DNA of 64,000 bases. It comes from Pelagomonas calceolata (lineage: Eukaryota > Sar > Pelagophyceae > Pelagomonadales > Pelagomonadaceae). Both the position numbers and the translations under genes were made by a program. This document shows positions 1-64,000 of the stretch, piece after piece (positions within the stretch are counted from its first letter, which is position 1; the number at the start of each line of letters is the position of its first letter). Under the pieces are notes generated by a model. The model was not told the DNA's origin, did no database searches, and saw only the letters and a list, made by a program, of their open reading frames with translations. The stretch lies in assembly GCA_918797485.1 (NCBI GenBank), contig CAKKNE010000004.1, positions 4,402,001-4,466,000 on the forward strand, read 5' to 3'.

Positions 1-1
1 G

Positions 2-298
2 ACGGTGCAGCCGCGCCACCGCTTCATGTCCGCGTACGAGCAGCGCGTCGAGCCGCCGGACAAGAACTACCAGTATCTACTCTTCGCCTGCGAGCCGTAT
101 GAAACGATCGGTTTTAAAGTGCCAAATGACGCCGTCGACAAGGGCGAGGACCGCTTCTTCACGAACTGGGACGTGGTGGGGAAGAAGTTTACGCTGTCCT
201 TGCAGTTCGCCGACGAGGATTTGCGGAAGACTACGCCGGCGCCTGGTTCGGGGGGCGGGAAGCACCGCGCGGACCTGCGCTACGACATGAAGTACTAA
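2..298 (+). CDS. SF3A2: Splicing factor 3a subunit 2 (C-terminal end, 5' partial)
   Basis: The frame is open from the window edge to TAA at 296-298. The residues RHRFMSAYEQRVEPPD, then YLLFACEPYETIGFKVPN and a later FFTNWD block, match the conserved C-terminal half of SF3A2/Prp11, where animal and yeast proteins carry the same FMSAYEQR and EPYETIAFK/IP segments. SF3A2 is part of the SF3a complex of U2 snRNP and helps stabilise U2 on the branch point in the nucleus. Only about 98 residues are visible; the zinc-finger N terminus is outside the window. The tail after the conserved block is short and lacks the proline-rich repeats of animal SF3A2. The gene sits just upstream of an EF-hand gene on the same strand. 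Identification rests on motif memory and is strong. Confidence 0.88.
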   Translation, partial: TVQPRHRFMSAYEQRVEPPDKNYQYLLFACEPYETIGFKVPNDAVDKGEDRFFTNWDVVGKKFTLSLQFADEDLRKTTPAPGSGGGKHRADLRYDMKY

Positions 299-766
299 GA
301 ATCGTAGGTTATTCTTCGCGTCGACGGCGTGGCGATCGGGGGTTCGCGCACGCGGCCAGGCTCCTTGCGCCGGCTCCAGAGTCATTGCTTGGTTCGCGGT
401 GCTGACGACGCGCCGCCACGGCGGCCCGGCCGATGCCGAGGTCCCCGTCGGCGGGAAGGTTCTTTGCGAGTACACCATACCCACCGGTACGCCGTCGCCG
501 CGACCCGCAAGCTCACGGCCTCACGGCCTGCCGCCATTTCCCCCTCAACGGATAAGGGCAGCGCCGAGAGCGGCGCCCTCGCAAATACGAAGCAGCGCTG
601 TGGCCAGGGCGCCGGGGCAGCAAGAGGCAAACCTCCACGACTCTCCGGAGACGCCAGGACGCGCCCGGCGCACGAAGAAGCTGCCAGGAGCCGCGCTAGG
701 CAGGCGGCCACTACCAAAGGCAGCGGTGCCGCAGCGGTGCCGGCGAGGCTGCCCCGCGCACACAAG
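299..766. other. Spacer and putative 5' region of EF-hand gene
   Basis: Between the SF3A2 stop and the ATG at 767. The reading frame of the downstream gene stays open back to 329, but the upstream residues are Arg/Ala/Pro-rich with no recognisable domain, so I treat it as leader. At 314-330 there is a sequence resembling the internal CGCGTCGATGGCGT motif of the introner elements, with one base changed. Confidence 0.4.
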
Positions 767-2530
767 ATGGACGACGAGCTCCCCCCCCTCGCCCGCGACA
801 GCGCATCACCGCCGCGGCGCCTCATGCACGCGCCCGATTTGGGACCGGCCCCCAGCGTCCCAGACGTCGACGCGAACATCGGCCGAAAGGATTTGAGGTA
901 CGACGCCCTCGTCGAGGCCGTCCGGCGCCAGAACTGGGCCTGCGCGAAGCGCAAGAAGCGCAAAGCTTTACCGGTCAAGCGGAGCACGGAGGACGTCGAG
1001 AGCCAGTCGACGGCCTTTTCTACCAGTACTGGTATACAGATAGCCCAGATAAAGAAGTGCTGCGAGTTCATTGACCAGACCTTTGGCGACGGCGACGGCG
1101 AGATCTCCTTGCCGGAGCTCGAGGCGGCTTTTCGACGAATGAGGAGGGAACGGGCGGCGGTTCGGCTGCGGGAGCGCGGCAGAGCTCTCGGCCGACGCCT
1201 AGCTGTTTTGTTAAGAAGAAGGGGCCACGACTGCGTGTCCTTCGTGAAGTGCGTCGATGCTGGTTCGAAGGATGGGAAACTCACACCGGTCGAGTTGGAA
1301 AGAGGTATCAAGAAGTACGTCGACGAGGACAAGCAGATGGTCTCGTCGGGCGCGCTCGGTGCGGCTGGAAGTGCGGATCTTGGGTTGGACTCGACGTCGC
1401 GCGCGGTCATCGCCCAACACAGAAGGGAGATGCGCGACCGTATCAAAGATGACGCCGCCGCGTTGATAGCTTTAGAACAGTCCGCTGTTCTAGATGACTC
1501 CTTCGGCGTGTCCGACGCCACGACGCAAAACCTCAAAGGGAAAATAACGTTCTCGGGCCAGGACATCACCGACTTGATTCGCTTCTTAGACCCGAACGCC
1601 GACGGCGACGTCTCCGCGACGGAACTCCAAGCAGGCTTGGACCTGGCCAAAGCGCCGCCCCCGCAACAGAGTTTTTGTGACGACTCCTTCGTCCTGATGA
1701 ACAAGTTCGAAGCGTCGATGAAGAAAAAAGCACAAACTGTGGTTAGATTGTTCCACGAGATCGACGCCGACCGCAGCGGCAAGCTCGATATTAGGGAGCT
1801 CGGGGTGGCCTTAGATGCGCTCGCGGGGCCTTCTGCCCGAGAGCGGGCGCTGAAAAAGCTCGCTGAAAAGCGGGAGCGCCAGGAGCGCGAGCGCCAGCGG
1901 AAGGAGGAAGCCGATCGACTTGCGAGAGAAGCGCGGAAGGCCAAGGCCGAGGCCGCCGGCGCGCCTCGAGTGTTGGGTCGCATCGACGCGATTCTCAAAC
2001 AAAAGGACCTCAGAATCATCGACCTGTTCAGCGCGTCGGGCTTCGACACGTCCGGGGACGGGTTGCTGAGCGCCGAGGAGATGCGGGGCGCGCTCGCGAA
2101 GGCGGGGTTGAAGCTGAATCGCATCGAAGCGCGGGCGCTGATCGAGTACTTGGATGATGACAATTCCGGCGAGATCGACGCGAAAGAACTCGAGAACGCC
2201 CTCCGCCAGTGGCGCCGCGACTTCAGCGAGGAGCACGCCCACCCGAAGCCCCACGAGATGTCCAAAAATCATGCCCTGATGGCCGCGAAAGCGGCAAGAG
2301 CCCGCCTGCACGAGAAGTCGCTGCGCGAGCCCGCCGACGGCTTCGACCCCATCGCTTTATGTTTCAGCTACGACTGGCTGCCGACGCTGGACACGTTTCT
2401 GGCGAAGCGGACAGGTCCCCAGGACGGCCACGCGCGGCGCGCCGTCGCGCGGGAGGCGCTCCGCATCAAGCGCGAGCGGCGCGCGGCGGCGCTGGAGGCG
2501 AGCGTGACCGGTGGTGGCGGCGCGGGATAA
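767..2530 (+). CDS. Multi-EF-hand calcium-binding protein
   Basis: A 587-residue protein if translation starts at ATG 767; the frame is open upstream to 329 without an ATG, so a longer product is possible. Six EF-hand-type loops are visible, at roughly residues 106 (DGDGEISLPELE), 163 (SKDGKLTPVELE), 274 (DPNADGDVSATEL), 333 (DADRSGKLDIREL), 426 (DTSGDGLLSAEEM) and 463 (DDDNSGEIDAKEL). A charged helix (about residues 360-400, Arg/Lys/Glu) separates loops 4 and 5. Most loops keep Asp at positions 1, 3 and 5 and Glu at 12, so several should bind calcium. No signal peptide or membrane segment is seen. The repeats recall calcyphosin/EFCAB-type proteins, but I cannot assign a specific role. Codon use matches the neighbours. 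Confidence 0.8.
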   Translation: MDDELPPLARDSASPPRRLMHAPDLGPAPSVPDVDANIGRKDLRYDALVEAVRRQNWACAKRKKRKALPVKRSTEDVESQSTAFSTSTGIQIAQIKKCCEFIDQTFGDGDGEISLPELEAAFRRMRRERAAVRLRERGRALGRRLAVLLRRRGHDCVSFVKCVDAGSKDGKLTPVELERGIKKYVDEDKQMVSSGALGAAGSADLGLDSTSRAVIAQHRREMRDRIKDDAAALIALEQSAVLDDSFGVSDATTQNLKGKITFSGQDITDLIRFLDPNADGDVSATELQAGLDLAKAPPPQQSFCDDSFVLMNKFEASMKKKAQTVVRLFHEIDADRSGKLDIRELGVALDALAGPSARERALKKLAEKRERQERERQRKEEADRLAREARKAKAEAAGAPRVLGRIDAILKQKDLRIIDLFSASGFDTSGDGLLSAEEMRGALAKAGLKLNRIEARALIEYLDDDNSGEIDAKELENALRQWRRDFSEEHAHPKPHEMSKNHALMAAKAARARLHEKSLREPADGFDPIALCFSYDWLPTLDTFLAKRTGPQDGHARRAVAREALRIKRERRAAALEASVTGGGGAG

Positions 2531-2546
2531 GGTGTTTTCTTTATCT

Positions 2547-2566
2547 TGCTTTGCTTAGAGCTAGGC
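2547..2566 (+). repeat. 20-bp 3'-end motif, copy 1
   Basis: TGCTTTGCTTAGAGCTAGGC begins 17 bp after the EF-hand stop codon. The identical 20 bases occur in reverse complement at 22451-22470, again just after a stop codon and in the same orientation relative to that gene. Confidence 0.75.
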
Positions 2567-2681
2567 CTGCCGCGCGGGTGTTGCACTTCTGGCCCAGAGT
2601 TTAAGCTGAGGCTAAAGCCAGATAACTCGGCGACGAGTGATATATTGTTACGGTGCTAGGACTAGTCAGCGACGAGCGTTG

Positions 2682-2746
2682 CAGGCTCAGGCTAGTTACG
2701 TCGCAGGGTCCCCCGTACCCCTCCCGCTCCCCCCGGGCCCACCCGT
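2682..2746 (+). repeat. 65-bp dispersed repeat, copy 1
   Basis: It begins CAGGCTCAGGCTAGTTACG and ends CCGGGCCCACCCGT. It matches 62016-62080 at 64 of 65 positions. In both places a CTAG-bounded inverted repeat follows within 20 bp, so the two form a composite unit. Confidence 0.9.
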
Positions 2747-2765
2747 CCGGCTGGACTCTGCATTC

Positions 2766-2788
2766 CTAGTGTCTTACAGACCGCTAGC
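2766..2788 (+). repeat. CTAG-bounded inverted repeat, copy a
   Basis: CTAGTGTCTTACAG followed by ACCGCTAGC. Forward copy located 86 bp before the dehydratase ATG. Confidence 0.85.
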
Positions 2789-2873
2789 TCAGGCAGAGCC
2801 ACACAAAACGAGCGGGTACACAATCAGCAGGTGCTAGGAGTGGTCAAACGCCATCGCAGCGACACCAGCAATA

Positions 2874-4175
2874 ATGGCTCACCGGGGCTGCAAGGTCTTC
2901 CCGCTCGTCAAAGAGGTAAGAGCTTATGTAAAAGAGGGAGACGGAGACCAGGGCGCCGACTGTCATGACGTCGCCGACGAGCACTGGATCAACGGCACCG
3001 ATCCGTCGACGGGTAACACCCCAATAGCGAACCCCATGAGCGGCTACGCGCAGTACGCCGGCGCGCGCAAGTCCTGGGGCATCAACGCTCTAGGCGGTCT
3101 GGTGGTGGAGGTCGAGGCCGACGACGGGACGATGGGTGTAGGGGTTACGATCGGCGGCGCCGCCGGCGCGCAGATTGTAGAGAGACACCTGGCGCGCTTT
3201 GTGGAAGGAAGGGACCCGCGCGACGTCGAGTCGATCTGGGACCAGATGTTCCGGGCCACGCTCAACTACGGCCGCAAAGGCCTCGCCGTGCAGTGCCTGT
3301 CGGCCGTGGACCTCGCGCTCTGGGACTTGGTGGGAAAATTGAGGAAAGAGCCCGTCTACGCGCTGCTGGGCGGCCGGACGAAGGCGACGCTGCCCGTCTA
3401 CTGCACGACGGCGCGGCCGGACCTGGCCAAGCAGCTCGGATTCGTGGGCGCGAAAATTCCCTGTCCCTACGGGCCGTCCGCCGGCGATGCGGGGTTTGCG
3501 AAGAACGTGGCGTTCTTCCGGCAGTGGCGCGAGAAGGTCGGCCCGGACTACCCGCTGGCGCTCGATTGTTATATGGCCCTGACGAAGCCCTACGCCATCA
3601 AACTGGGAAGGGCCCTCGAGCCCTACGGGCTGAAGTGGCTCGAGGAGTTCCTGCCGCCCGACGACTACGAAGGCTATAAGGACGTCAAGGCGGCGCTGCC
3701 GGGCGTGCTGCTCTCGACGGCCGAGCACGAGTACACGCGCTACGGGTTTCGACGGCTTCTACGCGATCGAAGCGTGGATATTTTGCAGCCGGACGTGACG
3801 TGGTGCGGCGGCCTCACGGAGGCGCGGCGCGTCGTCGCGATGGCCGCGGCGGACGACGTCCTCGTCGTCCCGCACGGGTCTTCCGTCTACGCGTACCACC
3901 TCCAGTACGCTTTCCCGAACTGTCCGGTGGCCGAGTTCATCAACCTGTCGCCGCGGGGTGATGCGATCGTGCCCTACTTCGGGGGGCTGTTCCCGGACGA
4001 GCCTCTTCCGGCGAACGGCCGCATCGACCTTCCAGATAGACCAGGCTTCGGGGTCACGCTGAACCGAACCGGTCTGCAGCGACCCTATCAACGGACGCCT
4101 GCTGACGTCGCGGCGAATTATAGGGCGAATCAGAACGCTGGCGCGGCGGCGGCGGTGGTGCACATGCCGTTCTAG
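2874..4175 (+). CDS. rhmD: L-rhamnonate dehydratase (enolase superfamily)
   Basis: 433 residues, close to bacterial RhmD (about 400). The enzyme dehydrates L-rhamnonate to 2-keto-3-deoxy-L-rhamnonate in the non-phosphorylated rhamnose pathway. The N-terminal capping domain has HWINGT and WGINALGGLVVEVEA, as in RhmD. The barrel shows metal-ligand positions at about residues 230 (LALDCYM), 256 (WLEEFLPP) and 282 (TAEHEY), then QPDVTWCGGLT and the catalytic-base region VVPHGSSVY (His near 333). C-terminal PVNGRI-like and PGFGVTLNR segments also match. No organelle signal is obvious and no intron is seen. AATAAA follows the stop at about 4187. The family is mainly bacterial and fungal, so ancient transfer is plausible. 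Rhamnose is common in algal and pectic polysaccharides. I did not find the other pathway enzymes here. Confidence 0.9.
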   Translation: MAHRGCKVFPLVKEVRAYVKEGDGDQGADCHDVADEHWINGTDPSTGNTPIANPMSGYAQYAGARKSWGINALGGLVVEVEADDGTMGVGVTIGGAAGAQIVERHLARFVEGRDPRDVESIWDQMFRATLNYGRKGLAVQCLSAVDLALWDLVGKLRKEPVYALLGGRTKATLPVYCTTARPDLAKQLGFVGAKIPCPYGPSAGDAGFAKNVAFFRQWREKVGPDYPLALDCYMALTKPYAIKLGRALEPYGLKWLEEFLPPDDYEGYKDVKAALPGVLLSTAEHEYTRYGFRRLLRDRSVDILQPDVTWCGGLTEARRVVAMAAADDVLVVPHGSSVYAYHLQYAFPNCPVAEFINLSPRGDAIVPYFGGLFPDEPLPANGRIDLPDRPGFGVTLNRTGLQRPYQRTPADVAANYRANQNAGAAAAVVHMPF

Positions 4176-4200
4176 GACGGCGTTGTAATAAAAGGGGAGT

Positions 4201-5196
4201 GTGTGTATTCGTTTGCTAGTGTCTTACAGGCCGCTAGCCCCGGCGAGTGTCTTGTTTTTTTTTCCTCGCGTCGTCTCTCCGACCTACGCGCCGGCGCCGG
4301 CGCCGGTCGAGGAGCCGTGGCAGCCGGCGCAGCCCGCGCGCCGGCGTTCGCGGGCGGCGCGCGAACCCACCGAGCCAAAGCCCCCGACGGGGCGCCGCCG
4401 CGGCACCGTCAAGGTCGTCAAGCCGGGCTATTGTTTCGTGGTGCCCGACGCCGGCGGGCCCGACGTCTTCTGCTCGACGCGGCTGAACGACACGATCGCG
4501 GCCGGCGACCGCCTCGAGTACGACCTCGTGCCGAATGAGGGCCGTAGCGCGCACAAGGCGGGAAACGTGACGATCCTGCCGCGCGCGGCGGTCGGCGCGG
4601 CACCACGGCCGGCGCCCGTCCCCGCGCCGGCGCCCGCGGCGGTCAAGCCCGTCGCCGACAAGCCGGCCCCGCGGTGGTCGAGCGCCGAGGCGGCCCGCGA
4701 CGCCGACGCCCTGGAGTTCTTCTACGAAGGGGACGCGTCGAAGCTCGAGCCGCGCTTCTCGGCCCCTGTGTGTGGAAATCAAATTTTGGGCGCTGCACGC
4801 CATCGACGCGACATGCTTTCAGTAGCTGCGTCTGCGCGATGGCGTGGCGATTCCACGCCATCGACGCGGCGTTGTCCCCGTGGGCGCATCGGCTCGATGG
4901 CATGGAGGCTCACGAAGGTCCATGCAATATTTCTCAGAACCTAACTCACTGGTTGATTTCCACACAGGTCGGCCCAGGACGGCTCGCCGCCAGAGTTTCT
5001 GTGCCCCCTCACGATGGAAGCGATGACCGACCCGGTCTTTGCGGCCGACGGCCACGTGTACGACCGGGCGTCGATCGAGTCCTTCCTCGAGACGCACGAC
5101 ACGAGTCCCCTCACGAACGAGCCGCTGGCGACCAAGTCCCTGACTCCGAACGACGCGCTCCGGTCTCGCTTGCGCGAGCGCGCAACGCTCCTCTAG
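4201..5196 (+). CDS. Cold-shock-like plus U-box protein, split by an introner
   Basis: Two exons, 4201-4767 and 4978-5196 (261 aa as drawn). Exon 1 encodes a proline/alanine-rich leader, then an OB/cold-shock-like stretch (RRRGTVKVVKPGYCFVVPD ... DVFCSTRLND ... GDRLEYDL) at about residues 65-130. Exon 2 encodes a U-box: EFLCPLTMEAMTDPVF, then GHVYDRASIESFL and PLTNEPL, as in E3 ubiquitin ligases. The junction reads SAP/DGSPPEFLCP and is in frame only if the introner at 4768-4977 is removed. Oddity: there is no in-frame ATG before the U-box. The frame opens at a GTG only 26 bp after the previous stop, and a CTAG repeat (4215-4238) lies inside the open frame. The true start is therefore unknown; it may be a non-ATG codon or an upstream exon I cannot place. 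The product would be an RNA-binding ubiquitin ligase by inference. Confidence 0.72.
4215..4238 (+). repeat. CTAG-bounded inverted repeat, copy b
   Basis: GCTAGTGTCTTACAG then GCCGCTAGC. It lies at the start of the cold-shock/U-box gene, immediately before a T-rich run. Confidence 0.85.
4768..4977 (+). mobile_element. Introner element IE1 (210-nt intron), long form
   Basis: The element runs from CTGTGTGTGGAAATCA (4766) to TGATTTCCACACAG (ending 4967). The flanks are CTCGGCCC on the left (4758-4765) and GTCGGCCC on the right (4968-4975), seven of eight identical. It is atypical. The left duplicate has lost the G of a GT donor, so splicing most likely uses GT inside the left end (4768) with AG two bases beyond the right duplicate (4976-4977). 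The removed length stays one period, 210 nt, and joins a perfect U-box. Internal sequence includes CACGCCATCGACGCGA and CTAACTCACTGG, shared with other copies. Confidence 0.88.
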
Positions 5197-5304
5197 TGTA
5201 ACATCACCATGATTCAATGATTTCTGGTGTCAAGCATTACTGCAGTGGATGGGGGGCAGGGGTGGTTATGTACAGAGTCCGGGCGCGGGCGGTCAGGGGC
5301 CACT

Positions 5305-8300
5305 TCACGGCGGACCATCCTCCAACGACGAAGTCGACGCCGCCGGGACCGGCGTCGGGCACTCGCACGGCAGCCGTTGGAGGCATACTCGGCAGTGCAG
5401 TGGTGGTTGCAGAGTGGGGCGAAATAATCCGGGCGCGCCAGGCGGCGTCGATGCCGGTCCGTCTTCCGGCCATACAGCGGCCGGTGCTCGGAATGCGGCA
5501 GATGTTGTCGCGGCACGAAGGGCGGAGCGCGCCGCGGTCGTGGCGCGGCTCTGGGTGCCCGCCGGCGTCGCAACTGGTCCATCTTCCGCGTCAGCACGCA
5601 CCGCCGCACGGAACGTGGCCGTCGTCGTCACTGCGTGAAGAGCGGAGCGCGCCGTGTCCGACGCGCGACTGCGCGAGCCGGTTGTGGGCGGTCCGTCTTC
5701 CGGCGCCCAGTCGGCCGCCATAGCGGACGTGGCCAGGAGGCGGAGAGCGGAATCGATCACCCGCGCCTTCTCCTCCGCCGCCACGCCGTCGGCGGGCGCG
5801 AGGACCTTCTCGCTGAGCCATCCCTGCGCATCGCCGGCCACGACGCGGCAGCGCGCCGCGCCCGTCCTCGTCACGCCGCGTTCATACACGACGACGTGTG
5901 AGCCCCGGGGCAAGTCGCCGACGTGCGGCGAGTCCATCTCGACGCCCGCTCGCAGGCGGCCACCCGCCCGGCCCACGACGGTAAATATCGACGGTGCCGC
6001 GGGGCGCAGCGCCTGCGGCGCCATCGCCGAGCGCGTGATAACACGGGGCGCCGCTGCCGGCGGAGCAGGCGCGGCGGCGGCGGGCGCAGCGGCGGCGGGC
6101 GATGGAGTAGATGCCGCAGCCGGTGGTGGCGGGGGGCGCGTCGCCGCTTGCGGCGCCGCCCCTCTCCCTATCACTTCACGCGTGATCGCCTGGGCCGCCG
6201 GCGTCGGCGCATCTTCACGAACAACGCGCTTGAGCGACGCCAGGCGCGACTGAAACTCGTGTCGAGCTGAAGGTGCCGGTGCCGCAGCAGGCACAGCGGC
6301 GGGCCGGTGGTGGGGCCCGCGCGCGGGCTGGGGCGCCGGTGCCGGCGCCGGAGCTGGGCGCTGGAACCACCTGGGCTTCGGCTTCGGCTTTTGCGCAACT
6401 GGAGCCGGCGCCGGCGCCAATGCCCGCGGCGGTGCAGCGCGCGTATTCGTCGCCGGTGCAGGCGCGGCGGCCGGCGCGGGCGCTGGCGCGGCCGCCGCGT
6501 CCGCTTTGGTCCCCTTGGTCGGAGGGGTCGTCGGTCGCTCGAGCGTCGACGCGTGGTCTTCGTCTTCAGAAGAGCTGCCTTCGCTTTTGTATTGGATGTC
6601 CGCCACCTGGTCGGCAGCCTTCTCCTCCTCCGCCGGGGGCGCCGCTCCTCGCCCTATTGCGGGGCGCGTCGTCGTGGGGGGTGCCGGCGCTGGTGCCGGA
6701 GCAGGTTGGCCCTTGACCACGTTCTTCGCAGGCGTCGGCGCTGGCTCGGGCTGAGCCACGGGTTTATGTTGCGCAGCGCGACTCGTGGGAAACCAACTGC
6801 GCTTCTTCTTGGCCGCGGGCGCGGGTGATGGTGCGGTCGCTGGCTTCGCCGATGGCTTCGCGGGTGGCGTTTTCTTCGGCGGCGCTCCGGCTTCTCCATC
6901 ATGTGGACCGGCCTTCGACTCGGCGACGCCGCGCTCCGTTTTCGCCTCGGCAGCACCGGGCTCCGCCTTCGCCTCGGCAACACCGGGCTCCACCTTCGCC
7001 TCGGCAACAGCTGTCGTCGTCGCGGGCGCGGCTGCGGGTGCGTCGGCCGGCGGCGCCGTCCCTCGCCCTATCTCCGCGCGCGTCGTCGCCTGAGCCGCTG
7101 GCGCCGGTGCCAGGACAGGCTCGCCCTTGACGTCGGGCGCCCCGGCTGGCGCAGGTGTTGCCGGCGGCGCCGCTCCTTGCCCTATCGCGGCGCGCGTGGT
7201 CGGCTTGGCCGCCGGCGCCGAAGCGGACTGGGCGACCTGTTTGGGTTTCGCAGTGCGCATCGGGAACCAACCGCGCTTCTTGGCCGCGGGCACGGGGGCT
7301 GGCGCGGTCGTCGGCTTCGCCGCGGGCTTCGCCTCGGGCTTCGCGGGTGGCGCTTGCTTCGGCTGCGCTTCGGACGTTCTTTCGGCGGACTCCGCCTTCG
7401 CCTCGGCGACACCGCGCTCCGTTTTTGCCTCGGCCACACCGCTCGCCGGCCCGGGTGCGGGCGCCGCCGCCGTCGTTGCAGGTGCGGGTGCAGGCGCCGG
7501 CGGCGCCGTCCCTCGCCCTATCTCCGCCCGCGCCGCTTGGGCCGCCGGCGCCGGTGCCTGCCCCGGTGGCGTCGTCGGTGCCGCTGGCGCCGGTGCGGGC
7601 CGGGCGGCGGGTTTCTGCGCGGCGCGGCCCTTGGGGAACCAGCTGCGCTTCTTGGTCGCCGGCGTCGGTGGTTTGCGAGCGTCTGGCTTTTTCGCAGGCG
7701 GCGCTTTCTTGGGCGGCTGCTTCTTGGGCACAGCCTGTTTGGCCGGCGCCTTCTTGGGCGGCGCTTTCTTGCGCCGCGCCTCGGGCTCTTCCTCCGCGGC
7801 GGGCTCCTCGGCCTTGGCTTCCGGGACGCCGCCGTCGGATGCGGCTTCGACGCTGCGCGTTTGCCGAGCGGCCACCACTTTCTTGGCACCTATGATCGAC
7901 AAGAGCCAGTTCCCCTTCGTCTTATTGTCGGCCTCCGGCGGTGGCGGCGCATCGTCGTCGTCGTCACCGGGAGGCGGGGGCAGCGCTTCTTCCTCGTCCT
8001 CATCGGGCGGAGGCGGCGCTTCCTCGTCGTCGTCCTCATCGGGCGGAGGCGGTGGCGCCTCCTCGTCGTCACTAGGAGGCGGCGGCGGCGCCTCGACGTC
8101 TGCGTCCGCGGGCGACGTCTTCTTGTGGTGATGGTGGTGCTTCTTATGAACCGCCGGCGCCTCGACGTCGACGCGCGCCTCCTGCTGGAGCGGCATCTCG
8201 CGCACGAGCGGTGCGGATGCCGGCGCGGGCCGCGGCAGCCAGCCCATCTTTCCATCCGCGGTGCGCCCCCACTCGCGCGCGGGCGGCGCCAGCCAGCCCT

Positions 8301-11300
8301 CCTTTTGATCCAGGAGCGACGGCCCCTCGTCGCCGTGCGGCGTCACGACGACCTGCGCCGCAGCGTCGTCGTCGTCGTCGTCCTCGTCGTCACCACCATC
8401 CTCATCACCGCCAAAGAACGCCTTCTTCTTGCCCCTGCCTGTGAGCTTGTCTTTGGCGGTCTTGGCGGCGGCCTTGGCCTTGGCCTGCAGCTCCTTTGCC
8501 TTATCTTGCACGTCCTTAGCGCTCTTGATGTTGAGGTTCTCGACCGCGAGCGTGTAGAACGTCACCGTGAGCGTCATCGTCCCGATGATTACCATCAGCG
8601 CCGCGAAGAGCGGTCCCTTGAACAGATTTCCCGGCGCGCCGTCCTGCTCCGGCATGGTCTTGACGAACAGCACGAGCGACGCGACGAACAGGAGCAATAT
8701 CTGCAGCTGGCCCAGCTTCGCGAGGCGGTCGTCGCTATCCTCGATGTAGGGGTTATACTCGCTCATGACGTGGCTCGAGATGATGGCAATAAACAGACCG
8801 ACGACGACTTGCGTCGCCGAGCCATTGTAAACAAAAATCAACAATCCCGTGAGCGCGAGGCGCCGCAAACACTCGAAGACGACAAATAAGTAACAGCGCG
8901 GCTCGAACTCCCCGAAGAGAAAAGCGAGGTGCTGTATGTCGTGGTCGTCGGCGCGCAACTCCATTTTCCGCTCTTGGATTTCGTCCAGACTGAGGGCGAC
9001 CATCTCGACGTGCTCGAAGGCCTTGTGGCGCAAATCGCGCATCGACTCCGACTCCTTCTCGCGAAACTTGAAGTAGGCCTGTTCCTGCGGCGTCTCCGGA
9101 GCCATGCCTAGCCGGTATTTGGACGTGAGGTTGTGGCGCCGCTCGTCGACGTCAGGATTGATGCCCTTGCGCCACCACAGCAGCTCAAGTAGATACCACG
9201 ACGGAATGCCAATGGGGTAAATGAAAACCATGATCCAGGCGTAGCCCTTCCACTTCTCGTACGTCGGACTCTCGCATGAGATGCTGTGGTCCGCCTGCAT
9301 CACCTTGAACTTGACGCTCGCGCCGTCCCCGTCTCTGCTCTGATACTCGACGCAGTTGAAGAAGCGCAGTACCGTCGTCGAGACGCCAGTAAACACAACG
9401 TACGTGAGTAGAAGGAACCAGCTGTACGCGTAGATCCAGGCGGCTCGCCGTTCGGCCGGGTCCCGTCGCGCCAAGGACGCAAGCTTACCGAACACGAGAA
9501 TGATGCCGGCCAGGACTAGCGGAATCATCGTTGACGCGAAGAGCTTGTCGAAGAAATTGTGCGGCATCGCGCACTCCATGGGAATGATTCGCACGAGATC
9601 GAGTTCGATGAACGACAGCCAGTTCACAAGTGCCTCGAAGGCGTCCGGGTACGACACGAAGGGCAGTGTCCACGGCAACGCGTTCTGTATTTGATACACT
9701 GCGATCAAAATTTTAAGCTTCGTCTGCACGCTCTCCCAGAACGTCTTGCGGCGCTCCTCCTCCTCTTCCTCTGCCGCCTTTTCTGCGTCTTCCTCCTCGT
9801 CGACTTCCTTAGTGGAGCTCCCTTCGTCCTCCTCCTCGTCCTTCTTCGCGAGTATGTCCGTCGCCGCGCCCGTCGCAGCTCCCACGACCATCTCGTTGAT
9901 CTCGGTCGGCGCCTTGGATAACACGCTGTTGGCACCCCTCCCGACCGCGGCGACGCCGTCGAGGCCGTCCGTAGCCACGGACAAAGCGTTTGCTTCCGCC
10001 AGCCGCTTCGCGACTTCGTTGCCCTCGCCTAGGATGTCGATGTCTTTGCGCCCGGCGTCGATTGCCATGCTCCGGAGTTTCTCCTCGGCCGCGCCGAACG
10101 TCTTGGCGAAAAGCTCGGGCCGCCGCTGCTTGAAGACGTATAACGAGCCGACGATGAGGAGGAGGAGGCAAATTCCGGACACGATGGCAATCGGGTGGGC
10201 GCGGAAGGACCCGCATTTGAGACATCGCGAACCGATCGCCGAATAGTAGAAGCCGGACGCGCACACACGGCACGTCACGCCCTTGTGCCCCTCGGTGCAG
10301 AGGCCACCCTTGCAGCTGACCGCAGACTCGCATTTGTATATGTCCTTCGAGAATTCCGATTCCCGCCACCAGCCGTCGTCGATCACGACGCCCCGCAGCG
10401 TGTTGTTTGCTGGATTATCGCAATCCATTCCGCGCTCGCAGGGAAGGCAGCACTTATCGAAGCACGCGGTGTCGTCCTTGTCTTGGCACTGGGCCTCGAG
10501 CGCGGCCGCGTCGTCGCAGCGCACCGGGTCCTTGCCGTCGCGGCCGTCGTAGATCGGGAAAGGCGAGAAGAAGGAGCCGGCGCTGCACGTGTAGCAGCCC
10601 GTCGCGCCCGCCGCCATCGTCGTGCTGGGCGACGGGCACTTGACGCATTGGTCGTCGACCTGGTACTCGCCCCTCGCACACGGCTCGCAGAAGGCCTCGT
10701 AGAACACGCCACTCTTCCTCGCGTTCTCGACGGTACCCGCGGGACACACGCCCTTGGTGCAGCTTTCGCCGCTAAACCCGGCGAAGCACGTGCACTTGCC
10801 CGTCCCGGCGACCCCGTCGTCGCAGGTGCCCCGGCTCCGGCCGCTGCCGGCGACGCCGCACGTGTCAGTGATGCGGGGCATGTTGTTGGTCTCGTTGCCG
10901 CCCTCGGGGCAGAGGTCGCACGTAGCCCCGAAGTAGCCCGTCTGACACCGCTCGCACTGCTCGCCAGCGATGCCCGTGAGGCAGTTGCACGACGGCAGAA
11001 GCATCACGTTGTCGTCGCAGATTCCCCGACCGTTGCACGACGTGGGACTGCTGATGCAATGGCCGTTCGCGTAGTACGCGACGGCGGCTCCGTTTCCCAC
11101 GACGAGATCGAGATCACCGTCGCCGTCGAGATCCACGAACGCGGGCTTCCGAGCTATCCCGTCCGTGTCGTCGCCGACTTCGAGCCACGCCTCGCTCTCG
11201 GCCACGAATCGAGGCGCCAGCGCGCTTCCCACGTTCTCGTATTGCATGAGCGTCCCGCCGCGCTCCCCGAGGAATAGGTCGAGGTCGCCATCTCCGTCGA

Positions 11301-14300
11301 GATCGGCGAGCGCGGGTGAGCTGTAATAGCCGACGCTGACGTTCGCGAAGGGGTTCACCGTCGTGTTCACAAACACTGGCTCCGTCGATGACCCCACGTT
11401 CTGGTAATAGTAGAGCTTGCCGTCCTCCGCCCCGATGACGAGGTCGACATCGCCGTCGTCGTCCAAGTCTGAAAAGTGCGGGGCGCTATTCTTCCCGACG
11501 TCTATGCCGGCAAAGGGGTCGTCCGCCGCGCCCTCGACCTTCTCGAAGCCCATCGAGCCCACGTTGCGGTAGTAGACGAGTTTGCCGCCCGAACTTCCCA
11601 CTACCAGATCGATGGCGCCGTCGCCGTGAATGTCCACCAAACTCGGCGTGCTATCGGCGTCGCCCACGACAACGCCGTCGAGCAGATCCGTCCTTTCGAA
11701 GAGGGGCTTCCCCGCGTCGCCGACGTTCTCGTACAAGACGAGCCCGCCGTCCGCCGAACCCATGATGATGTCCTCGTCACCGTCCCCGTCCACATCCGCA
11801 AATGCCGGAGCGCCGTTCCCTCCGGCTCCCTCGACGGATTCGAGTGGGCTTATCGCGTCGGCCCGAGCTATCAACTCTGGGGCCGTAGATGTTCCCCTGT
11901 TTACGTAGAGGCCGAGCGCGCCGTCTTGACGTCCCAACACGAGGTCCACGTCGCTGTCGTCGTCAAGATCCACGAACACCGGGGAGCCGTAGGTCTCGGA
12001 AATGCCATCGAAGGGATTGTCGCTCTCGGTCCGGGCCATGAAGAGCGGCTGACCGGTGAAGCCCACGTTCTCGAAGTAGCGCATCTTCCAGACCTGGCCT
12101 TCCCTAAGGACGACGACCAGGTCCAGGTCGCCGTCTCCCTCGACGTCCGCGAGCGTCGGCACGCTGCTGTCGCGGCCGACGTCGATGCTGCTGAACGGGT
12201 CCGCCTCGTCCGTCCGCTCCTCGAACCGCGGCACCGTCGCGTTGCCCGTGTTTTGGAAGAAGGCGAGCCTGTCGTCGAGGTGGCCTGTGCAGAAATCAAA
12301 TTTCGCGGCGCAAGCAAGACGGGCTGGTTGATACCCACACTGGAGCTGGCCCAGGATCAAATCTACAGCGCCGTCGTTGTCCACGTCGGCGAGCGTCGGC
12401 TTCGGGTGCGTGTATCCCTTGCCGGTAACAGCCGCGAGCAGATTATCGTTTTTCTCGAACGTCGGCGCCTCTCGGCTCCCCGTGTTTTCCAGAAACGCGA
12501 CGGTGCCGTCGTAGCTTCCGATCACGACGTCCAGATCACCTGCGCGGCGGGACGTAGGTCGTGGCGAGGTGGAAGCCGCGGACGCCGGACCGACCGTCCG
12601 CGTCTAGGTCAGCCAGCGCCGGAGCGCTCTTCGAGCCGGCGTCGATGCCGTCGAACGGGTTCGCGCCTTGGGTTCGTCTCTCGAATCTTCCTTCCACGTT
12701 CTCGAAGTAGAGCAGCTTGCCGCCACTCTCGACGCCCAGAACTAGATCCAGGTCCCCGTCTCCATCAAGATCTCCGAACGCCGGGCTTGCGTACGCGCCG
12801 CCGTCGATGCCCTCGAAGGGGGCGTTCGCGACCACTTCCGAGAATCTATGCGTGTTGCCCCAGCAAACTTCAGCGTCGCGGAGCCTGCAGTACGGCGTTG
12901 CGTCGGCCGTCGGCGCGTACTCGTAGGGCAGGGCCGGCGCCGGAGTGGCGTCCGGCGAGAGAGTCGGCCGCAGCGTGGGGTGTTGAGACGGATTCGGCGT
13001 AGGCTTGGGCGTCGGCTGGTGCGTAGGGCTGCCCGGCTCCGTTGTGGGGCGTGGCGTCGGCTGCATGGCCAGCACGCACGACATGAAGCCGCCTGTGCAT
13101 AAATTAACCAGTGAGTCGGGTGCACAATAGCGGCCGTGCTGGCTGGAACGAGACGCGCCGCGACAATTTGATTTATGCACTGGTAGCCGCTGCTGTCGGG
13201 CACGGGGGAGGCCCCCTGCTGGCACCAGCACTCGCCCACGCCGGATTCAGGCAAGTTCGCGATCTCGAAGTCAGGGCACTGATCCATTACTTTCTCAATA
13301 CACTCGTCGGGCGAAGACACCTGGCCGACCGATTGCTCGCCGTCCGTGTTACTATTGCTCTCGACCCAGCCGCAGCCGTTCCAGAGCGCGGCGACGTCGG
13401 GGTCGACGCAGTCGTAGCCACTCTCCCCACACGTATTTGTGGAAGTGGAGACGCACGTCGACGCGCAGCAGTCTCCCTTGTCGTAATTGCAAGACTCGAC
13501 GTTGTTCTGGGAGTCACAATAACCGTCGCCGGCCCAATCTAAGTAATAGCAGTCGAGCCCGGTCGTCGCCGCCTCGGGAGCACCCACGTCCTCGACCGAA
13601 GCCGCGGCGAATACGTCGGCCACGCCAGCGTCGGCAGCAGCGCCCTGTACGGCCGAGAGGAAGTCTGAGGCGGTGTGGCTCGCGGCCGCGTCGACCGCGG
13701 CGGCAGCGGCTGCGGGAGAATCGTAGAGGACTACGTAGCTGACGACGACGCTCCCGCTTTGGAGACGCCTTCGGCCAGATGAAAACGTCACAATAACTTT
13801 GCTGGCGGCGACGTTGTAGAGGTCGGCGACCGCCGACGCGTAGACGTTCGCATTCGCCTCGGCTTCTGCCAGCGTGATGCCCTCGCAAGTAATCGTGCCC
13901 TCGACGGCGTCCGAGGTCTCAGGCGTCGGCGCGGGCGTCGGCCGAGGCGTCGGGCGCGGCGTCGGTCGCTGCGTCGGCGCCGGTGTCGGCCGCGCAGTAG
14001 GTTCGCCGGGCGCCACCGATGGCGCCGGCGTCGGGCGCGCGGTTGGACGCGCAGTCGGTCGCGGCGACGGGCGCGCAGTCGGATCGCCGGGCGCCACCGT
14101 CGGCACTGGCGTTGGGCGTGGCGTCGGCAGCGGATGGGGTACTTCGGTCGGGAACGGCGTCGGTCTCGGCAATGGGCGCGCGGTCGGATCACCGGGTGCC
14201 ACCGTCGGCACCGGCGTCGGGCGCGGCGTCGGGCGCGGAGATGGCGCTGACGTCGGTACATAAGACGGGTGCGGATGGGGTACTTCGGTCGGGAACGGCG

Positions 14301-17300
14301 TCGGTCTCGGCACTGGTCGTGCCGTCGGATCTCCAGCTTTGGGCGAAGGCTCCGGCGTCGGGCGCGGAGATGGTACTGACGTCGGTACTTCGGTCGGGCG
14401 CGGCGTCGGCGGGTTGACGGGAACATCTGGGTCAACGCAGTCGTAGTTCCCACAGGTATAAGAGGTCGACGAAACGCACGTCGCCTCGCAGCAATCTCCG
14501 CCGTCGTACGAGCACGCAGCGTTGTTGTTTGACGAGTCGCACATGCCGTCGCCGATCCAGTTCGGAGTGCCTGCACAGGACGCCGAGCAGTCGCCGTTCT
14601 CGTCCTTTTGCAAGACGCCGCACGACATCGACGCGCATGGGGTGTTGGAGAACGCCTCGTACAGGCTCACATCGTTGTCCACGCACCAGCCGAGGTCCTG
14701 GTCGAAGGCCGAGGCTTCGTTGAAAATCTTATGCATACTCGTGACGCTGTCGATACTCCAGTCGCTGAGGTCCTGGTCGAAGGCCGAGGCACCGCTGAAC
14801 ATCTGTTGCATGTCCGTGACGCTGTCGACTGCCCAACCACTGATGTCTTGGTTGAAGGCCGACGCGCGTTGGAACATCGCTAGCATATTCATGACGCTGT
14901 GAACTGCCCAACCACCAATGTTCTGGTTAAAGGCCGAGGCGTCGCAGAACATAAAGTACATGCTCGTGACACCGGAGGTATCCCACGCGCTGATGTCCTC
15001 GTTAAAGGACGCCGCTGCTGTGTTGCAAAAAGATCCTGTACTTCCGCAAAACAAAAATTGCATGCTAGTCACCCCCGAAGTCTCCCACGTAGAAATGTGG
15101 CCGTACGAAGCCTCGGCGGCCGTCGGATCCGAAAGCCACGCAGCGACGGCCGTTTTGATGTTGCTGTCGGTCATGACATTGTTCGTCTGCTGTACCGGGC
15201 GCGGCGTCGGATTCGGAATTGGCAGCAGTGTGGGGGCAGGTGCTGGCTGAGGCGTCGGATTTGGGACTGGTCGTGCCGTCGGATCTCCAGCTTTGGGCGA
15301 AGGCTCCGGCGTCGGGCGCGGAGATGGCGCTGACGTCGGTACTTCGGTCGGGCGCGGCGTCGGATTCGGAATTGGCAGCAGTGTGGGGGCAGGTGCTGGC
15401 CGCGGCGTCGGATTTGGCACTGGCCGCGGCGTCGGAGCGCAGGCGTCGCCCTGCAGGACGCCACACGACGTCGAGGAGCACCCGCTTATGATGAACGCGG
15501 AGCTCAGGCTCACGCTGTCGTCCACGCACCAGCCGAGGTCCTGGTCGAAGGCCGACGCGTAGTAGAACATGGAGTTCATCGACGTGACGCCGGAGGTGTC
15601 CCACGCGCCGATGTCCTGGTCAAACGACATGGCGCCGTAGAACATGTACTCCATCGACGTGACGCCGGAGGTGTCCCACGCGCCGAGGTCCTGGTCGAAG
15701 GCCGTGTTCACCGCGAACATGCCCTCCATGCTTTTGACGCCAGAGGTGTCCCAATCACCAATTTCCTGGTTAAACGACGAGCCAGAAAACATGTAGTCCA
15801 TGCTTGTGACGCTGTGGACCGCCCAATCACCGATGTCTCGGTTAAATGCAGCGGCGCCGTCGAACATCGACTCCATCGACGTGACGCCGGAGGTATCCCA
15901 CGAGCTAATGTCCTCGTTGAAGGACGCTGCCCCCGAGTTGAAGTAGTCACAATAGTCCCCGGCGCAAAACAACTCATCCATGTCAGTCACCCCTGAAGTC
16001 TCCCACGTGGAAATGAGGCCGTACGTCGCCTCGGCTGCCGTCGCGTCCGCGAGCCACGCCGTGACGGCCGTTTTGATGTTGCTGTCGGTCATGACATAGT
16101 TCGTCAGCTGCACCGGGCGCGGCGTCGGATTTGGGACTGGCTGAGGCGTCGGCCGTGCCGTTGGGTCCCCAGGGATGATGCAACTGGCGTCCGAAGGGGA
16201 TTCGCAGTAGACCTCGGCATTAACTATAGTGGACGTGCAGCACGAGATGCCGTCAGCGTAACTGTTACAGTCCGTTCCACCGCATGCTCCGCATCTTTCA
16301 TCGCAGCAAATGTCGTTGTCTGAGTACGAAGTCGAGGTGCTGATCCCACAGGAACACCAGTCGTCGGATTCCGAGGCTGTGCAGGCGTCTGGATCATTAC
16401 AGCTGTACCCGTTCACTCCGCAGTCATAGACGTCGGTTGAAATGCACGTCGACTCGCAGCAGTCCCCACCGTCGTACTCGCAGGAAGCCACGTTGTTGCT
16501 TGGGGTGCAATAGCCGTTGCCTTGATACGATGGGTACGCACAAGATACGGCACACGTGACCGAGATGGCGGAGTTCGTTTGCCACTCGGACCCGGTCCAC
16601 TCGGTCCAATCTCCGGACACGTCCGCGAGGTCTGCATCTGTGAAGATATACATGCCTATAGAGTCTGTGCCGCAGCCCCCCGAGCCAATGGCCCAGTACC
16701 CGCCAGTGTGATACCAGAGGTATTGCGTGCTGCTACAGTCGTCGCACTTCCAGCTGGGGTGGCCGTCGCACGACCCACTTTGTTCATAGGTCCCATGCCT
16801 GCCGCTTTGATAGCTGGTTCCGGACACGACGATGTCACACCTCTTGCTGCCACCACACTTGCAGCACTGGACGTTCGACGAGAAATCCGCGTCGTCATAA
16901 TCTCCGCTACAGTTGTCATTATTGTCGTACCAACCGGAGCACGTATCGCCAAAGTCATCGCTGGTCGAATCGTCGTTCACGCACGTGTCAAGGCGCCGCC
17001 GCCTGCGACAAAACAAGGGTCATCAAAAATACGAGTTCAAAAGTCGACGCGGGACGCGAACGACTGCGCCGGGCGCACGCTCCTCATAAACTCGGGCTCG
17101 GCAGCGACTGCGCTGTGCTCGACCGCGGAAGGGCGCTCCGCCGCGGCCGGCACGACAGCGTTATCGTTGCGTTTGACCGCGACGGAGGGGCGCTCGTGCC
17201 CGGGCGCGCGCTCAGCCGCGGCGCCCAGGCCCGTCAACGCCAGCAGCAGCACGCCGACGACGCTCCGCGACGAGTGCGCGACGAGTGCCTTTTGATGGGA

Positions 17301-17327
17301 GCTGCGCTTCTTTTGAGGAGGCGCCAT
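5305..17327 (-). CDS. Giant multidomain membrane protein (BspA-like, LNR, FG-GAP, EGF-like, multi-TM, disordered tail)
   Basis: Five exons by my model: 17327-17056, 17002-13191, 13092-12595, 12539-12351 and 12284-5305, summing to 11,751 nt (3,916 aa) with every phase consistent. Exon 1 starts at [10 protein letters not shown] and has a hydrophobic signal/anchor [13 protein letters not shown]. Exon 2 has cysteine-rich modules, LNR-like CNYDKGDCC units, two blocks of DUF285/BspA-type repeats ([13 protein letters not shown]), Pro-Thr linkers and a WSC-like end. From exon 3 about twelve FG-GAP-like repeats follow ([13 protein letters not shown]). Exon 5 continues with EGF-like CNGRGICDD and [13 protein letters not shown], a TNFR/GCC-like region, a TM helix ([20 protein letters not shown]), further TM segments resembling TRP-like stramenopile surface proteins, then about 1,000 residues of acidic, His-rich and Ala/Pro repeats. 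Near the C terminus is an SH3b-like segment ([15 protein letters not shown]). Probably a cell-surface adhesion or sensor protein; function not known. Confidence 0.82.
5620..8400 (-). repeat. Ala/Pro-rich repeat units in the giant protein's tail
   Basis: The coding sequence repeats a pattern of RxxIGRGxAPPA, a run of AEAKxE acidic units and a basic-aromatic KKRSWFP or KKRGWFP motif. At least three KK(R)xWFP copies and about seven IGRGxAP copies are visible. Before them lie poly-Pro/acidic blocks ([16 protein letters not shown]) and a HHHHH run at about 8120-8145. This is low-complexity, recombination-prone coding DNA, not a separate element. Confidence 0.75.
12285..12350 (+). mobile_element. 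Introner IE2 (66-nt GC-AG intron), antisense in giant gene
   Basis: On the gene strand the donor is GC of GCCAGCTC (12350-12343) and the acceptor is CTGCACAG ending at 12285, followed by GCCACCTC, a one-mismatch 8-bp duplication. Ends are CTGTGCAGAAATCA and TGATACCCACAC. The 66-nt length keeps the frame open, so it could be overlooked as coding. Removal restores an FG-GAP unit [14 protein letters not shown]-like, whereas reading through adds 22 unrelated residues. It is a short, decayed copy in antisense orientation. Confidence 0.82.
12540..12594 (-). other. Ordinary 55-nt spliceosomal intron
   Basis: GT at 12594-12593 and CGCAG ending at 12540. Removal joins LADLDADG to [12 protein letters not shown], completing an FG-GAP repeat. 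There are no inverted ends and no duplicated flank, so it is not a recognisable introner. Confidence 0.85.
13093..13190 (-). mobile_element. Introner IE3 (98-nt GC-AG intron), TGCAT end type
   Basis: On the minus strand: donor GCGGCTAC (13190-13183), element CCAGTGCATAAATCA to TTAATTTATGCACAG (ending 13093), then GCGGCTTC, a one-mismatch 8-bp duplication. The 98-nt removal changes frame exactly as needed to join the WSC-like end (PVPDSSG) to [20 protein letters not shown] choice inside the element gives the wrong phase. Its ends read TGCATAAATCA instead of TGTGGAAATCA, which defines a second subfamily shared with IE4. Confidence 0.83.
13920..15460 (-). repeat. Duplicated Pro-Thr linker blocks inside giant gene
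   Basis: Segments coding for [18 protein letters not shown] recur many times at the DNA level. Long near-identical stretches occur at about 14131-14171 and 14271-14311, at 14327-14375 and 15276-15325, and around 15217-15245 and 15366-15395. These indicate recent internal duplication of linker plus BspA-repeat modules. Confidence 0.75.
17003..17055 (-). other. 53-nt intron joining signal exon to giant gene body
   Basis: Donor GTCCCGCG at 17055 and acceptor TTTTGTCGCAG ending at 17003, with a good pyrimidine tract. The phase-2 junction gives AQSFARRRLDTC, which links a signal/anchor exon to the cysteine-rich body that has no ATG of its own. No introner ends. Confidence 0.78.
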
Positions 17328-17726
17328 CGCGCCGGGAGGTGCTGCCCTGTCTTCACCCCCCACCTGTGCCATGGCAGCGGTCTTTACATCGGGGCAGCTG
17401 CCCATCGTCATCGTGCCCCCGTCGCTGAGTGCTGCCTTGGTCGTGTCCTCGAATTTGTCTAACCTGAATGGGCAGCCCTCGTGCGCTCGTTGCTGCTCCC
17501 CGCAATACCTCGTTGAGCCCTCCCCATCAACCGGAGAGCCCTTGTTGCTTTTCTTGGTCCTCCGCACGGGCAACTCCTTGGCGCACCACGTTTAGCTCTG
17601 GGTCTGGCAGTCGAGACGGGTCGTCTTTTCGTGCGGGTATGGTCTCATTTTGCTCTCTGCTAGGTGCAGCAAGCGACACGCTGAGAGAACAACTGCAGCA
17701 CTGTGGCAACGACTCATAAAGGACAG
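17328..17726. other. Divergent promoter region
   Basis: Lies between the minus-strand giant gene and the plus-strand lumenal protein. The minus-strand frame remains open upstream to 17573, but the residues show no domain. No dispersed repeat was recognised here. Confidence 0.5.
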
Positions 17727-18552
17727 ATGCGGACAACGTTGTGCGCAGCGTTCGCCAGCATCGCCGCAGCACTGCGGACGACGCACCGACGAGCGCTGCT
17801 GCTGAGCCCCGCGTCTCTCTACCCGCTTGCCGTGCGCGCGGAGCCGCTGCCCTCGGGCCGCAAGGAGCTCTACGCGCTCGTGTGCGCCGCCGCGTGGGTA
17901 CTCAATCGAGCCGCGGGGGGTCGCTGATGACGGCGATGCTGCCTTCCTATTGACGACACGAGTGAAACGACCATTGCTTCGCGTTCTGGCGCCTTCGCCG
18001 GCGCCGCCTGAGACCCCCGCGCCGCTTCTCGCCCGCCGCCGCGCTGCCTCCCTCTCCCGATTCACACGTCGCCGCGCGCAGCGCCGACGCGCGGCGGCAG
18101 CTCGACCCCGTGCCCGGCGGTGCATAAATCAAATGGTCGACGCGACGTCAGCACGACGGCGTCGCGTCGATGTCACTGGTTGATTTTGTGCTCAGGTGCC
18201 CGGGCTCCTCGAGGCGCGCAAGTGGGACTCCGTGCGCGCGATCCTCATCACGCCGCCCCTCTCGGACTGCTGGGGCAAGAACGCGCGGCCGCTGCTGCGC
18301 GACTTCGCGGCGGCGCTTGGTGACAGCGGTGGCGACGAGCTGGCCGCGCTCGAGGCGCGCGAGGACGCGATGAGCCACCTGCGGTATCTGGATATGGCCG
18401 TCTACAACAACGTCTTCAGCCCGGCCGGCGGCGACGCGGCCGTGAGCGCGTCGAAGGACCTCGTCCGGCAGTACGTCGAGCTGCCGGCGCAGGAGCTCGC
18501 AGCGTCCACGAAGGCCCTCGACATTCTCGTCGACCTGGGTAAGGTGAAGTAG
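17727..18552 (+). CDS. Thylakoid-lumen PSII extrinsic-like protein (PsbQ/Psb31-like)
   Basis: ATG at 17727 gives MRTTLCAAFASIAAALR, a signal-type start, then THRRALLLSPASLYPLAVRAEP, a twin-arginine lumen-type signal. The body ends at TAG 18550-18552 and reads DPVPGLLEARKWDSVRAIL ... LRYLDMAVYNNVF ... ALDILVDLGKVK, a helical pattern like PsbQ or Psb31. An introner (18110-18195) must be removed to keep frame across VPGLLEARK. The segment from about 17890 to 18100 contains stops and must hold another intron. I cannot fix its borders; one phase-consistent choice is GT at 17898 to CAG ending at 18100, giving LDPVPGLL. The role would be stabilising the oxygen-evolving side of PSII; the family call is tentative. 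Confidence 0.6.
18110..18195 (+). mobile_element. Introner IE4 (86-nt GT-AG intron), TGCAT end type, perfect TSD
   Basis: GTGCCCGG at 18110-18117 is duplicated perfectly at 18196-18203. The element is CGGTGCATAAATCA to TGATTTTGTGCTCAG. The left duplicate supplies GT and the element end supplies AG; removal leaves one GTGCCCGG and an intact frame. An internal GTCGACGCGACG ... CGTCGCGTCGA hairpin-like inversion is present. The perfect duplication suggests a young insertion. Confidence 0.92.
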
Positions 18553-18561
18553 TGAGTACTT

Positions 18562-19430
18562 TTAGTTGCCCCGGGCGGCGGCCATGCGCTCGCGGAGCGG
18601 CACGCGCTTCCTGTCGCCGGCGGCGCGCTTGGGCTTGGCGGGGAAGCGGAGCGCGACGAGCGCCGACGAGTCGCCTGCCCCGAGCGCCTCCGCCGAGGCC
18701 TCCGCGAACGCGTCCCGGTCCGGCGCCGGCGCGAGCGCGCGGAGGAGGGCGGTGGCCGCGGCGCGGTCGCGCGTCGCCACTTGCAGGGCCGCCCCGCAGG
18801 TGGCGGTGAAGCGTGCGCCGCCAGGCGGCGCGTCGGCGCCTGTGTGGGAAATGAAAATTTGGTCCGCGAGATGACCTAACTCACTGCGTGATTTCCACAC
18901 GGGTCGGCGCCGGCGAGAAGGAGGCGCGTGGCGGTCTCAGCGGCGAGCGTCTTGCGCGCCTTCGAGCCGGCCGCGCAGTGTTTGACGACGGCGTCGAGCG
19001 CGGCCGCGTCGCCGGTCGCCGCGAGGGCGTGGAGCGCGCGCCGCGCGGCCGCGGCGAGGAACTTGAGCTCGTGCGTCGCGCGGGCCAGGAGGCTCGCGAC
19101 GACGGCCTCAGCGTCTTCCGCCGTGGCGGGCGGCACTCCCGCGAGGAGCAGGTCGCCGAGCGCCTCGAGCGCGGCGCGCGCCGAGGCGGATCGCAGGTCG
19201 CGCGACTCCTTCGCGAGGAACGAGAAGAGGTCCGGCGGCCGGCCGTCGAGGCCGCCCTCGTCGCGGGCCCGGCGCCGGACGGCCAGGACCGCCGCGTGCC
19301 GCGGCCGCCAGGCGTCCGGCGCCTGCAGATTCATGAGGTCGCAGATCTCGGGCCAGGCGAGGAGCGCGGCGGCGTCCTCGTCGGGAGCGTCGCCCGGCGC
19401 GGCGTCGTCTAGTATTGGCGGTGTTGCCAT
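18562..19430 (-). CDS. HEAT/TOG-like helical-repeat protein
   Basis: Two exons, 19430-18911 and 18839-18562 (265 aa), joined by removing introner IE5; the junction LLLAGAD/APPGGARFT is seamless. ATG 19430 (MATPPILDD) is the first Met after a non-ATG frame opening. The protein is made of Ala/Leu-rich helix pairs: ALEALGDLLLAGVP, VVASLLARATHELKFLAAAARRALHALA and ALDAVVKHC. This resembles HEAT repeats, especially TOG domains of the CLASP/TOGARAM group that bind tubulin. It ends in a basic tail (RKRVPLRERMAAARGN). No signal peptide or TM helix. A microtubule role is an inference from the repeat pattern. Confidence 0.62.
18840..18910 (+). mobile_element. Introner IE5 (71-nt GC-AG intron), antisense, perfect TSD
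   Basis: On the gene (minus) strand the donor is GC of GCGCCGAC (18910-18903), the element runs CCGTGTGGAAATCA to TTTCCCACACAG (ending 18840), and GCGCCGAC repeats perfectly. The only GT near the left end gives the wrong phase with any AG, so GC-AG is required. The element's CTAACTCACTG block is on the plus strand, so it is antisense to the gene. Confidence 0.9.
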
Positions 19431-19722
19431 GATCAATGATTACTCTCAGAGCTGTTGTCCTCAAACCAAGTGCTTGCGCTAGGTACCGAGTGAGATATAC
19501 AGACGGGCAAACACGGCCGTGGGGCTCTCGCACCAGAGCGAGGACGGACGCGCGCGCGATTTCAAGTTTACCCCACTCTTACCCGCACCTTCTAGGCCCT
19601 GGCGTGTTAAGTACTCTCGCCTGGCGTGCGCGCCAGGATTCAACGCGCGGAGGACGGAGGCGAAACCCGGAGGCAGTGCAAGCAACAAAAGGTACACCAA
19701 CCGCACTTACCCAGCTCAAGAC

Positions 19723-21013
19723 CTAAGCCCAGCCCTTGTTCCCCGCCGTCGCCGCCATCTCGACGCCCTCGTCGTCGTCGTCGAGCTGCGTGCCGGCGAT
19801 GGCGTACGGGTTCGCCGGCGCCGCGCGCCGGGCCCGGATGCAGAACCCCACGCCGAAGCCGATCACGACGGCCAATAAAGCCGCGGCGACGTACATCCAG
19901 CCGTCGTCACCTGTGTGGAAATCAAAATTTCACGGCGCGTTCGTGCTGAATCGTCGCGTCGTCCTCCACGCCATCGACGCGACGCCTGCTCGAAGGCGTG
20001 GCGATGTGAATTCCTCATCGCTCGACCGAGCCAGGACGGCCGCGTCATCGCCGGGAAATGACTTAGTGCACCCGACGCACTGGTTGATTTCCACACAGGT
20101 CGTCACCGGACGGCGCCTCGTCCGGAGAAAGCGGCGGCGTCGGGCGCCGCGTGTGCGGCCGCGGCCGCGGCTTTGGCGCCGGCGTCGCTGCGGCCGCCTC
20201 TTTATCACCACCGCCATAATAGGAGTAGTAGTAGTCGTCGTCCCAGAACTCGGACTTGTATTTGGTGGTGGGTTGGAACGTCGGTTTGAGCGTCGGCGCC
20301 GACGGCGCCGGCGTCGCCGTCGGCGCAAACGTAAAAGTCGTCTTGTGGATGACGACGGACGCGTCCTTGAACCAGGGCCCGTAGAGGCCCTTGTAGTACT
20401 CCGAGTCGACGCCACCGTCCTCAAATAACAAATAGCGCGCGCCGACCATGTCGCCCCCACCAAAGGTGTGGTTGTGGTTCTCCCACACATCATTCCCGTA
20501 GCCCGCGCCGCCCTTCGTCTCGCACCACTGGTAGGCCTCCTCCGTGGTCACCTCCGAGTGTTTTCTACACGGTGCCCACCGCCTCAACTTATGCGTACAC
20601 TTCTCGTCGCTGCATAATGCTGCCCGCATGAAAAACTTGTCGACGCTGTAGAACTCCTTGACGTCCTCGGACACAACTACCGCGACCTCGCCGGCGTCGA
20701 TCATCTGCTCGGTGACGCGGCCGCCGACGAGCGGCACCGTCTGGCGCCGCGTGCAGGCCTGGTACGACGTCTTGAAGACGTGCTCGCAGGGCTGGGGGTT
20801 CTCGGGCGTCTCGCAGCCCTCCGTCTGGATGTGCGGCGCCCAGCCGGCGGTCACGGGCGGCGTCGCATTATACAAGCCGGGCACGACGTCGCGCCAGCCG
20901 TTCATCGAGGCCTCGTCGGGGCCGCCGTTGATGAGGAGGTTGCCCGTCAGGGCCTCCTGGATCTCTTCTCTATAGGCGCGCGCCGCGGCGGCGAGGAGGA
21001 GCAAGCGGCGCAT
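19723..21013 (-). CDS. Type I single-pass membrane protein with introner-split TM exon
   Basis: Two exons, 21013-20107 and 19910-19723 (364 aa). Start MRRLLLLAAAARAY is a signal peptide. The lumenal or extracellular part has NLLINGGPDEASMNGWRDV, reminiscent of galactose-binding-like/DUF642 modules, with many cysteines, then a Pro/Thr-rich stalk with a Tyr-rich patch (DDDYYYSYYGGG). Removing introner IE6 joins PSGDD to GWMYVAAALLAVVIGFGVGFCIRARR, a clear TM helix followed by a basic stop-transfer, then a short acidic cytoplasmic tail ending GNKGWA and TAG. Without splicing the frame ends within the element and the helix is lost, which strongly supports the intron. A surface glycoprotein of unknown ligand. 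Confidence 0.8.
19911..20106 (+). mobile_element. Introner IE6 (196-nt GT-AG intron), antisense, perfect TSD, long form
   Basis: GTCGTCAC at 19903-19910 and 20099-20106 flanks CTGTGTGGAAATCA ... TGATTTCCACACAG. On the minus-strand gene this reads donor GTGACGAC, element, CACAG, GTGACGAC. The interior contains CTCCACGCCATCGACGCGAC, and positions 19940-20002 match the intergenic relic at 63159-63221. Long form like IE1, but in antisense orientation to the gene. Confidence 0.94.
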
Positions 21014-21451
21014 CGCTGGAGCAGGGTTGCAATTGTTTTATTGTTTTATCACTGCCGCAGGGTTGCAAGTGTTTTGGGGGTTTCCGGATGCGGAGAGCGC
21101 TGTCGCTCGCACGGATTACAGTTTTTAGACGTAGCGTCGGCTGCGTAGCGTCGGCTGCAACGCGTTTTTATGCAAATGGCGCAAATGGCGCACGCTGTGC
21201 CGACGGCGGCGACGGAGGCTATGCCTTATTTTTGTTGCTTGGAACCCAGGAGAAACAATCACAACAGAACCGTCAGAAGATTCACGCGTCATGCCGCTGA
21301 CGAACTGTCTTGAGTTATAGGAGCGTCACTAAAAAATTCGGGTTTTCCAGGGCGCCAGCCAAAGACATTTAGTGCGCGCCTGCCCTTACTCGACGTCCGA
21401 GACGACGACGAGGGTCAACAAACGACGGGCGGGACGCCGCGGACTGTAAAA
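21014..21451. other. Divergent promoter region with small direct repeat
   Basis: Between the type I membrane protein and 14-3-3. It has a short tandem (TAGCGTCGGCTGCG twice, about 21130-21155) and an A/T-richer stretch at 21020-21075. No gene seen. Confidence 0.5.
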
Positions 21452-22331
21452 ATGGCGCAGGAACGGGACGACCTCGTCTACCTGGCAAAATTGGCGGAGC
21501 AGGCCGAGCGCTTCGACGAGATGGCGCGGCGCCGGCGCGGCGGTATTATTACCCCCTTCGTTTATTTATCATAGAGGAGACGAATTGATAAGGCGGCGCC
21601 GCGCGAGAGAGACGCGGCCCGCGCCGCGTCCGCGAACCGACGCCAAAACGCAGGTCGAGCACATGAAGGTCGTCGCGCGCATGCCGACGGAGCTGTCCGT
21701 CGAGGAGCGCAACTTACTGAGCGTGGCCTACAAGAACGTGATTGGGAGCAGACGCGCGTCGTGGCGCGTCATCTCGAGCATCGAGCAGAAGTCGGAAACC
21801 GCCAAAGCTTCCCTCATCGTGGCCTACAAGAAGAAGATCGAGACGGAGCTCGAGACGATCTGCGGCGACATCCTGACCATCATCCAGGACCAGCTCATTC
21901 CCCACAGTGCGGGCGACGAGGGCAAGGTCTTCTACTACAAGATGAAAGGCGACTACCACCGTTATTTGGCCGAGTTCCAGGCCGGCGATTTACGCAAGAC
22001 GTCCTCGACGGACGCCCTCGACTCCTACCAGCAGGCCTCGACGATCGCGAACAAGGAGCTCCCGCCGACGCACCCGATCCGCTTGGGTCTGGCGCTGAAC
22101 TTCTCGGTCTTCTACTACGAGATCCTCAACTCCCCGGATCGCGCCTGCCACATCGCGAAGCAGGCTTTTGATGATGCGATCGCGGAGCTCGACACGCTCT
22201 CCGAGCAGTCGTACAAGGACTCCACGCTCATCATGCAGCTCCTCCGCGACAACCTGACGCTCTGGACGAGTGATGCGGCCGACGCCGCGGAAACGTCCGC
22301 GCCGGCGGACTCGCAGGTCGGCGACGTCTGA
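21452..22331 (+). CDS. 14-3-3 protein
   Basis: Two exons, 21452-21523 and 21654-22331 (249 aa, typical for the family). Exon 1 is [20 protein letters not shown] then FDEM; exon 2 starts [10 protein letters not shown] and carries the family signature [20 protein letters not shown], then [27 protein letters not shown] and [12 protein letters not shown]. These include the Arg/Tyr residues of the phosphopeptide groove. 14-3-3 dimers bind phosphoserine/threonine clients in the cytosol and nucleus. The 130-nt intron between exons must begin GC (ATG/GCGCGG) and end GCAG to give FDEMVEHMK, so it is a GC-AG intron. It has no duplicated flank. The start ATG is well supported by homology. Confidence 0.95.
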
Positions 22332-22506
22332 GTCTCTCTCCCCCCTCTCCCCGTCTAAAAATTTATACCAAAGCCCGCGGCGTCCGGTGGCGGAACTATC
22401 CTGGAGCTTGGGGCGACGGCGTATGGGTGCCGCGTCGGCGTGGCTAGGCAGCCTAGCTCTAAGCAAAGCAACAAAGGGAAAGGGCACGAAGGTCACACTG
22501 AGCAAG
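22332..22506. other. Convergent 3' region
   Basis: Between the stops of 14-3-3 (+) and the glycosyltransferase (-). Contains the second copy of the 20-bp 3'-end motif. Confidence 0.5.
22451..22470 (-). repeat. 20-bp 3'-end motif, copy 2
   Basis: Exact reverse complement of 2547-2566. On the minus strand it lies 37 bp after the stop of the glycosyltransferase gene. Confidence 0.75.
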
Positions 22507-24354
22507 TTACGCGTCGAGCAGCGCCGCCGCCGCCGCCGCGACCGCCGACGGCTTCGGCCACGCGCGCGCCTCGAAGTTCGAGTGCGGCAGCGGCACGCTC
22601 GCGTAGTGCAACCCGAGGGCCCCCGCGAGGTGCGCGTATTCCCCGAACTCCGGCTCGGGCAGGCTCAGCTCCAATAGCGCCGCGCCCTCGACGCAGAAGA
22701 GCGCGTTCGCGAGGCCCGCGCCGTGGACGCCCACGACCAGCGCCGCGCTCCCAAACAAATCCACGGTCTCCGGCAGCGTCGTGACCCGCCCGTCGAACAG
22801 CGCAAATTCCAAATTGCGCTGCGCGGCGACGTGCGCGAGCGCCGCGGCGATCGCCTCCTGGTTGCCCAATGCTCTGCTCTCGTCGGCGTGCCGCGACGCC
22901 AATACCACGGTCGTGCGGCCGCGCGCGTGGCGTCCCGCGTCGGGCGGCGGGCCCGCCAAAGCTGCGGCGACGATGGCCTCGCGGGCCTTCCGCAGCATTG
23001 AGGGAGCGGGGAGCAAGGCGGAGGCGGCGCCGGGGTGGTCCTCGTTGCCCCACGTCAACGCAAAAACCTTCTGGGACACGCGCACGACGGTGCCGTGCTC
23101 GCGCTTGTGCAGCACGCCGAAGGCCGAGAAGGCCGCGCGGCCGAGCAACCTTAAAGTTGCCTCGACGTGCGGCCCGCCCGCCGGCAATAACACGGGCACG
23201 CGCGGCGCGTTGTTGGATCGCGTCTTTTCCAAGTGCTCGCCTAGGATCAGCAAGCGCGGCACGGTCTCACAGAGCCAGTGATAGTAACTCGCGCCCGAAA
23301 ACCCGTCGACGACGGCCGCCTCCTCCAACTCCAATTCTCGAGGTCTAGAATGATCAATAGGATTGCGCGGGTCGAACTGCCGCCACAAGGCCGGGTAGCA
23401 GCTCCTTGAATAAATCGTGCAACTTCGGTCCGGGGCGTAGTACTCCGGCCTTATGATCGGCGGCGGGATCGACTTGCGGTCGTCCGCGAGGGGAGATAAC
23501 GGCAGGTCGTGGATTACACTGTCGAGGCCCTGGATGACAATTTTCGAATGATTGTCGGGCGGCCGGATCTCGCCGACGGACGCGCCGTCGTAGTTTGTTA
23601 TCTCAACATTCGGCCGCCGGCTCCATTTTCTTTCGACCCGAACGTGGAGACATCCTAAAGCGGCGGCCACGCCATATCTCCCCGCGGAGCCCTGCTTGAG
23701 CCATCTTATGGTCGCCCGCTCGGCAGCACACGCTCTAGCTGCCCCAGCCTTCGCCGCATCTTCCACCTTCACATTTGACGCCATCAAGCCCGGATAGAGC
23801 TTGTATAATAAAGCCAAGGAGTAGTGCGCGCCGTGGTGGTCCTCGTCGTCGGCGGCCTGCCTCAACAACGAACCGGCACTCCCCAAGACATCGCCGTACT
23901 GCTGCCGTAACGGAGAAGGTGCCGAAATCGCCGCCGTGGCCGACCAGTTCGAGGCCCGCATGTGCGCCTCGACCGCACGGATCATCAAATTGGCGACCGT
24001 CGTCGCCGCGCCCGCGTCGCTCGGCTCGCCCGACAATCGTTCGAGCGTGAATTCGGCGACGCGCTTCGACTCGTCGTCCCAGTTCCGCGCGCACCAGGCC
24101 ACGGCCCGGTCGAAGGCGGACTTGTCGTGTGGCGTGGCCGGGACGAGCTTCATCAGTTCACTATCGCGCCTCCGCGCTCGCGCCGTGGCGTTGAGGTTCG
24201 ATGACGCTTCGGCCCACTCCTCGACGATGGCCGGGTGCTTGAGCAGGTGCGCGGCTCCTGCTGCTATTGCTGCGATGAGCAGCGCGACGAGGACGGTGCG
24301 CGGGCTGAGGGCGCCCTCGTCCTCGTCTTTTTTCGTTTTGCGCTTGCGGGCCAT
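22507..24354 (-). CDS. GT61-family glycosyltransferase (type II membrane)
   Basis: 615 residues in one exon. Start MARKRKTKKDEDEGALSP is followed by a membrane anchor (VLVALLIAAIAAGAAHLL, about residues 22-40), the layout of a Golgi type II enzyme. The catalytic region has GASYYHWLCETVPRLLIL (about residues 350-370), HVEATLRLLGR, and near residue 540 ALVVGVHGAGLANALF, then ALLELSLPEPEFGEYA. The YHWLxExxPRL and GxHGAGLxN motifs define GT61 (DUF563), which includes plant xylosyl/arabinosyltransferases and animal EOGT/POMGNT2. The sugar donor cannot be told from sequence. It converges with 14-3-3. Confidence 0.85.
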   Translation of the reverse strand: MARKRKTKKDEDEGALSPRTVLVALLIAAIAAGAAHLLKHPAIVEEWAEASSNLNATARARRRDSELMKLVPATPHDKSAFDRAVAWCARNWDDESKRVAEFTLERLSGEPSDAGAATTVANLMIRAVEAHMRASNWSATAAISAPSPLRQQYGDVLGSAGSLLRQAADDEDHHGAHYSLALLYKLYPGLMASNVKVEDAAKAGAARACAAERATIRWLKQGSAGRYGVAAALGCLHVRVERKWSRRPNVEITNYDGASVGEIRPPDNHSKIVIQGLDSVIHDLPLSPLADDRKSIPPPIIRPEYYAPDRSCTIYSRSCYPALWRQFDPRNPIDHSRPRELELEEAAVVDGFSGASYYHWLCETVPRLLILGEHLEKTRSNNAPRVPVLLPAGGPHVEATLRLLGRAAFSAFGVLHKREHGTVVRVSQKVFALTWGNEDHPGAASALLPAPSMLRKAREAIVAAALAGPPPDAGRHARGRTTVVLASRHADESRALGNQEAIAAALAHVAAQRNLEFALFDGRVTTLPETVDLFGSAALVVGVHGAGLANALFCVEGAALLELSLPEPEFGEYAHLAGALGLHYASVPLPHSNFEARAWPKPSAVAAAAAALLDA

Positions 24355-24691
24355 CGTCTTTTTTGTGGGCAGCCCTGCGGGTGCGCGGCGACGCCGTCCT
24401 TTTCGATGGGCTGCCTTACCAAGGTACCTTACCCTCCATGGGGGGGGTCACTAGGGTGTAAGTGGGTATCTCTTTGACTGCATCGCAGCAGCCCATAGAG
24501 ATGCGATGCACCCGTAGGCATGCATTCTGAGTAGCATAAAACATTCGCACTACTGCGCCTGCGACGACTTTGACAGCTGGCGCACCGGTGAATCATTATA
24601 CAGCAGCCACACCTTTGGCAGCCTCGTGGCAGGGTACGGCGGTCGCGGTGTGGTCCCTGTGACGAAGCAAGCCTCGGCGACACCGCCACGG
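24355..24691. other. Divergent promoter region
   Basis: Between the glycosyltransferase and the ankyrin-J gene. The downstream frame is open from 24626 but the first ATG is 24692. No repeat recognised. Confidence 0.45.
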
Positions 24692-26065
24692 ATGACGACG
24701 CAAGCCGTCGCCGACGAGGCCATCAGTTGCCTCGTCCACTACCGCGGCGACGCGCAAGCCTACGACCTCTCGCTGCGCATCACGGTCCGGCCGAGCTGGT
24801 TCGCCCGGACGACGCGCGCGGCGCTCCTCGGCCCGTTCTGCGACGCCTACAACCGGAAGGTGAAAGGCGGCCCGGCGCTGGACCCCTTCGCCGCGCGCAT
24901 GGTGATGGTAGACGGTTCTATCGTCGGCGGTGGCGAGGGCGTCGGCGCCGTCGTGCAAGCGGTCCAGGAGCTCTTCGTCGTGGGCCGCGACTACTGCTTC
25001 CACCGCACCTGGCGCGACCGCGACCTCGCGATTTGTGGGCGACCGTCGTCGGAGCTCGCCCTGCGGACGCCGGCGGGCCTCCTGGTCTACGCCTCCGATA
25101 GGTATAGGGAGCCGCCGGCCGCGGCGAACGCGGCGTTGCTGCCACTCGGAGAGCGCGCGCACGACCTCCTCGCGGACCCGGACGCGAGCTTCGTCCAGGT
25201 CCGCGCCGCGGCGTCGCGGTGGCTGAACTGCGGCCCGTCTGAGGCGGACGCGCTCGCCTGCGTCGACGGCAAAAAAAGGACGCTGCTCCACGCCGCGGCG
25301 ACGCGCGGCGACGCGCGGCTCTGCGCCGACCTCGCGAAGCTCCACGGCGGCGTTTTAGTAAGGGCGCTCGACGACAACCACGAGACGCCCATTCATGCGG
25401 CATCTCTGTGCGGCCGCGCGCTGGTCCTACGGGAGCTCTGCCGCTTCGCGACGCCCGAACTAGTAAACGAGCGCAACAAAAACCTCCTGTCGCCCCTCCA
25501 ATTGTGCTGCGGCGACGACGCCGCGGGCTCGCCGGCGGCGGCGCGCGTTTTGGTAGAGCGCGGCGCCGACGTCGACGCGGTCTGCTGGGACAAGACGCCG
25601 CTCATGCTCGCGTGCTTGAACCAGCACGCGGAGCTCGTCGAGGAGCTCATAAACCTCGGCGCGGACCCGATGCTCCGCGACGGCGACCTGCGCATGGCGG
25701 TGGATCATTGCAAGCACCCGGCGACGGCGGAGTTCCTCTGGGGCCTCATGGAGGGCAAGTTCCTCTCCCAGAGTGCCGCGCCGGCCTTCGTGCGGCCGGA
25801 GCCCGCGGCGCCGCGCGCCTTCGCGTGGCGGCGCGAGTCGCTGGCGGACGCGCTCGCGATTCTGGGCTGCGCGGGCGACTTCGACGCCGCGGCCGCGCGC
25901 CAGGCGTGGCGCCGCCTCGTGCTCGAATATCATCCGGACAAGCGGCCGCATGATTTCGACGCGTGGGCGCCGGAGAAACGGCGCGAGTGGACGGGCCGCT
26001 TCCACGCGGTCCAGCGGGCCTACGAGGCCGTCGAGGCGCACGTCGCGGCGCTCGAGGGCCGCTAA
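24692..26065 (+). CDS. Ankyrin-repeat protein with C-terminal J domain
   Basis: 457 residues from ATG 24692 (MTTQAVADEA). The N-terminal 170 residues have no clear family. Ankyrin repeats follow at about residues 190-350: KKRTLLHAAATRGDARL, NHETPIHAASLCGRA and DKTPLMLACLNQHAELVEELINLGADP. The C terminus is a J-like domain: DALAILGCAGDFDAAAARQAWRRL, then LEYHPDKRPHDFDAW, keeping the HPD tripeptide, then FHAVQRAYEAVE. J domains recruit and stimulate Hsp70; ankyrin repeats likely bind a client. Cytosolic by lack of signals. No intron is needed. Confidence 0.82.
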   Translation: MTTQAVADEAISCLVHYRGDAQAYDLSLRITVRPSWFARTTRAALLGPFCDAYNRKVKGGPALDPFAARMVMVDGSIVGGGEGVGAVVQAVQELFVVGRDYCFHRTWRDRDLAICGRPSSELALRTPAGLLVYASDRYREPPAAANAALLPLGERAHDLLADPDASFVQVRAAASRWLNCGPSEADALACVDGKKRTLLHAAATRGDARLCADLAKLHGGVLVRALDDNHETPIHAASLCGRALVLRELCRFATPELVNERNKNLLSPLQLCCGDDAAGSPAAARVLVERGADVDAVCWDKTPLMLACLNQHAELVEELINLGADPMLRDGDLRMAVDHCKHPATAEFLWGLMEGKFLSQSAAPAFVRPEPAAPRAFAWRRESLADALAILGCAGDFDAAAARQAWRRLVLEYHPDKRPHDFDAWAPEKRREWTGRFHAVQRAYEAVEAHVAALEGR

Positions 26066-26141
26066 TGTTGGTTGTCTGTTTACTTCTTGCTTCGCGAGGC
26101 CTCTTATGGGTGGGCTGAGGCTCTCGAGAGCTCTCGAGCGA

Positions 26142-26165
26142 CCTAGCGGTCTGTAAGACACTAGC
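26142..26165 (-). repeat. CTAG-bounded inverted repeat, copy c
   Basis: Reverse orientation: CCTAGCGGTCTGTAAGA then CACTAGC. 103 bp before the DUF493 gene ATG. Confidence 0.85.
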
Positions 26166-26267
26166 AAAAAGCCAGCTTAGCCAAATCGGCTGGGTCGCAG
26201 AGGTGGCCATCGATTGCGCCCGTATTCGTGCACGAGGGATCTATATTTGTCTTGAGCAACGCTCACG

Positions 26268-26915
26268 ATGGTCTGGTTGCGGTGGCTCCAGCTTTTGGTG
26301 TGTTGCTCTCCGGTTAGGGTGCTCTCCCTGCTGCCGCGTGCGGCGCCGCGCGTCGCAGCAGCTGGGCGACCAGGGGCGATGCGCACGCTCGCAGCGGATG
26401 GGCGCCCAGCGGCGCTGCGCACGCCCTCGCGACGCTACGCGGCCGACGACGACGAGAAAATCATCAACATAGAGGATCTGCCGGAGCTCGGTGCGTGCGG
26501 TGAGAAGAAACACAAAGACCCCGCCAGCAAAGAGGGCGAAGCGCCGCTCACGGATCGGTTCCTCATGGCGGCGCGAGCGCTGCGCGGGGAGTTCGACCCG
26601 GAGGCGACCGACGACGACACGGAAGAGAACTCGCAGCTGCTCGGCGCGATCATCGAGAATTATCCGGCTCCCTTTTCCTTCACGGCCGTCGGGCGGAGCG
26701 GCGGCGACGACGAGGGCGTGCGATCGCTCGTCGACGCGCTGACCAAGGTCGTGAGCGACTCCTGCGACGGTGCTTTCGTGGACGTCGTCGCGACGCCGCG
26801 GATCGGCGGCAAGTTCGCGTCCGTGCGGCTCACGACCGACGTCCAGTCGCCGGAGATGATCCAGCGCGTCTTCGCGGAGCTGCGCGCCGTCGAGGCCGTG
26901 AAGATGGCGTTTTAA
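26268..26915 (+). CDS. DUF493 (YbeD-like) protein, probably plastid-targeted
   Basis: 215 residues from ATG 26268. The first 60 form a signal peptide (WLQLLVCCSPVRVLSLLP) followed by an Ala/Arg-rich transit-like stretch, the bipartite pattern for the four-membrane plastid of stramenopiles. The C-terminal 90 residues match DUF493: ENYPAPFSFTAVGRSG, VRSLVDALTKVV, and GKFASVRLTTDVQSPEMIQRVFAEL. Bacterial YbeD has an ACT-like fold with no firmly assigned activity. An acidic linker lies between. Function is unknown beyond family. Confidence 0.8.
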   Translation: MVWLRWLQLLVCCSPVRVLSLLPRAAPRVAAAGRPGAMRTLAADGRPAALRTPSRRYAADDDEKIINIEDLPELGACGEKKHKDPASKEGEAPLTDRFLMAARALRGEFDPEATDDDTEENSQLLGAIIENYPAPFSFTAVGRSGGDDEGVRSLVDALTKVVSDSCDGAFVDVVATPRIGGKFASVRLTTDVQSPEMIQRVFAELRAVEAVKMAF

Positions 26916-26987
26916 TAATACTGTTGTTCAAAAATGAATTCTTAGAGAATCATGATGGGAGCGGAGGGAGGGAGAGTTCGAAAGAGC

Positions 26988-29613
26988 TCAGCCGCAGTTC
27001 ATGGCGGCCTTATCGATGAAGGCAGCCATGTCAGCCTTGAGGAGGGGGTCGATGAGGACATGGAGGAGGAAAAGTCCCGAGGACGACGCGACGGCTGCAT
27101 CAATCGCTGCCGGTAGTTCGCCTGCCTTCTCGACGCGGATACCGTCGCCGCCGTAGGCCTTGGCGAGCGCGACGCAGTCGGGACCGTCGATTTCGCAGCC
27201 GGCCGCGCCCTGGAAACCGAAGATGACGCGGCCTGTGTGGAAATCAACCAGTGAGTGAGTTAGGTTCGCGTCGATGGCGTGGGGCGCCCGATATTTGATT
27301 TCCACACAGGACGCGACCGAGGAGCGCGTTGTCGAAGACGATGACGAGGAGCCGCTGCCCGGGCCGGCAGTGCTGCTTGAAGGTCGCGAGCTCCTGCAGC
27401 GTCATCTGGAAGCCGCCGTCGCCCACGACGACGACCGCCCGCTGCGGCGCGGGCAGCGTCTGGAGGGCGGCGATGCCCGCGCAGAGACCGTACCCCATCG
27501 TCCCGAGCCGCTCGGACGAGAGCGTGCGGCCGAAGTGCGGGTAGCAGAGCGAGGCCCACAGGGTTATATCTCCGGTATCGATACAAAGCACGGGCCGCGG
27601 GTGCTCGTCGCTTAATGCCTTTGCGAGGGATTCGAGCGCCGTCGCCGGATGCGGGCGCCCCGTCGCGGCCATCTGCATGTGCACCGACATCACTTTCTTC
27701 CCCAACTTGGGCGTGACCAGCGGCGCGTCCGGGTCGACGGGCTTCTGCTGCACCGGCGCCATCAGGTCGACGGTGTAGCGCGGCTTGGACCGCCGCCCCG
27801 CCTTCACAAGCTTGGGGATCTCGTCCCAGAGCCGGTTCGCGAGTTCGAGGGTGCGTTCACTCACTTGCCGCGTGGTGTGATCCACGCCGATCGCCTTCTC
27901 CGACGACGTCGACTGCCTTCGGAGGAGCTGGGGGCGCTTCGTCGTCTCGAGGATGTCGGCGAGCGCCTCGGCGGCAGTGGCAAGGTCGCCGATGACGGTC
28001 TCGACGGCGCGGAAGCGGCCCTTCACGTCCAGCGCCGTCTCCGCGAACTCGACCATCTTGTGGATCTGGAACCCAGCGTTGTTGCAGAGGAGGAGCGAAT
28101 GGTCCTCGACGCCGAACGCCAGGACCAGCTCCGCCGTCGAGACGAGGGCTGCCGCATGCTCGAGGCCCGGCTTCCCGTGCACGCCGACAACGCCGAACGC
28201 GAGGGGGTCATGCTCATCAACTAAGCCCTTCGCGTCCAGGCGGTAGAGGATCGGGGCGCAGGCCTGTCGGGCCAGCCGCGCGAAGCTCGATCCGCAGCAG
28301 AGCGCCGCCTTCGCGCCCAGCGCGATGACGATGCGCGGCGATGCCCGAACCAAAGTCGCGACATTGGCGACGGCCTCGGCATCCGGGCCCCAGCGCCGCA
28401 TCACTCGCTCCTGGGCCGCGGCGGCACAGAAGCGCTTGAACGGCAGGGGCGCCGGGGCGGCCTGGACGTCGACGGGGATCGCGAGGTGGACGCACGTGCG
28501 CTGCGTCACGGCCGTCGAGACAGCGTCGCGCAGCAGCGGAATCAACGATTCCGGTGAGGCCACGTCCACCGAGAAGCTGACGCCGCCGCCCGCGAAGAGC
28601 CGGCTCTGGTCGACGTCCTGAAATTCCGCGAAGTGCAGCGACTGGCGCGGCTTGAGGCCCGTCAGACAGACGACGGGCAGGCGGTCCTGGCACGCCTCTA
28701 CCAGCCCCGTCGTCAGATTCGTGGCCCCGGGCCCCGACGTCGCGATGCAGCAGGCCAGTCGGCCCGTCAGCTTCGCCTCGGCAGCAGCCATGAGCGACGC
28801 GTTCGCCTCGTTGCGGACGCAGATCCAGTTCAGGCGCGGGTTCGCGCAGACCGCGTTCACGAGCGGCACGAGCGCGCCGCCGTGCCCGCCGTACACGTTC
28901 GTGCAGCCGGCGTCGGCGAGGGCGTTCATGATCCAGTCGCTGCAGTCGCGCCGGAACGCCTCGACGGGCGCGAATTCTCGTACGCCTTCCACCATAAATG
29001 GAGGCGGCTTGGAGACGCGCGCGTGGCAGCCGCCCCAGAGCACGAGGAGCTCGCAGCCCTCGTCCGTGTAGGACCGGTGGACGGAGCCGATCTCGTTGGC
29101 GAACGCGGAGCCCGCGCGATGCGTCCGCGTCTCGAAGTCGTCCTTCGTCGTCTGCGAGAGGTCCGCGTCGAGCACCGCGGCGCAGCCCTCGAGGAAGCGG
29201 TCGTTCTCCGGCTCCTCCGTCCGCTTGAGGCGGTCCTCGGACAGCGCGCCGCTGATCACGTAGACGACCTCGACGTTCGGGTGGCAGTGGAGCTCGATGT
29301 TAGTACCCTTGGCGACGGCCATATGCGCCCAGCTCAGCAGCCGGCCGTTCGAGCGCCACGTCCGCCTTACTTCGTCGAGCTCCGTCGGCGGCAGCGTCGC
29401 TTCGGCGGCCTTGATGCATTCACTCTTGACGTGCGCCGCGTCGAGGACCGCGACGGGGTTGCGGCGCGGCAGCTCGTTGCATGCCGCGACGGCGCCGTCG
29501 AGCTCGGGCAGGCCCTCGCAGTCGGCGGGCCGCGTCGAGTTGGGCAGGCGCGCCTTGGGCGGCACGAAGGCCGGGACGTGGGCGAGGTGCGTGAGGACCA
29601 CCGGCTTAGCCAT
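26988..29613 (-). CDS. Cupin-ThDP enzyme fusion (acetolactate synthase/pyruvate oxidase-like)
   Basis: Two exons, 29613-27318 and 27232-26988 (846 aa), joined by removing introner IE7. Start MAKPVVLTHL; the frame is open upstream to 29898, so a longer N terminus is possible. Residues about 80-175 form a cupin (GTNIELHCHPNVEVVYVISGAL). From about 200 it is a full ThDP enzyme: PYR domain with ALVPLVNAV and IRxEANAS-type catalytic Glu (VRNEANASLMAA), CIATSGPGATNLTTGL, a central domain, then the PP domain with VVVVGDGGFQMTLQELAT and FDNALLGR (GDG...N cofactor motif). The spliced junction NALLGR/VIFGFQGAAGCEID restores the PP domain. The reaction probably involves a 2-keto acid; a cupin fused ahead is unusual. 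Cytosolic by appearance. Confidence 0.83.
27233..27317 (-). mobile_element. Introner IE7 (85-nt GT-AG intron), short form
   Basis: On the minus strand: donor GTCGCGTC (27317-27310), element CTGTGTGGAAATCA ... TGATTTCCACACAG (ending 27233), then GCCGCGTC, a one-mismatch 8-bp duplication. The interior is nearly the same as IE8 (GGGCGCCCCACGCCATCG, then a CTAACTCACT block). It looks like an internally deleted version of the long form. Sense orientation. Confidence 0.92.
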
Positions 29614-29982
29614 CTTGGTGCTGCCCTTGCAAGCGGTGCACGATCTTGGGCGGTGCTTGGGCAGCCCTGACCGTCTGCCAGCTGCACTGCGTGTACGGCT
29701 TCCGCGGCGTCGACGCGAGCCGCTTCCGCGTGCCTGCCAAGTTATTAAGCTGCCAAGCTCGGGAGCGCTCGAGCGCTCGAGCAGAAATCCTCTGCGTGCG
29801 GGCTTTCGGAGGTCGGGCGAGCTGTCCGTGCCCAGGGCCCGGGCCAGCACTCCCTCGGGCGGACCGGGACCGGTCCCGCCGGAAGTGAATTCGAGCAAAG
29901 TCCATCTCCACTCATCGATGCCGCCATCGACTGCAGAGGGGCAGCCAAGCGCCCCATAATAAGGCGCGCAACCGCTGCGAAA
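29614..29982. other. Divergent promoter region
   Basis: Between the cupin-ThDP gene and the glucosidase II beta-like gene. There is a short palindromic stretch at about 29760-29785 (GAGCGCTCGAGCGCTCGAG). No gene is supported, although the ThDP frame stays open to 29898. Confidence 0.5.
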
Positions 29983-30993
29983 ATGCGCGTTCGAACAGTG
30001 CTACCACTCCTGCACGCCATCGCCGCGTACGCAAAGCCAAAAACAGCAGACAGCTACGCCAATATAACTGGGGTGCCGCTCTGGGGCCAGCAGCACTACG
30101 TGAACGGCTACCGCTGCGCCGACGGCACAATCATTCCACGCGCGCGCGTCAACGACGACGCCTGCGACTGTGTCAGTGGAGGCGACGAGCCCGGCACCTC
30201 CGCGTGCGCCGGTCGTCAGCAATTCTTCTGGTGCGCGGCAGATCGGCGCTTCATTCCGAGCAGCAGAGTTGGAGACGGTGTTGTTGACTGCTGCGACGGC
30301 GCCGACGAGGCCATGCGGACGGCGCCGCCGACGGGCCCGCGGCTCATGCCGCGCTGCCCGTCGTCGCACGACGAGGTCGCCACCTTTCAAAAGGGCGCGG
30401 CGCGGCGGCGCGAGCGCTTCGGCGGGCGGACGATTAGTGACGCTTTGAGTGGCCAGTGCGTCGAGAAGACCCTGGTGCCCTTCACCTACGTCCTATGCTT
30501 CGGGAGCCGTGCGGAGCAGAGGGAGGGCGGCGAGCGGCGGTCGCTCGGCGACGCCCGGGCCTTCGACGCGGTCTCGCGGACGTGGCGCCACGAGGGCGGC
30601 GACGCCTGCCCGGGGGACGTGGCTCGGACGGCCACCGTGGAAATTGAGTGTAGTGCGGGGCTGTGTGGAAATCAGACTTCGGGCGCCCCACGCCATCGAC
30701 GCGAACCTAGCTCACTGGTTGATCTCCACACAGGCGCCGGGCCAGCGGATTACGAGATCCTGTCCGTCGACGAGGTCTCCATGTGCGTGTACCACATACG
30801 CGTCGCGTCGCCGGCGGGCTGCGACGAGATGCGGCGCGAGGAGCTCGGCCCGCGCCTCGACGCCGTCGAGGACGACGGATCGCCCCGAGTGGTCAACGGC
30901 TGGCTGCTCACGCGGGGCGAGCGCGGCGAGGGCATGTGGTACCACGTCGGGACGGCGGCGACGCAGCTCTTCGCGCCGGAGGGGTGGTTTTGA
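29983..30993 (+). CDS. Glucosidase II beta-like/MRH lectin, short form
   Basis: Two exons, 29983-30652 and 30734-30993 (309 aa), after removal of introner IE8. Signal peptide MRVRTVLPLLHAIAAYA. The N-terminal part has paired LDL-receptor-A-like units typical of glucosidase II beta: GYRCADGTIIPRARVNDDAC, DCVSGGDEPGTSAC, then RVGDGVVDCCDGADE. The C-terminal half carries an MRH (mannose-6-phosphate receptor homology) domain: CVEKTLVPFTYVLCFGS, a cysteine/Trp-rich core and VSMCVYHIRVASPAGC, which binds N-glycan mannose. The family protein (PRKCSH) is about 500 aa with an acidic coiled middle. Here that middle is missing, so the two lectin parts are nearly adjacent. It should act in ER glycoprotein quality control. 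No C-terminal HDEL is seen. Confidence 0.82.
   Translation: MRVRTVLPLLHAIAAYAKPKTADSYANITGVPLWGQQHYVNGYRCADGTIIPRARVNDDACDCVSGGDEPGTSACAGRQQFFWCAADRRFIPSSRVGDGVVDCCDGADEAMRTAPPTGPRLMPRCPSSHDEVATFQKGAARRRERFGGRTISDALSGQCVEKTLVPFTYVLCFGSRAEQREGGERRSLGDARAFDAVSRTWRHEGGDACPGDVARTATVEIECSAGLCGNQTSGAPRHRREPSSLVDLHTGAGPADYEILSVDEVSMCVYHIRVASPAGCDEMRREELGPRLDAVEDDGSPRVVNGWLLTRGERGEGMWYHVGTAATQLFAPEGWF
30653..30733 (+). mobile_element. Introner IE8 (81-nt GT-AG intron), in-frame, short form
   Basis: Donor flank GTGCGGGG (30653-30660), element CTGTGTGGAAATCA ... TGATCTCCACACAG (ending 30733), then GCGCCGGG: six of eight positions match. The length is 81 nt with no stop in frame, so an annotator could miss it. 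Removal gives IECSAGPADYEIL, and read-through adds 27 residues translated from the element (LCGNQTSGAPRHRRE). Closely related to IE7. Confidence 0.9.
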
Positions 30994-31067
30994 CTAATAG
31001 TGTGTTTTTCTAGTACGAGTCTAAAGGGCAACGGTACTTTATAACATGACGCGGCCGCCCGCGGCGC

Positions 31068-31733
31068 CTACGCCTCGACGGGCTCCTGCGTCGTCTTGGA
31101 GAGCTCGACGCACTTGCCGCCGGCGCCCTCGATGGCCGCGCGCGCCGAGCCCGTGAAGGCGTGCGCCTTGACCGTGAGGCCGGCCGGCACGGAGACGTCG
31201 CCCGCCGAGCCGACGACCTTGACGACGTCGTACTTCTTCTTGGTCACCTGGCCCGCCTCGAGCAGGCTCGCGAAGTCGACCTCGGAGTTGGGGGAAGACC
31301 CAGCCAGCTGCTCGAGCTTGATCAGCGAGAAGACCTCGTTCTGGTGGCCCGGGCCCGTCGGGCGGCCCACGAGCTTGGGCAGCCGCCGGTAGAGCGGCGT
31401 CTGGCCGCCCTCGAAGCCCGCGCGCATGGGCCGGCCCGAGCGGGACTTCTGGCCGCGCATGCCGAAGCCGCACGTCGCGCCCTGGCCGGCGGAGATGCCG
31501 CGGCCCTTGCGCATTTTTCTCTTGGTCGCGCCCGGCGCGGGCTTGATATTGTCCACTCTAAACTCCGTCGCGCCGACGCTGGCGTCCTCGGCGGCCTCTC
31601 GCCTCTTCCAGTCATACAGCTTCATCTGCATCGCGGTCTGTGCCGGCGCGCGGACGACCGCCGGCGCGGGGCCGCTCTTGCTGACGAAGGCGGTGGCCAG
31701 GCCGGCCGTCGCTAACAGCGCTAGCCGCGCCAT
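31068..31733 (-). CDS. rpl15: Plastid ribosomal protein bL15c
   Basis: 221 residues. The N terminus is a signal peptide MARLALLATAGLATAF with an A-F cleavage context (ATAF/VS) typical of stramenopile plastid preproteins, followed by a short basic transit peptide. The mature part is bL15: RKGRGISAGQG-like RKMRKGRGISAGQGATCGF, GMRGQKSRSGRPMRAGFEGG, QTPLYRRLPKLVG, and C-terminal KVVGSAGDVSVPAGLTVKAHAFTGSARAAIEGAGGK patterns. It assembles into the large subunit of the plastid ribosome. Single exon. Convergent with the lectin gene, with only about 75 bp between the stops. Confidence 0.93.
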   Translation of the reverse strand: MARLALLATAGLATAFVSKSGPAPAVVRAPAQTAMQMKLYDWKRREAAEDASVGATEFRVDNIKPAPGATKRKMRKGRGISAGQGATCGFGMRGQKSRSGRPMRAGFEGGQTPLYRRLPKLVGRPTGPGHQNEVFSLIKLEQLAGSSPNSEVDFASLLEAGQVTKKKYDVVKVVGSAGDVSVPAGLTVKAHAFTGSARAAIEGAGGKCVELSKTTQEPVEA

Positions 31734-32003
31734 TTTGGAGTAACGCGCACTGCAATCGCCGCTGTCTGCGTCTGCTCTTTGAGGTTTGAGGTTGGTCCGC
31801 GGCCGTTTTGAGCCGTCCCGAGTCCTGTGAGACGGCTCCTGGACGTCTCTAAGCTCAAAAACAAGTAACTTGGGGCTGTAACGCGCGGGTTTCGCCCAAA
31901 AATCGATTTACATCGATTACGGCCGCTACGCGCTTGTACGACGCCAGGAGCACGCGTGTGATTGATTCTTAACCACATCTTGCAATCCTGAAGCTATGCG
32001 ATC
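31734..32003. other. Divergent promoter region
   Basis: Between bL15c and the zinc-finger/ankyrin gene. Nothing recognisable. Confidence 0.4.
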
Positions 32004-33185
32004 ATGGGAGCAGCCGTAAAGGACACAATCAGCATGCCGCCCCATCAAAAGCTGGACAGCTATGCCGGCATGGCCGCGCAGCGGTCCACAACAACGCAAA
32101 AGGACATGGGCCGAGGAGCAACGGCGGGATGGGTCAAGTGCCCGCTCTGCCCGCCGCGGCGCATGAAGCGCTACGCGCGCGGCCGCGGCCTCACGGCGCA
32201 CCTCGAGGCCGTGCACGGAAGCGCATCGCTCCAAGAGAAGACGAGCGCCATCGCCCGGGCGGAGACGGCCCCGCGCACGTCGGATAGAAGAGGGGACGGG
32301 TTTGTTGCCACGACCGAGCCGCCGCTGGCCTGCCGCTTGGCGCGGGACGGCGACGCCGTGGCATTGATCGAACTTCTCGAAGCGACGAAGGGCCCCCTGG
32401 ACCCGCGCCACCGCGACGCGCACGGTTACCGGCCGCACCACTGGGCGGCCGGGTCGAAACATGGTTGTTTGGAGGCGCTGCTGGACCTGATGCCGGCGCG
32501 GCGCGTCGACGCAATCACGAGAGGCGAGCGCATCGACCGGAAGCGCGGCGGCCGGACGGTGCTGCACTGGGCCTGCCGCAACGGCGTTCATCAAAACGTT
32601 GCGCTGCTACTGAGAGAGGACCCCGCGTCAACGGAGCTCCCGACGGCCGACGGCACGACGCCTCTCATGCTCGCTCTGTATGCCGCGTCCATCGAGTCGT
32701 GCGACCTCCTCTACCAAGCGGGCGCGCGGATCCAGAAGCACCGGAACGCGTGGGGCTGCCGCGACGCGCACTGGGCGGCCATGGGCGCCGACGCCGGCGT
32801 GGCGCTGGCCTGGCTGCGGCGTTATGTGTCGAAGCGGGCGTGGCGCGATGCCGTGACGGAGCCGCAAGCCCAAGGCCACACGGTGTTTCACAAGGCCGCG
32901 CAGCGCGGGCGGCGCGAGGCGATTTCACGTCTATTGATGGAGTTCGAGGACGACGCGGACGCGTTGATGGCTGCTCTATCAGAGGACGACGCGGGGCGGA
33001 CTCCCTCAGAAATCGCGGCGGCCGCGGGGCACGACGCGACGGCGGCGCTCCTGGCGCGGGCCGAGGCGGCAGTTGTGGTCGCGCGGCGTGAGGGTGCGGA
33101 GCGGCGGGCGCTGCGGCGGCGCAAGGCCGCGATCGCGTGCGTTGTGGTCGGTCTCGCGGCGCTGCGGCGTTTTCGCAGCGGTTGA
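32004..33185 (+). CDS. C2H2-type zinc finger plus ankyrin-repeat protein
   Basis: 393 residues from ATG 32004; another in-frame ATG at 32034 could be used. Near residue 46 is a single zinc-finger pattern, CPLCPPRRMKRYARGRGLTAHLEAVH. Ankyrin repeats occupy about residues 105-350: DAHGYRPHHWAAGSKHGCLEALL, GRTVLHWACRNGVHQNVALLL, GTTPLMLALYAASIESCDLLYQAGA and GHTVFHKAAQRGRREAI. The C terminus is a hydrophobic Ala/Val run (AAIACVVVGLAALRRF) that may be a tail anchor. Probably a scaffold; partner unknown. Just after the stop is a solo copy of the introner internal motif (33221-33234). Confidence 0.75.
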   Translation: MGAAVKDTISMPPHQKLDSYAGMAAQRSTTTQKDMGRGATAGWVKCPLCPPRRMKRYARGRGLTAHLEAVHGSASLQEKTSAIARAETAPRTSDRRGDGFVATTEPPLACRLARDGDAVALIELLEATKGPLDPRHRDAHGYRPHHWAAGSKHGCLEALLDLMPARRVDAITRGERIDRKRGGRTVLHWACRNGVHQNVALLLREDPASTELPTADGTTPLMLALYAASIESCDLLYQAGARIQKHRNAWGCRDAHWAAMGADAGVALAWLRRYVSKRAWRDAVTEPQAQGHTVFHKAAQRGRREAISRLLMEFEDDADALMAALSEDDAGRTPSEIAAAAGHDATAALLARAEAAVVVARREGAERRALRRRKAAIACVVVGLAALRRFRSG

Positions 33186-33220
33186 TTTTTTTGTGTAATT
33201 TGTGTGTCAAGTATCTATTT

Positions 33221-33234
33221 CGCGTCGATGGCGT
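33221..33234 (-). repeat. Solo introner internal motif
   Basis: CGCGTCGATGGCGT, the reverse complement of the ACGCCATCGACGCG core inside IE1, IE6, IE7, IE8 and IE10. It lies between the stops of the ankyrin and PrimPol genes, near a degenerate GTTGATTTTTTTGTGT that may be a worn element end. Confidence 0.45.
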
Positions 33235-33276
33235 TTGATAGAAACCGCTCGCGTAAAACAAAAGCAACTTACAACA

Positions 33277-34920
33277 TCACGCCCGCTTCTCCGCGTCGGC
33301 GCACGCCTCGGTCGCGAGGACGTCGAAGACTTCCTCGGCGGCTTCGGGCGATAGAGCGTGGGGCGCGCCGACGAAGCCGCGGCAGCCCTCGTCGAAGCAT
33401 CTTTGCCGAAACACGGCCTGGTTCAAATCCACAACGAAAAATATGTTGTTCGACTTGTGGGGCCGGCCGATGCGCTCGCAGAAGCGGTTCTTCGCGAGGT
33501 GGTACGTGAGCGTGTGGGGCGTGCGCCGCCACGCCCGCACCGTCGCGCCGGGCCGCGCCGCGAGGATGCACGCGTCGACGCGCGGGAAGGGCGACGGCAG
33601 CGAGCCCTCTGCGAGCGCTTGTGGCCGCGGGGCCATTGGTGACGCCATCACTTCAGAGGGCGTCACGACATCATGCCGCGATTCATGCGAGCCCAACAAG
33701 CGCGACGGCGCCGCGACGGGGACGACGAGCGACGCCTCGGGCAATGCGTCCTCAGACGCCAGGCGCCCGTCACCCACGACAACAAGAGGGGCGCGCTTCG
33801 TCTTCTTGGAACTCCCGCACAGTCGGAAGCACCGGTTCCGCGAGTAGACCGACGCGTCCACGAAGGACTCTCCATTTATCACGAACGCGTCGTTCGTGGA
33901 CGCGAGGACGCGGCGCACGAAACTTCCTAACGCCGCCGCATCCACAAAGGCCGCGCCGTCGGGCAGGCAGAACGTCGCGTGGCGCGAGAATTTCGTTGAA
34001 GTCGACGCGTCGAGCTGCAGGACGTGGTCCTTGACGCTGATGGCGCAGAACGGCTCTGTAGCAGCACGCCGTGCCACGGCGGCGACGTGGTCGTAGACCG
34101 CCGCTTTGGCGGCGTCGGGCTCGTTCCTTGAAGCTTCCGACGCCGCCTCCGCCGCGCGCAGCGCCGTCTCCCTGGACACGCCGTCGAGTTCTACCCTAAG
34201 CTGCTCGTCGAGGTCCGGGCACGCATCATACAACCCGTGGCAGAGCGCGGCGTTGCGATGGGACTCGAATAACGCCGTCGGCGCGTAGAAGGCCTCCTCC
34301 AACGCCCCCGCGAAGACGGCGAGCCAGCGCCTCGTGAGGTCGTCTCCATTAATAGAAGCATCGTCCCTCGCAAACTCGAGGTCGAAATACGGCCGCACCG
34401 GCGCGCCCTCCCTTATTAACTCATAGAAGTGCCTTTTTTCAGACGTCATCGCCTCATAGACCTCGCGAAAGGCATTCAAATGAGCGTAGACGTAGCGCCG
34501 CTGGCCCTCGCCCCCGACCTCCTCGCTCCAGAGCCGGCCCGGATTCTGGACGTTGGGCACGCCGTAGAACTCGAGGTCCGATCTAGCGTCGAGGCGCCGT
34601 TCCAGAGCGTCCGCGGCGTCGTCATTTGTGAGCGGTCCTGGTGCATGACCATTCATCACATCTGCATGCTCCAATAACCAGGCCTGCTTCCGAAAGATAC
34701 GGTAGGCGCCCTTCGCTTGGCGCTTGCGAGTGTCCACCAAACGCGCCTCGTCGATCTTTTTGTATTCCGCGCCGAGGTTGCGGCCGTCGGACGTCTCGTA
34801 GAAGGACGCGGTCGAGACGGCTCTCCGCTTGGGCGTGCGCTGCGTTGTGGAGGTGCGCCAGTCGTCGCTGTCGGAATCATCGTCGTTGCGCCGCGACGCA
34901 TCCGTGACGCGTCTTGGCAT
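33277..34920 (-). CDS. PRIMPOL: PrimPol DNA primase-polymerase
   Basis: 547 residues, about the length of human PrimPol (560). It belongs to the archaeo-eukaryotic primase superfamily and re-primes stalled replication in nucleus and mitochondria. Motif I is VRPYFDLEFARD (about residue 177; Asp and Glu bind metal). Motif II is KFSRHATFCLP (about 311; S-x-H). Motif III is ESFVDASVYSRNRCFRL (Asp). The C-terminal zinc-binding segment, about residues 480-510, reads RFCERIGRPHKSNNIFFVVD then QRCFDEGCRGF, giving the Cys-His-Cys-Cys set needed for priming. No RPA-binding motif was identified with confidence. Single exon; divergent from the cysteine-dioxygenase gene. Confidence 0.95.
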   Translation of the reverse strand: MPRRVTDASRRNDDDSDSDDWRTSTTQRTPKRRAVSTASFYETSDGRNLGAEYKKIDEARLVDTRKRQAKGAYRIFRKQAWLLEHADVMNGHAPGPLTNDDAADALERRLDARSDLEFYGVPNVQNPGRLWSEEVGGEGQRRYVYAHLNAFREVYEAMTSEKRHFYELIREGAPVRPYFDLEFARDDASINGDDLTRRWLAVFAGALEEAFYAPTALFESHRNAALCHGLYDACPDLDEQLRVELDGVSRETALRAAEAASEASRNEPDAAKAAVYDHVAAVARRAATEPFCAISVKDHVLQLDASTSTKFSRHATFCLPDGAAFVDAAALGSFVRRVLASTNDAFVINGESFVDASVYSRNRCFRLCGSSKKTKRAPLVVVGDGRLASEDALPEASLVVPVAAPSRLLGSHESRHDVVTPSEVMASPMAPRPQALAEGSLPSPFPRVDACILAARPGATVRAWRRTPHTLTYHLAKNRFCERIGRPHKSNNIFFVVDLNQAVFRQRCFDEGCRGFVGAPHALSPEAAEEVFDVLATEACADAEKRA

Positions 34921-35475
34921 AGCGGAGCTTGCTTTTCAGGCTGCTATGCCCTAGACGTATGTGTTGTGGATTAATGACGCCTAGGTCGCGTCGACTGCGC
35001 GGGCGCACCGAGGTCTTTGCAGCTGTGAGTGTGTCCCGACCCGTAGAGGTGCCTTTTTCACGTCCGCAGCGCAAGCAGTAGTTGGTTGCCGGCTTTTTGC
35101 TGCCTTTCAATGGCCCGTAACTACAGCAATATGGCCTCGATGAGGGCTGCGCGAACGCGACCTAGCGGGCTGTAAGACTCTAGCAAGCAGTCTGCGGAAC
35201 AAACTTTGACGGCTCACTGTGTACGTATAACTGGTCTGCGCTACGAATTGACAAGTTAACAAGTGCCAACGTCATCCACGCTTAGACTTGCGGCGAAAAG
35301 AGCCAGCGCTTTAGTGTGCCGAACAGCCAAACAACAAGGGGCCCCAAATCAAATAGCAAGGAGTACCAGGGCGAAAAAAGCCGCACGCTTGAGTGTCAAG
35401 GACAGCTGAACACGCCCCCTCACCAGGAAGGTGTTATAGTTTAAATTCAAGGAGCTACGACGAGGAGAAACAACA
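34921..35475. other. 555-bp divergent promoter region with repeats
   Basis: Contains a reverse CTAG-bounded inverted repeat (35161-35184) and an imperfect direct repeat of about 45 bp near 35292 and 35372 (GCGAAAAGAGCC... and GCGAAAAAAGCC..., each followed by CGCTT.AGTGT). Less GC-rich than the flanking genes. No gene supported. Confidence 0.6.
35161..35184 (-). repeat. CTAG-bounded inverted repeat, copy d
   Basis: CCTAGCGGGCTGTAAGA then CTCTAGC; reverse orientation, 292 bp before the cysteine-dioxygenase gene and 240 bp from PrimPol. Confidence 0.82.
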
Positions 35476-37305
35476 ATGCGCGCCAAAGTCATCTTCGCGT
35501 GCTGTTCCATCGCCACAGCCATGGTGCTGGAACGAGCGCGGCCGGTCGCGAGGCCGCGGCCGGCGCCACCGAAGCCGCCGGCCCTCCCGCCCTCGCTCGC
35601 GCCGCCGGAGACGGGCAGCTTGGACGACGCCGGCCCGCTCTACCTCTCGCTCTCGTCCCTCTTCTCGCAGATCGGCGCACGGCTGCGCCAGACCGAAGCG
35701 CCGTACGACGCGGCCACGATCAAAGACGTCCTGGCGCTGCTCGGCCGCGCCGAGCTCAACCCTGTCGAGTGGGAGCAGTTCTCGGAGCAGCGGAGCGACC
35801 GCTACACGCGCAACGTCGTGGCCGTCGACGAGCGCTTCGTGGCGCTGTGCCTGACTTGGGACGCGGGCCAGGCTTCCAAAATCCACGACCACGCTGGATC
35901 ATCGTGCTTTGTCAAGCTGTTATCTGGCGACCTCGAGGAGCAGAAGTACGCCGCGCGCTACGCGGACGGCACCTGGCGCGAGCTCGGTGGGCCCGAGGCC
36001 GTCGCGACTGGCCAAGCGACGTACATGGACGACTCGCGTGGCCTGCACCGCATCTCAAATCCAAATACGGAGACGCCGGCCGTCTCCCTACACATCTACG
36101 CCCCCGGATTTGAGGAATGTGGTATTTACGGCGACGACGGTGACGTGACTACCGGCAGCATGGTGTCGGCGATGGGCGTGGCGTCAGATGAAGCGACCCT
36201 CGATCAGGGAAAATTATCGCTTGCCACCCTCGGCGACGAGCTCGCCGGCGGCGCCGCGGACGTCGACGCGCTGCTCGCACGCCTCGAGCTGACGCCCGCG
36301 GAACAGCGCGAGTACTGCTCTGGCGCGTGCTTCTCGGAGTTCGGCTATGCGAGACATCTCGCTCATATCTCGGCGGACTACTCGGTTGTTGTCTGTTGCT
36401 GGCTCGCGGGCCAGGCCTCGGACCGCCACGTGCACGGTGAAGATCAGCGTTCTTGGACGAAAGTGTTGCATGGCCGGCTCGAATACGCGTTTCCAGATGC
36501 TGGGGAGGAAGGTCATGCCGCGCACGTTGTCCTCGAGCCAGGCCGGGTCTTCGGCGAAGAGCACTGGATGAAAACAGAATCAAGAATCGCGCGCAACCCG
36601 TCGAGCGACTCGGTCTGCGTCTCGCTCCACGTCCGGAGCCCGCCACTCACGACCCAAGGCTTCGACCGAATCGGTGCGCGCGATGCGGTCCGGCACGCGG
36701 CGGCGGCGCCCGACGCGCTCGCCGCGGCGCGCGTGCGAGGCAACAACCTGTACACGAGTGTCGGAGGCCTCACGAATCTACTGGACGAGGCGTTCGCGGC
36801 CGGCGGTGATGTCGCTGACGTGACGAACGTTCTGGCCAACGCTCGCCTCAACGAGCGCGAGTGGCGCAATTACGCGCGCTGGAACAAGGACACGTTTTCA
36901 CGGGTATTGGTTGCCGACCGCGAGGACTACAACATGTTTCTAGTAGCGTGGGAGCGCGGCAACTTCTCGCCCGTGCACGACCACGCCGGCAGCGCGTCCT
37001 GGACGAAGGTGCTCGAGGGCGAACTCGACGAGGCCGTCTACGGCGTGGCGCCGTCGGGAGAGCTGCGGCTCGAGCGCTCCGGGCCCATGTCGGCGGGAGT
37101 CACGTATGCCCACGAGGGCTTCATTCACGGCTGCGTCGCGTCGACGCGGTGTTTCACGCTGCAGGTGTACTCTCCACCCTACAAGAGCGCCAACGCCTAC
37201 GACGCCGACGGCGCCACAACAAAGATCCCGACGCACGTGCGCGGCGATCGCGTCGACGGCGACAAATTCACGGAGCCCGCGTCTCCCGTGCTCCACGACC
37301 ACTGA
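35476..37305 (+). CDS. Triple-domain cysteine dioxygenase-like protein
   Basis: 609 residues with an N-terminal signal-like segment (MRAKVIFACCSIATAMV). Three cupin domains of the cysteine dioxygenase family lie in tandem. Domain 1 (about 50-220) has YTRNVVAVD, KIHDHAGSSCFVKLLSGDLEE, GLHRISN and AVSLHIYAP. This includes the HxH plus later His iron ligands, and the Cys and Tyr of the family's Cys-Tyr crosslink. Domain 2 (about 230-400) has RHVHGEDQRSWTKVLHGRLE but SLHVRSPP in place of the Tyr. Domain 3 (about 415-590) has NMFLVAWERGNFSPVHDH, then SWTKVLEGELDEAVYG, EGFIHG and TLQVYSPP: Tyr kept, Cys lost. Family enzymes oxidise cysteine to its sulfinate or act on other thiols. Domain 1 looks most complete. 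Single exon. Confidence 0.88.
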   Translation: MRAKVIFACCSIATAMVLERARPVARPRPAPPKPPALPPSLAPPETGSLDDAGPLYLSLSSLFSQIGARLRQTEAPYDAATIKDVLALLGRAELNPVEWEQFSEQRSDRYTRNVVAVDERFVALCLTWDAGQASKIHDHAGSSCFVKLLSGDLEEQKYAARYADGTWRELGGPEAVATGQATYMDDSRGLHRISNPNTETPAVSLHIYAPGFEECGIYGDDGDVTTGSMVSAMGVASDEATLDQGKLSLATLGDELAGGAADVDALLARLELTPAEQREYCSGACFSEFGYARHLAHISADYSVVVCCWLAGQASDRHVHGEDQRSWTKVLHGRLEYAFPDAGEEGHAAHVVLEPGRVFGEEHWMKTESRIARNPSSDSVCVSLHVRSPPLTTQGFDRIGARDAVRHAAAAPDALAAARVRGNNLYTSVGGLTNLLDEAFAAGGDVADVTNVLANARLNEREWRNYARWNKDTFSRVLVADREDYNMFLVAWERGNFSPVHDHAGSASWTKVLEGELDEAVYGVAPSGELRLERSGPMSAGVTYAHEGFIHGCVASTRCFTLQVYSPPYKSANAYDADGATTKIPTHVRGDRVDGDKFTEPASPVLHDH

Positions 37306-37349
37306 CTCCTGTTCTTATGTATGTAGTTCCCCTGAAGTAATTACCCTAC

Positions 37350-38813
<1,464 letters not shown>

Positions 38814-39776
38814 ATGCGCCAATACCAATGCCTGTTAGCAATAATCGCTGCCAGCAGCGCTCTCCCGCAGCTCCCGAGCGGCAGCAAGCAGAGCACTCTC
38901 CTGCAGCTCCCACGAGGCGGACAGAGCGCTATCTCACTACGCGGCGGAAACACAGCGCGCTGGCCCATCACCTCAAATGATGCCTGGTCCAAGCAGCGGG
39001 CCGCCGGACGCGAAATCGGGCGCCCGAAGAAGCCGACGCTGCGGCAGCAGTCCTACGAGGACGTCGTCGACGCGAAGCCGCTCGACGAACTATTAGATAG
39101 AGATAGCCGCGTCGTTTTTGTGAGACGCGTGTATGGTTTACTGACGGCGAACCTCGCCCTGACGGCCATAAGCTGCCTCTACTGCTCGACGCACCACAAT
39201 TTAATAAGGAATATACTGTTAGGCCCGAGCGGCCCGCTGCTCATGGGGTTATGCGTCGCCACGGGCCTCGGCGCTTCTTTAGCTGTCTCCTTCTCGACGA
39301 AATTGCGGAGCTCCATACCGCTCTTCACGCTCTTCGCGTGCGCCGAGAGTGTCTTGGTGGGCGTCGCCGCCTCGGCCTTCAAGGCAAGAAGTGTGTTATT
39401 AGCCCTCGCGCAGACGGGCACGGCGACGGCAGCATTAACAGCGTGGACACTCCAACCCAACCAGAAGTACGACCTGACGCAGTTCGGGAGCATGCTGTTC
39501 GCGGGGCTCATGGTCCTATTAGTAAGTGCGGTCATGGGTACAATGATGCACGTCCCGCAAAACAGTCTTGTTGGAAGTACGGTCGGCGCGTTACTGTTTT
39601 CGGCCTTCATCGTCCACGACACGCAACTTATCGTCGGCGGGAAGAAGCGCCAGTTCGACACAAATGATTATGTCCTGGGCGCGATGTCGTTGTACATGGA
39701 CATCGTGAACCTCTTCCTCTATTTATTGCGGTTGTTTGGGGAGCTGCAGGACGACCGGGCGCTCGTACCGAGGTGA
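38814..39776 (+). CDS. BI-1/TMBIM-like membrane protein
   Basis: 320 residues from ATG 38814. The first 50 residues have a hydrophobic signal (CLLAIIAASSALPQLP) and a transit-like stretch with LRGGNTARW, which may send it to the plastid or mitochondrion. After RRVYGLLTANLALTAISCL come about seven membrane segments: LLMGLCVATGLGASLAVSF, IPLFTLFACAESVLVGVAAS, VLLALAQTGTATAALTAW, MLFAGLMVLLVSAVMG and NSLVGSTVGALLFSAFIVHDTQLIV. FIVHDTQLI and the C-terminal DYVLGAMSLYMDIVNLFLYLLRLFG are hallmarks of the BAX inhibitor-1/LFG family. These are calcium-leak channels affecting cell death in animals and plants. Confidence 0.9.
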   Translation: MRQYQCLLAIIAASSALPQLPSGSKQSTLLQLPRGGQSAISLRGGNTARWPITSNDAWSKQRAAGREIGRPKKPTLRQQSYEDVVDAKPLDELLDRDSRVVFVRRVYGLLTANLALTAISCLYCSTHHNLIRNILLGPSGPLLMGLCVATGLGASLAVSFSTKLRSSIPLFTLFACAESVLVGVAASAFKARSVLLALAQTGTATAALTAWTLQPNQKYDLTQFGSMLFAGLMVLLVSAVMGTMMHVPQNSLVGSTVGALLFSAFIVHDTQLIVGGKKRQFDTNDYVLGAMSLYMDIVNLFLYLLRLFGELQDDRALVPR

Positions 39777-39786
39777 GTAAATGTAC

Positions 39787-42700
39787 TTATGTGGTAAACT
39801 CTGGGCAGCAGTACCGGTCGTCGAAGCAGGTCTGCTCCGTCTGCCCGTCGAAGTAGGGGCACGCAGTACAAGCTTCGACGAGCCCCAGCGAGAACGTGCC
39901 CACGGGGCACGGCGCCGGCTCGGCGCTGCCCTCGGGGCAGTACGCGCCCGGCGGGCAGGCGTTGTCGCACCGGACTTGCCCCGACAAGGGCTGGTAGCGG
40001 CCCGCGGGGCAGTCGGTGATAACGCCGTTGGCGCAGGACGTCCCCGGCGGGCAGGGCTCCTGGCCCGTCCGCGTCGTGTTCGTGCCGCCGACGGCGTAGT
40101 AGCCCGGCGACACGAGCGTCGGCCGCTTCTCGCGGCCCGTCGGCGGGCAGTACACGTCGATGCCCCCGCACTGCTCCGGGCAATCGGACAGTAGGGGACC
40201 GCCCTGGGGCTGCGGCGCGTAGCAGCCCGGCGCGACCGCGCCGTCACACTCTGCTGAAGTCTGCATGTAGCGCCAGCCGTACCTAAAGGGAGGACACGCG
40301 TACTTGATGCCCTTCTGACAGTAGTAGCCCGGCTCGCAGGGCAAAAACGCGTCCATGTGTGCTCCATGAGGATCGTGATATGCTCTTTCATCCGCGTCGG
40401 CGCCCGTGTGGATCGAGTAGTAGCCGTCGGGGACTTCAATAGGTTCGTAACTTCCGGTGGGGCAGACGACGGCCGGGTGGCCGCAGGGTTTTTGGCGCGG
40501 TGATGTTGATTCCAGGGGACACAAGTAGCCGCGCTCGCACGGGCCCTCGCAGTCTGGATTGGTGTAGTTCGCGTGCGTCTGACTGCCGTACCGTCCGGCC
40601 GCGCAGGGGTATCTGACGGCATCAACACAATAGCTCCCCGCCGGACACGGCGCCTGGCGCGTGTAGACGTCCGCCGGCACGCCGTGCTCAACCTCCACAG
40701 CGTACGAGCCGCGGCCGAAGGGCCGCGGCACGGCCGACCCCGCGGGGCAGTACCTATCCGGGCCGCACCGCACTTGCGTGCTTGATATGGACGCCTCGGG
40801 GCAGTAGAAACCTGGGGAACATTCACCGGCACACTCAGAACGGGTCTCTCTCCTAGAATCTCCATACCTACCAGGAGCACAAGGCCTCCGCACGCCGCCG
40901 CGACACCAGTAGCCCGGCTCGCAGGCCGTCTGCGATCGTTTTGTAAATTGCGTCCCGTTGAAGAGTTTCGCGAACTTCGCGAGCACTTCGTCGACCCTCG
41001 AGTGATTGACGGCCGAACAGACGGCTTTATTTGATGAACGAGTGTAGTTGAACACTAACACTTCATCATCCTCTAAAGTGCGGCCGCCCGGCTCCCGTAA
41101 GCACGTACACGCGACGCGATCGTCCTCGTCAGCCATGGTCATGTTGTCGCACGGTCGGCATAGCGAGAGAGAATCACCGTTCACTTGCTTGAACGTGCCG
41201 GAGGGGCAGAGCTGGCATTCCGGATATGACGCCCTACTCACACCGTCGTGTTTTGAGGGAGTTTTCAAAGTGTAGTCTTTTGTCTCGGTGGCGTTGCGCC
41301 ACCGGCCCGGCGGGCACGGGTCCGAGAACGCGCCGTCGTCCGAGGGATTGAGGGCTATCGTCGTGTAGTAGCCTTCCGAGATGCGCATGGGGTTCATCAA
41401 ACCTCTCCGAGGACATATATATTCTGGCCCGCCACAAGCGCGCATCGTCGGTCGTGTACTTCCAGCGTCGCAGTAGTAGCCCGCCTTGCAATAGCCGTCG
41501 CACTGCGGATCTATAGATCCTTTGCGCGCGCCGTAGCGCCCCGCCGGGCAGGCGAAGAGTCTCGCGTCCTCCGCGTACGTGCCCGGAGGCGCTATCCTCA
41601 CGCCTGTTCTCTTCGTACCGTCGTCACCTCCAACAGAATAGTAGCCCGGCTGGACGGGCAGGGGCTTGTTCATGCCATAGTCGGGGCAATATAGAGTATG
41701 CGCGCCGCAGGGCACGGCGTCGCCCCTAACAGCTCCGTCCGAGGGAATGTAGTAGCCAGGTGTCGAATTCTTGCACTGCGACGGTGAACTAAAACCGTAC
41801 TCGTCGCCATAACTTCCTCGCGTACACAGGAACCGCCTCGAGTTCGAACACCAGCCCCCGGGCTCGCACCGGATCTCGTGAGTCCTTGTAGCATCGTCTA
41901 CTCCACCGACCGTGTACCAGCCTTCAGCTCGGGCCAATTGCGGCTGCGACGAGCCCAAAGGGCAGATCTTGGTGACGTCGCCGCACTCAAACCCATAAGG
42001 CTGCGTCCTTCTTTGATCAGGACAGTACCTCCCAGCAGCACAAGGGCCGTCGCATTCCGCGTCGTCGGAGGCCTCTTTCTTACCAAAGCGCCCCGCGGGG
42101 CAGTCATACACCAAACCCTCGCGACAGTACGTCCCCGGCGGGCATGGCCTTTCATCGTACGAGTAGTTCCGCGTTTGTGATGAACCGCGGCCGCTCACCG
42201 TGTGGGCTTCCAAACCGATTCTTGGGACATAAGTCTCCGTGCCCATCAAATTCTTGGTGAAGACGCCGTAGTAGCCTCTTCGTATTCGTTTGGGCGTCGC
42301 GGTGCCCGCGGGACAAAATAGATCAGACGCGCCGCAGCTCTTTTGGGTGTTTGTGGTGTGGCCCTCGTGCGGGCACCGGTAGCCGGGGTAGCAGTCGAAG
42401 CACGCTGATTCATTTAGAGCTTGCACGCCGGACGTGTTCCCGAACTTTCCAGGTGGACAGTAGTATTGTACGCCTTTGTCGGCCCAGCCGCCCTCGACGC
42501 CCAGAATTTCTTTCGAGAAGCCCGCGCGCGCGCCCTCTCCTCTATTGACGGCGACGTGGCCGCTTCTGACAGGAGTGGGTGAGACCGAACCTTCCGGACA
42601 GATGTACGAGGGGCCGCCACACGTCTTCTCCTGGGCCGACGTGCTCCCGGCGGGGCAGTAGTAGCCCTTTGAACAGTTACCGGAGCACGTCGATGAGGAG

Positions 42701-43149
42701 AGGCCCGTCTGGGAACCGTACGTGCCCGGTTCACACTCCTTGCGTATTCCCTGGATACAATAACTCCCGCGCGGGCAGCGGTGCTCCTGTGTTCTTCTAT
42801 CGTCGGCGTAGAAGCCCATCTGTACGAGTGTGGGCGCCTCGGCGCCGCGGGGGCAAAACGTGCCGGCTGGGCACGGCGTTTCAGTAGAGGAGCCGGCGGG
42901 GCAGTAGGCGCCCGCCTTACACGTAGCCGTGCATTTTGATGACGTCTCCTTCTCCGATGAGCCGTAGGTGCCGGCGGGGCACGCGTGCCGCGCGCCGTCG
43001 ACGCAGTAATGGCCAACCGGGCAGGGCGCCCAGCCCGCACAAGCGCTCCCCCAGGCGCTCTCGTTCGTCGTGGCGTAGCTGCCCTCGGCACACGTGTCCG
43101 CCCGCGCGCCGCCGAGGAGTACTGTGAGGGCTGCTAGACTCCTCATCAT
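39787..43149 (-). CDS. Large cysteine-rich secreted protein (GCC2/GCC3-type repeats)
   Basis: 1,120 residues from MMRSLAALTVLLGGARAD, a signal peptide. The whole length consists of repeated units CPAGTYGSSEKETSSKC, CKAGAYCPAGSSTETPC and CEPGTYGSQTGLSSSTC, that is, Cys-x2-Gly-x-Tyr/Phe pairs like the ephrin-receptor/GCC2-GCC3 and TNFR-like repeats common in stramenopile surface proteins. About 30 CPxGxYC-type motifs are visible. No TM helix is seen near the C terminus (EQTCFDDRYCCPEFTT), so it may be secreted or part of a wall or theca. A smaller spacer without cysteines lies at about residues 690-740. Single uninterrupted exon; the upstream ORF to 43242 is probably leader. Confidence 0.82.
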   Translation of the reverse strand: MMRSLAALTVLLGGARADTCAEGSYATTNESAWGSACAGWAPCPVGHYCVDGARHACPAGTYGSSEKETSSKCTATCKAGAYCPAGSSTETPCPAGTFCPRGAEAPTLVQMGFYADDRRTQEHRCPRGSYCIQGIRKECEPGTYGSQTGLSSSTCSGNCSKGYYCPAGSTSAQEKTCGGPSYICPEGSVSPTPVRSGHVAVNRGEGARAGFSKEILGVEGGWADKGVQYYCPPGKFGNTSGVQALNESACFDCYPGYRCPHEGHTTNTQKSCGASDLFCPAGTATPKRIRRGYYGVFTKNLMGTETYVPRIGLEAHTVSGRGSSQTRNYSYDERPCPPGTYCREGLVYDCPAGRFGKKEASDDAECDGPCAAGRYCPDQRRTQPYGFECGDVTKICPLGSSQPQLARAEGWYTVGGVDDATRTHEIRCEPGGWCSNSRRFLCTRGSYGDEYGFSSPSQCKNSTPGYYIPSDGAVRGDAVPCGAHTLYCPDYGMNKPLPVQPGYYSVGGDDGTKRTGVRIAPPGTYAEDARLFACPAGRYGARKGSIDPQCDGYCKAGYYCDAGSTRPTMRACGGPEYICPRRGLMNPMRISEGYYTTIALNPSDDGAFSDPCPPGRWRNATETKDYTLKTPSKHDGVSRASYPECQLCPSGTFKQVNGDSLSLCRPCDNMTMADEDDRVACTCLREPGGRTLEDDEVLVFNYTRSSNKAVCSAVNHSRVDEVLAKFAKLFNGTQFTKRSQTACEPGYWCRGGVRRPCAPGRYGDSRRETRSECAGECSPGFYCPEASISSTQVRCGPDRYCPAGSAVPRPFGRGSYAVEVEHGVPADVYTRQAPCPAGSYCVDAVRYPCAAGRYGSQTHANYTNPDCEGPCERGYLCPLESTSPRQKPCGHPAVVCPTGSYEPIEVPDGYYSIHTGADADERAYHDPHGAHMDAFLPCEPGYYCQKGIKYACPPFRYGWRYMQTSAECDGAVAPGCYAPQPQGGPLLSDCPEQCGGIDVYCPPTGREKRPTLVSPGYYAVGGTNTTRTGQEPCPPGTSCANGVITDCPAGRYQPLSGQVRCDNACPPGAYCPEGSAEPAPCPVGTFSLGLVEACTACPYFDGQTEQTCFDDRYCCPEFTT

Positions 43150-43561
43150 GCTGGGTGGAGGGGCAGCCGCTGGTCCTCTACCAGCGCGTCCGGACACGTC
43201 CAAACGCGTCCGAACGGCCCCGACCAAGGACCCGGCGTCCACTGGCGCGCCACAACCGGTGGCTTTGGCTCCCAGCGCCGGCTCTATTGAGAGCTAGTGT
43301 GTGCACGACGCTAGGTCCTCTTCCGAACTGTGGCGAGTGAAACGAAGACTCCAGGCGCCGTGGCGAAGGATCAAAGTCGGTGCGGAAGCACAATGTTTAG
43401 GAATTTTGAAGGCAGCAGAGCTTGGTGGCTGGAGCGGAAGGCGCGGCAAGAACTCGGCTAGCTCGCTGCCGGTGGTCCATCGTGAGGCCTGCAGCCGTCC
43501 GCGTTGGGTTCACCATCCGTCGCGACCGCTACGACTTAATTGGGGCTGCCCTCTCACACCC
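43150..43561. other. Divergent promoter region
   Basis: Between the cysteine-rich gene and the PH-domain gene. Contains a degenerate CTAG repeat at 43293-43315 (GCTAGTGTGTGCACGACGCTAGG has the ends but not the core). No gene supported. Confidence 0.5.
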
Positions 43562-44518
43562 ATGGCGGACAGGGCGGCGGAGCTCCACGGCGGCTGGCTC
43601 TGGACGCGCGGCGGCGGCGCGTCGCCCCGCGGCGAGACCTGGCGGCGGCGCTGGTTCACGCTCGTGAACGAAGGGCGCCGCGCCGTCCTCGAGTTTAGAG
43701 CAGCGCAGACCTCCCCGAAGCCGCTCGCGCGGCTCGCCCTGACGCCGTCGAGCGAATGTATCAGACTCGTCGGCGCCGACGCGCGCCGCGCGGCCAATGG
43801 AAGGAACTGCCCCGCGGGCGTCGTGCTCCGGTTTAGCGTCGGCGGCGTGACGCGGCTCGCGCGGGCGTCGTCCGAGAGCGCGGCGGAGGGCTGGATCGCG
43901 GCTGTTGGTGAAGCGGCGGCGGAGGTCGTGGCGTCTCCATCAACAACACGGCGCGCGTCGGACGTCGACGGGGAACTGGCGCGGCTCTCGGCGCGGCGGC
44001 GCGAGATGGAGCGCGTCGACGCGGCGCTGCGGGCCAAGTCGGACCGGCTGGACCGGCGCGTGCGGGCGCTGCGCGACGTGGTGTCGCCGGCTTCGTCGCC
44101 GCGGAAGGCGTCGCTGCCCGAGCCGCCCGGCTACGTCGTCGCCACGCCGGCCCAGCCACCGGCGCCGCCTGAAGACGGCGAGGCAGAGCGCGCCGCCGAC
44201 GTCGCGGCGGCGGCGGCCCTCTGCGCGCGCACCGAGGCGGCGGCGCGCGACGTCGCCGCGCGCGCCGCGCAGCTCGCCGACGCCGAGCGGGCCCTCTCCG
44301 CGCGGCTGGACGCTGTTGCGTCTGCCGACGTGCCTGACGAGGGTGGTGGTGACGATGATGCGCCGTTCACCGCGTCGACGCTGCTGGAGGCGCTCGAGGT
44401 CCTGGCCGCGCGGCGTGGCGAACTGGTGTCGCGTGCGCGCGGCGAGCGGCGGGCGCCCTCGCGCGTGGAGAGGGCTTGGTTGGAGACGCTTAGGGCGGAG
44501 GTGGCTTTGTTGGAGTAA
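43562..44518 (+). CDS. PH-domain plus coiled-coil protein
   Basis: 318 residues from ATG 43562. Residues 1-120 form a PH domain: LHGGWLWTRGGG, TWRRRWFTLVNEGRRAVLEF, a middle beta region, and ESAAEGWIAAVGEAAAEV ending in the C-terminal helix with its conserved Trp. The basic WRRRWF loop suits phosphoinositide binding. Two coiled-coil segments follow (ELARLSARRREMERVDAALRAK; AAALCARTEAAARDVAARAAQ) and a C-terminal helix. Likely a membrane-associated adaptor. It has no intron. Confidence 0.78.
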   Translation: MADRAAELHGGWLWTRGGGASPRGETWRRRWFTLVNEGRRAVLEFRAAQTSPKPLARLALTPSSECIRLVGADARRAANGRNCPAGVVLRFSVGGVTRLARASSESAAEGWIAAVGEAAAEVVASPSTTRRASDVDGELARLSARRREMERVDAALRAKSDRLDRRVRALRDVVSPASSPRKASLPEPPGYVVATPAQPPAPPEDGEAERAADVAAAAALCARTEAAARDVAARAAQLADAERALSARLDAVASADVPDEGGGDDDAPFTASTLLEALEVLAARRGELVSRARGERRAPSRVERAWLETLRAEVALLE

Positions 44519-45008
44519 AGTGAGTTAGACTGTTACCGCGGCCGCAGAGCCATGGACCACATAGCTCAGTGTAGGTGCTTCAGGAGTCGATACATGATGC
44601 CCAACTCTCTATTGTCACCTGTTTTGACCGTGCGCGTGAACCCTGTACCCGGCACTTGCTTTGGTCTCAAAATGTGCGGTGCTTGCTGCGAATTGCTTTC
44701 GTGTTCAGTTTTTTACAGGAATAACCATTGCTCCTATAACGCTACGTACTGCACCGGCACTATGATAACTACCGGTCTGCTGATTTCTCTCGCAATCGGT
44801 ACACCACTGCGTCCAAACGCTGCACATGCGCACTTCGCGTGCAACTGTTTGCTCTCGTCACCTGCGCTATCATCGATGCCAAAGGATCGCGCGCGCGACG
44901 CGACGCAGTACCGCGGTACCCCTGGCGGACACACACTCCCCGTAATCACATATTCGGTGAGCTCGATACGCCTCGCCTCTCGTTCGCGGCGCGCGGCAAC
45001 CTCACAGA
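44519..45008. other. Low-GC region without supported gene
   Basis: Distinctly richer in A/T than the rest. A 163-codon ORF (44552-45043, plus) exists but shows no domain and no coding-like codon pattern, so I do not call it. It likely holds the promoter of the LPMO-chitinase gene. Confidence 0.5.
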
Positions 45009-46404
45009 ATGAGAGGCCATCTATTGTTAGCGCTCGTTGTTAGCGCTCGTCGACACCGTTACTGCTCGGTCGAAACGCATCAACCGTACCGCGCGCAGGC
45101 GCCAACGGCCATGGTTACATGACCGAGCCGCCCTCGCGCCAGTTCGAGGCCTACGAGGCGAACGGCTGGCCTAACGAGGTGGCCGAGTGCGCGCGCCGCG
45201 TCCTCGCCTCTACGCCAATAAACGCCATCGACGGGACTTGTCACTCAGGTACGACCCCCACGGCGTCGCCGCCGGTGGTATGTACAGCCAGTGCGACGGC
45301 TGCTCGTCGCGCGAGTGGTACGGCCCGAACCCCTGGTCCGCCCCTGGAACCGCTCGCGCGGTCGACTTCGTCATGGGCGGCGCGGGCGACAACATCCTCG
45401 GCGTCTGCGGCGCGTCGCCGAGCCGCGACAACGACTACAACCAGCCTCTCCCGGGCCATTGGGGCACCGAGGCCAAGACCACCTACAAGGCCGGCGACGT
45501 GATAGATGTGGCCTGGTGCGTCTCGGCAGACCACGGTGGAGTCCCGCAATTTCGCTTGTGCGACGACGAGGGCCTATCAGCGACGGCCAGGTCGACGACG
45601 TCGTGGCCATGTTGGTAGAGCTCCTCGAGACGGTCGGTGGCGACGGCATCGACTTCGACTGGGAGCACCTCTCGGAGTACAAAGACATCGACCCGGGCCT
45701 CCACGCGCAGCAGCGCCTCATCGTCGGCAAGGTCATCGTCGCGCTCAAGGACGCGCTCGTCGCCAAGGGCCTGGGCGACCGCATCATCTCCTTCACGCCG
45801 CGCTACAACGCGTTCTGGGACGGGGGTGCATACGGCTCGGCCCAGTTCCGCACGGACGGTGAGGGCATCGACGTCGTCGGATATGTGTCGGAAAATTCTC
45901 CGTACGGCGTCGACGCGATCGACTACGTCCATTTCATGATGTGTCGGCGATCGGCGTCGTTTAGACGCGCGGCGATGGCGTATGATCTCGACGCGACTCG
46001 TCACCGCTCAATTCCCGCGCAGATGACATCAACGCCCAGGAGGGCTTCCCCGGCGCGCCGGAGCAGTACTTCGTCCAGGAGCACTACGACGCGGTGCGTT
46101 TCTGAGTCAGAAACTTTCTCGAGAGAACAGAGCCCGACGGTCGCCCACACAGGTCATCGACTCGTCCCTACAATACATCCCGGCCTCCAAGATGGTCATC
46201 GGCTTCGAGCCGGGGCCGCAGGCCTACACGGGCGTCAGCGGCGGCGTCGAGCACGAGAAGGGCATCATCTCCTACCTCAACGGAAAGGTGGGCGGCATCA
46301 TGTTCTGGGCCGTCAACGAGGGCGCGTCCGGTGGTCCGAACGGCAACGGCCAGACGACGGGCGAGAACTCGGTCGCGCTCGCGAACTACGCGGCGGCACT
46401 CTGA
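45009..46404 (+). pseudogene. LPMO-GH18 chitinase fusion, internally deleted
   Basis: My exon model: 45009-45048, 45099-45192 and 45249-about 45575, then about 45576-45942, 46023-46093 and 46153-46404. Exon 1 gives signal peptide MRGHLLLALVVSARANG. Cleavage would expose HGYMTEPPSRQF, the N-terminal histidine of a copper lytic polysaccharide monooxygenase, and DHGG near 45530 supplies the second histidine. Then, with a frame change near 45575, the sequence becomes GH18: ETVGGDGIDFDWEHLSE (DxxDxDxE; Glu is catalytic), HFMM/YDIN and VGGIMFWAVNEG. The LPMO end and the first third of the GH18 barrel are both missing at that joint, so it is either a deletion allele or an assembly collapse. Small introns at 45049-45098, 45193-45248 (GC-AG), 45943-46022 and 46094-46152 are inferred from protein continuity. 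Confidence 0.68.
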
Positions 46405-46492
46405 TGGGCTCTTTATCGATCGGACGCTTTTCCCCCTCCTCTTCTCTCCCTCACGTTTCCCTCTCTCCTGTAAACTTGTAGATACACGTACA

Positions 46493-46864
46493 TCATCGCT
46501 TACTCCGCTTGCCCTGCCCCTTTTTGGGCGGGCCCTTGCCGCGCCGCCGCAGCACTTCCAATTGACTCTTGCGCCGCGCCTCGACGTCGTTCATCCAGCC
46601 CTTGACGATTTCTCGGCCCACTTCGTCCACGCTCTGGCCAGACTGGTCGAAGTAATAGTCCGCGAGCAGCGGGCCCTTGAGCTTCTTGCGCAGGACCTTG
46701 TTCCCGCTCCGCTCGTTGTTGCCCTCGAGCGTCCCGAAGATGGCCCGCCCGATGGCGTCGAGGCGCTTCGACGCGGGCGCGGGCGGCGTCGCGCGCGGCG
46801 CCCAGCGGCCACTCGCGGCGCGGGCGAGCGGCCGACGCGATGTTTGTAGTGCGGCGCGCAGCAT
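46493..46864 (-). CDS. MRPS33: Mitochondrial ribosomal protein mS33
   Basis: 123 residues from ATG 46864 (MLRAALQTSRRPLARAASGR, an arginine-rich mitochondrial presequence). The body has KRLDAIGRAIFGTLEG, KVLRKKLKGPLLADYY and the ending VLRRRGKGPPKKGQGKRSKR. The final RGKGPPKKGxGKR is the hallmark of mS33 (MRPS33/MRP-S27 type), a small-subunit mitoribosome protein. The open frame extends upstream to 47032 but the presequence start is better. Divergent from USP39. Confidence 0.87.
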   Translation of the reverse strand: MLRAALQTSRRPLARAASGRWAPRATPPAPASKRLDAIGRAIFGTLEGNNERSGNKVLRKKLKGPLLADYYFDQSGQSVDEVGREIVKGWMNDVEARRKSQLEVLRRRGKGPPKKGQGKRSKR

Positions 46865-47323
46865 AATTTGAGCAGTTCGCAGCTGTTTTTGCACCCTGGG
46901 GCGACGCGCAATACGCTCGCGCTGCTCGCTGGCCGTGGAGGCTGAGCTCACGCTACTTTTAGAGCCCTTCCGGCGATGCGCTTCACCCAGGATTGCTCGG
47001 CGACACAAGAGTCGATGCCTGGAGCACTCCAATCTTGCTCCGTACCCAACCTCACAGCGCTAGAGGACGCCAAAGACCTGGCAAAAAGCAAGCGACCTAG
47101 CGTCAACATACATACTAGCTCTGCGACGGGCACATTCGATTTTTGGCCCAAAAATACTCGTACGCGTGAACCGGTGGACATCGGTCACGCCAGTGAACGT
47201 TCATACATCACAGCTTCGCTACCAACCGCGACAACCCCGCCGCGGCGCGAGCAGACGCCGCACAAGCAACCCAGCTGTGTAGCTCCTCTCACAGCGACGC
47301 AGTCGACGCGCGAAAGCGAGAAG
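46865..47323. other. Divergent promoter region
   Basis: Between mS33 and USP39. The USP39 frame is open back to 46976 without domain content. Contains a degenerate CTAG-like segment at about 47093-47117. No gene supported. Confidence 0.45.
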
Positions 47324-48775
47324 ATGTCAGCCCCACCACCGGGCCTCGCCCCGCCGGCGAAGCGCAGTAGGACGAACGAGGTCCAGTGCCCCTACCTCGA
47401 CACGATCAACCGGCACTTGCTGGACTTCGACTTTGAGAAGGTCTGCTCGCAGTCGCTGTCGACGCAGAACGTTTATTCATGTTTGGTATGTGGCAAGTTC
47501 TTCCAGGGCCGGGGCCCGAAGACCCACGCGTACACGCACGCGACGTTATGCGGCCACCACATGTTTGCGCACCTCGATACATGTAAAATCTACTGCCTGC
47601 CGGACAATTATGAGGTTGTCGATTCTTCCTTAGATGATGTGATACGGTGTCTACGACCTTCATTTACGCCGGAACGCATCGAACAACTCGACAAAGTCGC
47701 GACGCTAGCCAGAGACGTGCACGGCGTCGCCTATCTACCGGGCTTCTGTGGGCTGAACAACCTCAAGAAGACGGACTACATCAATGTCGTCGTGCACCAG
47801 CTGGCGCACGTGCGGCCGCTGCGAGACTTTTTTCTGGACCCAAGAAACTACAAGGACCGGCCCTCGCCTCTCGTAAGGGAGTTCGGCGCGCTCCTGCGCA
47901 AGATCTGGTCGCGGGACAATTTTAAGAGCGTGGTGTCTCCCCACGAGCTCGTCCAAGAAGTTACGAGGGCCTCCAAACTCCGGTTCAAGATCGGGACGTC
48001 CGCGGACGCGGCTGACTTCTTGGGCTGGCTCCTCAACCAGCTCCACCGCGATTTGGGCGGCACGAAGCGACCGGGTTCGTCCATAATCCACGACGTCTTC
48101 CAAGGTTCTATTCGCGTCGAAACGCTATCGAGGAAGACGCACTTGACAAAACGCGACGACGCGGATGTGGATGCGACCGCCACCTCCGCCGAAAGTGCGG
48201 GATGGAAGCGCGACGAAAAGGACCTCAACTTTTTATATCTCACGCTAGACGTGCCGCCGACACCGCTCTTCAAAGACACGCAGGGCGGCAACATCGTGCC
48301 GCAGATTCCTTTATTTGATGTATTAACGAAGTACAACGGCGTGCGACTGACGGACACGGTCCGGGCAGGCGTGCAATCTCGTAGACGATATGTGATCACG
48401 AAACTCCCGAAGTTCCTCGTGTTTCACTTTGCGCGGTTTTCCAAAAATAATTTTACGGCCGAGAAGAACCCTACTATTGTGCACATTCCCGTCAAGGACT
48501 TGGAGCTGAAGGACCAGTTCGCGCTTGAGGGTATTGCCTCTCAAGAAGCGACGAAGTATGACTTACTCGCGAACGCGTGCCACGACCTGCCGGCTGGCCT
48601 TGATAAAGACGGGCGGAAGGAACCCCTGCAGCACGGCACGTATAGGGTCCATGTGAAGCAGCAGTCGTCGGACCAGTGGTACGAGATCCAGGATCTTCAT
48701 GTTAGTGAGACGATGCCGCAGCTGATTGGATTGAGTGAGTCGCTGCTGACGATCTACCAGCGGCGGGACGCGTGA
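47324..48775 (+). CDS. USP39: USP39/Sad1 tri-snRNP splicing factor
   Basis: 483 residues from ATG 47324 (MSAPPPGLAPP). A ZnF-UBP finger spans about 30-100 (CPYLDTINRHLLDFDFEKVC, YSCLVCGKFFQGRG, THAYTHATLCGHHMFAHLDT). The USP fold follows: GFCGLNNLKKTDYINVVVHQL, the N-terminal box. In active proteases this box contains GLxNLGNTCFxNS; here the catalytic Cys position is Asp/Tyr and the enzyme should be inactive, as in USP39. Later GWLLNQLHRDL, QIPLFDVLTKYNG and KFLVFHFARFSKNNF match. USP39/Sad1 is required for U4/U6.U5 tri-snRNP function and splicing. It is the second spliceosome gene in the window with SF3A2. Single exon. Confidence 0.92.
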   Translation: MSAPPPGLAPPAKRSRTNEVQCPYLDTINRHLLDFDFEKVCSQSLSTQNVYSCLVCGKFFQGRGPKTHAYTHATLCGHHMFAHLDTCKIYCLPDNYEVVDSSLDDVIRCLRPSFTPERIEQLDKVATLARDVHGVAYLPGFCGLNNLKKTDYINVVVHQLAHVRPLRDFFLDPRNYKDRPSPLVREFGALLRKIWSRDNFKSVVSPHELVQEVTRASKLRFKIGTSADAADFLGWLLNQLHRDLGGTKRPGSSIIHDVFQGSIRVETLSRKTHLTKRDDADVDATATSAESAGWKRDEKDLNFLYLTLDVPPTPLFKDTQGGNIVPQIPLFDVLTKYNGVRLTDTVRAGVQSRRRYVITKLPKFLVFHFARFSKNNFTAEKNPTIVHIPVKDLELKDQFALEGIASQEATKYDLLANACHDLPAGLDKDGRKEPLQHGTYRVHVKQQSSDQWYEIQDLHVSETMPQLIGLSESLLTIYQRRDA

Positions 48776-48822
48776 GTTGCGTAATTTACTGGTTTCTTAC
48801 AGGGGGGACAGGGAGGGAAGCC

Positions 48823-49518
48823 TCAGACGACGGCCGCGCCGGGCTGAGCCGTCACGGCGGCGTAGCGCGGCAGAGTCAGCTGCATCTCTCCCGGCGCCGG
48901 GCCCCGGCCGCACGTCTGCTTGCAGCAGCTCTGGTACGTGCAGCACACGAAGTCCTGCTTGAGCACGTGCTTCACGTAGACGCCCTGCTGGTACGCGGAG
49001 CAAGAAGGGCACCAGTAGTCGGCGCAGTAGGCGTGGCCGCACTCGACCGCGAGGCCCTGCTGCTCGAGCTGCTGGCGCGACCGCATCGTCAGGACCGGCG
49101 CGAGGTTGATGAATCCGCTGATCGACTGGCAGCCCATGGCGTTGCACAGGCTCTGGGCCAGGGACGTCGCGCAGCTGTAGCCCATCAGAGCCCAATAATT
49201 CGTGGCGCAGCGGGCACTCGTGCAGCAGCAGCAGGGCTGGCAGCACTCGGCGTCCTGCGGCGATCGCAACGTGTCCACCTGGAGGTACTCGGCCGCCTCC
49301 GCCCACAAGCACGGGGCGCACCAGGCGGCGTAGCAGCACAACGGAAGGTCGGCGCAGCAGTTACAGTTGTCGTAGCAGCAGAGCTGGACGGGCCACGGCG
49401 TGCCGGCGACGACGGTCGCCGCGATGGGGGCGGACGCGGGCTGGGTGGCGATGACCTCGCCCTTGACGGGCACGGCGGCCCCGGCGGGCGCCTGGTAGGT
49501 GCCCTTCTCGGTCGACAT
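48823..49518 (-). CDS. Cysteine-rich PLAC8-like protein
   Basis: 231 residues from MSTEKGTYQAPAGAAV. The middle is packed with cysteines: LCCYDNCNCCADLPLCCYAA, WCAPCLWAEAAEYL, ECCQPCCCCTSARCATNYW and ECGHAYCADYWCPSCSAYQQ. The CCxxxxCxPC pattern resembles PLAC8/FCR/cornifelin proteins, which are peripheral or integral membrane proteins affecting cadmium resistance, calcium and cell number in plants. One hydrophobic stretch (ALMGYSCATSLAQSLC) could be membrane-embedded. Single exon, tail-to-tail with USP39 (48 bp). The family assignment is tentative. Confidence 0.6.
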   Translation of the reverse strand: MSTEKGTYQAPAGAAVPVKGEVIATQPASAPIAATVVAGTPWPVQLCCYDNCNCCADLPLCCYAAWCAPCLWAEAAEYLQVDTLRSPQDAECCQPCCCCTSARCATNYWALMGYSCATSLAQSLCNAMGCQSISGFINLAPVLTMRSRQQLEQQGLAVECGHAYCADYWCPSCSAYQQGVYVKHVLKQDFVCCTYQSCCKQTCGRGPAPGEMQLTLPRYAAVTAQPGAAVV

Positions 49519-49933
49519 GGTTATGTCCCGGTTTAAAAAACGCTGCGGTGGCGTCGCCGAGGGTATCGGGAGCGTCGTTTAATATCTCGGGCGCGCGGCG
49601 GCTCCGGGTGAGCGCTGAAATGAGCTCTGGCCGGATTAGCTCTTGCTCTTCAGTAGGGCCTCGGTCTTCGCTGGAGCCGCTCTTGAGGTTACACGAGATG
49701 CTATTGAGCCTCCCGGTTGCGTCAAGGGACCGCGAGGGGCGTCAAAAACCGCGTCTAATGTGTCTGGCTGGAATATGCTTGACCATATGGTACAATACTC
49801 TGAGAGGGGGGGTGCTTATGCTATGGTATAATAAGGCGGGCAGCCAGCCAAGCGCCGTGCGCGTCGCGCGAAACAAAGGATAGGAACAGGCATTGCATCG
49901 AGATTATAAATCAAAAACGTGGCAACAACAACA
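49519..49933. other. Divergent promoter region
   Basis: Between the cysteine-rich gene and the TPR gene. Slightly lower GC; no repeat recognised and no gene supported. Confidence 0.4.
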
Positions 49934-50938
49934 ATGCGGCGACTCATCGTAGCGATGCGCCGCACCCAGCCAACTATAAACACTGCAGCCTCTGCAGCCA
50001 TCCGCCGACGACACAAGAGCACGGATCACTTCGACGCCGCCGCCACGGAAAAACGTATAGGAGAACTGCAACGATGCGTGAGAGACCACCTAGCCAGGCA
50101 GGACGTCGCCGAGGCCGTCGCCGCCGCCGAGGAGCTCGTGAGGACGTCGACGGAGGCCTACGGCGACGGCCGCGAGCAGGGCAACCCCGTGCTAGCGGCG
50201 GCGCGGAACGACGAAGCTTTATGTAGGAAGGCGGCGGGCGACTTTGAACGAGCCGCGGAGCTCTTCGCGAAAAGCGCGCAACTTTATGAAGCGTGCGGCA
50301 TGAGCAATTCGGCCTCCTGCGCGACGGCCCTCCACAACCTCGGGGCGTGCTACAAGGACGACGCAAGTCAACCAGGGCGAAAAAAAATGGACCGCATGAT
50401 GTTACTTGACAGAGCGAAGGAGGCGCTCGACGAGTCCGTCTCTCGGAGAATCCACTCGCCGGCCCATGACCAGCGCGACCTACCGGCCCTGGCCTCGACG
50501 AAGGTCGTCCTGGCCTCGGTCAAGAGGTTGGACGATGATCGAGAGGGTGCCGCGCGCGAGTTAGATGAGGCCATCGTTGATTTGAGGAAAGTGTTTGAGG
50601 AAAGTCCATCAATACCGGGCGTCGCCACGGCCCTCGCCGCGGCGTTGAACAACCGCGCGCTCCACGCCAAACGAGATGGAGATCCGGAAGAAAAGGCCGG
50701 CCACTGGTACGCCGAAGCTTTGCAATTACGCGAGGGCGTTTTGGGCGAACAGCATCCTCTCGTCATCCAGACGCTCCACAACATCGCGGAGCACCTCGAC
50801 GCGCGGGGCGACGACGACGACGCGTACGAGGTGCGCCAGGACATTTTGAGGCGGCTCGACGTGGACGAGGGCGAAGCGGACGAGAGCTTCGCGGCGGCGG
50901 CGGCGGCGTACGCCGATAGCTGGTCGCCGCCTAAGTAG
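49934..50938 (+). CDS. TPR protein with mitochondrial presequence
   Basis: 334 residues from ATG 49934. MRRLIVAMRRTQPTINTAAS and AIRRRHKST form an amphipathic, Arg/Ser-rich presequence. TPR helices follow in kinesin-light-chain/TPR_12 style: EQGNPVLAAARNDEALCRKA, FERAAELFAKSAQLYEACGM, CATALHNLGACYKD, ATALAAALNNRALHAK and LREGVLGEQHPLVIQTLHNIAEHL. These mediate protein-protein binding. There is no catalytic domain. Single exon. Confidence 0.78.
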   Translation: MRRLIVAMRRTQPTINTAASAAIRRRHKSTDHFDAAATEKRIGELQRCVRDHLARQDVAEAVAAAEELVRTSTEAYGDGREQGNPVLAAARNDEALCRKAAGDFERAAELFAKSAQLYEACGMSNSASCATALHNLGACYKDDASQPGRKKMDRMMLLDRAKEALDESVSRRIHSPAHDQRDLPALASTKVVLASVKRLDDDREGAARELDEAIVDLRKVFEESPSIPGVATALAAALNNRALHAKRDGDPEEKAGHWYAEALQLREGVLGEQHPLVIQTLHNIAEHLDARGDDDDAYEVRQDILRRLDVDEGEADESFAAAAAAYADSWSPPK

Positions 50939-51226
50939 ATGTTTGTGTGCGTCGCGGCGATGGCGTCTCCGTGCAGTGTTGCGTCGCGGCGATGGCGCCC
51001 GCGCGTTCCGACGTTCGTACGGGCTCTCTCATTTTTTGCCCGGCTGTCAAACGGGTGCGATCGACACTGACGACGTGCAGCTGGCGTCATTGGTCGCGCC
51101 GCGCCTATATACCAGCGCGCGCTACCCAATCGACGTCGCTGCGCGACTGGGCAGCCCCAGAGTCTGCCAGGCTGCACTTGTGTAAAAGAGTAGACACGCC
51201 GTCGACGGCTGGGCAGCCACCGTGTG
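50939..51226. other. Intergenic region with introner-like motif pair
   Basis: Just after the TPR stop, GCGTCGCGGCGATGGCG occurs twice (50949-50965 and 50979-50995). It differs slightly from the introner core CGCGTCGATGGCG. The remainder is promoter for the channel gene. Confidence 0.45.
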
Positions 51227-52987
51227 ATGTCGTTCCGCCGCGAGAGCGCCGGGTCGCCGCCCCAGAGCCGCCCGAACCATGAAGAAGAAAAACTAGATCG
51301 CCATGCGGCTCTATCCCCGGACCACCTGCCGCCGAGCCCACAAAACAGATTCGACGCCCCCACGAAGCAGCTCTCCGGTTTGGACAGAGCGGCCGCCGAC
51401 GCCTGTCTGGAGAAGAACTCCAAGTTTCGAAGTGCCGTGAAGGGCATCATCCGAGCACGACGACGACGACGAGGCAAGAAAGTACAAGTAGGCTACAAGA
51501 TCAACGGGATCAGGAATGTCCATAGCATCGACTGCATGTTCACGGTGGACTTTAAAGTGTTCTACTACTGGACCGACGACAAGTGCAAAGGAAGAAAAGG
51601 CAGATTAGAGTTAAATGAACCAGGATTATTCAACCCCGAACTAGTGATAGATAACGACGCCGGCCTCCAATTGACGCACTGGGAGTTCCAGGTCAAGGAT
51701 TCGAAGACTGGCCTGGTCAAGCTGTCCGAGTACTACCGGGGTAAACTCATGATACCGAATATGAGCTTAGATATGTTCCCCTTTGATTTTCAAAATTTAC
51801 GTATATGTATAAAACCGCACAAGAAGACGATTGACGAGGTAGAACTCCACCCCTTACCAGATGAGTGCGCGATCGAGCACCACGCGCGCCACGAGTGGAA
51901 CGTGATTGGGTCGAGGACGGCCATGTACGCGACGAACCCGGAACATAGTACGACGGCCAAGGTCTACTCCGCGTTGCATGTCATCGTGTTGGTCGAGCGC
52001 GAGTCCGACTGGCACGTGCGCATGATCATGTGGCCGATCTTCCTGATCAACATCTGTGCTTGGTCGGTCTATGCCTTTCCGCTGGAGGACCTTGCGGGGA
52101 GGATGGAGACCTCCGTTGCTTTATTGTTGACGAATGTCGCGACGCGATTCACTACCTCAGACTACATGCCAAAAGTACCCTATAGTACGCTCTGCGACGA
52201 AATTCTGGACTGGTGCTTCTTCTTCCAGTTTATTGGATTGGTGTCGAATCCGTTGCTGTATCTGGGATGGAGATTAGGAGGCGGCAAGAAGGCGCGGTGG
52301 ACATCGGCACTAGGTCTGGGTACGGTACGCTATGTGGAACTCGCCAATGTACTCATGTTCATAATAATGGTGTTCTGCCTCATCTCATTGACGTCGTGGA
52401 AGAATGCCAAACTAAAAAAACACCGAGCAGAGGCGCAAGAGTGGAAAAGACAAGCATTGCCGGCGTCGGAGCCGGTCCACGGCTCCGGAACCAAACTCGC
52501 GGACAACGGCGAGAAGACCATCGCCGGTAGACTGCTATCGTCGTTGCAGCTCCTGAAAACGCCCCTGGCGCGACGAGATAGCACCGAGGGACTGCCGTCC
52601 GCAACTTCGAAGGATGCGCCCGTCGCGCCCATCCGCTTCCACCACGACCCGAAACATCGAGGAGCCGAAGGGTTGGTGCCGCGCGTGAAGTCCGCGTTTG
52701 ATATCTTATCTCCCAGCCACAGAAGAAGGACCGCGAAGCGCTACAAGTCGTCTTTGGCCGCTCCCGACGGCCACCGCGACTTCCAGGCGTTCTTGGAGGA
52801 GGGCGATTCCGACGTGTCCACGCCCCAGACGCCGGGCGAAGAGCGCTTTACGAAAGCTTTGTTGGATGAGGAGTCTACGCCGTCGATCGGCCGGCGGCGG
52901 ACGTCTGGGCTTCCTCCGGACAACGGGTCCATGTCTATGAGAAGGGGCCGGGCGCCGGCGTCGCGCGCCGCGGCCGGGGAGACGTAA
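51227..52987 (+). CDS. Pentameric ligand-gated ion channel homologue
   Basis: 586 residues from ATG 51227. A disordered, basic N terminus is followed by a beta-sandwich extracellular-type domain (about 90-262): DCMFTVDFKVFYYWTDDKC, a loop NMSLDMFPFDFQNLRICIKP (about 177-196, the position of the Cys-loop, with FPFD kept but no disulfide pair), and a pre-M1 segment. Four TM helices: MIMWPIFLINICAWSVYAFPL (M1), METSVALLLTNVATRFTTSD (M2, pore), LDWCFFFQFIGLVSNPLLYL (M3) and ELANVLMFIIMVFCLISL (M4). Unusually, no signal peptide is clear. The long C-terminal tail after M4 is disordered with Ser/Arg motifs, unlike animal channels, whose variable region is between M3 and M4. Ligand unknown. Confidence 0.82.
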   Translation: MSFRRESAGSPPQSRPNHEEEKLDRHAALSPDHLPPSPQNRFDAPTKQLSGLDRAAADACLEKNSKFRSAVKGIIRARRRRRGKKVQVGYKINGIRNVHSIDCMFTVDFKVFYYWTDDKCKGRKGRLELNEPGLFNPELVIDNDAGLQLTHWEFQVKDSKTGLVKLSEYYRGKLMIPNMSLDMFPFDFQNLRICIKPHKKTIDEVELHPLPDECAIEHHARHEWNVIGSRTAMYATNPEHSTTAKVYSALHVIVLVERESDWHVRMIMWPIFLINICAWSVYAFPLEDLAGRMETSVALLLTNVATRFTTSDYMPKVPYSTLCDEILDWCFFFQFIGLVSNPLLYLGWRLGGGKKARWTSALGLGTVRYVELANVLMFIIMVFCLISLTSWKNAKLKKHRAEAQEWKRQALPASEPVHGSGTKLADNGEKTIAGRLLSSLQLLKTPLARRDSTEGLPSATSKDAPVAPIRFHHDPKHRGAEGLVPRVKSAFDILSPSHRRRTAKRYKSSLAAPDGHRDFQAFLEEGDSDVSTPQTPGEERFTKALLDEESTPSIGRRRTSGLPPDNGSMSMRRGRAPASRAAAGET

Positions 52988-53369
52988 GGGTCTTGTGTAT
53001 ATCTTTAAATGTCTCAAGTTCGGTGCCGCGGAGGCACCTATGGCCTAGGCACCGCCGCGCATCCGTGGACAGCTCAATCATTACCTCACAACGGCATTCT
53101 GAACGGAGCGAGCCTTCCGAACGGGGGGATTCTGAACCAGAGCGTGCCGCTAAAATCTATCAACGCCTGCATCGCTCAAGGGGCTCGGAAAAGGGCCGCA
53201 AGGGGCTGCCGGAGGCCCGTCGCTGGCGCCGGGGGGGCTTGGTCTTGGCCCTCCAGGTCAGCTCGACCTCCCGCAGCGCTCCGGACGCGCGGCGGCGCCG
53301 GGACGGCCAAGATCGGGGCAGGCTCTGCCTTTGGATTTTTGGGCTCCACCTCCCGGGAGGCGCACCGCG
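52988..53369. other. Intergenic region
   Basis: Between the channel gene and a small hypothetical gene. There are open frames but none with domain content. The repeated words CATTCTGAACGGAGCG and GATTCTGAACCAGAGCG occur at 53095 and 53129. Confidence 0.4.
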
Positions 53370-53777
53370 ATGGCGCAGCTCGCCGCGACGCAGCCGGTGA
53401 CGGCCCTGAGGCCGCACACGCCGCCGCTGATCGCCGCCCCGATGACGATCCGGCCCGGCGAGAAGACGCGCGGCGTCTTCGGCTCCTGGAGCGACGCCTC
53501 GTCGTCGGGGACGCGCTCGTCGCCGCCCATCAACGTCCCGCGGCCCGACGATGACGACGACGACGAGGCGGCGGCCGTGTCGCAGCAGGACTCGCTGTAC
53601 GAATATAGACGCTACTTGTTCTGGCTGCGGTTAAGGAGAGGCGGCATCGCCGGAAACGACTACGAGGCGGAGAACGGCGACCCGCCGCCGCGCCGGTCGC
53701 GGTCGCCGCCCTTGAGCTCGTCCTACAGACGCGCTTTGTCCAAACCGCCGGACACGCTCTTTGCGTTCGACCTTTGA
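53370..53777 (+). CDS. Small hypothetical protein
   Basis: 135 residues from ATG 53370 (MAQLAATQPVTALRPHTPP). Mostly disordered, with Ser/Pro/Asp-rich sequence (RPDDDDDDEAAAV) around one more ordered helix, SLYEYRRYLFWLRLRRGGI, and a short C-terminal RALSKPPDTLFAFDL. I recognise no family. It is supported only by an open frame and codon use like its neighbours; it could be a real small protein or a chance ORF. Confidence 0.4.
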   Translation: MAQLAATQPVTALRPHTPPLIAAPMTIRPGEKTRGVFGSWSDASSSGTRSSPPINVPRPDDDDDDEAAAVSQQDSLYEYRRYLFWLRLRRGGIAGNDYEAENGDPPPRRSRSPPLSSSYRRALSKPPDTLFAFDL

Positions 53778-53898
53778 CGCACTGACGTTGTCCCAAAATT
53801 GTGTATACAGGCCGTCCCGCCAAATTCGGACGCCACCAAATTCAGAAACCTTTCCCTCGCTTCGAGCGGAGTAAGCCATACAAGATTAACAAAAACAA

Positions 53899-54567
53899 CT
53901 ACTCGAGGCCGGCGAGGATGTGCCCGTGCAGCAGGTCCCACTCGACTTCGGCGACGGCGCGGCAGTACGCCATCGCGGTCTCGTCGCCCGAAGCGTGGGC
54001 CGCCGCGCAGAGGTCCACGAAGGCGTAGGGGTCCCAGCCGTCCAGATGCCAATCTTCCAGTAGTGGCGACGGCTCGCGGGGCATTTCTGCCGCGGCGACG
54101 GCTACGGCTTCAAAAAGAGGATGCGCGCCGAGGACGCCCCACCAGTACTTGCTGTTCGCCCAGCCAGTCATGGAAAATTCGCCCACGAACGCCCCTTCCT
54201 TGCGGTGGAGTAAAGCGTGAATGTAGGCCGCGTCGCTCCCCGAGTACGACTCGGCGACCACGAGCGCGTGGCACTCGTCGAGCATCCCGTAGGCAAGCCA
54301 CAGCGACGCGAGGCACGCGCGGCGTTTCGGCGCCTCGTCGGCCGTCGCCTTTGCCGCAAATAGTGCACAGGACGTCCGCACGTCTTGCGTAGCCGCGGGT
54401 CGTAGTGCCTTGTGCGCGTCGGTGAGCGGGCTACTATAGCACATCGGTAAAGCAGACGTGAGCGGTGGCGGCCGCGGGACAGCCTTCAGCAAGCTGTGGT
54501 AGGTGTCTGTGAGCTGCAGGCCCATCGTGCCACCGAGCACGCAAGCGGGGATGAGTCGTCGTCGCAT
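53899..54567 (-). CDS. Conserved hypothetical protein (LHRKEG/DGWDPYAF family)
   Basis: 222 residues. MRRRLIPACVLGGTMGLQL may be a signal or leader. Core features are CLASLWLAYGMLDECHALV, SGSDAAYIHALLHRKEGAFV, GWANSKYWWGVLGAHPLFE and LLEDWHLDGWDPYAFVDLC. The HAL(L/I)HRxEG ... NSKYW ... HP pattern is shared by a family of uncharacterised proteins that I recall from fungi and bacteria. Conserved His, Glu and Trp suggest a small enzyme, but no activity is known to me. Single exon. Confidence 0.6.
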   Translation of the reverse strand: MRRRLIPACVLGGTMGLQLTDTYHSLLKAVPRPPPLTSALPMCYSSPLTDAHKALRPAATQDVRTSCALFAAKATADEAPKRRACLASLWLAYGMLDECHALVVAESYSGSDAAYIHALLHRKEGAFVGEFSMTGWANSKYWWGVLGAHPLFEAVAVAAAEMPREPSPLLEDWHLDGWDPYAFVDLCAAAHASGDETAMAYCRAVAEVEWDLLHGHILAGLE

Positions 54568-54925
54568 CGATCATTAGCATATGCTGTGGAGAGCTGTGCT
54601 GCTGGAGAGCTGCTGTCTGTTTTACAGCCCTGTCCTCCTTAGGCTGCAAGCGGCGGTGTCACAAGTTGTCGAACCGATCAAAATAATCGGCTCAGAGCTG
54701 CTGTGTTGCGAGTTTACTGCGAATTTATGGCTTGGGCCGCAAACCGAGGCTAGCGGCTGTAAGACACTAGCAATCAGCAGCGCCTCCTCCCCCAGCCCTG
54801 GGCGGATAGTGGTCGTCGAGGCGAGTGCTCAACGAATCGACGACCCCTACCGCTACCAGTCAAAATCTCAGGTGCGACGCTTACGCCGCGGGGGCAGGGG
54901 GGAGGGAGGGAGGGCCGGCAGTATC
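54568..54925. other. Intergenic region with CTAG repeat
   Basis: Upstream of the conserved hypothetical gene (-) and downstream of EFHC (-). Contains CTAG repeat copy g at 54749-54771. No gene. Confidence 0.5.
54749..54771 (-). repeat. CTAG-bounded inverted repeat, copy g
   Basis: GCTAGCGGCTGTAAGA then CACTAGC; reverse orientation, 182 bp upstream (on the minus strand) of the conserved hypothetical gene start. Confidence 0.84.
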
Positions 54926-57670
54926 CTAACCGCCGTAGCCCTTGAAGAGGAAGCGCGGGTCCTCCTCCTGTTGTTCCGCGTTTCGGTGCATGCGCATGAC
55001 GCCCTTGACGTCGCGCGAGCACAGCGCGTCGAGCAGCGCGTTGTTGTCGAGCCGCGTCCACGGCCGCGGGAAGAGGTAGTTGTAGAGCAAATCTAAATCC
55101 CTGGCGTCGATGTCGCACCAGCCCGCGGCGATGATCGCGTCGACGCTCTTCTCGAAGGCCTCGCGCGTGCACGAACCGGCATTGGCCGTGTCGAAGGCCA
55201 TGAGATTACGTCGTAGCTTCTTCTTCCGGTGGTTCCGGCCGAACGCCGACGCGAAGGACCGCAGACACAATTTGAGTCGTTCATTCAACTGGTTCTCGAT
55301 GGGCACACCACTCCCGGTCACTTCACAGAGTCGAACAGCATGCGTCGTCTTCTTCAGGCACTCCTTGACCGTCGGGATCTTGTTGCCGCCCGCGATCGCG
55401 GCGCGGTACTCGTCCCTATCCACGGCTTGCAGGTCGCCCCGCTCCGGCAGAGACATCAGGAGCTTCTTCATGTAATCTCCAAAATCGCCTTCATATATTT
55501 TATCGCATAACCGCTCGTACTCGATGCCCGCCGTAATACGACTGACCTCAGTGTACTTCATCTGCAGTTGCCGCGTGTCGTCCATCGTCAAGGCGCCATG
55601 GACCTTATGCTTCTTCAACACCCGGAACCAGGACTCCTCATCGACACAACCTCGTCGTTGGTGATCCTCCCTTCGAAACGACTGCCTCATGTTGCCCCCG
55701 TTACAGTCGCCGTTGCCGACCTGCATCCGCAGCGCCTCGATGAGCTGCTTCTCGAGGTTCTTGCCGGCCGCCGCGACCGCCGCGGAACCGGCCACGCCGC
55801 ACGCCGACAATTTGGGGATCTTCGGCATGGGTGCGCTCAACACGAGAGCGTCCACAAAGTCATTATATCTCACCAGATCCTTCTCATCAGGATCGGCATA
55901 AGTCCAGCAGATCTGCTCGAGCACGTCCTCATCCAGGACATTGGCCGAGACACCATGGGAGTCCTTCTGCGACGCGTGCTCCAAATCTTTGAGGATGAGC
56001 TTGAACTCCTCTGAAGGCAAGCCTCGTCCGGAAGCGTCATTTGCTTTGAGGATCTCTCGCACTTGCACGCGCGCCGCACATAACCTTTCAGCTAATTGCT
56101 CGATGACGACATTCAGGTGCCCGCCCGCGTTCTGCTTTTTCTCGGCCTCGATGCGACGCGTGAAGCCGTCGGCGCCGATCACTCTAAAAGTTTGTAACAA
56201 TCGACCCGTGGAAGGATGCTCGAAGGGCACGATGGCACCGTCATAGAAGTCCGCCGGCCGCAACCACCGCGACAGCACACTCCCGTGGTTCTTCAGGCCC
56301 TTGCCCTCGCGCTGGTCGGGGACGTATTTCTTGTATCGTTGTCTCCCCAAAAACACGCCCGCTTCTAGACCGGAATTGCGGATCGGCGGCTCGAAGACCA
56401 TGATCGTGTCGTCGCCGAGATTATAGTTCGTCACGAAGCGCCGTTGTTTATCCATGTCCGAGACGTCGTTGTGCGCAAACTCCATTTCGAAGCGTAGTAC
56501 TTTATTGTCGGCCATCTGCCAGCGCTTGAACTCGTCCGTCGTGCTCTTGACGATCTTCGGTTGTAAGCTCAAACCCATGGAGTACAAGTCGTTCTCCGCT
56601 CCCACACCGTTGTAAGGAGGTAAAGTTTTCGGAAAGGCCGGCCCCTTGTCCTCCTCGACCTGCATGGGGTTCTGGGCGATGCCCTTGCGCTGGTAGAAGA
56701 GCTCCGTCGTGCGGTCGCAGGATAGTAGTAGTAAGCTTCTCCCCCAGACCATAATGGTGGAACCACATCTGAGATCCTCCCACGACACCTGCTTGGGCTG
56801 GTTCGCGTCGTACATGGGCGTGTCCGGGTTGAAGAACGTGTCCTTCGGGAGTTTCGAGCGGTTCAGCAGGTTCGGGAAGGGCTGGACGCCTTCCGTCTTG
56901 CACTCCTTGACTTCGACGGTCCCGTCGCGCAAGAAGAAGTGGAGGACGTACCTCCGGTCCTCGTCGCCGTCCGTCCGGTCATCTTGGTAGGCGCAGAAGA
57001 ATCTCAACACGTCGTGCGTGCCCGGCGGCATGCCGGCCAAGTGGTCGACGCGCTTCGGCTTTGGGTCGTGCCTCGGCTTGGGGATGCCCTTCCTCGCGCG
57101 CTCTTCGGCGAAGCCGTCATCCGGAATGTCGACCGCGGCGGGCTGCTGGAAGCCGTAGATGTTCCGGTAGTTTCGGCGCGTCGTCGTGTCGGCATCGGCA
57201 ATGGTGAAGATCTGGCCGTAGACGTTGATGTCCTGGCCGACGACGAAGTCGCCGGGCGTGAAGGCTCTTCCCGATTCGTGCTTGCACTTTGAGCGCTTGA
57301 GGTAGGTGCCGCCCATGTAGCCGGAGTTCTTAATTTTGGGCTCTTCGATGCCGAGCGACGCGTCCTCGGGGAAGTAGGTCATGATGCACTTGCGGAAGCG
57401 CGTGATGGCGTAGGGCCGCGACTTCGACGAGTACTCGACGATCTTCTCCTCGAACCAGGCCGTGAAGCCGAGGGCGTTCGGTTGCTTCGTGACTGCTTCG
57501 TCTTCTTCTGGTTGTTGGGGCTGGGGGACGACGCGCGCCGAGCCCTTGAAGCCGCGTCTCGTACTCGCGGCGGAGACGGGTCGTCTCCCCAAGGTCAGGT
57601 TGAGGGGGTTGCCGATGGACTCGCGCTGCCCGAGGCCGCTGCGGCTCGACGTCTTGTTGCCGCCGGCCAT
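54926..57670 (-). CDS. EFHC1: EFHC1/RIB72-like axonemal protein
   Basis: 914 residues from MAGGNKTSSRSGLG. Three DM10 (DUF1126) blocks are visible: about residues 75-180 (GFTAWFEEKIVEYSSKSRP, NVYGQIFTIADADTTTRRNY), 225-340 (DEDRRYVLHFFLRDGTVEVKE, YDANQPKQVSWEDL) and 385-520 (RRFVTNYNLGDDTIMVFEPP, IRNSGLEAGVFLGRQRYKK). DM10 proteins of the EFHC1/RIB72 type lie inside doublet microtubules of cilia and flagella. After about residue 560 come EF-hand-like helical units (LEQICWTYADPDEKDLVRYN) and a long C terminus (RKKKLRRNLMAFDTANAG). The protein is longer than human EFHC1 (640 aa) and nearer algal RIB72 in plan. Single exon. Confidence 0.87.
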   Translation of the reverse strand: MAGGNKTSSRSGLGQRESIGNPLNLTLGRRPVSAASTRRGFKGSARVVPQPQQPEEDEAVTKQPNALGFTAWFEEKIVEYSSKSRPYAITRFRKCIMTYFPEDASLGIEEPKIKNSGYMGGTYLKRSKCKHESGRAFTPGDFVVGQDINVYGQIFTIADADTTTRRNYRNIYGFQQPAAVDIPDDGFAEERARKGIPKPRHDPKPKRVDHLAGMPPGTHDVLRFFCAYQDDRTDGDEDRRYVLHFFLRDGTVEVKECKTEGVQPFPNLLNRSKLPKDTFFNPDTPMYDANQPKQVSWEDLRCGSTIMVWGRSLLLLSCDRTTELFYQRKGIAQNPMQVEEDKGPAFPKTLPPYNGVGAENDLYSMGLSLQPKIVKSTTDEFKRWQMADNKVLRFEMEFAHNDVSDMDKQRRFVTNYNLGDDTIMVFEPPIRNSGLEAGVFLGRQRYKKYVPDQREGKGLKNHGSVLSRWLRPADFYDGAIVPFEHPSTGRLLQTFRVIGADGFTRRIEAEKKQNAGGHLNVVIEQLAERLCAARVQVREILKANDASGRGLPSEEFKLILKDLEHASQKDSHGVSANVLDEDVLEQICWTYADPDEKDLVRYNDFVDALVLSAPMPKIPKLSACGVAGSAAVAAAGKNLEKQLIEALRMQVGNGDCNGGNMRQSFRREDHQRRGCVDEESWFRVLKKHKVHGALTMDDTRQLQMKYTEVSRITAGIEYERLCDKIYEGDFGDYMKKLLMSLPERGDLQAVDRDEYRAAIAGGNKIPTVKECLKKTTHAVRLCEVTGSGVPIENQLNERLKLCLRSFASAFGRNHRKKKLRRNLMAFDTANAGSCTREAFEKSVDAIIAAGWCDIDARDLDLLYNYLFPRPWTRLDNNALLDALCSRDVKGVMRMHRNAEQQEEDPRFLFKGYGG

Positions 57671-58262
57671 CTTGTGGTTGTGCGCGCTGCCTTGTTAGCG
57701 CGTAGCGTCGCGTAGCGTGTGTCTGCGTGTGCGCTGCTGGCTGCCCTTTGGCGTCTGCTCGCTCGTAGCGCTGCTTCGCGTTGACGAAGCGAGCTGAGCA
57801 AAAAGGCGTTGTGGACACTAGCCTTCGCTAGTAGCTGGCACGCCCTCCCCGCGGCGGCTCCCGCGCGGGGAGTGGTCGCACCGCTCGCCGCGGAGCGGTC
57901 GTCCGACACTTCTGGTGATATGGCTCCAACTACCTGTAGGGGCTTCAGTATGGGGCTTCGACGGGCGCCCGTGCTGCTCGCAGTCGTCGATGCGGTTCCG
58001 GGAGACCTGCAAGGGCCTCGCGGGGGCGCGCACGGGTGCGCAACGTTCCTGAGGCTAGTGTGTCTATCACCATGCGAGCTCATAGGCTCGGCATCGCTTT
58101 TTTGCCTTTGTCAACTGCGATACGTCTCGGCATTCGTGAGGGAACACATTTCGAGTGCTCGTACGCTGTGCAAAAGCGCTGAACCAATTAGTGACCTGGC
58201 GCTGAGCACCATCAGCCCAAAGTGCTGCCAGCTGAGTCGCATTGCTCGCGGCGGTGGACAAA
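57671..58262. other. 592-bp divergent promoter region
   Basis: Between EFHC and the PIN-like carrier. Has short GCGTAGCGTCGCGTAGCG repeats near 57698-57720 and two degenerate CTAG-type sites (57813-57835 and 58053-58078). No gene supported. Confidence 0.5.
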
Positions 58263-59411
58263 ATGACGCAATCGCTGCTACCACTCCTTGGTGCGGCCGC
58301 CGGTGCCATGGTGCAGGTGCTTATAATCGCTACTGTGGGCTACATTTGTGCAAAGCGCCCAAAGGACCCGGCGCCGCTGCTGACACCAGACGCCCTCAAA
58401 GTGATCAGTCGCGTGGCGAACGACGTGTTCCTGCCGTGCCTGAGCGCGGCGGTGCTCGGCGCGCGCATTAACGTGGCCAATCTCAAAGGCGACTGGGTGC
58501 TGCTGCCCGCCGGCGTCGCCGCTACAGCACTCGGTTACGCCGTCGCGGACCTTACCGCAGCAATACTACGACCGACGCCCGCGCTGAAGCCGGCGTTGCG
58601 GGTCGCCATAGCCCACCCGAACGCGTTCGCCCTACCTCTACTGATTCTCCAGTACCTCTGCGAGCGTCCAAGTGTCAAAGAAGAGTTCGACAACGACGAA
58701 GCCGCCTGCACGGCCGAAGCCGCGGCGTCTCTGTGCCTCTACCTGACGGCGTGGCACTTTGTCTTCTGGAGTTATGCGTATGGCACGCTCGAGGACGCCG
58801 CGAAAACCCAGAGGGAGGATCGATCAAAAGCAGAGACGGCGAAGTTGTGGTGCAAGCGGCTGTTTTTGCAACCGAACATGATCGGGATGTACGCCGGGGT
58901 TATTATCGGCGCGACGCCCTTGCGGCGACTATTATTCCGGGGCGACACGCCGTTAAGACCGATCGGCCTGGCCCTCGAGACGCTGGGCGCGCCCGTCGTG
59001 GCGGTCACGGTGATGATCATGGCGGCGGCCCTCGCGAACGGCCACGCGCGGCGTAGAAGGACGAAGCGCGAGTTTTCATCTGTCGTCGAGAATAATAGTC
59101 ATGCATCGAAAGAGGACACGCGCGACGTCGCGACGGCCGTCTGGTTCATCCTCGCGCGTTTAGTGATCGTGCCCGTCATTGCATATCCCATCTTCTCTGT
59201 GATAAATCTTCCGGGCGGCAGGATGACGACGCTGATCATCCTGCTGGAGCTCGCAATGCCCGGCGCGCAGACGGTCCTCGTGACGCTCAACGCGGTTGGA
59301 AGCGGGCACGTCGCCGAGGAAATCGCGCCCTGGTACTTCCTCCAGTACGCGACGGCGATCGTCACGCTGACGGCCTTTACGGTCTGGGCCCTACACATTG
59401 TCTATCGTTGA
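58263..59411 (+). CDS. PIN/auxin-efflux-carrier-like membrane transporter
   Basis: 382 residues from ATG 58263 (MTQSLLPLLGAAAGAMVQVL). The N-terminal half has about five TM segments: VQVLIIATVGYICAKRP, VISRVANDVFLPCLSAAVLG (Asn-Asp/Pro region conserved in the family), WVLLPAGVAATALGYAVADL and ALRVAIAHPNAFALPLLILQ. The N-terminal and C-terminal halves are linked by a loop with Lys/Glu. The C-terminal half has PNMIGMYAGVIIGATPL, TLGAPVVAVTVMIMAAALANG and GRMTTLIILLELAMPGAQTVLVTLN. This matches Pfam Mem_trans (PIN-like, yeast YBR287W). Substrate unknown; auxin is not implied. Confidence 0.85.
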   Translation: MTQSLLPLLGAAAGAMVQVLIIATVGYICAKRPKDPAPLLTPDALKVISRVANDVFLPCLSAAVLGARINVANLKGDWVLLPAGVAATALGYAVADLTAAILRPTPALKPALRVAIAHPNAFALPLLILQYLCERPSVKEEFDNDEAACTAEAAASLCLYLTAWHFVFWSYAYGTLEDAAKTQREDRSKAETAKLWCKRLFLQPNMIGMYAGVIIGATPLRRLLFRGDTPLRPIGLALETLGAPVVAVTVMIMAAALANGHARRRRTKREFSSVVENNSHASKEDTRDVATAVWFILARLVIVPVIAYPIFSVINLPGGRMTTLIILLELAMPGAQTVLVTLNAVGSGHVAEEIAPWYFLQYATAIVTLTAFTVWALHIVYR

Positions 59412-59420
59412 AGTTAAGTT

Positions 59421-60461
59421 TTACTGTTGTCTACGTCTAGTACACCGCCAGAGCACTATCGACGAAGACGCGTACAGCGGGTGGCACTCGGCCTCGGCGA
59501 CGTCGAAGCGTTGATTAAGCGCCTCCTCGAGCCTGTCGTCGAGCTCTCGGTGGCGTTTTTTATGAGCGATCAACAGCTCCGCACCGACGACCGCGTCGAG
59601 CGCCCGCAGGAACGGCTCCAATAAATCCGCGCGGTAGATCGCGTCGGCCGACAGCACGAGGTCGTAGGGCCGCATGTCCATAATGTCCGCCGGCACTGCT
59701 TTCCTCCAGTCGTAGGCCATAGTCATGACTGAGCCGCCCGCCGCGTCGACGAGCGACCGGTGCGTCGCGCACCGTTGTAAGGTGCGCGGTACCACGTCGC
59801 TCAAATCCGTGAGCACGACGTCGCCGCCCCGAAGAGCTGCAGCTAAACCGGCCACTCCCAAACCGCTGCCCAATTCCAGGACGTTTTTTGGTGTTGTTTG
59901 ATTCCACTCGAGGGCCATCGCCAGGACGACGGACGCCTCCCAGACGCCGGCGGCCGGGCCCTGGCCCGCGCCGCAGGTACCACATTCACCTTGAGTGGGC
60001 ATGGCCGACGTCGTCAGGAGGGGCCGTCCATTTATCTGGAGCGTCCGCTCCTGGGGGCCCGTGCTCTCGTTGTCTCTTAATTCATTCGCCTCCTGTAAGT
60101 CGGCGCGGGCCTCGTCGCGCAACGACAGGTCCTCGAAATCCATCTCAATAGCTGTGGATAACGCCGCCGCCGCCTCGCGCCAGCGCCGCGCCGCGAGCAA
60201 GGCGCGGCCGCGCGTCACGGCGGCCGGCGCCCAGTGCGGGGCGGCCTCTGTAGCTTTCTGCGCGGCGACCAGAGCCTTTGCCGCCGACCGCTCGTCCTGA
60301 TCGTCGCTCGCGGCCAGCAGGACCTGGGCCGTCGCCTCCCAGGCTTTTGCATTTGATGCGTCTTCGGTCGTCGCTTCCGTTAAAGCTTCTAGTGCTCCTG
60401 CAAAGTCGCCCTCGATGGCTAGGGCTTGGCCTCGTTCTAGGGGTGTGTCTAGGGCTGCCAT
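59421..60461 (-). CDS. TPR plus METTL21-type protein methyltransferase
   Basis: 346 residues. Residues 1-130 form TPR helices (AIEGDFAGALEALTEATTED, AWEATAQVLLAASDD, PAAVTRGRALLAARRWREAA). Residues about 140-346 are a class I SAM methyltransferase of the Methyltransf_16 (METTL21/FAM86) group: GPAAGVWEASVVLAMALE, KNVLELGSGLGVAGLAAALR (SAM loop), VVLTDLSDVVPRTLQRC and RPYDLVLSADAIYRADLLE. The (D/S)AxY motif near the active site is DLVLSADAIY, which is usual for protein lysine methyltransferases. A fused TPR region may select the substrate. Single exon, tail-to-tail with the carrier gene. Confidence 0.85.
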   Translation of the reverse strand: MAALDTPLERGQALAIEGDFAGALEALTEATTEDASNAKAWEATAQVLLAASDDQDERSAAKALVAAQKATEAAPHWAPAAVTRGRALLAARRWREAAAALSTAIEMDFEDLSLRDEARADLQEANELRDNESTGPQERTLQINGRPLLTTSAMPTQGECGTCGAGQGPAAGVWEASVVLAMALEWNQTTPKNVLELGSGLGVAGLAAALRGGDVVLTDLSDVVPRTLQRCATHRSLVDAAGGSVMTMAYDWRKAVPADIMDMRPYDLVLSADAIYRADLLEPFLRALDAVVGAELLIAHKKRHRELDDRLEEALNQRFDVAEAECHPLYASSSIVLWRCTRRRQQ

Positions 60462-60792
60462 CGTCTCCCTGGAGCCGCGCGTCGGCTAGCGTAGGAGGGA
60501 GTAAAAAGAGCTGCTGGCCACAACAAGCAGGTCTGCGTGCTCGTAGAGCTTGGCCGCGTTCACAGGCGATTGATGTGATTAATTTGCGGATACTTGAGCA
60601 CGTCGTGCGGCAAAAACCGAGCAAAACCGAGCTTTAACTCGATTCCATGGGCTAGCTTATGGACACACTAGGATTTCCCCAAGCCACAGATTTTGCTGTC
60701 GGACTCGCTGCACAGCCGCGATTTCGCTGGTTCAAGGCGACTTTCCATCCCTGCGTCACCATATCTGGTCGGTGGCGCCTCGCGAAAACGCC
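60462..60792. other. Divergent promoter region with degenerate CTAG repeat
   Basis: Between the methyltransferase and the aldo-keto reductase. A degenerate reverse CTAG element (GCTAGCTTATGGACACACTAGG) lies at 60651-60672, 121 bp before the reductase ATG. No gene. Confidence 0.5.
60651..60672 (-). repeat. CTAG-bounded inverted repeat, degenerate copy
   Basis: GCTAGCTTATGGACACACTAGG shares only the ends (GCTAGC ... ACACTAG) with the canonical family, at a similar distance before a start codon. Confidence 0.5.
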
Positions 60793-61986
60793 ATGCGAGC
60801 CATGCACCGCTTTTGCTCCGGAGCTCTGCTCTTGGCAGCCGCTGCCCACGCCGCAGACGAGTTACAACTCGATTTCAAGCTCAATAATGGTAACCTATTT
60901 CCAGCGGTCGGACTGGGAATAGGAAACATGCAGCGCGACCGAATTCCCAACGTGCTCGGGACCGCGATGCTGCAGCACGGCGTACAACTCGTGGATACCG
61001 CGATGGCGTCAAATACAGATGCCGCACTGCGGGATACGCGCGGACTGCAAGTGGTCACGAAGGTCTGGTACACTCATTTAGGCTACGGGCGCACAAAACT
61101 GGCAGTGGAAGACATGCTCGACGGGTTAAATGGCTGCTGCGCGGTGACCATGCTGATCCACTGGCCGCGCTGCCGCGACGACATCAGCTGGATGCACTGC
61201 GCAGAAGAAGAGCGGGCCCTCCCGCAGCGCGTCAAGGACGCCGGACCTGCCCCAGCCGAGGACGCGTGGAAGGGCTCGTGGCGGGCCTTGGAGGAGTTCT
61301 ACGCCGCTGGGCGTCTTAAGAATATTGGCGTGAGCAATTTCGAGCTAGATGACCTGAACGAACTGCTCTCGTCCTGCAAGGTCGTCCCGCAAATTTACCA
61401 GGGCAACGCCTGGCAACTCTGGTTCCGGCCCGAAGTCTTGCAAAGACTCGGTGAGGAACGCGTCGTGTATCAGGCCTACAACGTCGTGAACGGCATCGTG
61501 ACGCGAGAAAGCGCCGCGCCGCGCGCCTACCGGGTGCTGGCGGACGTCGCGCGGGCGAAGAATGCAGACGTCGGCACCGTGGTCCTCGCGGCTCTGAAAC
61601 GTAGAGGGGTCGCCACTATCCCCCGCGCGTCGTCTCCGAACCATCTGGCGGCGAACGCGCCGCAAGCCGTCGCCTCGATAGCTCTCGACGACGGCGAGGC
61701 AGACACAATTGATGCCGCCATGAAGGCGCTCATGAGCGGCCGCGACCTCCCGCCGGAACAGCCGGTGGTCGCCACGTTCACGTCCTCGCTGGACGCCGCG
61801 GTCCGGCTCTTCTGGAGGAACCCGGACACCGGCGAGGAGGTGCTCAACGGTGAAGTCAGCGGGGGCGACGGCCTGCGGATCCACACCCACCCAGGCCATA
61901 CGTTCCGGGCCTACCGCGGCGACGAGCTCGTGCGGAGCTTTACGGTGACGGCTGAACGCGGCGGGGAGGAGGCGTTTGAGTTATGA
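60793..61986 (+). CDS. Aldo-keto reductase fused to VHL-like beta domain
   Basis: 397 residues from ATG 60793 with a signal peptide (MHRFCSGALLLAAAAHAADE). The AKR barrel covers about 25-310: LFPAVGLGIGNMQ, VQLVDTAMASNTDAALRD, LQVVTKVWYTHLG (Lys), VTMLIHWPR (His) and RLKNIGVSNFELDDL. The usual catalytic Tyr after DTAxxY is absent (DTAMASN), although the Asp, Lys and His of the tetrad are present. The C-terminal 80 residues resemble a VHL beta-type domain: AAVRLFWRNPDTGEEV and GLRIHTHPGHTFRAYRGDEL. So this may be a redox-inactive or altered reductase in the secretory pathway. Single exon. Confidence 0.8.
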   Translation: MRAMHRFCSGALLLAAAAHAADELQLDFKLNNGNLFPAVGLGIGNMQRDRIPNVLGTAMLQHGVQLVDTAMASNTDAALRDTRGLQVVTKVWYTHLGYGRTKLAVEDMLDGLNGCCAVTMLIHWPRCRDDISWMHCAEEERALPQRVKDAGPAPAEDAWKGSWRALEEFYAAGRLKNIGVSNFELDDLNELLSSCKVVPQIYQGNAWQLWFRPEVLQRLGEERVVYQAYNVVNGIVTRESAAPRAYRVLADVARAKNADVGTVVLAALKRRGVATIPRASSPNHLAANAPQAVASIALDDGEADTIDAAMKALMSGRDLPPEQPVVATFTSSLDAAVRLFWRNPDTGEEVLNGEVSGGDGLRIHTHPGHTFRAYRGDELVRSFTVTAERGGEEAFEL

Positions 61987-62015
61987 GTGTGTTGTTACGT
62001 TTTAGTGAGTTATGT

Positions 62016-62080
62016 CAGGCTCAGGCTAGTTACGTCGCGGGGTCCCCCGTACCCCTCCCGCTCCCCCCGGGCCCACCCGT
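62016..62080 (+). repeat. 65-bp dispersed repeat, copy 2
   Basis: Matches 2682-2746 at 64 of 65 positions (one A to G) and again precedes a CTAG element within 20 bp. Confidence 0.9.
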
Positions 62081-62086
62081 ATGTTT

Positions 62087-62110
62087 GCTAGTATCTTACA
62101 GGCCGCTAGC
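62087..62110 (+). repeat. CTAG-bounded inverted repeat, copy i
   Basis: GCTAGTATCTTACAG then GCCGCTAGC; 171 bp before the Sel1-gene ATG. Confidence 0.85.
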
Positions 62111-62280
62111 TGAAAAATATAAAAGCCACACGCAAGGTCGCAGTTGACGCTGGCGCCAAGCCGTCGTACCATAGTCGATCGAGCGTGACAGTGGTGTGCA
62201 CAAAGCGGTGAGCTCGCCGATTTTGCAATTTGCAACCCTGTAAAAGTAGATTGATAAAGCACGTGGCTGCAGACGCACTC

Positions 62281-63099
62281 ATGCATCGCGCACTCCCCGC
62301 TGCAGCCCTCGGCTGCATAGCTGCAGTAGCAAAAAGCGCGAGAAACGACGCCGCCGACGCGCCCCCGCCGCCAGCCTACAGCCGCGCAGCGCTCGGGCAC
62401 GACGCGCTCGGAGAGCGGTGGCCGCGCGACACGGCTGGCATGGTAGGCATCCCGAAGCGCGCGTGGCCGGAGCGCCAGCCGGAGATCGAAGAGGCCCCGG
62501 CGTTGCGCGAACTCTTACGAGCGTGCGAGGCCAAGGGTGAGACGTGCTCGGCCGAACGCTTCGTGCTCGCCACAGCTCTCATCGGGTCAAAGGATGACCA
62601 GGCCGAGGGCGCGGCCCTGTACGCCGTCGACGCCAATAATGACGCCGACGCGGCATGTGCGTTGGGCATCTGCTACCAAGGCGGGACGGGCGTCGACCTC
62701 GACGAGACCAGGGCCCTCGAGCTCTTCCGCGCGGCCGTGGCGAGGCAGAACCACGCCCAGAGTCACTACGAGCTTGGGGCGATGGCCTACGTGGGCCAGG
62801 GTATGGACGAGGATGAGTCGCTGGCCTTCGCGCACTGGGCCAAGGCGGCGGCCCAAGGGCACCCGGCGGCGGCGTTCATGCTGGGAGATGTGTATCTGGA
62901 GGGCCTCGCGGTGCCGAAGGACGCGGACCGAGCGCTGCGCTGGTTTGTTTTTGCGGGCGACCGGGGCCACCGCGGCGCGCGGTCGCGGGCCTTCGCGCTG
63001 ACGCAGCCCGAGACCACGGACGAGGAGACGGCCTCGGGGCGCTACACGGACGGGTCGCGCATGTCGATCGCGGACCGCGTGGCTTCTTCTTCGGAGTAA
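62281..63099 (+). CDS. Sel1-like repeat protein
   Basis: 272 residues from ATG 62281. MHRALPAAALGCIAAVAK looks like a signal peptide. From about residue 100 there are Sel1-like repeats: DAACALGICYQGGTGVD, QSHYELGAMAYVGQGMDEDE, AKAAAQGHPAAAFMLGDV and KDADRALRWFVFAGDRGHRGA, with the A-x(2)-LG-x(2)-Y-x(2)-G pattern. Such proteins act as adaptors, for example in ER-associated degradation (Sel1L/Hrd3). Partner unknown. The C terminus is short (RMSIADRVASSSE) with no ER signal. Single exon. Confidence 0.8.
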   Translation: MHRALPAAALGCIAAVAKSARNDAADAPPPPAYSRAALGHDALGERWPRDTAGMVGIPKRAWPERQPEIEEAPALRELLRACEAKGETCSAERFVLATALIGSKDDQAEGAALYAVDANNDADAACALGICYQGGTGVDLDETRALELFRAAVARQNHAQSHYELGAMAYVGQGMDEDESLAFAHWAKAAAQGHPAAAFMLGDVYLEGLAVPKDADRALRWFVFAGDRGHRGARSRAFALTQPETTDEETASGRYTDGSRMSIADRVASSSE

Positions 63100-63158
63100 G
63101 TACTGTGCTGTTTGTACTGAGTGCACTGAGTACGTGGTTTTTTTCGGTCCATCTGCGT

Positions 63159-63221
63159 GCCACGTCATCGAGCGGACGTCGCGTCGATGGCGTGGAGGTG
63201 GGCGCAACGATTCAGCACGAA
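63159..63221 (-). mobile_element. Introner relic (intergenic fragment of a long element)
   Basis: On the minus strand this stretch begins TTCGTGCTGAATCGT and contains CTCCACGCCATCGACGCGAC, and it aligns with IE6 positions 19940-20002. By eye about 55 of 63 bases match without gaps. Neither inverted end is preserved, so it is a dead internal piece outside any gene. Confidence 0.8.
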
Positions 63222-63230
63222 GGTGTGCTT

Positions 63231-63254
63231 GCTAGTGTCTTACAGGCCGCTAGC
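63231..63254 (+). repeat. CTAG-bounded inverted repeat, copy j
   Basis: GCTAGTGTCTTACAG then GCCGCTAGC, the same as copy b; 212 bp before the kinase ATG. Confidence 0.85.
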
Positions 63255-63465
63255 CCACGCGAGCTCGGAGCCAAGATTATCTGCCGTGGCGCCTCGCGGG
63301 CCGATCAAACTTGCCCCTCGCCTTATCAGATAGCCGGCGATTGTCCGGTGACGATTTCTAGCGCGCCGGCCGCTCAGCTTTGAGTGTTTCTCACTTGCCC
63401 GGTTTTTTCTCGCTTTGCCGGCGCCGCGGAGCCGCATGCGCCAGATATTTCCGGCCCAAGCGGAC

Positions 63466-64000
63466 ATGGAGCAGCATACCACGAAAAAAGTCTCGGGCGA
63501 GAAGCGCGGCCGCCCCTCTCTATCAGCGGAAGAAACCGCCGAGCAAAACCGCCTGCGGCTCTCGGCCTCGTTCAGAACCACCATGCACCACAAGGCCGGC
63601 TCGACTCTGAAGAAATACTCTGTCTTGAGGGAGTTTGCGCTCGGCGACGAGTTAGGAAGAGGCGGCAACGCGCAGCGCCGAATCATGACCTCACCGCGAG
63701 CACCCGACTCACCGATGGATTTGCGCGCAGGCTACGCGACCGTGTTCCTCGCGACGCCGACGGCCCCGGGCGCCGCGCCGCGCGCCGTCAAAGAACTGAA
63801 CCTGAAGCGCGTGAATGACATCGCCGCGCTCGAGGACGAGATAAAGACGTTGCGGCGCCTCGACCACCCGAACGTCGTGCGCCTCTACGACTGCTACCTG
63901 ACGACCGACGACTTCTTCATGGTGCTGGATCTGTGCCGCGCGGTGTGGCAATCAACTTTCGGGCGCCCCACGCCATCGACGCGACGTGCTTCCGTAGCTG
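63466..64000 (+). CDS. Protein kinase (5' part), two introners
   Basis: Partial at the right edge. Exons 63466-63664 and 63731-63932 by my model. Start MEQHTTKKVSGEKRG. A basic, disordered leader is followed by YSVLREFALGDELGRGG/YATVFLATP, the glycine-rich loop, restored when IE9 is removed. Then APRAVKELNLKRVND (VAIK-like Lys), a charged alpha-C helix (AALEDEIKTLRRLDHPNVVRL) and the hinge DDFFMVLDLCR. The catalytic lobe lies beyond the window, after introner IE10. Subfamily unclear; the YATVF and ILDHPNIV-like words fit CAMK/ULK-type Ser/Thr kinases. The position of the start is provisional. Confidence 0.78.
   Translation, partial: MEQHTTKKVSGEKRGRPSLSAEETAEQNRLRLSASFRTTMHHKAGSTLKKYSVLREFALGDELGRGGNAQRRIMTSPRAPDSPMDLRAGYATVFLATPTAPGAAPRAVKELNLKRVNDIAALEDEIKTLRRLDHPNVVRLYDCYLTTDDFFMVLDLCRAVWQSTFGRPTPSTRRASVA
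63665..63730 (+). mobile_element. Introner IE9, highly diverged (66-nt GC-AG intron)
   Basis: Donor GC of GCAACGCG (63665-63672), acceptor GCGCAG ending at 63730, then GCTACGCG: an 8-bp duplication with one mismatch. The ends CAGCGCCGAATCA and GGATTTGCGCGCAG are imperfect inverted repeats related to the family ends. 66 nt with no stop, so it is invisible as an ORF break. It lies exactly in the glycine-rich loop, and removal gives LGRGGYATVFLA. Confidence 0.78.
63933..64000 (+). mobile_element. Introner IE10, cut by window edge
   Basis: Donor GTGCCGCG (63933-63940), then CGGTGTGGCAATCA, ACTTTCGGGCGCC and CCACGCCATCGACGCGACG. The sequence after the core (TGCTTCCGTAGCTG) matches the corresponding part of long element IE1 (TGCTTTCAGTAGCTG), so it is probably a long form. 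The right end is outside the window. The left end CGG resembles IE4. Confidence 0.85.

Follow-up and report, generated by a model that had tools for sequence, protein, structure and literature searches.

Introners are a leading explanation for sudden, large-scale intron gain. Those described by Huff, Zilberman and Roy in Aureococcus in 2016 reportedly draw one splice site from the element and the other from the duplicated target. Aureococcus anophagefferens, a pelagophyte like Pelagomonas calceolata, harbors introners (Huff, Zilberman and Roy 2016, as cited in PMC9481584 and PMC7789003) that are presented as non-autonomous transposons with terminal inverted repeats and direct repeats of constant length (PMC7789003); the likeness to the elements treated here is one of description. 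Among the introner families of Gozashti et al. 2022, some reach up to 50% GC donors, and the method used there allowed for insertions in opposite orientation; Pelagomonas is not named in the main text of that study (PMC9860276).

In P. calceolata RCC100, whose assembly comprises six nuclear contigs (32.4 Mb) together with a plastid contig of 90 kb and a mitochondrial contig of 39 kb, Guérin et al. 2022 observed that intron lengths peak near 210 bp and, with reference to the Aureococcus work, ascribed this peak to introner elements (PMC9481584). Introners in P. calceolata are already known, both in kind and in species, which removes the novelty that the original prediction had claimed for its set of elements. 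The main text of PMC9481584 gives the length peak only; the full-length element described below, with a 203-bp consensus and an 8-bp duplication, amounts to 211 bp and matches this peak of ~210 bp. What the present analysis adds beyond that main text is the set of end, target and orientation rules in numbers, a second subfamily that has an asymmetric end, and a search for an autonomous partner, with a negative outcome.

Genome-wide distribution and architecture of the elements

The window is a stretch of 64,000 nucleotides (C4:4402001-4466000) belonging to a genome of 32,445,274 bp in 8 contigs, which was searched as a whole. The 14-base end of the element, with at most one mismatch, occurs 1316 times in forward and 1296 times in reverse orientation, against 6 and 0 for the reversed control; the ends are common to dispersed copies, as had been predicted from the window. 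When scaled by the window's ratio of elements to 14-base ends, these counts give an estimated total of about 3,000 elements. A search with the whole element returned at least 40 places at 78-100% identity, including the window's own copy, with full-length relatives at 78-93%. When thirty full-length copies were grouped, two clusters resulted, both with a consensus of 203 bp and a mean identity of 88-89%. The elements are about 50-206 bp long, 203 bp at full length, and have no coding capacity: 116 of the 117 copies sampled below measure 51-206 bp, the remaining one being a doubtful 375-bp call (L114). A second subfamily, with ends C[T/A/G]GTGCATAAATCA, is represented by 139 + 132 occurrences in the genome (control, 3).

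Inverted ends, short length and the lack of a transposase gene are the features of a non-autonomous TIR DNA transposon (MITE). The features of introners are found as well, namely many highly similar introns in unrelated genes, a target site duplication around each copy and, at the sequence level, one splice site from the element and the other from the target, with the coding sequence restored.

Introner copies in the window

Ten elements with common inverted ends had been predicted inside genes of the window, and all ten proved real on re-reading (Table 1). The first, initially given as 4768-4977, is now placed at 4758-4967, and the tenth ends at 64092, its last 92 bases lying outside the window and being read from the contig beyond 64000. 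Each of the ten copies lies between 8-bp duplications, in some cases altered at one or two positions; of the predicted 7-9 bp, usually 8, the 8 bp stand, while the apparent values of 7 and 9 result from point changes or from fortuitous identity with the C...G of the ends. A relaxed whole-element scan of the window recovered 5 of the known copies, and the reversed-end control recovered 0. No transposase was found in Pfam scans restricted to the window's large open frames, in agreement with the original prediction.

Table 1. Elements in the window. Coordinates are those of the removed piece, that is the element plus one 8-bp target copy; a slash separates paired target copies.
Coordinates	Strand	Type	Orientation	Element	Target copies	Donor	Acceptor	Host gene or remark
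4758-4967	+	introner copy	sense	202 bp (4766-4967)	intronic 4758-4765 CTCGGCCC (donor position mutated); exonic 4968-4975 GTCGGCCC			upstream of U-box domain
12285-12350	-	introner copy	antisense	58 bp	GCCAGCTC/GCCACCTC	GC	TGCACAG	FG-GAP repeat protein
13093-13190	-	second-subfamily copy		90 bp	8 bp	GC		CAGTGCATAAATCA at intron 5' end, TAATTTATGCACAG at 3' end
18110-18195	+	second-subfamily copy			GTGCCCGG, exact on both sides		TGCTCAG	
18840-18910	-	introner copy	antisense	63 bp	GCGCCGAC	GC	CACACAG	
19911-20106	-	introner copy	antisense	188 bp	GTGACGAC, exact	GT		
27233-27317	-	introner copy	sense	77 bp	intronic GTCGCGTC; exonic GCCGCGTC			TPP-binding domain of thiamine-pyrophosphate enzyme
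30653-30733	+	introner copy	sense	73 bp	GTGCGGGG/GCGCCGGG			glucosidase II beta-like (PRKCSH_1) domain
63665-63730	+	degenerate introner copy	sense		GCAACGCG/GCTACGCG	GC	GCGCAG	protein kinase (glycine loop split)
63933-64092	+	introner copy	sense		GTGCCGCG, exact on both sides			same protein kinase as 63665

Read in gene sense, the first duplicated copy starts with GT or GC in nine of the ten window copies, as originally stated. The exception is the copy at 4758, where the intronic target copy carries CT as against GT in the exonic one; it counts against the mechanism proposed below. At this copy, a GT inside the element, at 4770, permits an in-frame removal that leaves 12 additional nucleotides. 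This is what would be expected if both splice sites belonged to the element, with a donor GT within the terminal repeat (CTGT^GTGG) and 12 nt added to the mRNA by each insertion, an arrangement that has been reported for one Aureococcus sp. family (PMC9860276). Such a GT is indeed present in the end of the element. A donor of this kind would, however, need no GT or GC at the target, yet one is present in all 99 coding copies analyzed below, and copies whose intron bears CAGTGCAT or CGGTGCAT on its 5' side lack the second GT. We therefore consider it very unlikely that the element supplies both sites.

The consequences of retention differ between the copies. Retention at 19911-20106 would introduce four in-frame stops. 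The elements at 12285, 13093, 30653 and 63665 contain no in-frame stop, so that retention is possible at those loci individually; the period of 98 at 13093 still shifts the frame, and the period of 66 at 12285 is both in frame and open, so that this copy would be readable if retained too.

Repair of reading frames and protein domains

Reading frames were examined with a codon-usage model trained on long ORFs of the window, for the nine copies that lie wholly inside it. Precise removal joins the same reading frame in eight of these nine. At 18110, the upstream flank has no coding score, and the gene model is for this reason unproven. The predicted restoration of the protein by removal of one repeat period is supported by frame continuity in eight of the nine complete window copies and, in the larger sample, in 102 of 117, with the reservation on 18110. 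No coding score is observed on the + strand between 17966 and 18110 (+), where either a further intron that escaped recognition or an untranslated 5' exon may be present.

Domain matches were compared with and without the elements. For the protein kinase interrupted at 63665 and 63933, the unspliced frame across the first element has no Pfam match; taking out that element brings the score to 45.7 bits, and taking out both brings it to 109.1 bits. The thiamine-pyrophosphate enzyme matches TPP_enzyme_C over the full domain with 80.4 bits when spliced, versus 56.9 bits and a truncation at profile position 87 when unspliced, and the PRKCSH_1 domain at 30653 scores 43.6 bits spliced versus 34.5 unspliced. 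This repair of domains lends indirect support to the predicted removal of the elements by the spliceosome.

Splice-site rule in sampled copies

The sample consists of 117 paired elements with duplications, taken from the window and from fetched loci, many of which were chosen by an exact end on the + strand, a choice that favors neither gene strand. Only the codon usage of the flanks was used to call the gene strand. Frame continuity and a score threshold define 99 clear coding copies, duplications with more than two changes not being admitted. The best upstream frame predicts the best downstream frame after precise removal in the 102 copies mentioned above (chance, 1 in 6), and the frame was kept in 66 of the first 75 copies (p about 1e-41). 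Within the 99 coding copies, the two duplication copies are identical in 48 cases, differ by one change in 37 and by two in 14.

The sense-strand start of the duplication is GT in 73 and GC in 26 of these 99 copies, with no other dinucleotide, whereas the opposite end of the duplication shows GT or GC in 29. The intron 3' end is AG in 99/99, as against 77/99 for the matching 5' position, a discordance of 22 to 0 (p = 5e-7). The assignment of the donor to the duplicated target and of the acceptor to the element end, first made on the window, is borne out genome-wide in coding copies. With 26 GC donors out of 99, the non-canonical cases that had been put forward as notable turn out to be ordinary for the family.

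Inverted ends and 8-bp duplications are also typical of a cut-and-paste transposon, and nine of the 99 coding copies are open in frame if retained, as could be expected of ordinary miniature transposons that lie in genes mostly unspliced and owe the GT/GC rule to the target preference of their transposase. Retention would, however, shift the frame in 70 of the 99 copies and add a stop in 20 more, thus breaking the protein in 90, and the AG on the 3' side of the intron is invariably preserved. Moreover, the coding strand, on which GT/GC marks the sense-strand end in 99/99 and the other end in only 29/99, is invisible to a transposase. Pure target preference as the source of the donor rule is rejected because the rule follows the coding strand, and we regard mostly unspliced transposons as an extremely improbable explanation. 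Since a transposase is blind to the coding strand, the GT/GC and AG rules argue for splicing and for a loss of those insertions that splicing could not remove.

According to the side on which CACTGGTTGATTT lies, 48 of the coding copies are in sense and 42 in antisense orientation, 9 being unclear, which indicates that an acceptor can be provided by the terminal repeat of either end. In some second-subfamily copies, the CAGTG end would read CACTG, without AG, and so could not provide an acceptor. In all nine clear coding copies with the CAGTGCATAAATCA end, this end lies on the 5' side of the intron, with CACAG on the 3' side, and the orientation is sense.

Among copies whose two target sequences disagree in the initial dinucleotide, six pair an intronic GT with an exonic GC and two show the opposite arrangement, which is not enough to argue that stronger donors are selected. 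Beyond GY the donor shows no preference; as a 5' splice site this is weak, and it counts against the mechanism proposed below. This lack of consensus, together with the proportion of GC donors of about one quarter (26/99), suggests that the 5' splice-site requirement of P. calceolata may be permissive. With thousands of ends in a compact chromosome-level genome, fixed 8-bp duplications and near-equal orientations, these elements constitute a clean natural test: the original exon sequence stands beside every new intron, so that donor requirements and the loss of unspliceable insertions are directly measurable.

Proposed mechanism

Taken as a whole, the sequence evidence makes it almost certain, in our view, that the window copies are a non-autonomous TIR DNA transposon acting as an introner, with splicing as a predicted step. 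A transposase supplied from elsewhere, possibly hAT-like to judge from the 8-bp duplication, would insert the element and duplicate 8 bp. The first target copy in the transcript would then provide the 5' splice site whenever its sense-strand start is GT or GC, while the 3' splice site, and plausibly also a TTGAT resembling a branch point, would come from the terminal repeat TTGATTTCCACACAG. A cut from the first target copy to CACAG would yield exactly the original exon sequence. Because both ends bear the same repeat, insertion in either orientation would make an intron. Coding insertions without GT or GC were not seen; the gene would presumably be broken by them.

Search for the autonomous partner

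Duplications of 8 bp are compatible with hAT, P, Merlin and certain other superfamilies, and hAT ends begin YARNG, such as CAGTG. The introners have the 8-bp target duplication and short inverted ends in common with hAT MITEs, and one of the second-subfamily ends is CAGTG; they differ in that the main family ends in CTGTG and in that genome profile searches found no hAT transposase with these ends. An autonomous relative with the same ends, which the original prediction had proposed to look for, was not found by these searches either, the only hAT found having other ends. Whole-genome profile searches for MULE, Merlin/IS1595 and Harbinger-type DDE_Tnp_4 gave no match. Those for KDZ, P-element-like RNase H and DUF4371 likewise gave none; being silent in every control genome as well, they do not show absence. 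Viral contigs had no match to two exact end patterns or to one paired-end pattern.

The hAT dimerisation domain (PF05699) was detected in one gene of the whole genome, by a profile search that can miss weak matches. This gene belongs to a single-copy hAT element of 3,651 bp (C4:4499549-4503199, L040:4050-7700) with a 721-aa open frame; the inverted 20-bp ends CAGGGCAGCAGAAGGGCAAG of the element are perfect, and the 8-bp duplication around it, TTGCTCGC, is exact. The exact duplication at its edges indicates a real element end and rules out the reading of the inverted repeat as coding low complexity. Intact, located 34 kb to the right of the window, and the sole hAT match found in the genome, this element would be a candidate mobiliser for introners that likewise have 8-bp duplications; its ends, however, have no clear similarity to the introner ends CTGTGTGGAAATCA, and we judge this role improbable.

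The hAT element is apparently inserted in or beside a MYND/RING-variant gene. A degenerate stretch resembling an introner (CGGTGCATCAATCAG ... TTGTGCACAG) lies on its minus strand, at L040:~6489-6675, immediately ahead of the region coding for the zinc-finger-like beginning of the transposase. The hAT element would apparently carry another mobile element as an intron.

A change in the second base (CAGTG...CACTG to CTGTG...CACAG) might have turned a hAT-like terminal repeat into a complete 3' splice module and, once present at both ends, might have made the element spliceable either way; the second subfamily, which combines a CAGTG end with a CTGTG end, would then be a preserved intermediate. 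We offer this scenario tentatively and find it rather doubtful. Among the matches listed for position-2 variants of the main-family end, A is rarer than C or G; on these counts the main family seems to have been founded with CTGTG and not derived from CAGTG. CAGTG is a regular form only in the CATAAATCA subfamily.

Other genes in the window

One open frame at 35440-37302 (+) contains three matches to cysteine dioxygenase type I (PF05995) and a weaker PCO_ADO match. A short match to Herpes_UL52 primase (PF03121) is observed at 33280-34935 (-), and the protein encoded there is probably PrimPol-like.
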